Virus record (IMG/VR): IMGVR_UViG_3300022934_000202
Location: 1-22,949 of that record
DNA length: 22,949 nt
Source of the DNA: a virus
Reading direction: 5' to 3' (one strand)
The position numbers were made by a program, and so were the translations under genes. The notes under the pieces were generated by a model. That model saw only the letters and a list, made by a program, of their open reading frames with translations. It searched no databases and was not told where the DNA came from. Positions 1-22,949 of this stretch are shown here, in pieces (the stretch's first letter is position 1; the number at the start of each line of letters is the position of its first letter).

Positions 1-253
1 CTTTGAGGTATCAGGCGAATGCACCACCTGCGGCGGCGAAGTCGAAGAGTTCCAAGCCGCAGACGGCGATGCCGTTATTCTGCGCTGGATTGACTGCGCA
101 GAAATCTGCAACGAATGCGACGAGAAAAAAGAGGATTGCGACTGCCGAGCCTGCGAAGCCTGCGGCGCACTTGCCGACTTTGACATTTGCACGGACTGCG
201 ACCACGACGCAAGCGCAGGTGATTGCGACTGCGACACCTGCACGGACGCATGA
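1..253 (+). CDS. Cys-rich acidic protein, C-terminal part (5' end outside window)
   Basis: The frame is open from the left edge (codons in phase with base 2) to a TGA at 251-253, giving 83 visible residues. The product is very acidic and has many cysteine pairs: an early CTTC, then CAEICNEC, CDCRACEAC, CTDC and CDCDTC near the end. This pattern suggests several small zinc-binding knuckles. No family is recognised. Many short Cys-pair proteins follow elsewhere in the window, so it fits the local style of gene. It lies 9 nt upstream of the next gene and is probably co-transcribed with it. An overlapping frame on the same bases also stays open, but it gives low-complexity Ala/Thr sequence and is a shadow. 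The true start cannot be seen. Confidence 0.6.
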   Translation, partial: FEVSGECTTCGGEVEEFQAADGDAVILRWIDCAEICNECDEKKEDCDCRACEACGALADFDICTDCDHDASAGDCDCDTCTDA

Positions 254-262
254 GGTGTGCGC

Positions 263-910
263 ATGGTGAACACCTTCTTCACTGATGACTGCGCCATCGT
301 GTGCGCTCGCAACCTTTGCGATAAGCACCTGCGCAGTCAAGCAAAAGAACAGGTTCAAATCATCGTTCAAGCGTTGCTCAATCGAGGCGCACCAGCCAGC
401 AAAATGCCGCTAACCGCCAACGGAACGCCGCATAAGGGTGGCTATCCGCATCATCCCGTTGTGCTTTGGACGCAGGAAAATCTCAGCAATTTCGTTTGGG
501 CAATCAAACACGCTCAAGAAATCTGCGTGATATACGAAGAAACCTTCGGCAAAGAACACGCCAGCGCAAAGCAAATCATGCACCTTTATCATCAGGTCGC
601 TTGGTCTGACTTCATACCGAGAGGAAGCCAAACACCGTTCCCCCGTGCGCTCAACCAATCGAAAGGGCGCAACCTTGACCTGTTGAGCGACAACCTCACC
701 AGCGTTCAAGCATACCGTGCGTTTTACAATCGGGACAAAGCACGCTTCGCAGAATGGACGAAGCGCACACCGCCTTCTTGGTTCGTGCCTTCATGTGCAT
801 GGTGCGAGGACGAATTGCCCTATGCTGAAATCGTCAATGCGCCGAAGCGATTCAAGAAAGAGCGCATTTGCGCTTCATGCTTTGCGTATTGCGGGGGCGA
901 ACCGATTTGA
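263..910 (+). CDS. Conserved phage-type protein of unknown function with C-terminal zinc knuckle
   Basis: 215 residues from ATG 263, preceded by a GAGGTG ribosome-binding site; an in-frame GTG lies at 257. The N-terminal half resembles a widespread family of uncharacterised phage proteins: a short start leading to CDKH (about residues 19-22), then HHPVVLW, an ENLSNFVW helix, HAQEICVIYEE and FGKEH. The biochemical role of that family is not known to me. The C-terminal 40 residues carry CAWC and CASC pairs, a likely zinc knuckle. The gene sits between two Cys-rich genes. The family resemblance is from memory of the motif order, not a search, so I leave the function open. Confidence 0.75.
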   Translation: MVNTFFTDDCAIVCARNLCDKHLRSQAKEQVQIIVQALLNRGAPASKMPLTANGTPHKGGYPHHPVVLWTQENLSNFVWAIKHAQEICVIYEETFGKEHASAKQIMHLYHQVAWSDFIPRGSQTPFPRALNQSKGRNLDLLSDNLTSVQAYRAFYNRDKARFAEWTKRTPPSWFVPSCAWCEDELPYAEIVNAPKRFKKERICASCFAYCGGEPI

Positions 911-912
911 GG

Positions 913-1068
913 ATGTTCTGCCCGGTCTGCTCTAATCGAATGGATTCCGTTCCTATGAACATTGTGCGCAAAAAGCATAACGCCAGCGTGCGAGCGCACT
1001 GCTCGAAGTGCGGCCACCGCTACGCTTACCGCCGAAGAGGACATCGTGAAATATCGGCGCATCGTTGA
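913..1068 (+). CDS. Small zinc-ribbon protein
   Basis: 51 residues starting at ATG 913, 2 nt after the preceding stop, so probably translationally coupled. It has a CPVC pair near the N-terminus and CSKCGH about 28 residues later, the spacing of a classic zinc ribbon, followed by a basic tail rich in Arg. Basic zinc ribbons of this kind often bind nucleic acid, but nothing here fixes a target. The frame extends further upstream inside the previous gene (to 868); the ATG at 913 is preferred because it gives a compact ribbon and minimal overlap. Confidence 0.6.
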   Translation: MFCPVCSNRMDSVPMNIVRKKHNASVRAHCSKCGHRYAYRRRGHREISAHR

Positions 1069-1082
1069 GAGCGCAGACCCAC

Positions 1083-1092
1083 GGTTTAAATG
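1083..1092 (+). promoter_or_regulatory. Archaeal TATA-box promoter, leaderless type
   Basis: GGTTTAAATG followed by AACATC matches the GGTTTATATGAAC promoter block seen several times in this window. Its centre is about 27 nt before ATG 1115, so the transcript should start at or next to the start codon. Confidence 0.6.
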
Positions 1093-1114
1093 AACATCGC
1101 GCACTTGCTACGCC

Positions 1115-1981
1115 ATGCACAGGCAGGCGTTTCGGCACTGCGCAGAATGGATAATCGCACCGACCGACCAAATCACCGTCGAGCGGTTCTTCGGCTGGCG
1201 CAGGGGCGCAAAGCGCCGAATGTTTCAGCCGTGCGCAGTCCTCAAGGCTGGCGAGCATCAAATCATCGTTGATGGGCTGGCCGAAGTCTTTGCGCTCATT
1301 GACGCGATTCAGCCGGGACTCCCACGCAACGCGCTCAAGGAGGGGATGAAGGGCGGGTTCATGCTTGAAGGCGAACCGTCGTTTGCGCACGACCTCCAAG
1401 CCTTCCTTCGCGAAAGCGCGTTTGACTTCCTCATTTTCTCTTGCGATTCCGTGCGCATGAGGGAACCCAATTCGGACGCGATGTTCGTCGGTTTGAAAAT
1501 GCGCACTGTCGTCGCTCACACGGCCATGAAATCCCCTCCCGCTACACCCGCCCACCTCGGCGCAACATGGGCGATTAGAGCGCCTTACAGGGGCAAAAAC
1601 GGCGAGGTTCTCGCGCCTGCGCTGGTGTTCGGGGATTATCCGCACATCGTCGTCGCCATGAACCTCAATGACACGCCTTCCTTCTCGTTCAAAGAGCCGA
1701 CGCTCATTTCAAGTGTGGTCTGCGCAGTGGGTGGTGGGCTTGACCTGCGCCCACACGCTACGGTTAAGCGCGATGACCCCCACAGAATTATTGATGAAAT
1801 CGAAAGACGCATCGCGGATATGCACGAAAGCGGTTTTGTGCCTGAACCGTTTCTTGGCGACGACCGCACGGGTGGAGGGATGACCTTCAAGGAACGGGAC
1901 ATGATAGAACGACAACGGGCGATTCAGGCGTTTTGCGACCTTGACACCCCCATTCTTTCAACGGGTCTGAAGGAATTGTGA
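1115..1981 (+). CDS. Hypothetical protein (288 aa)
   Basis: 288 residues, not recognised. ATG 1115 is the first start after an in-frame stop at 1091-1093 and lies 27 nt from a TATA box, which supports it strongly. The protein is mixed alpha/beta in appearance, without signal peptide or clear membrane segment, and has a short run of hydrophobic strands around VFALIDAI, FDFLIFSCDS and HIVVAMNLN. A Gly-rich stretch (VGGGLDL) and a charged C-terminal helix follow. It appears to be a single-gene unit, since a terminator-like hairpin follows directly. A 230-codon open frame lies on the opposite strand (953-1645), but it has no promoter and the gene order is otherwise all plus-strand. Confidence 0.7.
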   Translation: MHRQAFRHCAEWIIAPTDQITVERFFGWRRGAKRRMFQPCAVLKAGEHQIIVDGLAEVFALIDAIQPGLPRNALKEGMKGGFMLEGEPSFAHDLQAFLRESAFDFLIFSCDSVRMREPNSDAMFVGLKMRTVVAHTAMKSPPATPAHLGATWAIRAPYRGKNGEVLAPALVFGDYPHIVVAMNLNDTPSFSFKEPTLISSVVCAVGGGLDLRPHATVKRDDPHRIIDEIERRIADMHESGFVPEPFLGDDRTGGGMTFKERDMIERQRAIQAFCDLDTPILSTGLKEL

Positions 1982-1992
1982 AAGAAAAAAAC

Positions 1993-2013
1993 GGCGCACT
2001 GCTCGCCATTTTT
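1993..2013 (+). terminator. Hairpin plus T-run terminator
   Basis: A 4-bp GC stem (GGCG 1993-1996 with CGCC 2004-2007, 7-nt loop) is followed by five T at 2009-2013, 12 nt after the stop of the 1115 gene. More T-runs follow at about 2060-2067 and 2117-2135, as is common at archaeal 3' ends. The stem is short, so the T-runs may be the real signal. Confidence 0.45.
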
Positions 2014-2160
2014 GTTTATTGTTTATTGCGTTAAAGGGATTTTGAAATTAAGAGCCTCTTTCTTTTTCAGCATCCTATGAAAGAAAAAAGATTTCACGCT
2101 AATGCGCCGCAGTGCTTTGTTTTATTTTTTCTCAATTCTTTCAACGCTACGGAAAGAAAG

Positions 2161-2170
2161 GGTTGATATG
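2161..2170 (+). promoter_or_regulatory. Archaeal TATA-box promoter for the 2193 operon
   Basis: GGTTGATATG, preceded by a purine stretch, is centred about 26 nt before ATG 2193, which fits a leaderless start. It heads the longest operon in the window, including the helicase. Confidence 0.6.
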
Positions 2171-2192
2171 GACGAAGGGTATAGGGGTTATC

Positions 2193-2990
2193 ATGGCGTG
2201 GGGCTTAACGACTCTCAACGAAACGGACTTCTATGTTGATGAGAGCATCCTGTCCGAGATAACCCATGTGCTTCTCGTCAATACGGAGGGCGCATCATCA
2301 CTTCCTCAAATGCTCGTTGCGAGCGCAGTCATGGGCGAAGAACCCGTGGGCTACATCACCTCAAAACACGCGCTCGTTGAACCACACCGAACCCTTGATG
2401 AAACGACGACGATGTGGCCGATTTTTCGGAAGGGTCTGACTTTGTTCGTGTGCGTGAACGCACTGCCCGTCATATCCCATGCGCATAGTGCGCAACGCAA
2501 CGAATGGTTGTTCAATTATCCGCCAGCACGGGACATAGCGGCTTATTTCAAATGGGCGGCACACTTCGGCATCCTCACGACCTATGCGCTCAACCGCTTG
2601 TTCGACACAACGCCGCCTGACTTCCCCGCTATGCGTGTGGACGCACGCAAAATGGGAACGGATGAAGCCCCCCAATCCTTGCAGTCAATATGGGGTTGGT
2701 TGCCTGCGCACCTGTTCACGCTCATGTCCGATGAGCCTTCAAGCATTTTCATCATGCCGAGCGAAACGGCGACGGCCACCTCAAGGGAAGCAATCACCAT
2801 TGACCCCGCCGACTTTGAAACGATGTGCGACCTGCTCAGGGAGAGCGGCTTCTCAATCCCCCAAGAAACCGCGAAAATGGCGGAGGATTCATATAACGGG
2901 ATTTCATCGGAAGCCATAGAGCGAGTCAAGGAATTGATGGGTTCGCATGAAAAGACGATTGACCGAGGAAGCGGAGGGATGTATCAATGA
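2193..2990 (+). CDS. PAC2-like protein (proteasome-assembly-chaperone family), tentative
   Basis: 265 residues from ATG 2193, chosen because it lies 26 nt from a TATA box; a longer frame opens at GTG 2112 but its extra codons lie in the AT-rich spacer. The order of elements resembles archaeal PAC2 proteins (proteasome assembly chaperone 2 family): an opening strand THVLLVN followed by a small-residue turn, a helix, VGYITSKHAL and a Pro-His, a strand FVCVNALPV, a helix with WAAHFGI, then GWLPAHLFTLM, a strand with PSETATAT, and DPADFETMCDLLRESGF near the C-terminus. In PAC2 proteins the last parts correspond to the G-(I/V)-x-G...L, E-T and D-P-x-(A/S) segments. Archaeal members are common beside proteasome genes, but their role in a virus is unknown. 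The match is by eye and remote. ATGA overlap with the next gene. Confidence 0.5.
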   Translation: MAWGLTTLNETDFYVDESILSEITHVLLVNTEGASSLPQMLVASAVMGEEPVGYITSKHALVEPHRTLDETTTMWPIFRKGLTLFVCVNALPVISHAHSAQRNEWLFNYPPARDIAAYFKWAAHFGILTTYALNRLFDTTPPDFPAMRVDARKMGTDEAPQSLQSIWGWLPAHLFTLMSDEPSSIFIMPSETATATSREAITIDPADFETMCDLLRESGFSIPQETAKMAEDSYNGISSEAIERVKELMGSHEKTIDRGSGGMYQ

Positions 2991-3220
2991 GGGAATGTGA
3001 ACACTGTGGGCTTTGGGATGAGAACGACGACGACGCGCCATGCTCGAATTGTGGCGGCATTCACGCCTGCAAGTTTCAAGCGCAGGGCGTAGCCAACAAC
3101 ACACATCAAGACCGATTCGGCATGAAAACCCATCGTGCTGAAATCACTTTCAGGTGCTTGCTTTGTGGCGGCGTTAAGAAGGAGAAAATACCCTATCCCG
3201 TGCGGAGGTGTGTCAGATGA
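2987..3220 (+). CDS. Small zinc-ribbon protein
   Basis: 77 residues. ATG 2987 overlaps the preceding TGA (ATGA) and follows a GGAGGG ribosome-binding site. Cys pairs: CEHCG at residues 4-8, CSNCGG at about 19-24, then CLLCGG at about 58-63, enough for one or two zinc sites. The last 16 residues are basic. It is translationally coupled to the helicase gene downstream (ATGA at 3217-3220), so it may be a helicase accessory or a regulator; that is inference from position only. Confidence 0.65.
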   Translation: MRECEHCGLWDENDDDAPCSNCGGIHACKFQAQGVANNTHQDRFGMKTHRAEITFRCLLCGGVKKEKIPYPVRRCVR

Positions 3221-4503
3221 CGGACATATTCACGCGACTGCAAACCTTCTGCGACAAAAACCACTTGGTTGATGTGGAGGACAAAGTGCCTATTTTCATC
3301 TGCTCGATTGGCGCACACCTGTTCAACGCCGTGAACAAATGCTCAATGTGCGACTTTGACCCAATGACTGCGCCCGAAGGTTCGTTTGTGATTGAGGACT
3401 GCCCACTGCGCCATGACTCAATCCCGATTTACACGCCAGCATCCCGCCTTGCCGACACACGCATTAACATCCTGATGCGTGGCGCAAAGGGTTCGGGGAA
3501 GAATGTTCTCATTGATTTGTTCTGCGCAGAAAATACGGGTCTGCTATGGAACAACGAAGCGTTTGGGGGTGTTGGGTTTCGCACGATGATTGGCGCTAAC
3601 TCCATCACCGAAGCAGGTATGTTCGGCTCGGTGAACGAAGAAGGGCAAGTGATGGGTCGCCCCCTCGCACGCGATTTGTGCGGCGGATTCCTGTGCTTTG
3701 AAGAGTTCAGCGCCATGTCCGACGCAGGCAAGAAAGACCATAGCATTGACATGAAGAATCAAATGCTCACCTCGCTCGACAGTGGCCGTGTGAACAAAGC
3801 CATGCGCAGTGGGTGGGTGCGCTACAACACACGCCTAACGATGTGGGCGGGAACGCAACCTGCTCGCTTTGAATTGGAGTCGGGTCTTGACCGTCGCTTC
3901 TTCATCATTGACATTGAAATGTCGCCCGAAAAGGAATTGCTCTATAAGAAAGCGCAGAATGCGCAGGCCAGCCTCACGCCCCAAGAACGGGTTGAATTGG
4001 CCGAGGAAGCCATCGCACTGCGCCATTGGTTCATTGACCGCCAGCGCAAAGTCATGGAGAAGCGACCTCAAGGTGTTGTCTTTGGCGAGGACTTTGAGGA
4101 ATGGACGCTTCAAGAGTCTGTGCGCTCATTTGAGAGCGACCTGTTCCGAAGGCTCGCCATCGGCTATGCGATGATGAACGGCGATTGGAAGGATAAGGAA
4201 TTGCTCATGGTTAATTTGGACGACCGACTGCGCTCAATCCTCGAATCGTCGCTCAAAATGCGCAGAAATGTCATGGACGAGGACATTCGCTTGATTCGCA
4301 CGACCTTTTGGGAGAAGGATGTGCCGCGCTCAACACTGCTCAAAGACATAGCACGCTTAGTCTGCAACAACGACTATCAATCAGCGAAGCGATGGATGGA
4401 GGACTACCTGCTCAATCAGCCGTGGTTCACCGAATACATCCCTAAGCGTGATGGTCGGGGTCGCCGTGGCGTTATGTGCAGATTCGGATTTGAAGAGGTG
4501 TGA
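3217..4503 (+). CDS. MCM-like AAA+ ATPase, probable replicative helicase
   Basis: 428 residues. ATG 3217 overlaps the upstream stop and follows GGAGGTG; an in-frame GTG at 3208 is less likely. Walker A is GAKGSGKN (about 89-96). An MCM-style region follows (ANSITEAG...), then Walker B FLCFEEF (about 158-164) and a KNQMLTSLDSGRV helix with an RSG turn, equivalent to the MCM HEAMEQQ...KAG segment. Next come a sensor-1 like WAGTQP (about 210-215) and an arginine-finger like SGLDRRF. This order is characteristic of the MCM/helix-2-insert AAA+ clade, which forms hexameric DNA-unwinding rings. The protein is shorter than cellular MCMs and seems to lack the usual N-terminal OB domain; only about 85 residues, with a few Cys, precede Walker A. 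The C-terminus (LLKDIARLV...) looks like a winged helix. No other helicase is visible in the window. Confidence 0.65.
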   Translation: MTDIFTRLQTFCDKNHLVDVEDKVPIFICSIGAHLFNAVNKCSMCDFDPMTAPEGSFVIEDCPLRHDSIPIYTPASRLADTRINILMRGAKGSGKNVLIDLFCAENTGLLWNNEAFGGVGFRTMIGANSITEAGMFGSVNEEGQVMGRPLARDLCGGFLCFEEFSAMSDAGKKDHSIDMKNQMLTSLDSGRVNKAMRSGWVRYNTRLTMWAGTQPARFELESGLDRRFFIIDIEMSPEKELLYKKAQNAQASLTPQERVELAEEAIALRHWFIDRQRKVMEKRPQGVVFGEDFEEWTLQESVRSFESDLFRRLAIGYAMMNGDWKDKELLMVNLDDRLRSILESSLKMRRNVMDEDIRLIRTTFWEKDVPRSTLLKDIARLVCNNDYQSAKRWMEDYLLNQPWFTEYIPKRDGRGRRGVMCRFGFEEV

Positions 4504-4745
4504 GCGTGGCGAAGCATACACGATTCCTTGACGCTTGCGCACGATACCTTGCGCAGAAGGGCGAAGCCAACATTGACGACATTCTCAACGGCTTGACGAC
4601 CACGAAAGGAACACGGATGAACAGTCGCCAATTCCCTGAACGAAAAAGCGCAAAGGTGCGCTTGACGGACGACCCTCGATTTGAACGCATTGAATACGGT
4701 GGACGCATAACCTGCTTCCGTCTGCGCAAGAGAGGTGATGAATGA
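4500..4745 (+). CDS. Small winged-helix-like protein, paralog of the next gene
   Basis: 81 residues, starting at GTG 4500 (GTGA overlap with the helicase stop) or GTG 4506. The first 25 residues form an amphipathic helix (RFLDACARYLAQKG) and a second helix (IDDILNGL). A basic stretch follows, then DDPRFERIEYGG and a strand FRLRK, a pattern typical of small winged-helix domains. The next gene has the same plan: RWLDKCYEYL, then RM, then DGRFRCFDMEG. The two are probably a tandem duplication. DNA binding is inferred from the fold guess; being coupled to the helicase suggests a replication or transcription role. Confidence 0.6.
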   Translation: MSVAKHTRFLDACARYLAQKGEANIDDILNGLTTTKGTRMNSRQFPERKSAKVRLTDDPRFERIEYGGRITCFRLRKRGDE

Positions 4746-5044
4746 TGCCCAACCCAAAGAGAAGATACCGATACAAACGCTGGCTCGACAAATGCTATGA
4801 ATATCTGCGGGACACGGGCGATGTGCGCACTGCGCAGTGGTTGTTTGAAAACATCGGCTACACTGTAAGCGGAGAGCGCATGAAGAACACACTTCCGCCG
4901 AATGTTGGAAGTGCGGCGCAAAAATTGTCCCGCGATGGCCGTTTCCGATGCTTTGATATGGAGGGTGTCTCTTACGGTCGGGACGGGCAAGCATACAAAG
5001 CGCACGCATGGGGGGTTGAATATGAAAAGCAAATGGTTGATTGA
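4742..5044 (+). CDS. Small winged-helix-like protein, paralog of the previous gene
   Basis: 100 residues. ATG 4742 overlaps the upstream TGA and follows GAGGTGATG, which is complementary to the 3' end of archaeal 16S rRNA. A basic N-terminus (KRRYRYKRW) leads into LDKCYEYLRDTGDV, aligned with the first helix of the preceding protein. It shares the RM turn and the (D/R)xRFxxxxxxG strand region, then adds a C-terminal tail of about 30 residues. Function unknown; probably a DNA-binding protein. It overlaps the start of the next gene by 23 nt. Confidence 0.6.
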   Translation: MMPNPKRRYRYKRWLDKCYEYLRDTGDVRTAQWLFENIGYTVSGERMKNTLPPNVGSAAQKLSRDGRFRCFDMEGVSYGRDGQAYKAHAWGVEYEKQMVD

Positions 5045-5648
5045 ACAAAGGCTTGCGCACGAAAACGACCCAACCGTAGTCAAAGCACTGCGATGGGTTC
5101 TTGAATCACCCGAATGCCCCATGTGCAACCACCGAGGGCGCAAAGACTTGGAGGTTCAAATCCACTGTGGGAACATTAGCCCTGCATACCTTGAGGCAAA
5201 GCACAATTGGGAAGCGGGTATTGTCGAGGAACACATGAGCGACCACATGGACTATGACCCCGAAGAAGCGGAGGCCGTTGAACAGGCACGAAGCGAGGCC
5301 ATCACGACGCTTGACATGGCGAATCAGGTTTTCGCACGAATCCAGCGTTGGCTTGACGAATGGGAGAGCGAGAAGGACATTAGCGGGATTGACGCAGAAT
5401 GGCTCGGCACTGCTACACGACTCGTTGCGCAAGCGAACACGAACATTAAATTGATAGGCACGCTCAAGAAAGAGATTGGCGTTGATTCCCAAATCCTTCT
5501 TGCGCAACAGAATGTGAATGCGGTTATGGGCATCCTCGTTGATGTTCTGCGCAACGAACCACGACTTCTCGGACAGGTTGAAATGCGCCTATCCGCACTG
5601 AAAGCACCGACGACCGTGATTGACGCAGAATGGGAGGACATTGAATGA
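5022..5648 (+). CDS. Phage Zn-finger/coiled-coil protein of terminase-small-subunit type (tentative)
   Basis: 208 residues from ATG 5022; the frame is open back to 4902, but that part covers the previous gene. The N-terminal CPMC (residues 32-35), His 37 and Cys 49, then a helix with EEHMSDH, resemble the CxxCxH...RHxxH head of a common phage family found near packaging genes. A charged coiled-coil region follows, then ATRLVAQANTNIKLIGTLKKEIG, and a terminal helix (ILVDVLRNEP). In that family these match the REARxxLELLAxLLGEL and ILxAL segments. Members are usually annotated hypothetical or small terminase subunit; I see no large subunit here. It could instead be a regulatory DNA-binding protein. 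Confidence 0.55.
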   Translation: MKSKWLIEQRLAHENDPTVVKALRWVLESPECPMCNHRGRKDLEVQIHCGNISPAYLEAKHNWEAGIVEEHMSDHMDYDPEEAEAVEQARSEAITTLDMANQVFARIQRWLDEWESEKDISGIDAEWLGTATRLVAQANTNIKLIGTLKKEIGVDSQILLAQQNVNAVMGILVDVLRNEPRLLGQVEMRLSALKAPTTVIDAEWEDIE

Positions 5649-5941
5649 GCGCAGGCGAACCTGTGCAGTGGCGTGCGCACTTCAACCAATTGATTGCTCG
5701 CCCGATTCCCGAAACGGAGTTTCCCGGCATGGCTCGGCGTATGTTCGATGACGGGTTGATTGCGACGATTGACACCGTGGAAGGTCTGCGCTGGTTCAGT
5801 GGGCGTTATCAGGTTCAAGGCGTTGTGGTGCGCCGAATGTGGGGTCTATCAGAACACCAATTTAAGAGGTTTCACCGTTGGGTTTATATGAACGACCCGT
5901 TTATGTCAATGCACAAGGAGGAAAACCCCGATGACGATTAA
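5645..5941 (+). CDS. Hypothetical protein (98 aa)
   Basis: 98 residues; ATG 5645 overlaps the upstream stop (ATGA) after a GGGAGG site. It has no recognised family. The middle is rich in aromatic and basic residues (LRWFSGRYQVQGVVVRRMW), and the tail is acidic (EENPDDD). The codons for RWVYMN are read from a perfect copy of the promoter block seen before the ssDNA-binding protein gene, so this coding end doubles as a regulatory site. It overlaps the next gene by 11 nt. Confidence 0.55.
   Translation: MSAGEPVQWRAHFNQLIARPIPETEFPGMARRMFDDGLIATIDTVEGLRWFSGRYQVQGVVVRRMWGLSEHQFKRFHRWVYMNDPFMSMHKEENPDDD
5875..5893 (+). promoter_or_regulatory. Internal TATA-box promoter, 19-nt copy of the 10726 promoter
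   Basis: CCGTTGGGTTTATATGAAC here is identical to 10726-10744 and nearly identical to 14925-14943. It lies inside the 5645 gene. The predicted start would be near 5915, just before a strong AAGGAGG ribosome-binding site and ATG 5931. Confidence 0.55.
5915..5921 (+). promoter_or_regulatory. Strong Shine-Dalgarno site (AAGGAGG)
   Basis: AAGGAGG lies 9 nt before ATG 5931. It decides the start of the next gene and shows that internal genes use ribosome-binding sites while operon-first genes appear leaderless. Confidence 0.65.
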
Positions 5942-6146
5942 ACGATGGGCAGTGAAGGCGAACATGACGAGCGTTGTTTTCTGCGATGAGGACAATTCAC
6001 CGAATTATGTCGAGCATTTGTTAGAGGGCGCTACACTGCGCTTTTCGCCAACCGATGAAATCATTGGGCGTGGATATATCCGTGCGTTCACGCATGAGAA
6101 CGAGAACATCATCCTGTATATCGGTGATTGGGAGGCGGTTGAATGA
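5931..6146 (+). CDS. Hypothetical protein (71 aa)
   Basis: 71 residues from ATG 5931, set by the AAGGAGG site 9 nt upstream. It reads as a small, mostly beta-strand protein (TSVVFCDED, ATLRFSPTDEIIGRGYIRAF, ENIILYIGDWEAVE) and ends acidic. No family recognised. It is coupled to the next gene by ATGA at 6143-6146. It may be expressed from its own internal promoter as well as by read-through from the 2193 operon. Confidence 0.6.
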   Translation: MTIKRWAVKANMTSVVFCDEDNSPNYVEHLLEGATLRFSPTDEIIGRGYIRAFTHENENIILYIGDWEAVE

Positions 6147-6361
6147 GCATCCTTCAAACCCTTGATGATTTGAAATACCTGAACCGTCTTAACCTGATGG
6201 ACTTTGCCGACCTTTTCTTTCCCGATGCGGAAAACACATACCTCATGGGCAAGTGGGATTTGTTCAAGCACAATCCCCTGCACTTCCTTTGGAGTCTTGA
6301 CTCCGAGCGCGTCATGCGCATTGAGGGATTCGTCGCTGAATGCAAAGGTGATTCACAATGA
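6143..6361 (+). CDS. Hypothetical protein (72 aa)
   Basis: 72 residues; ATG 6143 overlaps the preceding TGA after a GGGAGG site. The N-terminal half is leucine- and aspartate-rich (LQTLDDLKYLNRLNLMDFADLFFPD) and likely helical; the rest has a WDLFKHNPLHFLWSLD stretch. No motif is recognised. ATGA overlap with the next small gene. Confidence 0.55.
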   Translation: MSILQTLDDLKYLNRLNLMDFADLFFPDAENTYLMGKWDLFKHNPLHFLWSLDSERVMRIEGFVAECKGDSQ

Positions 6362-6510
6362 GGTGGGAATTGGACTTTGAGAATCGGCTAAGTGCCGACC
6401 CGACCATGCACACCTTCTTCTTCACGGGTTCGCCTGCCGAAACACTGTTCTTTGCGCAGGGCTACATGAGCGCAGGCTATGCGCTTCTTTGCATTCGGAG
6501 GATGGACTGA
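6358..6510 (+). CDS. Hypothetical small protein (50 aa)
   Basis: 50 residues; ATG 6358 overlaps the upstream TGA and the stop directly abuts the next ATG at 6511. The sequence includes THMTFFF-like aromatic content (MHTFFFTGSPAETLFFAQ) and a short basic end (CIRRMD). No family recognised. The perfect fit between neighbours on both sides is the main support that it is translated. Confidence 0.5.
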   Translation: MRWELDFENRLSADPTMHTFFFTGSPAETLFFAQGYMSAGYALLCIRRMD

Positions 6511-6777
6511 ATGAGCAAAGCATACCGCAAAGTCGCCGTCGAGAAGGCCGTTGCTGGATTTGACGAGCATGAATGGTTCTGCGCAGATTCAATCCTTCCC
6601 AAAGCAACCGAGGCACTTCCTCAATCTCACATGAGCATGAATGTTTATGCGGTGGCGAAGGCGTTGAAGGTTCTCGCTGGCCGTGGCGCACTGCTTGAAC
6701 GAAAGCGCAACGGCGTTAAGGAATACAGTCGCGTTCAGGGGGAATGGGACGATGGGCGTTCTCATTTTCACGCATGA
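6511..6777 (+). CDS. Winged-helix-like DNA-binding candidate (88 aa)
   Basis: 88 residues; ATG 6511 directly follows the previous stop and is preceded by CGGAGG. Helices VAVEKAVAGF and VYAVAKALKVLAGRGALLERKRNGVKEYSRV give the recognition-helix plus wing look of a small winged-helix domain, the last strand being basic. Function unknown. It overlaps the next gene by 26 nt. Confidence 0.55.
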   Translation: MSKAYRKVAVEKAVAGFDEHEWFCADSILPKATEALPQSHMSMNVYAVAKALKVLAGRGALLERKRNGVKEYSRVQGEWDDGRSHFHA

Positions 6778-7408
6778 TGCGCAAAAATACCGAGTCGGTG
6801 AATATGTTGAAGGTTCATCGGTTTTGTGTGCGCCGAATGTCGAAGGCTTGACTGTCATTGTTCATAAGCGCAAGCCGACTGCGAAGGAATGCCTCGCTTG
6901 GTTGCCTCACATCGCATACCGCATGGTTTGGGTGTGCGAGCAACCTCCGAAGATGAAGAAGAACGACGCAGTTATCATTGATGGTGTGTTCAAGAAGAAC
7001 GACCACAAACGGGCAATCGAAACGACCATGCGTGTGCGCAACAGGAGGCTCGCCTTCACTGAATGCGCAACCGTTCCCGTTCCGTTGATGCTGGCGTTCC
7101 TCCGAGAGAACAACAAAGACATTCTCCTGTGGCGCAGACTTGCGCAGGCTTTCACCCACACGCCCGAAGTGTTTCAGCAGGCCATGATTGCTTATGCGCA
7201 CAAACCTGTTCACCGCATGGCGTGGCCGAAGAAGAAGAACACTGATGAAATCGAATTGCCCTTCGGTGTTCGCGATACAGACCTGTATTGGGAACGGATT
7301 GTGCGCACCGATACCGAAACCGCAAACGATGTGCGCATAAATGCAAAGGAAGCACTGCCGAAGGGCGTGAAGAAGCGTGTGCAGAAGAACGAGGACGGGT
7401 GGCTTTGA
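6752..7408 (+). CDS. Hypothetical protein (218 aa), possibly replication-linked
   Basis: 218 residues from ATG 6752; the frame is open back to 6683, but that part overlaps the previous gene. The first 110 residues look like a Rossmann or AAA-type alpha/beta region without a Walker A (LIFTHDAQKYRVGEY, LTVIVHKR, RMVWVCEQPPKMKKNDAVIIDGVFKKNDHKRAI). A helical part follows (VPVPLMLAFLRENNKDILLWRRLAQAF). This is reminiscent in outline of non-catalytic clamp-loader subunits, but I cannot assign it. It ends in DGWL, the C-terminal Trp-Leu also seen on the polymerase and methyltransferase. Confidence 0.6.
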   Translation: MGVLIFTHDAQKYRVGEYVEGSSVLCAPNVEGLTVIVHKRKPTAKECLAWLPHIAYRMVWVCEQPPKMKKNDAVIIDGVFKKNDHKRAIETTMRVRNRRLAFTECATVPVPLMLAFLRENNKDILLWRRLAQAFTHTPEVFQQAMIAYAHKPVHRMAWPKKKNTDEIELPFGVRDTDLYWERIVRTDTETANDVRINAKEALPKGVKKRVQKNEDGWL

Positions 7409-7566
7409 ACCTCTATGAATTGTTCTGCTATCAGATGTGCTTTCTTCACATCGTCCTCTTTCTGCGCCTTCTGATGTTCAACCCTCAACCTCAAGAAAAC
7501 ACTGCGGTTTTTCTGCGTCAAGACGAAATGCCGCCGCAGGTGTGGGCGGCGATGGGCGATAATTGA
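7399..7566 (+). CDS. Small hydrophobic protein, possible membrane peptide
   Basis: About 55 residues from GTG 7399, or 53 from TTG 7405, which forms a TTGA overlap with the upstream stop. A hydrophobic stretch (LFCYQMCFLHIVLFLRLLMF) of about 20 residues could span a membrane, followed by a polar tail. No family recognised. It would be the last gene of the 2193 operon, as a new promoter follows at once. Start codon uncertain, and translation unproven. Confidence 0.4.
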   Translation: MALNLYELFCYQMCFLHIVLFLRLLMFNPQPQENTAVFLRQDEMPPQVWAAMGDN

Positions 7567-7573
7567 TATACCT
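7559..7573 (+). promoter_or_regulatory. Archaeal TATA-box promoter
   Basis: GATAATTGATATACC, overlapping the stop of the preceding small gene, is centred about 27 nt before ATG 7594. It heads the run of small Cys-pair genes. Confidence 0.55.
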
Positions 7574-7593
7574 TCCTATGCGCACATCAACCA

Positions 7594-7998
7594 ATGGCTC
7601 GCAACAACGGCAGGTTGCGCAGAACCGTTGCCGAGATTCTCTTTCACGAAGGCAAAATGACCCGTGCGGCGGTTGCCGAGCGACTGCATGAAATGGGTTT
7701 GTTCCGTGAAGTCCCTTCGGAATCCAGCCTCGCCGCCATCATCAGCAAAAATGCGCAGATTGTATCGTGCGGCCATGAGAAGGTTGAGTTATCCAACGGA
7801 AGTGTCGTGAAGAACATGGTGTTCGACATTGACAGGGAATTGATTCAAAGCGAAGAGGATTTGCGCTACACCCTTCCCTATTCAAGCATGAGCAACGCCG
7901 ATAAGGCAAAGAGCGTGCGGTGCGAGCAGTGCAAGCAAATGCGGCTGATGAAGGAGGGATGGTCTATATGCCTCCCATGTTCCCGCCGTGGGGTTTAA
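7594..7998 (+). CDS. Winged-helix plus zinc-ribbon protein (134 aa)
   Basis: 134 residues; ATG 7594 lies about 27 nt from a TATA box. Residues 1-75 read as a winged helix: RRTVAEILFHEGKMTRAAVAERLHEMG, then SSLAAIISKNAQIVSCG and a basic or polar wing. Near the C-terminus CEQC and CLPC are about 18 residues apart, a zinc knuckle. HTH plus zinc ribbon suggests a transcription regulator, perhaps of viral genes, but no target is known. Its stop codon TAA lies inside the next TATA box. Confidence 0.65.
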   Translation: MARNNGRLRRTVAEILFHEGKMTRAAVAERLHEMGLFREVPSESSLAAIISKNAQIVSCGHEKVELSNGSVVKNMVFDIDRELIQSEEDLRYTLPYSSMSNADKAKSVRCEQCKQMRLMKEGWSICLPCSRRGV

Positions 7999-8000
7999 GA
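7991..8000 (+). promoter_or_regulatory. TATA-like promoter containing the upstream stop codon
   Basis: GGGTTTAAGA, then GGACACC, follows the GGGTTTATATGAACAAC block with changes. It is centred about 28 nt before ATG 8024. The TAA of the preceding gene is part of it. Confidence 0.45.
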
Positions 8001-8023
8001 GGACACCACGGTTAAGTCGTGTC

Positions 8024-8236
8024 ATGGCGAAACCACTTCTCCACAAATCGGCGTTGGTCTATGACTTCGCAAACCCCACCTATGCGTGCGGTGCGCCGAA
8101 GGAAAACCACCCGAACATGACCGATGAACAGGCTATGGCTCTCAAGACCTGCCCCGAATGCTTCCCGAATGGATTCTCGGCGGCAAAGGTCGCAGGTATC
8201 ACCAAGAAGCAAGTCGAGCGAGGTGTGTTGTTTTGA
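8024..8236 (+). CDS. Small Cys-pair protein (70 aa)
   Basis: 70 residues from ATG 8024, placed 28 nt after a TATA-like box; the frame opens earlier at 7988 but the promoter spacing favours 8024. It has YACGAP near residue 22 and CPECFPNG near residue 45, similar to the short viral proteins with an N-terminal ACG and a later CxxC. A basic C-terminal helix (KKQVERG) follows. Likely one zinc site. First of a series of coupled microprotein genes; TTGA overlap with the next. Confidence 0.6.
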   Translation: MAKPLLHKSALVYDFANPTYACGAPKENHPNMTDEQAMALKTCPECFPNGFSAAKVAGITKKQVERGVLF

Positions 8237-8319
8237 AGCCTTGCGTCGTTTGTCATAAGTCGGGCATCAAAATGCTCGGCTCTATGTGCGTGTATTGTTG
8301 GGAGATGGTGTGCGAATGA
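8233..8319 (+). CDS. Zinc-knuckle microprotein (28 aa)
   Basis: 28 residues, starting at TTG 8233 in a TTGA overlap and ending in an ATGA overlap. It is almost only a zinc knuckle: CVVC at residues 4-7 and CVYC at about 19-22. Too short for gene finders, but the cysteine spacing and the perfect start/stop overlaps on both sides support it. Role unknown. Confidence 0.45.
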   Translation: MKPCVVCHKSGIKMLGSMCVYCWEMVCE

Positions 8320-8468
8320 TTCGTCGCATCGGCATCATCCTCGCCAAAATCGGACTGCGCCAGCGTGGTTTGACCCTTTGCCCGTTGTGCGAACAGAACA
8401 TTATCGTGGTGCGCCATGAGAGGGCGTGTTCTCGTTGCACGCACGAAGCCATGTGGGGTGATGTTTGA
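8316..8468 (+). CDS. Zinc-ribbon microprotein (50 aa)
   Basis: 50 residues; ATG 8316 overlaps the upstream TGA. A basic, hydrophobic N-terminal helix (MIRRIGIILAKIGLRQRG) precedes CPLC (about residues 22-25) and CSRC (about 38-41). The helix could bind nucleic acid or a membrane. ATGA overlap with the next gene. Confidence 0.55.
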   Translation: MIRRIGIILAKIGLRQRGLTLCPLCEQNIIVVRHERACSRCTHEAMWGDV

Positions 8469-8617
8469 TGTTGTTCCCCGTTGTCTGTTGTTTGTGCAAG
8501 ACGAAGGTGGCGCAATCACCGCATAACTTCAATCAAAAGGTTCTCTATTGCTTTGACTGCGCTCTTGATTTCACAATCAGCGATGACGGCGACTACATCG
8601 TGGAGGAAGAACGATGA
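8468..8617 (+). CDS. Zinc-knuckle microprotein (49 aa)
   Basis: 49 residues; ATG 8468 shares its first base with the upstream TGA. CCLC lies at residues 7-10 and CFDC at about 28-31, followed by an acidic tail (ISDDGDYIVEEER). One zinc site is likely. ATGA overlap with the next gene. No family recognised. Confidence 0.5.
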   Translation: MLFPVVCCLCKTKVAQSPHNFNQKVLYCFDCALDFTISDDGDYIVEEER

Positions 8618-8754
8618 AAACCATTCCCTGCCCTTCGTGCGGCGGTATGCAATTCAATGTCGGATTTGAAAGTCGAGCGTCGGGGAACCGACTCACTATC
8701 ACCTGCGTCATGTGCGCACGACAAATCCCGTTTGCAGTGGGGGTGAAGGCTTGA
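8614..8754 (+). CDS. Zinc-ribbon microprotein (46 aa)
   Basis: 46 residues; ATG 8614 overlaps the upstream TGA. CPSCGG lies at residues 6-11 and CVMC at about 31-34, with strands between them (MQFNVGFE and RLTITC), the usual fold of a zinc ribbon. TTGA overlap with the next gene. Confidence 0.55.
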   Translation: MKTIPCPSCGGMQFNVGFESRASGNRLTITCVMCARQIPFAVGVKA

Positions 8755-8906
8755 GCAAAATGGGCGACGGCACTGAATGCCTCATCTGCGAGCAGGGCAA
8801 AGACTGCGAGAGCAGTGATGATTTGGCTTTGTGTTGCACGGACTGTCAGGAGGAAGTCGCTTTCCTCGTCGCTGAAATGCGCAGAATGCGTTGGGAGAGG
8901 GACTGA
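8751..8906 (+). CDS. Zinc-knuckle microprotein (51 aa)
   Basis: 51 residues from TTG 8751 (TTGA overlap); an ATG at 8760 is an alternative. CLIC lies at about 10-13, Cys at 19, and CCTDC at about 28-32, followed by a helix (EEVAFLVAEMRRMRWERD) that is acidic then basic. The stop directly abuts the next ATG. Confidence 0.55.
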   Translation: MSKMGDGTECLICEQGKDCESSDDLALCCTDCQEEVAFLVAEMRRMRWERD

Positions 8907-9068
8907 ATGACTTTCAAGAAAACGGATGCTATGCGCACATCGGACTCCCCGACCTGCCTCTATGGTTCACGGTGCGTTTGCTATTGTCATTCGCACGGCG
9001 CTCTCGGATGCACCGACTGCTTGAAGGGCATGAAGTGCGTTGATGTAAGAATGGAGGGGAACCTTTGA
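8907..9068 (+). CDS. Cys-rich microprotein (53 aa)
   Basis: 53 residues; ATG 8907 directly follows the upstream stop. It has eight Cys/His candidates: C17, CVCYCHSH at about 23-30, CTDC at about 35-38 and C43, enough for two metal sites. TTGA overlap with the kinase gene, so the two are translationally coupled. No family recognised. Confidence 0.5.
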   Translation: MTFKKTDAMRTSDSPTCLYGSRCVCYCHSHGALGCTDCLKGMKCVDVRMEGNL

Positions 9069-9676
9069 TTATCGGAATACACGGACGAATGCGCACAGGA
9101 AAGAGCGAATTGGCTCGGCTCATCGAAGCCCACTATGAAAACGACTTTTCTCATGTGCGCATCGCTTCATTTGCGAACCGACTCCGCCAAGAATGCGCAG
9201 AAATGATGTTCCCGCTTCACGGAAAGGAAGGCGCTCGCTACATTTGGGATGTGTATGAGGACTATAACAAAGAGTCTATGCGTCCCGTGCTTCAAGCGGT
9301 GGGTCAGGCAAAGCGTATGCTCATTGACACCGACTATTGGGTTCACGCATTGGCGGAGGATAACCCCGACTACGGGAACAATTCAACACTTCTCATCATT
9401 GATGATGTGCGCCATGAGAACGAAGCACGCTGGATTCTTGAGAATGGCGGCGTATTCATCCGTCTTGACGCATCCCGTGAAACGCTCATCGAGCGTGGCG
9501 CAACCGAAGAACGACTTGCGCACTTCTCCGAAACGGCCATGAACCGAATCACGGACACCGAGCGAGAATATGCGCACCGATGTTTGCGCATTAACACTTC
9601 GGGACTTTCCGTTCAAGGGACATTCAAGGGTCTGCGCAGATTCATAACCGAATTGATTATGGGGGTTGAAGAATGA
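9065..9676 (+). CDS. Deoxynucleoside monophosphate kinase
   Basis: 203 residues, starting at TTG 9065 in a TTGA overlap. The P-loop GRMRTGKS (7-14) follows a short strand (IIGIH). IIDDVRHENEA (about 111-121) matches the DVR-x-x-N-E signature of phage dNMP kinases (T4 gene 1 type), in which the Asp-Val-Arg-Asn-Glu region binds the substrate. A later strand, VFIRLDASRETLIERG, and a C-terminal helix complete the fold. The family phosphorylates dNMPs to dNDPs to supply replication. It sits between zinc microprotein genes and just before RFC, in keeping with a replication operon. Adenylate-kinase-like relatives are the alternative. Confidence 0.75.
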   Translation: MIIGIHGRMRTGKSELARLIEAHYENDFSHVRIASFANRLRQECAEMMFPLHGKEGARYIWDVYEDYNKESMRPVLQAVGQAKRMLIDTDYWVHALAEDNPDYGNNSTLLIIDDVRHENEARWILENGGVFIRLDASRETLIERGATEERLAHFSETAMNRITDTEREYAHRCLRINTSGLSVQGTFKGLRRFITELIMGVEE

Positions 9677-9846
9677 GTCGTGGAGGCATCGGGGTCTGTA
9701 TGTCCTGCAAGAACCGCCGAAAAATCGTTGCTACGGTTAGCGTCGAATTGCTTGGGTGCGACTTCGGCTCTCGCTATCTATGTCGAGCCTGCGCAAAAGA
9801 GATGTTCACATGGAAGGACTTTGATTCGGGGAGGGAATTGTATTGA
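9673..9846 (+). CDS. Zinc-ribbon microprotein (57 aa)
   Basis: 57 residues; ATG 9673 overlaps the kinase stop, and TTGA at 9843-9846 couples it to RFC. CMSC lies at residues 9-12, a basic turn KNRRK follows, and CRAC at about 37-40. A strand pair sits between. Last of the series of small Cys-pair proteins that starts at 7594. Role unknown; it may regulate or assist the clamp loader. Confidence 0.55.
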   Translation: MSRGGIGVCMSCKNRRKIVATVSVELLGCDFGSRYLCRACAKEMFTWKDFDSGRELY

Positions 9847-10742
9847 TTTGGTGGGAGAAGCACAGACCGCAAACCCTCGGTGATTTCATCGGGCAAGAGC
9901 ATATCATTGATGAAATGCGAGCCATCTGCGAAGGTGGTGCGCCAATGCAACACTTCATTTTCTATTCCCCCGAAGCCGGGACAGGCAAGACAACCCTCGC
10001 AAACATTATTGCGCAGGCACGGGGCTACACCATGCACACATTCAATGCGTCGTCCAAGCGCACACGGGGAATCGAGTTTATTGAAGAGGACATTGTGTTC
10101 CTCGCCAATTGCGGCAACGATGAAATCATCATCCTTCTTGACGAAGCAGACCGCCTCACCATTCAAGCGCAGGATGCGCTCAAAGGCGTGATTGAGAACG
10201 CCACCTGCTATTTCATTCTCACCTGCAACGACCTGAGCAAAGTGTCGCCGTGGTTGCAGTCCCGTTGTCAAGTGCGCACATTTTCTGCGCACAGTCAAGA
10301 CGACATGGTGAACCGACTTGAGCAAATCGCAGAAGCCGAGGGGCTTGCGTTTGACAGGACGGAGTTATCCACTATCGCCATCGCCCATCGTGGCGACCTG
10401 CGCAACGCATTGGGTGCGCTTCAATCAATATCCTGCCTTGAGCCTGCGGAAGCCGAGCGTTTTCTTTTGCGCTTGAACGAAGGGTTCAATGCTCGACGGT
10501 TCTTGACCTTGACAACAAAGGAAAAGGCCGTTGCCGAAGCCGTGAAAATGACGGGTGCGCAGAATATGCGCCGTATCGTGCGAGAGGTGTTTGACTTCGC
10601 CGTTGAGAGCGAAGCAACGCCAGCCATGATTCAGCGTGTAGTCGAAGCATCCATCATCAGTGAACGGGATTTGGTGAACGGGGTGGACGAAAGCATAGTC
10701 CGTTGGGACTACGCCCGAATGCTCTCCGTTGGGTTTATATGA
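9843..10742 (+). CDS. rfcS: Replication factor C small subunit (clamp loader ATPase)
   Basis: 299 residues, starting at TTG 9843 (TTGA). It begins with the RFC-box WWEKHRPQTLGDFIGQEHI. Walker A is SPEAGTGKTT (42-51), Walker B IILLDEAD (about 96-103), sensor 1 LTCND (about 126-130), and the SRC arginine-finger motif SRC at 140-142. Sensor 2 is GDLRNAL (about 189-195). The ATPase would load the clamp encoded at 13421 onto primed DNA. It is a little shorter than cellular RFC small subunits (about 320 aa), in the C-terminal collar. No large subunit is recognised in the window, so it may work as a homopentamer or with a host or divergent partner. The stop lies inside the promoter of the next gene. 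Confidence 0.9.
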   Translation: MIWWEKHRPQTLGDFIGQEHIIDEMRAICEGGAPMQHFIFYSPEAGTGKTTLANIIAQARGYTMHTFNASSKRTRGIEFIEEDIVFLANCGNDEIIILLDEADRLTIQAQDALKGVIENATCYFILTCNDLSKVSPWLQSRCQVRTFSAHSQDDMVNRLEQIAEAEGLAFDRTELSTIAIAHRGDLRNALGALQSISCLEPAEAERFLLRLNEGFNARRFLTLTTKEKAVAEAVKMTGAQNMRRIVREVFDFAVESEATPAMIQRVVEASIISERDLVNGVDESIVRWDYARMLSVGFI

Positions 10743-10744
10743 AC
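10726..10744 (+). promoter_or_regulatory. Archaeal BRE/TATA promoter
   Basis: CCGTTGGGTTTATATGAAC, with the TATA core at about 10733-10740, overlaps the RFC stop (TGA 10740-10742). The predicted start at about 10763 leaves a leader of about 15 nt before ATG 10778. Identical to the 5875-5893 copy. Confidence 0.7.
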
Positions 10745-10777
10745 AACAGGCATAGGGCAGAATACAACGGAAGTGAA

Positions 10778-12016
10778 ATGATGGTTGATAACACAATTAT
10801 GGAAAGAGTCGCAAAGAATGTCGGATGCGAAGTGCCTCAATTGCAGGCCAAGCACGAAGAAGTCCTTGCGGCAAACGAAGCCAATTTCAAGGCGATGGGT
10901 CTTGAGCAGAACGACATCGAGATGAAGGCTTTGCGCATGGCGGCGGCTGAATTGCGTGTGGTTGCACAACGACTTGCACGAAGCGGTTGCGAGAACCTTG
11001 AAGGAATGTTCATCAGCGTGCCTCGCACGAAGGACATCAGCGCACGGCAATACGCCAACATGAAGAATACCCTTCGTGGCCTCGATGAAGAAGCACGCAC
11101 TGCGATGGTTGCGCAAGGCGTGTGCGCACTGTTCTTGAATGACGATGTGAACGGCGGCTTCCGCTACATTCACAATTCCTCGCTTGAGAACAAACGCCCC
11201 TTTGAAGTGGTTTCCGACGAGAAGCACATGACCGACCTGCCGAAAGCGGCTATGGACTTGGAGGACGGCACGGGACACTTCGTTTTGATTGCCGACAAAT
11301 CCGCACCCACTTGGCCTTCGGGCGGCGCTAACTTCCGCTACGGTCGCTACAAAGCGCAGTCCGAACCAATGCGTGATTGCGTCTTTTTGGGTCGCTCAAA
11401 GGACAACAAAAACCTGCGCACAATCCGCATCCGTTTCACGGGCGAGGACGCAAGCATTCAGCACCCGACCTTCATCCCCGGTCGCATCCCTGCAAAATTG
11501 GGACGCAACGGTGATACCGCATACGCAAAGTCGGGCGTTTCCGTTTTCACGGCAGACTCGGAAGTGGTGAACATTTTCCCTGCGCCCCCTCTCGACTCGG
11601 ACGGCAAGGGCTTGCTCGCAGACCTGACCGATGTTGCCTTGCTCACGGGCATGGGCGACCTTGAAACATGGCTCGGCTCTCTCTCCGATAAGGAGAAGTG
11701 GGATGCTCAATGCGCAGTGCCTCTTGAGGTTGCGCACATTGACCCCCGTGAAGGCGGTGGTTATGTCATCACCCTCGCAGACCTTGACATCACCTCTCCG
11801 ATTCCCCCTATGGATTTGTGGGTTTCCCGTGAAGAGGACGCAAAGGTGGACTTCTCCGTTGGCTCAATCGTGCTTGCCGTTGGTGGCGCATGGATTGACA
11901 AAACGACTGAACTCCCACGCCTCGGTGTGAACGGATGGTGGGTCATGGAGTCCATTGAAGCCGTCGCCGTCGAGGAAGTCGTGCTTGAAGAAGGCGCAGA
12001 AGAAGGTGGTTGGTGA
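10778..12016 (+). CDS. Probable single-stranded-DNA-binding protein (tentative)
   Basis: 412 residues from ATG 10778 (a second ATG follows at once). The first 150 residues are mainly helical, with a basic, Ala-rich stretch. The middle has repeated strand-rich parts (FVLIADKSAPT, NLRTIRIRFTGE, GVSVFTADSEVVNIFPAPP). The end includes a possible OB-like segment (FSVGSIVLAVGGAWI...GVNGWWVMES) and then an acidic tail of about 20 residues ending GGW. An acidic tail with a terminal aromatic residue is a hallmark of SSBs such as E. coli SSB and T7 gp2.5. The next gene is a Sak4/RecA-like ATPase, a common partner of phage SSBs. The call rests on tail and context, not on a clear domain match; it could be another abundant replication protein. 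Confidence 0.45.
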   Translation: MMVDNTIMERVAKNVGCEVPQLQAKHEEVLAANEANFKAMGLEQNDIEMKALRMAAAELRVVAQRLARSGCENLEGMFISVPRTKDISARQYANMKNTLRGLDEEARTAMVAQGVCALFLNDDVNGGFRYIHNSSLENKRPFEVVSDEKHMTDLPKAAMDLEDGTGHFVLIADKSAPTWPSGGANFRYGRYKAQSEPMRDCVFLGRSKDNKNLRTIRIRFTGEDASIQHPTFIPGRIPAKLGRNGDTAYAKSGVSVFTADSEVVNIFPAPPLDSDGKGLLADLTDVALLTGMGDLETWLGSLSDKEKWDAQCAVPLEVAHIDPREGGGYVITLADLDITSPIPPMDLWVSREEDAKVDFSVGSIVLAVGGAWIDKTTELPRLGVNGWWVMESIEAVAVEEVVLEEGAEEGGW

Positions 12017-12018
12017 AC

Positions 12019-12984
12019 ATGGCTAACGCATGGGCAAACGCAAAGGCGAAGGCCACTTCTGCGCAGGACAATGCGCAGACCGACAAACCTCCTGAGAAGG
12101 ACTTGAAGGCGCACTACGCTCAATTGTTTGAGCGCAAGCGTTCCCGCACGCAGTCTATCCGCATGGCTCTCGTCGGCAAGGAGAACACCGCCAAGACAGG
12201 CACGGCGATTTCGATTGCTCGCCAACACATCGGCGCAGAAAAGGCCATCATCATTTTTGATGTGGATAACTCCGCAGTGCAGACGGTTGCCGCCAATTAT
12301 GGCGACGATGAGAACATTCACATCATCCCGCTCTATGACGAATTGGACGACACGATTTTCAATGACGATAACTCCACGAACTACACTGCGCTCATTGACA
12401 AAATGGGACACTTCATCAGCCTCGTTGCGCAGAAGTGCAGGGATGGTGAAGTCGGCGCAGTCATTATGGACGGTTGCTCAACCTTCCTCAAGTGGTGTGA
12501 ACACGCCATGACCGATGTGCTGATGAACCGAAGCAAGAATCCAATCAATGTCGAGGACGGCGACCGATTCAACCAGCAGGAATGGCGCATTCGCAACCAA
12601 TTGTTCCGTGATGTGATGAACCGTGCGCACCAATTGCCGGTTGATGCCGTCTTTTACACCTTCCACCTCAAGGATGTGAAGCAATTCGCAGACATCGGCA
12701 ACGGACAGAAGGGCTTGATGAAGGTTGGCGAAGTCCCTGAATGGGAAAAAGGCACTATGCGCCTGTTCAGCCAGCAATTGTGGCTAACCCGATACACCAA
12801 GAAAGGCGACATCGCCGCAGGTGTGAAGGCAGACAAAACGCTCTCCGACAACGAATGGGTCATCCGTTGCTCTATCGAAGAGATGAAGGGCTTCAATCAA
12901 GAACACCTCGGCACGACGCACGATGTTCTCTCCGTCAAGGATGGCGAAGTGAATTGGACGGGTCTGCCTTTCTTGAAGTGGTGA
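12019..12984 (+). CDS. Sak4-like RecA-fold ATPase (AAA_24 type), recombination
   Basis: 321 residues from ATG 12019; TTG and GTG codons at 12010 and 12013 are possible alternatives. It has a polar N-terminal stretch of about 45 residues. The P-loop GKENTAKTG (53-61) follows a strand (RMALV), then IIIFDVDNS (about 77-85) and a Walker B like VGAVIMDG (about 145-152). The compact RecA core with GxxxxxKT/S and FDxDxS is typical of the phage Sak4/AAA_24 family, which anneals DNA strands together with SSB. This suggests homologous recombination or DNA repair rather than replication proper. It overlaps no gene but follows the SSB candidate by 2 nt. The C-terminus ends FLKW. Confidence 0.7.
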   Translation: MANAWANAKAKATSAQDNAQTDKPPEKDLKAHYAQLFERKRSRTQSIRMALVGKENTAKTGTAISIARQHIGAEKAIIIFDVDNSAVQTVAANYGDDENIHIIPLYDELDDTIFNDDNSTNYTALIDKMGHFISLVAQKCRDGEVGAVIMDGCSTFLKWCEHAMTDVLMNRSKNPINVEDGDRFNQQEWRIRNQLFRDVMNRAHQLPVDAVFYTFHLKDVKQFADIGNGQKGLMKVGEVPEWEKGTMRLFSQQLWLTRYTKKGDIAAGVKADKTLSDNEWVIRCSIEEMKGFNQEHLGTTHDVLSVKDGEVNWTGLPFLKW

Positions 12985-12985
12985 T

Positions 12986-13174
12986 TTGGTGGCCGAAGGC
13001 TTCTCCTTTTGGGCGCACGGAGTCCCTGCGCAATACCACGATGCGAAGGATTTGAGCAAAACCGAGCAACACATTCTCGCTATTGTCGCAGACGGCTTTC
13101 AAAAACACCCTGAAAATATCAGTGTGCTTGACCTTCTGCGTGCAATCCATGAAATGAAGGGTGCTTCCGAATGA
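12986..13174 (+). CDS. Hypothetical small protein (62 aa)
   Basis: About 62 residues from TTG 12986 or 61 from GTG 12989, just after the ATPase stop. The second half is a likely helix-turn-helix (SKTEQHILAIVADGFQKHP, then SVLDLLRAIHEMKG). No family recognised. ATGA overlap with the next gene. The weak start makes the N-terminus uncertain. Confidence 0.5.
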   Translation: MVAEGFSFWAHGVPAQYHDAKDLSKTEQHILAIVADGFQKHPENISVLDLLRAIHEMKGASE

Positions 13175-13443
13175 GAAAGGTCGTTAAGCGCGTCGTCCTT
13201 GCGAGCAATCGCAGTGAGCGTGCGCACTACGCAGTCGAATGTGCGCAGAACGGGCGTTTGTCCTATGTTCTGTGCCGTGGCTTCCCGTCAATCGGCGCAC
13301 ATCAGCGCATCCCCGAAAGCGAAGTCGGACGGGAATGCAAACAGTGCGCAAAGACGCTTGAGAAGATGCTTCGATTGCAGGGCGACAGGTTTATATTGAC
13401 AACAGTGGGTGGTGAAAAACATGACGAGGATGAAGAAGTCTGA
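13171..13443 (+). CDS. Small Cys-containing protein (90 aa)
   Basis: 90 residues; ATG 13171 overlaps the upstream TGA. A basic start (RKVVKRVV) precedes C24, C35 and CKQC at about 56-59, a possible zinc site, with HAHY/H residues nearby, then a helix. The C-terminal part is acidic (HDEDEEV) and is read from the promoter and start of the next gene, which it overlaps by 23 nt. No family recognised. Confidence 0.55.
   Translation: MRKVVKRVVLASNRSERAHYAVECAQNGRLSYVLCRGFPSIGAHQRIPESEVGRECKQCAKTLEKMLRLQGDRFILTTVGGEKHDEDEEV
13388..13396 (+). promoter_or_regulatory. Archaeal TATA-box promoter of the sliding clamp
   Basis: GGTTTATAT followed by TGACAACAG is centred about 28 nt before ATG 13421. It lies inside the end of the preceding gene. 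Its spacing picks ATG 13421 over the in-frame GTG at 13409. Confidence 0.65.
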
Positions 13444-14251
13444 TTTGTTGGCCTTGCTGAAAATGACGAAGCGGGAAGCCGTTGTCGGTGGGAAGAAGTT
13501 ATCGCAGGTTTCCTCGGCGGTTCTTCAAGGACAGGGCTTTTATCTAAGCACGACTTCAATCGTGCGTGATGGCGTTTCGAGCATTGGCCTATTCACTGTT
13601 CCCACGACCGACGACGAATCCTTTCTTGGGGACATCACCGTTGCGAACATTGACCTGCTCATCGGCGCACTTTCTGCGCACGGCTCGGACATTGACATTT
13701 CATACGCAGACGGCAAAATCACGCTAAAATCGGGAAGCAAGCGCACGACCCTCGCAAGCGACGGGAGAGCGAAGGCATTCCCGCACACGAATAAGACCGT
13801 TGGCGAATGGTCTGCCGATTCCGAGGCACGGTTCACGAAGTCCCTGTGCAACATTGAATTGAATCACTACACCATGCAGGACGGCACTTCAATTGATGGC
13901 GTGGTCGCCACTGTTCGCACGAAGGACTTGCTCGACGCTATGCGCAGTGGTTCAATCAACGGGCAGATGATTGAAGCGACCCGACTGAACCTGAATCCCG
14001 ACTGCACGCTTGAGGTGGTCGCAGGTGATGAAATGAAGGGCGCTACACGCACTGTTCTTGACAGTGGCTCTCCCGAAGGAACGACGCTCACAACCTCCAT
14101 CGGCGGTGGCTTTGAGAACATTCTTGCGCACACTGCGTCCGAGAATTGCGACTTGGTTTTCTTCGACTTCTCGGCGTATGGCGCTGGCGTTGCCGTTGTT
14201 CTGCGCACAAACGAGGCAGTCGTCTTTCAAAGGGAGGCCAACAATGGTTGA
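13421..14251 (+). CDS. PCNA-like sliding clamp
   Basis: 276 residues from ATG 13421. The size is near that of PCNA (about 250). The protein is rich in alternating strands, with the DGKITLKSGSKRTTLAS stretch (about residues 88-105) resembling the DGKLxI...K clamp signature. Internal repeats of strand-helix-strand plan and a high proportion of hydroxyl and acidic residues agree with a processivity ring. No clear PIP-binding or interdomain-connector motif can be read by eye, so the call leans on overall shape and on the RFC and DNA polymerase B genes in the same region. A T4 gp45-like clamp is the closest alternative. The stop overlaps the next start. Confidence 0.6.
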   Translation: MTRMKKSDLLALLKMTKREAVVGGKKLSQVSSAVLQGQGFYLSTTSIVRDGVSSIGLFTVPTTDDESFLGDITVANIDLLIGALSAHGSDIDISYADGKITLKSGSKRTTLASDGRAKAFPHTNKTVGEWSADSEARFTKSLCNIELNHYTMQDGTSIDGVVATVRTKDLLDAMRSGSINGQMIEATRLNLNPDCTLEVVAGDEMKGATRTVLDSGSPEGTTLTTSIGGGFENILAHTASENCDLVFFDFSAYGAGVAVVLRTNEAVVFQREANNG

Positions 14252-14633
14252 TTTGTCGGAGAAGCGACACGATGCACAATATGTTCATAGCGCAAACGCA
14301 AGTGTGTGCAACCTGAACAAAACGCAAATCGTGGATATGCTCGCCTTGATGGGCGAGGCGCTATCCGACAGAAAAATGAATCGCAAAATTGCGCTGATGG
14401 CTGGATTGATGTATCATAAGGAGGTCGGGGAATGGTTCTATGCGCCGCAAATGACCGACATTGTGAACGAACACTATATGCGTGCTTACACGCGAGTCAG
14501 CGCAAGCACAACGGCGAACCTGCTCATCCTCTTCGAGAAGTGGGGGATTGTTGAATCCGCACGATGCCCGAATAGAACACGCGACGAAGAAGGAAAGAGA
14601 AGTCCATTGAAGAGATACAGGAGATTGAAATAA
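14244..14633 (+). CDS. Winged-helix-like protein (129 aa)
   Basis: 129 residues from ATG 14244, preceded by GGGAGG; it overlaps the clamp stop by 8 nt. Helices LNKTQIVDMLALMGEALSD, MTDIVNEHYMRAY and STTANLLILFEKWGIVES look like a winged helix with recognition helix and wing, and the last 25 residues are strongly basic (RTRDEEGKRSPLKRYRRLK). Probable DNA-binding regulator. No family recognised. The stop abuts the next start. Confidence 0.6.
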   Translation: MVDLSEKRHDAQYVHSANASVCNLNKTQIVDMLALMGEALSDRKMNRKIALMAGLMYHKEVGEWFYAPQMTDIVNEHYMRAYTRVSASTTANLLILFEKWGIVESARCPNRTRDEEGKRSPLKRYRRLK

Positions 14634-14924
14634 ATGAAAACAAATTGCCCCATCTGCGCAGAAGCCTTGAACATCAACACCGATGAGAACCACATCACTG
14701 AATGCCCTTATTGCGGCGGCGGTTTGTCGGTTGAAATCACCATTTCCCCTGCGCAAAAGCAGGCGCACTACACCGACGAGGTATGGTTGCGCAGAGAATA
14801 CGAAGAGAACCGTCGCTCGATGGCGAACATCGCTGAACAGTGCGCCGTTTCCCCGATGACGATTAACCGATGGCTGAATGTCCACGGCATCCCGACTCGC
14901 CGCCGAGGGCAGACAGGACTTTGA
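14634..14924 (+). CDS. Zinc-ribbon plus helix-turn-helix protein (96 aa)
   Basis: 96 residues; ATG 14634 directly follows the previous TAA. The N-terminal ribbon has CPIC (5-8) and CPYCGG (about 24-29). The C-terminal half is a helix-turn-helix: SMANIAEQCAVSPMTINRWLNVHGIPTR, of the type seen in phage regulators and beside homing-endonuclease domains. Likely sequence-specific DNA binding. It is the last gene of the clamp operon, followed at once by a promoter. Confidence 0.7.
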   Translation: MKTNCPICAEALNINTDENHITECPYCGGGLSVEITISPAQKQAHYTDEVWLRREYEENRRSMANIAEQCAVSPMTINRWLNVHGIPTRRRGQTGL

Positions 14925-14943
14925 CCGTTGGGTTTATATCAAC
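14925..14943 (+). promoter_or_regulatory. Archaeal BRE/TATA promoter
   Basis: CCGTTGGGTTTATATCAAC, starting at the base after the previous stop, differs by one base from the copies at 5875 and 10726. The TATA core centre is about 27 nt before ATG 14963. Confidence 0.7.
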
Positions 14944-14962
14944 ATAGGGGTGTGTTCTCTTC

Positions 14963-15466
14963 ATGGGAAGCAGACCTTTGACAAAAGTGTTTCACGCACA
15001 TCAGCGTGCTTTGATGGTTGAATATGTGGAAGAATGGCCTTACGGCTTCAAGGATGCGAGCGAGAAGGGTTATCCGAGGGTGATGAACCGGGCTATGTAT
15101 TTCTGCAAGTTTATGGATGTGGATTGTCATAACCACATTGAGGCATACACAACGGCGGTCGAGGTCGCAGAATGCGTCTATTTGGTCGGCAACACTTGGG
15201 TTAATGAGGATTACAGGGGGCAGGGAATCCACGCTGAAATGCTTCAATGGCGCAACGGTATTCTCAAGGAAACCTTCGGCGCAACCGACATTATCACGCT
15301 TCTGAATCCGCAGGAGGGCGCAAGTCTTGAGCAATTGCAGAAGGTTGTTTCTTCGCTCGGCTATCGCCGTTTGAAGTGGTCGGATTTGCGCAAAATGGGT
15401 GTGCCTATCAGCGTGCGTATGCAGATTCGCCGCAGTCGCCTCCAATTTTGGGGGAAGTCCCTTTGA
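14963..15466 (+). CDS. GNAT-family N-acetyltransferase
   Basis: 167 residues from ATG 14963, 27 nt from a TATA box. The GNAT motif A appears as NTWVNEDYRGQGIHAEMLQW (about 77-97), with the acetyl-CoA-binding R-G-Q-G-I/x pattern. A preceding strand (AECVYLVG) and a C-terminal segment with LGYRRLKW fit the fold. The family transfers acetyl groups to amines of proteins, small molecules or antibiotics; the substrate here is unknown. Being first in the polymerase operon is unusual for a GNAT and may mean it modifies replication or host proteins. TTGA overlap with polymerase. Confidence 0.75.
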   Translation: MGSRPLTKVFHAHQRALMVEYVEEWPYGFKDASEKGYPRVMNRAMYFCKFMDVDCHNHIEAYTTAVEVAECVYLVGNTWVNEDYRGQGIHAEMLQWRNGILKETFGATDIITLLNPQEGASLEQLQKVVSSLGYRRLKWSDLRKMGVPISVRMQIRRSRLQFWGKSL

Positions 15467-17688
15467 TTGTCGAGCGTGGCCGGGGCAACGAAGTTATCGT
15501 GCGCTATCGTGATGAGGCAGGTTTGCGCAAAGAGCAGAAGTTAAGCGCAGAACCGTTCTGCTTTGTGCAGAAGGACGACCTATTCAAAATCAATCGTGCG
15601 TTCACCAAACAAAGCGGAGAATACCGTGGTCTTTACGGCGAGGAATTGTTGAAGGTTCAATTCTCGACCACCGAGGATATGCGGGAGGGAATCAGGGGTG
15701 TGCGCACATGGGAGGCGAACATCGCACATGAGAACCGTGTTCTCGTTGAGAACGATTTCACCCTGCCGATGTATGAGCATCGGGTCTGCTATTTTGACAT
15801 GGAATGGATGATGGAGTCGGGTCAAATCACTATCATTGTCGTCCACGATTCGGAGGAAGGGGAATATGTGTTCTTCACCCATCCCGACTATGCGCAGGGG
15901 TATTATGACACCATTCAGTGCGCAAATCACCCCGATGGATTGACGGAGATTCACGCTGGCGAGCGCAAAATGAAGTGCTTCGCAGATGAACGGTCTATGC
16001 TTCTCGACTTTGCTCGCCTTCTGCGCAAACGGGACTATGACATTATCACGGGCTGGAATGTAGTCAATGCCGACATTCAGCAATTGTTCAAGCGATTCAA
16101 GGCTAACGACATTCAACCGAACCTGCTCTCTCCCATGAAGCGCATACGGTATGATTTCAAGGATTGGGGGCAACCTATCGTGGGAACGAATGTCATTGAC
16201 TTGATGGTGGCTTTCAAGAAGTTATGGACGCTCAAGAACGGTCAATTGCCTTCAATGGGACTTGGTGCGGTTTCTGCGCACTGCCTCGGAGAAACGAAGG
16301 TTGAATTGGCTGACGGACACAACACCTATTTCAGCGACTTCGGGACATACCTTGACTACGCACGACAGGATGTGCGCCTGTTGCCCCGCCTTGACGATAT
16401 GGTGGGCGCTCTCAATTATTTCACTGCCGTTCAGCACATCACGGGATGCGACATACGCACGACTCCGTGGGTTTCAAGACTCTTCCCCATCCTCGCCTTG
16501 CGCGACCCCGACTTCAAACGGCGCATACCGTCGAAACCACAATTTGAGAAGGTGGACTATCCCGGCGCAGACATTCAAACGGCTGATGCTGGTGTTTATC
16601 GGAATGTCGCCATCATGGACATCAAAGCCATGTATCATAGCAACATCAACCTTCACAACATTTGCTGGACGAACCTTGACGAAGAGGGCAAGGACTGCGG
16701 GAACGGTGTGCGGTTTGCGCAGAAGAAGGGTCTGCTCGGTCGGCAGATGGACAAAATGACCTCACTGCGCAACGAATACAAAGAGCGCATGAAGAATGCG
16801 TCGAGCGATGGCGAGCGCAGAATGTATGACGGTCTGCAATACGCCACGAAGTCGCTCGTCGCCTCCATGTATGGCGTTGCTGGCGATAGCAAGTGTGGTT
16901 TCTATCACCCCGATATTGCCGCCTCAATCACTTACACCTCCCGCCAAACGCTCTATCGTCTGCGTGATGAATGCGAGGCTTTGGGTATGCCTGCTATTTA
17001 CGGACACACCGACTCGGTGTTTGTTCAGTGCGAATCGCCTGAGAAGGGCGTTGAAGCACTGCGCACAATCAATGAGAACATGAGTCCCATTGAAACCGAG
17101 TTTGAGAAGTGGTGCAAGTCCTTCCTCTTGATGGCGAAGAATCGCTACGCAGGCGAAGTGCGCTGGACTGATGGAGAACACCACGATGCGCAAATCTATG
17201 TGAAGGGAATCGAGATGAAGCAGTCCCGACTCCCCAATGCGATGAAGAACGCGATGCAAACCGTCATCGGCGGGATTCTATCTGCGCAAACCGAGGAACA
17301 GGTCGTTGCGCCGTTGGAGGATTTGGTGCGCAGAATTGTCGCAAGGGAGGTTCCCGTTGCCGACCTGTGCATCAAGGCCAAGTTAAGCAAGGACTTGAGC
17401 GAATACACGACGCTCGGAGAAGTGCGTGCTGGTGCGCATTGGGCGAATGTGCATTTGGGGAAGGGCTATCGCAAAGACGACTATTTCCTCTCGACGCTCA
17501 ACGATAACGGCGACTACATCGCCTTTGACGACCCATCTGAAATTGAGGGTATTGCGCAGGTCGGTTATCGCCACCTCGCAGAACGGTTCATCGTTGAAAA
17601 AGTGCGCCCGTATTTTGAAGTCATGCGTTGGGACATTGTGCGCATAGAGAATGCGCTCAACGGTCTTTCGGGCATGGGTTGGCTTTGA
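15463..17688 (+). CDS. polB: Family B DNA polymerase with 3'-5' exonuclease
   Basis: 741 residues from TTG 15463, in a TTGA overlap; the frame runs further up to 15376 but that part overlaps the GNAT gene. Exo I is YFDMEWM (D112, E114), Exo II is TGWNVVNAD (D204, with the usual Phe before Asp replaced by Ala), and Exo III is YARQD (Y299, D303). Polymerase motif A is MDIKAMYHS (D386), motif B is KSLVASMYG (about 462-470), and motif C is YGHTDS (512-517), where the usual YGDTDS has His in place of the first Asp; the catalytic second Asp is kept. The KGIEMK segment matches the KxY/KKRY region. So both activities look intact. It copies the viral genome with the clamp and RFC. It ends GMGWL, a possible clamp-binding tail. 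Confidence 0.93.
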   Translation: MIVERGRGNEVIVRYRDEAGLRKEQKLSAEPFCFVQKDDLFKINRAFTKQSGEYRGLYGEELLKVQFSTTEDMREGIRGVRTWEANIAHENRVLVENDFTLPMYEHRVCYFDMEWMMESGQITIIVVHDSEEGEYVFFTHPDYAQGYYDTIQCANHPDGLTEIHAGERKMKCFADERSMLLDFARLLRKRDYDIITGWNVVNADIQQLFKRFKANDIQPNLLSPMKRIRYDFKDWGQPIVGTNVIDLMVAFKKLWTLKNGQLPSMGLGAVSAHCLGETKVELADGHNTYFSDFGTYLDYARQDVRLLPRLDDMVGALNYFTAVQHITGCDIRTTPWVSRLFPILALRDPDFKRRIPSKPQFEKVDYPGADIQTADAGVYRNVAIMDIKAMYHSNINLHNICWTNLDEEGKDCGNGVRFAQKKGLLGRQMDKMTSLRNEYKERMKNASSDGERRMYDGLQYATKSLVASMYGVAGDSKCGFYHPDIAASITYTSRQTLYRLRDECEALGMPAIYGHTDSVFVQCESPEKGVEALRTINENMSPIETEFEKWCKSFLLMAKNRYAGEVRWTDGEHHDAQIYVKGIEMKQSRLPNAMKNAMQTVIGGILSAQTEEQVVAPLEDLVRRIVAREVPVADLCIKAKLSKDLSEYTTLGEVRAGAHWANVHLGKGYRKDDYFLSTLNDNGDYIAFDDPSEIEGIAQVGYRHLAERFIVEKVRPYFEVMRWDIVRIENALNGLSGMGWL

Positions 17689-17693
17689 CGGCA

Positions 17694-17702
17694 GGTTTAT
17701 AT
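17694..17702 (+). promoter_or_regulatory. Archaeal TATA-box promoter
   Basis: GGTTTATAT followed by GAACACG starts 6 nt after the polymerase stop and is centred about 27 nt before ATG 17725. Confidence 0.7.
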
Positions 17703-17724
17703 GAACACGAAGCGAGGCGATAAC

Positions 17725-18036
17725 ATGGTGCGAGAAAGCCGAAAAATGACGATGCGAGAAGTGCAAAAAGAATTGGAGGGTATGAAGAACGACATTCAGC
17801 AGTCCATGCAATTCTTGAATGTCCTCTTCGCTGAAATGGATAAGTGCAACATGGTTCTCATTCGACTTCTTGAGAAGGGTGGTTTGCTTCACCAAAAGAC
17901 CTGCGCACACTGCGGTTTCAATGTGAACACGCCGATGTTTGACGACATTCCCATCCCCGAAGAATGTCCTGCCTGTCAAAAGTCGCTTGACGAAACCAAG
18001 CAGACCACGCTTCCCGAAGAAAAAGAAGAGGAATGA
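17725..18036 (+). CDS. Coiled-coil plus zinc-knuckle protein (103 aa)
   Basis: 103 residues; ATG 17725 is picked by its 27-nt distance to the TATA box (ATG 17701 lies within the box). Residues 5-55 form a charged helix likely to make a coiled coil (MREVQKELEGMKNDIQQSM...). CAHCG (about 62-66) and CPAC (about 85-88) make a zinc knuckle. The tail is acidic. No family recognised; first gene of the nuclease/methyltransferase operon. ATGA overlap with the nuclease. Confidence 0.6.
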   Translation: MVRESRKMTMREVQKELEGMKNDIQQSMQFLNVLFAEMDKCNMVLIRLLEKGGLLHQKTCAHCGFNVNTPMFDDIPIPEECPACQKSLDETKQTTLPEEKEEE

Positions 18037-18893
18037 GCATGAGCGACCCTGCGCAAATGACGGTTGAGGAATTGGCGAAAGCCGCCACCTATGACCCGAC
18101 CGATGGGAAATTGCTCAAAATCAGCAAGTCCACCTTTATGACCTATTCAAAATGCCCTCGGCAATTTTGGATGCAGAAGGTCATCCTCAAGGATTTGAGA
18201 GTCCCTGCTACGCCTGAAATGGAGAGAGGGACACGCATTCACACGGCTCTCGAAACCATCTATGACAATTGGGAGGGTCAAAGCATTCTTGCGCCTCTTA
18301 TCCCCGCAGAACAGGTTGAGGATGGCGTGCAGGAATTGGTTGCGCTTGAGGAACAACGGCTCAAGGAATGGGGCATTGAGTCCTTTGCGCCCGACGAATA
18401 TGAAGAATACCGTGCCGTTTGGGATGCCGAGCGGGAGGTTGTTCTCGTCGGGAAAATTGACGGCGTGCTGGTGCATCCCGATGGCGGTCTTTGCATCTAT
18501 GAATTGAAAACGGGCAACATGAACAAAGGCAAATTGTCCCGCACACGCAGGGAATTGTGCTTCTATTCCCATGTTCTGCGCCTGATGGGTGAAACCCGAC
18601 CAATCACGCACTTCGCATACCTTGCGCCCGACGCAGACAACATGGACTTCGTGATGGATATGCTCAACGACTCCAAGCGACAGGTGATGCTCGGTGAAGA
18701 GAAGGGCGTTCTCATCGTTGAGAAGGTCAGTCAGCGCAGTCATAACGCCTTCCTCAAGGCGCTCGATAAGGCCGTTGAGGGTCTGAAGGCGCATGAGAAT
18801 CCGATGAAGTGGTCGGATTATTTTTGCCCTCAGTGGTGCGAGTTTTCTGCGCAGTGCGAAGCCGAATTGACAGGGGTTGGTGATGAATGGTGA
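18033..18893 (+). CDS. PD-(D/E)XK nuclease, Cas4/RecB-like with Fe-S cysteines
   Basis: 286 residues; ATG 18033 overlaps the upstream stop. A SxSTFMTYSKCPRQF opening (C41) matches the first RecB/Cas4 motif; GTRIH (about 66-70) gives the His. KIDG (D143) and YELKTG (E157, K159) are the catalytic D...ExK. RRELCFYSH lies where the QxxxY motif is usual, with Glu in place of Gln. Three cysteines near the end (C265, C269, C275) together with C41 give the four-Cys 4Fe-4S set known in AddB and Cas4 proteins. Such nucleases trim 5' or 3' ends in recombination or CRISPR adaptation; no CRISPR genes or arrays are seen here, so a role in recombination or replication is likelier. Ends GDEW, overlapping the next start. 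Confidence 0.8.
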   Translation: MSMSDPAQMTVEELAKAATYDPTDGKLLKISKSTFMTYSKCPRQFWMQKVILKDLRVPATPEMERGTRIHTALETIYDNWEGQSILAPLIPAEQVEDGVQELVALEEQRLKEWGIESFAPDEYEEYRAVWDAEREVVLVGKIDGVLVHPDGGLCIYELKTGNMNKGKLSRTRRELCFYSHVLRLMGETRPITHFAYLAPDADNMDFVMDMLNDSKRQVMLGEEKGVLIVEKVSQRSHNAFLKALDKAVEGLKAHENPMKWSDYFCPQWCEFSAQCEAELTGVGDEW

Positions 18894-19039
18894 TTATCTG
18901 CGCAGAATGTGATGGTGAAATGGTCGTTGGCGACGAAGAAGCGAAGCCTGTTATGCTCATCACGGGAGATTCCGAAACGGAGAGTCAAAGGCTCGCCATC
19001 TGCAAAATCTGCGGCCATCGGCAGGTTATTAAGGACTAA
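18887..19039 (+). CDS. Zinc-ribbon microprotein (50 aa)
   Basis: 50 residues from ATG 18887, or 49 from GTG 18890; it overlaps the nuclease stop. CAEC (about 5-8) and CKICGH (about 39-44) form a ribbon with strands between (GEMVVGDEEA, VMLITGD). The stop TAA lies 16 nt before the methyltransferase start. No specific role known. Confidence 0.6.
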   Translation: MVIICAECDGEMVVGDEEAKPVMLITGDSETESQRLAICKICGHRQVIKD

Positions 19040-19055
19040 CTGTTTATGCGAAAGC

Positions 19056-19961
19056 ATGACGAAGAAGGTTATCGGCGTTGATTTGTATTGCGGTATTGGC
19101 GGAAGCACGCAAGGTATGCTTGACGCTGGCGCAGAAGTCATCCTGAGCATAGACTGTTGGGAAGTGGCCGAGCGAGTCCACAAACACAATTTTCCCGATG
19201 TTCCGTTCATCAACCGAAGGCTCGGTGAGGACTTTGACGAGGATATGCGCATCGTTGTCGAGGCAATCAAAGAGGCGGTCAAGAAGTGGGGTGGGCGCAC
19301 TGAGGTTCACATCCACATTCACGCATCGCCGCCATGTCAAGCACTGAGCAACCTCGGCAAGAAGAATTACACCGATGGGGTCGGTGCTATGGAGGCGTTT
19401 TTGCGCATGATTGATGAACTCAAGACTATGAACCTATGCGACTCTTGGACGATGGAGAATGTTCTCCCCGCACGCAAATATCTGCCGGGTGTCCCGTATA
19501 AAATCCTTGACGCAAGCGACTTTGGCGCACACACGAAGCGCAGGAGGTATTTTGCTGGCGAGGGATGGACTGCGCAGAAAACGGGCGGCGCTCTCCCGTG
19601 GGACGAAGTGATAAATGACCCGACGATTCCCGAAGGCGCAGTCCTTAATGCGTGTGCGCACGGGGAAAGCATCAGTCCGAGAAGTCAATTTGCCGACACA
19701 CCGAAGGGGGAGGTTATGCGCACTTTGACCCGTATGCTCTCAAATATCCGCGTGATGAATGAGGACGGGACGGCTTTCATCAAGGTGCGAAGCATGACTA
19801 TCCCTGAGAAATTGCGCTTTCAGGGCTTCCCACCATCGTTCTCGATTCCCGAAGACATCACCAAGACCGACGCAAGCAGTGGTTCGGGGAATGTTGTCTG
19901 CCCTCCTGTGATGAAGGCAATCATTGAAGGTATTCATCACGGCGGCTATGTTTGGCTTTGA
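19056..19961 (+). CDS. C5-cytosine DNA methyltransferase
   Basis: 301 residues from ATG 19056; the open frame extends to 18909, but that covers the preceding gene. Motif I is DLYCGIGG (9-16), motif IV ASPPCQALS with catalytic C94, motif VI WTMENV (E135), motif VIII KRRRYF (161-166), and motif X GNVVCPP near the end. All key residues for 5-methylcytosine transfer are present. The target-recognition region between motifs VIII and IX is short, so the site cannot be predicted. No restriction partner is seen next to it, which makes it an orphan enzyme, probably protecting viral DNA. Ends YVWL. No promoter directly upstream; expressed from the 17694 promoter. Confidence 0.9.
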   Translation: MTKKVIGVDLYCGIGGSTQGMLDAGAEVILSIDCWEVAERVHKHNFPDVPFINRRLGEDFDEDMRIVVEAIKEAVKKWGGRTEVHIHIHASPPCQALSNLGKKNYTDGVGAMEAFLRMIDELKTMNLCDSWTMENVLPARKYLPGVPYKILDASDFGAHTKRRRYFAGEGWTAQKTGGALPWDEVINDPTIPEGAVLNACAHGESISPRSQFADTPKGEVMRTLTRMLSNIRVMNEDGTAFIKVRSMTIPEKLRFQGFPPSFSIPEDITKTDASSGSGNVVCPPVMKAIIEGIHHGGYVWL

Positions 19962-19966
19962 CGATA

Positions 19967-19975
19967 GGTTGATAA
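19967..19975 (+). promoter_or_regulatory. TATA-like promoter of the primase
   Basis: GGTTGATAA, 6 nt after the methyltransferase stop, is centred about 29 nt before ATG 20000. It is a weaker match than the GGTTTATAT copies. Confidence 0.5.
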
Positions 19976-19999
19976 GCACATACCCTTTGGGTTGGTCTG

Positions 20000-20989
20000 A
20001 TGATACGATTCCCCCGACAGGTCGGCCTCAAGCGTGCGATTTGCCGCTCGCGTGAGGACTTTGATGCGTATGTGCGCAGGCTCAACGGTCGCTCATGCCT
20101 TTACACCTCGCTCTATTCCTTTGATGTCGAGCGGGACTATGATTCGGTCGTCATGGACAGGGCATGGTGGGACTTTGACATGAACGACGACTACACGATG
20201 GATGAAGTCAAGCATGATGTAGCGGCCTTGATTCAGCGTCTTGAGGGTGATGTGCGCCTCGTCGCCACCGGGAGAGGGTTTCATGTCCACCAGCACTTCA
20301 AGCGCCCTGTGCGTGGCCGAGATTGGTCGCAACACCTTGACCGCTATCAGCGCAGAATGGCCGATGGCCTCGCCAGCCTTGACGGTGTGGGCTATCCCGA
20401 AAAAATGACCCGCATATCGGGAACATTCAATGTCAAGCGCAAGCGGTGGGCGGTTTCGATTCCTGCGCACGATTTTGCGCAAGACCCCTTCAATTTCCCG
20501 ATTCCCGACAAACCACTTCCTGTTTCCGACAACATAGACCCCTTCTTTGGTCGCTTTGCGGAAAGCGAATGCTTTGATTTGGTGAAATGGGTGCATGACA
20601 ATCCGCCACCCAAGCGCCACACGACGCAACGGGAGTCCACTGTCTCTGTTGGATTCCTCGGCGGAGAATGCGCACTTCCGAATTGTCTTGAGCGAGCAAT
20701 TCAGGTGAGCAATCCTCCGCACCATGTTCGGGTTGCGCTCGTTCAGGAGATGCGCAGACAATTGGCGTTCTATGCACACCCGAAGGACTTAACGGATGAG
20801 GAAAACGATGAAATAACAAACGGCATCTGCTCATTCATAGAAACATTGGGGTGGACTGACTACAACGAAGGCATCACACGCAAATATGTTCACGGCGCAG
20901 TGCGCAAATACGCTCATGCGCCGTCGCCATTTTGGTATCGCAAACACAATCTATGCAACGGAGAAGGGTGTTGGTTCTGTGCGCAGTGA
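20000..20989 (+). CDS. Archaeo-eukaryotic primase, PriS-like with PriL-like Fe-S end
   Basis: 329 residues from ATG 20000, 29 nt after a TATA-like box. The AEP catalytic core has WWDFDMND (D58, D60), then TGRGFHVHQHF with the sGxGxHxH-type His (H95, H97), and RISGTFNVKR (about 138-147), the third motif region. The last 110 residues hold GGECALPNC (C224, C229) and end with C319, C324, C327. This resembles the PriL C-terminal Fe-S domain, with the preceding LPPC-type and terminal C-x4-C-x2-C pattern. A single-chain catalytic plus PriL-like fusion is seen in some mobile elements and viruses. It would make primers for the polymerase. The stop overlaps the next start. Confidence 0.8.
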   Translation: MIRFPRQVGLKRAICRSREDFDAYVRRLNGRSCLYTSLYSFDVERDYDSVVMDRAWWDFDMNDDYTMDEVKHDVAALIQRLEGDVRLVATGRGFHVHQHFKRPVRGRDWSQHLDRYQRRMADGLASLDGVGYPEKMTRISGTFNVKRKRWAVSIPAHDFAQDPFNFPIPDKPLPVSDNIDPFFGRFAESECFDLVKWVHDNPPPKRHTTQRESTVSVGFLGGECALPNCLERAIQVSNPPHHVRVALVQEMRRQLAFYAHPKDLTDEENDEITNGICSFIETLGWTDYNEGITRKYVHGAVRKYAHAPSPFWYRKHNLCNGEGCWFCAQ

Positions 20990-21182
20990 GGATGAATTGA
21001 GGGATATGCTGAAAGAAGCATCGGCGTTGCGCGATTCGTGGCTTCAAGTCTTGACGGATAAGGCATACAAAGACAACAGTGAAATGGTCGAAGCCATTCG
21101 CAATTACAATGCTTTGCGTGGAGTCATCAAAACCCTTCATTGGGCTTTGCGCCATCCTTTAGCGGTTTCCCCGCTTCACTGA
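20979..21182 (+). CDS. Hypothetical small protein (67 aa)
   Basis: About 67 residues from GTG 20979, which overlaps the primase end by 11 nt; the frame stays open further upstream inside the primase. The sequence is a long charged helix pair (SEDELRDMLKEASALRDSWLQVLTDK, then SEMVEAIRNYNALRGVIKTLHWALR), consistent with a helical bundle or small coiled coil. No family recognised. It could be a primase partner by position. Confidence 0.5.
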   Translation: MRSEDELRDMLKEASALRDSWLQVLTDKAYKDNSEMVEAIRNYNALRGVIKTLHWALRHPLAVSPLH

Positions 21183-21188
21183 GCGCAA

Positions 21189-21200
21189 TTCATTATAAGG
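21189..21200 (+). promoter_or_regulatory. TATA-like promoter of the ERCC4 nuclease
   Basis: TTCATTATAAGG is centred about 25 nt before ATG 21220. It differs from the GGTTTATAT group, so it may be controlled differently. Confidence 0.45.
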
Positions 21201-21219
21201 CGTGCCTGCGCACAAAGGC

Positions 21220-21927
21220 ATGATGATATATGCCGACGACAGGGAGAACGAGAGGCTTCTCCATCGTCTTTACGCAAAGGTTGGCGACCGGAAGCACGAC
21301 AACAAAGGGCAGTGCATCGTCAAGCGTTTGAGCGTGGGCGACTACATCATCGGTGAATACGGAATCGAGGCGAAGGAGATTAACGACCTGTATCGCTCAA
21401 TCCTCGGCATTGGGCGCAACGGGCGCACGGTCAAGCACCAATTGCAGGAATTGTGCGAGATGTTTGAATACCCGATTCTCGCCGTCTATAACACGCAGTT
21501 AAAGCCGTTCTTCAAGGGGCGCAAACCGACTCGACAGGAAACGGCGAATGAAATCCTGCGCCAAAAGCGCATCATCAAGTCGTTCAAAATGACGCTCTAT
21601 TCACAATTCCCAAAAGTGCGCATGATTGAGTTTGTTGATATGGACGACTTCATCGAATGGCTCGCCATCCTCAACATGAACAGTGAAATGCGCAAAAACC
21701 TGAATCCCGTTGCGAAGCAGAAAGAGCCACCGTCCGACCCAAGACTGCGTGCGCTCATGGGTGTGCAGGGAATCACCGAGGATATTGCCGTCGCCCTGCT
21801 TGAAAAATACGGCTCGCTTGGGGAATTGCTCAAGACCAAAGTGAAGCAGAAGGACTTGATGAAAATTAAGGGCATCGGAAGAATCACGGCACGGCGAATC
21901 AAGGCGTTGTCTAAGCGGTGGGTTTAA
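21220..21927 (+). CDS. ERCC4/XPF-type nuclease with helix-hairpin-helix
   Basis: 235 residues; ATG 21220 is set by the TATA spacing, though GTG 21202 is in frame. The nuclease core shows IYADDREN (3-10), VGDYII (about 39-44) and IEAKEINDLYRSI (E50, K52, D56), which matches the XPF/Mus81 signature GD...ExK-x3-D with Ala in place of the Arg of ERK. The C-terminal 65 residues are a tandem helix-hairpin-helix (GVQGITEDIAVALLEKYGS, then IKGIGRITARRIKAL). Such enzymes cut branched DNA at ss/ds junctions, as in flap, fork and recombination intermediates. It would help resolve viral replication or recombination forks. Ends KRWV, with the stop inside the next promoter. Confidence 0.9.
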   Translation: MMIYADDRENERLLHRLYAKVGDRKHDNKGQCIVKRLSVGDYIIGEYGIEAKEINDLYRSILGIGRNGRTVKHQLQELCEMFEYPILAVYNTQLKPFFKGRKPTRQETANEILRQKRIIKSFKMTLYSQFPKVRMIEFVDMDDFIEWLAILNMNSEMRKNLNPVAKQKEPPSDPRLRALMGVQGITEDIAVALLEKYGSLGELLKTKVKQKDLMKIKGIGRITARRIKALSKRWV

Positions 21928-21931
21928 TAAG
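21920..21931 (+). promoter_or_regulatory. TATA-like promoter facing the structural gene
   Basis: GGGTTTAATAAG followed by ACAACAGG matches the promoter block and contains the stop of the nuclease gene. It is centred about 27 nt before ATG 21952 and points toward the 3' end of the minus-strand gene. Confidence 0.55.
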
Positions 21932-21951
21932 ACAACAGGTGTAAGGCCTAA

Positions 21952-22161
21952 ATGAGCGAGTCGCACGCCCTCCTGTCCTTCTTGGTTTCGGCATTCCTCC
22001 TTCCCCTGTGTGGCTCGCTCACCTTTATTCTCAAAAGGGCGAGAGGTTCAAGGACTGAGCCTGCCCCGCAACACTGTTTCTGCGCAGACGCAGTGAAACC
22101 GTGTGGACGGTCAAGGATTGATAGCCTGCGGTGTCCGAGCCTTGCGCTGGTTTGCGACTGA
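21952..22161 (+). CDS. Possible small membrane protein or non-coding transcript
   Basis: 69 codons from ATG 21952 follow a good promoter at leaderless spacing. The first 27 residues include a hydrophobic stretch (ALLSFLVSAFLLPLCGSLTFIL) followed by basic residues, like a signal anchor. The second half runs opposite the end of the minus-strand gene and looks unselected (Cys, Arg and Pro rich). The 5' end of the message can fold into a 14-bp hairpin. So it may be a real small membrane protein, a regulatory RNA, or both. Confidence 0.35.
   Translation: MSESHALLSFLVSAFLLPLCGSLTFILKRARGSRTEPAPQHCFCADAVKPCGRSRIDSLRCPSLALVCD
21953..22021 (+). repeat. Inverted repeat: 14-bp RNA hairpin at the convergent junction
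   Basis: Arm 21953-21966 (TGAGCGAGTCGCAC) pairs with 22008-22021 (GTGTGGCTCGCTCA) across a 41-nt loop. In the plus-strand RNA all 14 pairs form, two as G-U; in the minus-strand RNA those two become mismatches. This bias suggests the plus transcript is the structured one. Confidence 0.6.
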
Positions 22162-22949
22162 CTTCAATGTTGATTGTGTTCCCCGGTGTGCCTGCGCCGT
22201 CGAGGAAGCGGTTGTTCAGGATGGTGATATTTGAACGGTCTGCGCCTTGAGCGATGGTCGTCGTCTGCGCAACACTTGCGCCCGTTTCCTTGCACGATAC
22301 GGTCGTCGTGATGACGGCTGAACCGCCTCCCGTGATTGACTCAAGGGTGATGATAGCATCCACATTGATGAAACCCGTTGAAACATCATTCGGCACACGC
22401 ACATTCGTTGAATGTTTGTGCGTTTCGCCTTGTGCGCCCACTTCGGGGTCGTTGATGCCTGCGAGAACGAATCCGTCCGAGGTCATAATCGCTGAACCCT
22501 CAACGGGCGCTGGACTGCTCTCGATGCCGTCAATGTCCCGGTCGGCTGAAATCGCGATGGCTGGCTTCTTTGCGCCGAGAATCCCGAAGTCGCCCGTGGA
22601 TAGCAGGGTGTCGCTTGAGAACGAACCACGGCCTTTCAGCGTGCGTGTGAAGCCATTGGTTAGCGCATTCGTGGGGATTTTGCTTGCGAAGTCTTGAGAA
22701 GTGCCTCCGCCGATTGATTGGCGAGGGAATACGGGGTTTGGTTTAGCAACATCACCGTAGCCGCCTCCGGGCGTGATGGGTTGGGGAGAGGGTGCGGGAG
22801 GTGGTGATTCGGGTCGTGGTGGTTGGTTGCTTCCGCCGTTGTTCTTGAACACGCGAGCGAGCGCATAAGTGAAGTCCTTCTCCGTGCGCTCAAGGTTGAG
22901 AACGACTTCCTCAACATCCTGTTCTTTTTGCGACCACGATACGCCGCTA
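22031..22949 (-). CDS. Probable virion structural protein (5' end outside window)
   Basis: The minus-strand frame is open from the right edge to a stop at 22031-22033. From the edge it reads about 33 residues (SGVSWSQKEQDVEEVV... with a charged helix) before the first possible internal start at 22852, so it is a partial gene of at least 305 residues. A Pro/Gly-rich linker (PPRPESPPPAPSPQP) follows, then a strand-rich, Gly/Ser/Thr-rich region typical of capsid, tail or fibre proteins (TLESITGGGSAVITTTVS, SNITILNNRFLDG, LTVHTVSLRLR). No signal peptide or enzyme motif is visible. The opposite direction marks the boundary between the replication module and probably the structural module. The structural call is inference from composition. 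Confidence 0.55.
   Translation of the reverse strand, partial: SGVSWSQKEQDVEEVVLNLERTEKDFTYALARVFKNNGGSNQPPRPESPPPAPSPQPITPGGGYGDVAKPNPVFPRQSIGGGTSQDFASKIPTNALTNGFTRTLKGRGSFSSDTLLSTGDFGILGAKKPAIAISADRDIDGIESSPAPVEGSAIMTSDGFVLAGINDPEVGAQGETHKHSTNVRVPNDVSTGFINVDAIITLESITGGGSAVITTTVSCKETGASVAQTTTIAQGADRSNITILNNRFLDGAGTPGNTINIEVSRKPAQGSDTAGYQSLTVHTVSLRLRRNSVAGQAQSLNLSPF

What the first reader, a model, noticed from the sequence alone, without database searches (positions are those of the whole stretch)
1..22949. Five four-base palindromes (GATC, AGCT, ACGT, GTAC, CTAG) appear to be entirely absent
I scanned every line and line junction by eye and found no copy of any of these five. About 90 of each are expected in a random 22.9-kb sequence with near-even base use. 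The other three palindromes made of one each of A, C, G and T (TCGA, TGCA, CATG) are common. Loss of a set of palindromes on this scale is the mark of strong restriction pressure or of motif-targeting defence in the host. It would predict host enzymes cutting these five sites.
Basis: seen in the sequence. Interest (0 to 1): 0.85.

Follow-up and report, generated by a model that had tools for sequence, protein, structure and literature searches.

The report
Virus genome purged of restriction sites
This stretch of an uncultured tailed virus, probably of a marine archaeon, and its relatives have erased dozens of short DNA words completely, most of them known restriction-enzyme cutting sites, so the genome reads like a list of the DNA-cutting defences its hosts have used; the strategy is known, but rarely on this scale.

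Summary
Shuffling synonymous codons gives 70, 38, 68, 32 and 10. It is also incomplete: 18 words of 4-6 bases are at zero with 14 or more expected, including asymmetric ones. Across 22 larger related records, 3-34 words are extinct per virus, and the set differs between relatives. Of the distinct extinct six-base words, 59 of 68 are known restriction sites (background 16%, P = 3e-39). Random viral contigs average 0.25 extinct palindromic tetramers per 8 kb; this family averages 3.2. Purging is by synonymous recoding. One clade instead carries a three-methyltransferase cassette and keeps GATC and AGCT. Best explanation: restriction-site purging under many sequence-specific defences. Closest precedent: HF1-group haloviruses, which lack 21 six-base palindromes (PMC7230728). 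The host is unproven. Poseidoniales (Marine Group II) carry enzyme families for GATC, GGNCC and CCNGG, but a GATC enzyme was found in only 2 of 274 genomes, with no MjaI-type (CTAG) or DpnII-type (GATC) enzyme, and no relative of the viral polymerase was found there.

The parts
1..22949 (.). Whole record: zero copies of GATC, AGCT, ACGT, GTAC, CTAG, AGTA/TACT, and of longer words including GCAGC, GGACC, CCAGG, TGCCA, GTCAC, GCTCC, CACTC, ACAGC, GGCCC, CATTGC, CCCGAG, GAGCAC, GTCAAC
   Evidence: exact counts and Markov expectation; synonymous-shuffle null
15376..17688 (+). Family B DNA polymerase; used to find 79 related viral loci and to build the tree
   Evidence: Pfam PF00136 1.9e-40; tblastn best named hits are haloarchaeal tailed viruses at about 23-25%; relatives
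9843..10742 (+). Replication factor C small-subunit-like clamp loader, archaeal type
   Evidence: Pyrococcus RFCS 1iqp 1.9e-29; NF001679 9.5e-41
18033..18893 (+). PD-(D/E)XK (Cas4-like) nuclease of the replication module
   Evidence: PF12705 1.6e-16
18909..19961 (+). Divergent C5-cytosine DNA methyltransferase: the only recognised methyltransferase in the window and the candidate self-protection gene for a site that is kept; specificity unknown
   Evidence: PF00145 3.8e-20; TIGR00675 1.7e-14; apart from L002 (the same virus) its only homologue in the viral set is L068/G021, about 46%
21202..21927 (+). ERCC4/XPF-type nuclease with helix-hairpin-helix
   Evidence: PF02732 1.3e-10
9065..9676 (+). 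Deoxynucleotide monophosphate kinase
   Evidence: PF21448 3.1e-6, PF13238 1.1e-7

Best explanation
The window is part of a tailed virus of a marine, very probably archaeal, host. Its lineage has removed, by point mutation and mostly through synonymous codon choice, essentially every copy of the recognition sites of the sequence-specific nucleases it meets (mainly orthodox Type II restriction, plus Type IIS-like asymmetric sites). The list reflects the pooled repertoire of a host population over time, not one cell: it holds at least 18 words in this 23-kb fragment and up to 34 in a relative, and it changes between close relatives. Shown: exact zeros, lineage-specific sets, enrichment for known restriction sites, context-dependent synonymous codon choice, and one clade that keeps GATC and AGCT while carrying three adjacent methyltransferase genes. 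Inferred: that nuclease cleavage is the selecting agent, that the cassette methylates the kept sites, and that the hosts are Poseidoniales-like planktonic archaea.
For: Exact zeros and synonymous-shuffle null. Codon choice depends on whether it would make the site: Asp before C is GAC 52, GAT 0 (elsewhere 226:151); Ile after G uses ATC 0 of 69 (elsewhere 187 of 317); Thr before T uses ACG 0 of 52; Tyr after G uses TAC 0 of 21. Of the distinct extinct words in 23 records, 9/10 tetramers, 17/28 pentamers and 59/68 hexamers are known restriction sites (backgrounds 18%, 22%, 16%; P = 3e-7, 7e-6, 3e-39), and 56 of 68 hexamers are perfect or one-pair-off palindromes against 17% expected. The family far exceeds random viral contigs (3.16 against 0.25 extinct palindromic tetramers per 8 kb, P = 6.5e-18). 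Lambda, T4 and a cyanophage have none. States flip on the polymerase tree: ACGT 6, GTAC 9, CTAG 10 changes. All five loci with the cassette's C5 gene keep GATC and AGCT. Poseidoniales encode, beside C5 methyltransferases, enzymes of the Sau3AI, Eco47II, TdeIII, LlaMI and EcoRII families, whose known sites GATC, GGNCC and CCNGG/CCWGG are among the words most often extinct. Host DNA keeps the five tetramers at 0.61-1.01 of expectation.
Against: No cleavage or methylation was measured. The host is unproven: the family's polymerase is absent from 319 Poseidoniales genomes and a viral tRNA gave no specific match. In Poseidoniales a Sau3AI-type GATC enzyme is rare (2/274) and MjaI/DpnII families are absent, although GATC is the most widely purged word. 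Thirty or more enzymes is too many for one small archaeal genome, so a population-level argument is needed. The cassette/retention link is a single clade, hence one evolutionary event. Eleven of 28 extinct pentamers and AGTA match no listed enzyme.
Confidence: 0.86

Rival explanations
1. Virus-encoded restriction enzymes degrade host or competitor DNA and the virus purges its own sites to survive them.
For: Some archaeal tailed viruses do encode restriction-modification pairs (PMC8651126); the window has a C5 methyltransferase and a PD-(D/E)XK nuclease.
Against: The record with the most extinct words (G001, 34) shows no restriction-enzyme or DNA-methyltransferase family among the families listed for 45 of its larger ORFs (25 of 29 Pfam families shown), and a 62-kb virus could not hold about 30 nucleases. 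The PD-(D/E)XK protein sits among replication genes and has a counterpart in G001.
Confidence: 0.03
2. One defence system with variable or programmable specificity, or a modification-based scheme such as phosphorothioation or BREX, rather than many restriction enzymes, imposes the whole list.
For: Near-universal GATC loss is not matched by common GATC enzymes in Poseidoniales; some extinct words (AGTA, TGNCA in G019, GTAGA, CACTC) match no listed enzyme; sets turn over quickly.
Against: The words are strongly enriched for palindromes and coincide with catalogued Type II sites, which is what many separate orthodox enzymes would give; a programmable system would not be expected to prefer palindromes.
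Confidence: 0.07
3. Composition, codon bias or a replication/mutation bias of the virus removes these words without restriction.
For: TA-containing words are rare in this genome and TGCA, TCGA and CCGG are also depleted.
Against: Synonymous shuffles preserving proteins and codon usage give tens of copies; the avoided codon is used freely one base-context away; words are exactly zero on both strands while the same dinucleotides are common, and sets differ between close relatives.
Confidence: 0.01
4. Library or assembly artefact, e.g. a restriction digest before sequencing.
For: Many related contigs come from the same metagenomes.
Against: Contigs of one sample differ: sample 3300025098 has L055 (GATC 23/40) and L060 (0/44); sample 3300030116 has L039 (148/168) and L052 (0/23). 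A digest would not remove words selectively from one contig and not from another of the same library.
Confidence: 0.01

Closest known systems
HF1-group haloviruses (HF1, HF2, Serpecor1, Hardycor2, HRTV-5/7/8), PMC7230728
   Same: Archaeal tailed dsDNA viruses with PolB; complete absence of GATC and CTAG, of 21 six-base palindromes and of GGWCC, read as selection by diverse host defences. My scan of HF2 (50 kb) finds 26 extinct words, several shared with this family (GATC, CTAG, CCAGG, GCAGC, GGACC, CTCTTC, GAGCAC, TTCGAA).
   Different: Hypersaline hosts, polymerase of related haloviruses only about 23-25% identical. There GATC and CTAG are absent in all seven isolates; here up to nine palindromic tetramers are lost or nearly lost at once, the set changes between near relatives, and asymmetric words are shown to be purged.
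Archaeal tailed viruses that either self-methylate or purge motifs (Liu et al. 2021, PMC8651126)
   Same: Same trade-off: GATC frequent in viruses with a Dam methyltransferase, lacking in those without.
   Different: Here the trade-off is tied to a three-gene cassette (two N-type methyltransferases and one C5) and at least GATC and AGCT, in a marine clade.
Recognition-site avoidance in prokaryotic viruses (Rusinov et al. 2018, PMC6286503)
   Same: Complete elimination of orthodox Type II sites in non-temperate dsDNA viruses.
   Different: That survey starts from known host enzymes, finds complete or almost complete elimination in about a tenth of genomes, and rarely for other types; here tens of words per genome, including asymmetric Type IIS-like ones.
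Magroviruses (order Magrovirales) of Poseidoniales
   Same: Marine tailed viruses with a PolB-based replication module.
   Different: Described members are 90-110 kb (PMC12999244); many records here cluster at about 60-62 kb; no magrovirus sequence was available for direct comparison.

Membership tests
Restriction-site avoidance (orthodox Type II) | Sites far below expectation after correcting for composition and coding | tested here: met
Restriction-site avoidance (orthodox Type II) | Avoided words are recognition sites of Type II enzymes | tested here: met
   59/68 hexamers, 17/28 pentamers, 9/10 tetramers in the Bio.Restriction site list
Restriction-site avoidance (orthodox Type II) | The virus's host encodes the cognate enzymes | tested here: inconclusive
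   host not identified; in Poseidoniales, families for GATC, GGNCC, CCNGG/CCWGG seen but GATC in 2/274 and no MjaI or DpnII
HF1-like multi-motif purging in archaeal tailed viruses | Many palindromes simultaneously at zero genome-wide | tested here: met
   3-34 extinct words in 22 larger related records, 18 in the window
HF1-like multi-motif purging in archaeal tailed viruses | Archaeal host | tested here: inconclusive
   archaeal-type RFC, PolB nearest haloviruses, ERCC4 nuclease; no direct host link
HF1 group (genus-level relatives) | Close sequence relationship to HF1/HF2 | tested here: not met
   no megablast hit in phages; PolB only about 23-25% identical to the nearest haloviruses
Magrovirales | Genome 90-110 kb | tested here: inconclusive
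   related records reach 71.7 kb and cluster near 60-62 kb, but ends and completeness are not established
Magrovirales | Poseidoniales host | tested here: inconclusive
   no related polymerase in 319 Poseidoniales genomes
Self-methylation strategy | Kept sites are those methylated by the virus's own enzyme | tested here: inconclusive
   the 5 loci with the cassette's C5 gene keep GATC and AGCT, but all lie in one clade and no methylation data exist

The most novel reading that the evidence does not exclude
The extinct-word list of each virus is a readable record of the pooled nuclease specificities of an uncultured marine archaeal population, including specificities with no catalogued enzyme (TGNCA in G019 at 0 against about 235 expected, AGTA and TGSCA in the window, GTAGA, CGTCC), so it predicts undiscovered restriction or restriction-like systems and can be used to match viruses to hosts.
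Probability: 0.4. Interest if true: 0.72.

Novelty: new member of a known kind. Interest (0 to 1): 0.55.

Why it matters
Restriction is usually pictured as a few enzymes per host. If tens of words are purged per virus and the list changes between near relatives, these marine hosts must carry, as a population, a large and shifting set of sequence-specific nucleases, although reference genomes show few of them. The purged list then gives a sequence-only assay of defences that genome binning may miss, a way to match viruses with uncultured hosts, and candidate new enzyme specificities. It also offers a natural comparison of two counter-strategies in one family: purging sites, or carrying methyltransferases and keeping them.

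Tried and rejected
Own-genome check beyond the window: the record is the window. Megablast to named phages: none. Host by polymerase in 319 Poseidoniales genomes: none. Host by viral tRNA-Ala: 75-89% partial matches to ordinary tRNAs, not specific. Magrovirus reference OR863078 is not in the collection and two key magrovirus papers are not held. 'SPPY' hits in the G005, G006 and G021 proteins looked like N-methyltransferases by pattern, but belong to a protein family found across these viruses, apparently the counterpart of window 10703-12016 (judged by eye from the N-terminal sequence), so they were dropped. The site-by-site comparison with L119/L120 (52 sites of window-absent words in the relative, 0 kept) shows that the sets differ mostly by single-base changes, but zero kept is true by construction and the direction of change is unknown, so it is not used as a test. 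Reference MAGs often omit mobile islands (general knowledge), so low enzyme counts in hosts are weak evidence either way. Type I bipartite motifs were not searched: expected counts per genome are too low for the number of motifs.
Full report
OBSERVATION. The five tetramers are truly absent. Expected numbers from trinucleotides are 81 (GATC), 50 (AGCT), 73 (ACGT), 12 (GTAC) and 12 (CTAG). Keeping every protein and the pooled codon usage but shuffling synonymous codons, 200 shuffles give 70, 38, 68, 32 and 10 with minima 53, 26, 54, 20 and 3. The non-palindromic pair AGTA/TACT is the only other missing tetramer.

IT IS LARGER THAN FIVE WORDS. A scan of all 4-6-base words on both strands (zero with at least 14 expected, which by a Poisson argument gives about 0.002 false hexamers per genome; no extinct hexamers in Markov resimulations) finds 18 extinct words in the window: among them GCAGC 0/49, TGCCA 0/42, GCTCC 0/38, GGACC 0/36, GTCAC 0/31, CACTC 0/22 and GTCAAC 0/17. 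GTAC falls just under that threshold of expectation in a 23-kb fragment, although it too is at zero.

WHAT THE RECORD IS. The window is a complete IMG/VR record of 22,949 bases, probably a fragment of a tailed dsDNA virus, with a replication module on one strand: family B polymerase 15376-17688, RFC small-subunit-like clamp loader 9843-10742 (nearest solved: Pyrococcus RFCS, 1.9e-29), ERCC4 nuclease 21202-21927, PD-(D/E)XK nuclease 18033-18893, dNMP kinase 9065-9676 and a divergent C5 DNA methyltransferase 18909-19961. Named relatives of the polymerase are haloarchaeal tailed viruses at about 23-25% identity. A related 61.6-kb record has terminase, portal and tape-measure proteins. An archaeal host is likely; it is not shown.

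THE FAMILY. The polymerase finds 79 viral loci, 44-100% identical. Sets of palindromic tetramers are at exactly zero against tens expected in nearly all of them, but the sets differ: GATC is missing nearly everywhere, L034 lacks nine palindromes and L074 eight plus GGCC at one copy, L039 lacks none. In 22 larger records 3-34 words are extinct; the 60 kb read of G001 have 34, including classic sites such as CTGCAG, GATATC, ATCGAT, CCATGG and GTTAAC. On a 78-row polymerase tree the fewest changes of state are GATC 3, AGCT 2, ACGT 6, GTAC 9, CTAG 10. Controls: lambda 0, T4 0, a cyanophage 0, a marine single-cell virus 1, haloviruses HCTV-5 9, HRTV-27 15, HF2 26. In random viral contigs the mean number of extinct palindromic tetramers per 8 kb is 0.25 (maximum 2, n = 48), against 3.16 in this family (n = 67; P = 6.5e-18). 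Rows are related, so that P overstates independence, but the gap is large.

WHY RESTRICTION. Of the distinct extinct words, 9/10 tetramers, 17/28 pentamers and 59/68 hexamers are catalogued restriction sites (backgrounds 18, 22 and 16%; P = 3e-7, 7e-6, 3e-39), and 56/68 hexamers are palindromes or one pair away, i.e. they fit degenerate palindromes such as GTYRAC, CCWWGG, CTRYAG, RAATTY. Asymmetric Type IIS-like sites (GAAGAC, CTGAAG, CTCTTC, CGTCTC, GCAATG, GTATCC, GGATG) are also extinct in some records. The avoidance works at the level of codon choice, by context: before a C, Asp is GAC 52 and GAT 0, elsewhere 226:151; after a G, Ile is never ATC (0/69), elsewhere 187/317.

METHYLATION AS THE ALTERNATIVE. 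Seven loci that keep both GATC and AGCT form one clade. Five of the seven carry the C5 gene of a three-gene cassette (N-type, C5, N-type; complete in G012 and G014), a sixth carries part of an N-type gene, and no locus outside the clade has that C5 gene except a distant partial match in L075. This fits self-methylation replacing purging, as reported for GATC in haloviruses (PMC8651126), but is one event. The window's own C5 gene presumably protects some kept site; which one is unknown.

HOST SIDE. A Marine Group II 16S probe recovered Poseidoniales genomes. Their DNA keeps the five tetramers at 0.61-1.01 of expectation, so the words are not simply unusable there. PF01555 methyltransferases are over the cut-off in 164/311 genomes, and 28 of the 30 best loci are one conserved gene; PF00145 is over the cut-off in 35/311. 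Beside C5 genes lie enzymes of the Sau3AI (GATC), Eco47II and TdeIII (GGNCC), LlaMI (CCNGG) and EcoRII-C (CCWGG) families; the site specificities are those known for the families, from my own knowledge. Yet Sau3AI/MutH occurs in only 2 of 274 genomes and MjaI and DpnII in none. So either the pressure is spread thinly over a population, or bins miss mobile islands, or the hosts are others.

ALTERNATIVES. Virus-encoded nucleases: G001 shows no such family among 45 ORFs. Composition: excluded. Artefact: contigs of the same sample differ (L055 against L060; L039 against L052). A single variable-specificity system remains possible but does not explain the palindromic bias.

RELATION TO KNOWN WORK. 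HF1-group haloviruses lack GATC, CTAG, 21 six-base palindromes and (bar HRTV-7) GGWCC (PMC7230728), whose authors left non-palindromic words untested. Rusinov et al. (PMC6286503) found complete or almost complete elimination in about a tenth of viral genomes, essentially for orthodox Type II. The present case is the same kind of thing in a marine virus family, broader, with lineage-specific lists and asymmetric sites included.

Noticed in passing
window 1-22949: AGTA/TACT, a non-palindromic tetramer with no catalogued enzyme, is also at exactly zero (synonymous-shuffle mean 20 and 22).
   Followed up: partly
L113-L115 (record G019): TGCCA and TGACA, i.e. all of TGNCA, are at zero with about 235 expected; neither word is in the list of known restriction sites.
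   Followed up: partly
L107 292-4790 and L093 13111-17401: Three adjacent DNA methyltransferase genes (N-type, C5, N-type) form a cassette in the clade that keeps GATC and AGCT.
   Followed up: partly
L236-L265: One PF01555 DNA methyltransferase family sits in a conserved neighbourhood in 28 of the 30 best Poseidoniales hits, suggesting a core orphan methyltransferase.
   Followed up: no
L228:424-2643 and L275:167-2257: Long C5 methyltransferase frames of 743 and 705 aa in Poseidoniales; the first holds two C5 domains in one frame.
   Followed up: no
L319: A randomly drawn viral contig (67-kb record), not searched for homology, also lacks ACGT and GATC; possibly another virus group with the same habit.
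   Followed up: no
L097:5992-8856: 955-aa protein with glutamine amidotransferase-like and amidoligase-like matches in a 61.6-kb relative.
   Followed up: no
L147 (HF2) and L142 (HRTV-27): My scan gives 26 and 15 extinct 4-6-base words in 50 kb of these haloviruses, including asymmetric ones such as CTCTTC and GACATC.
   Followed up: partly
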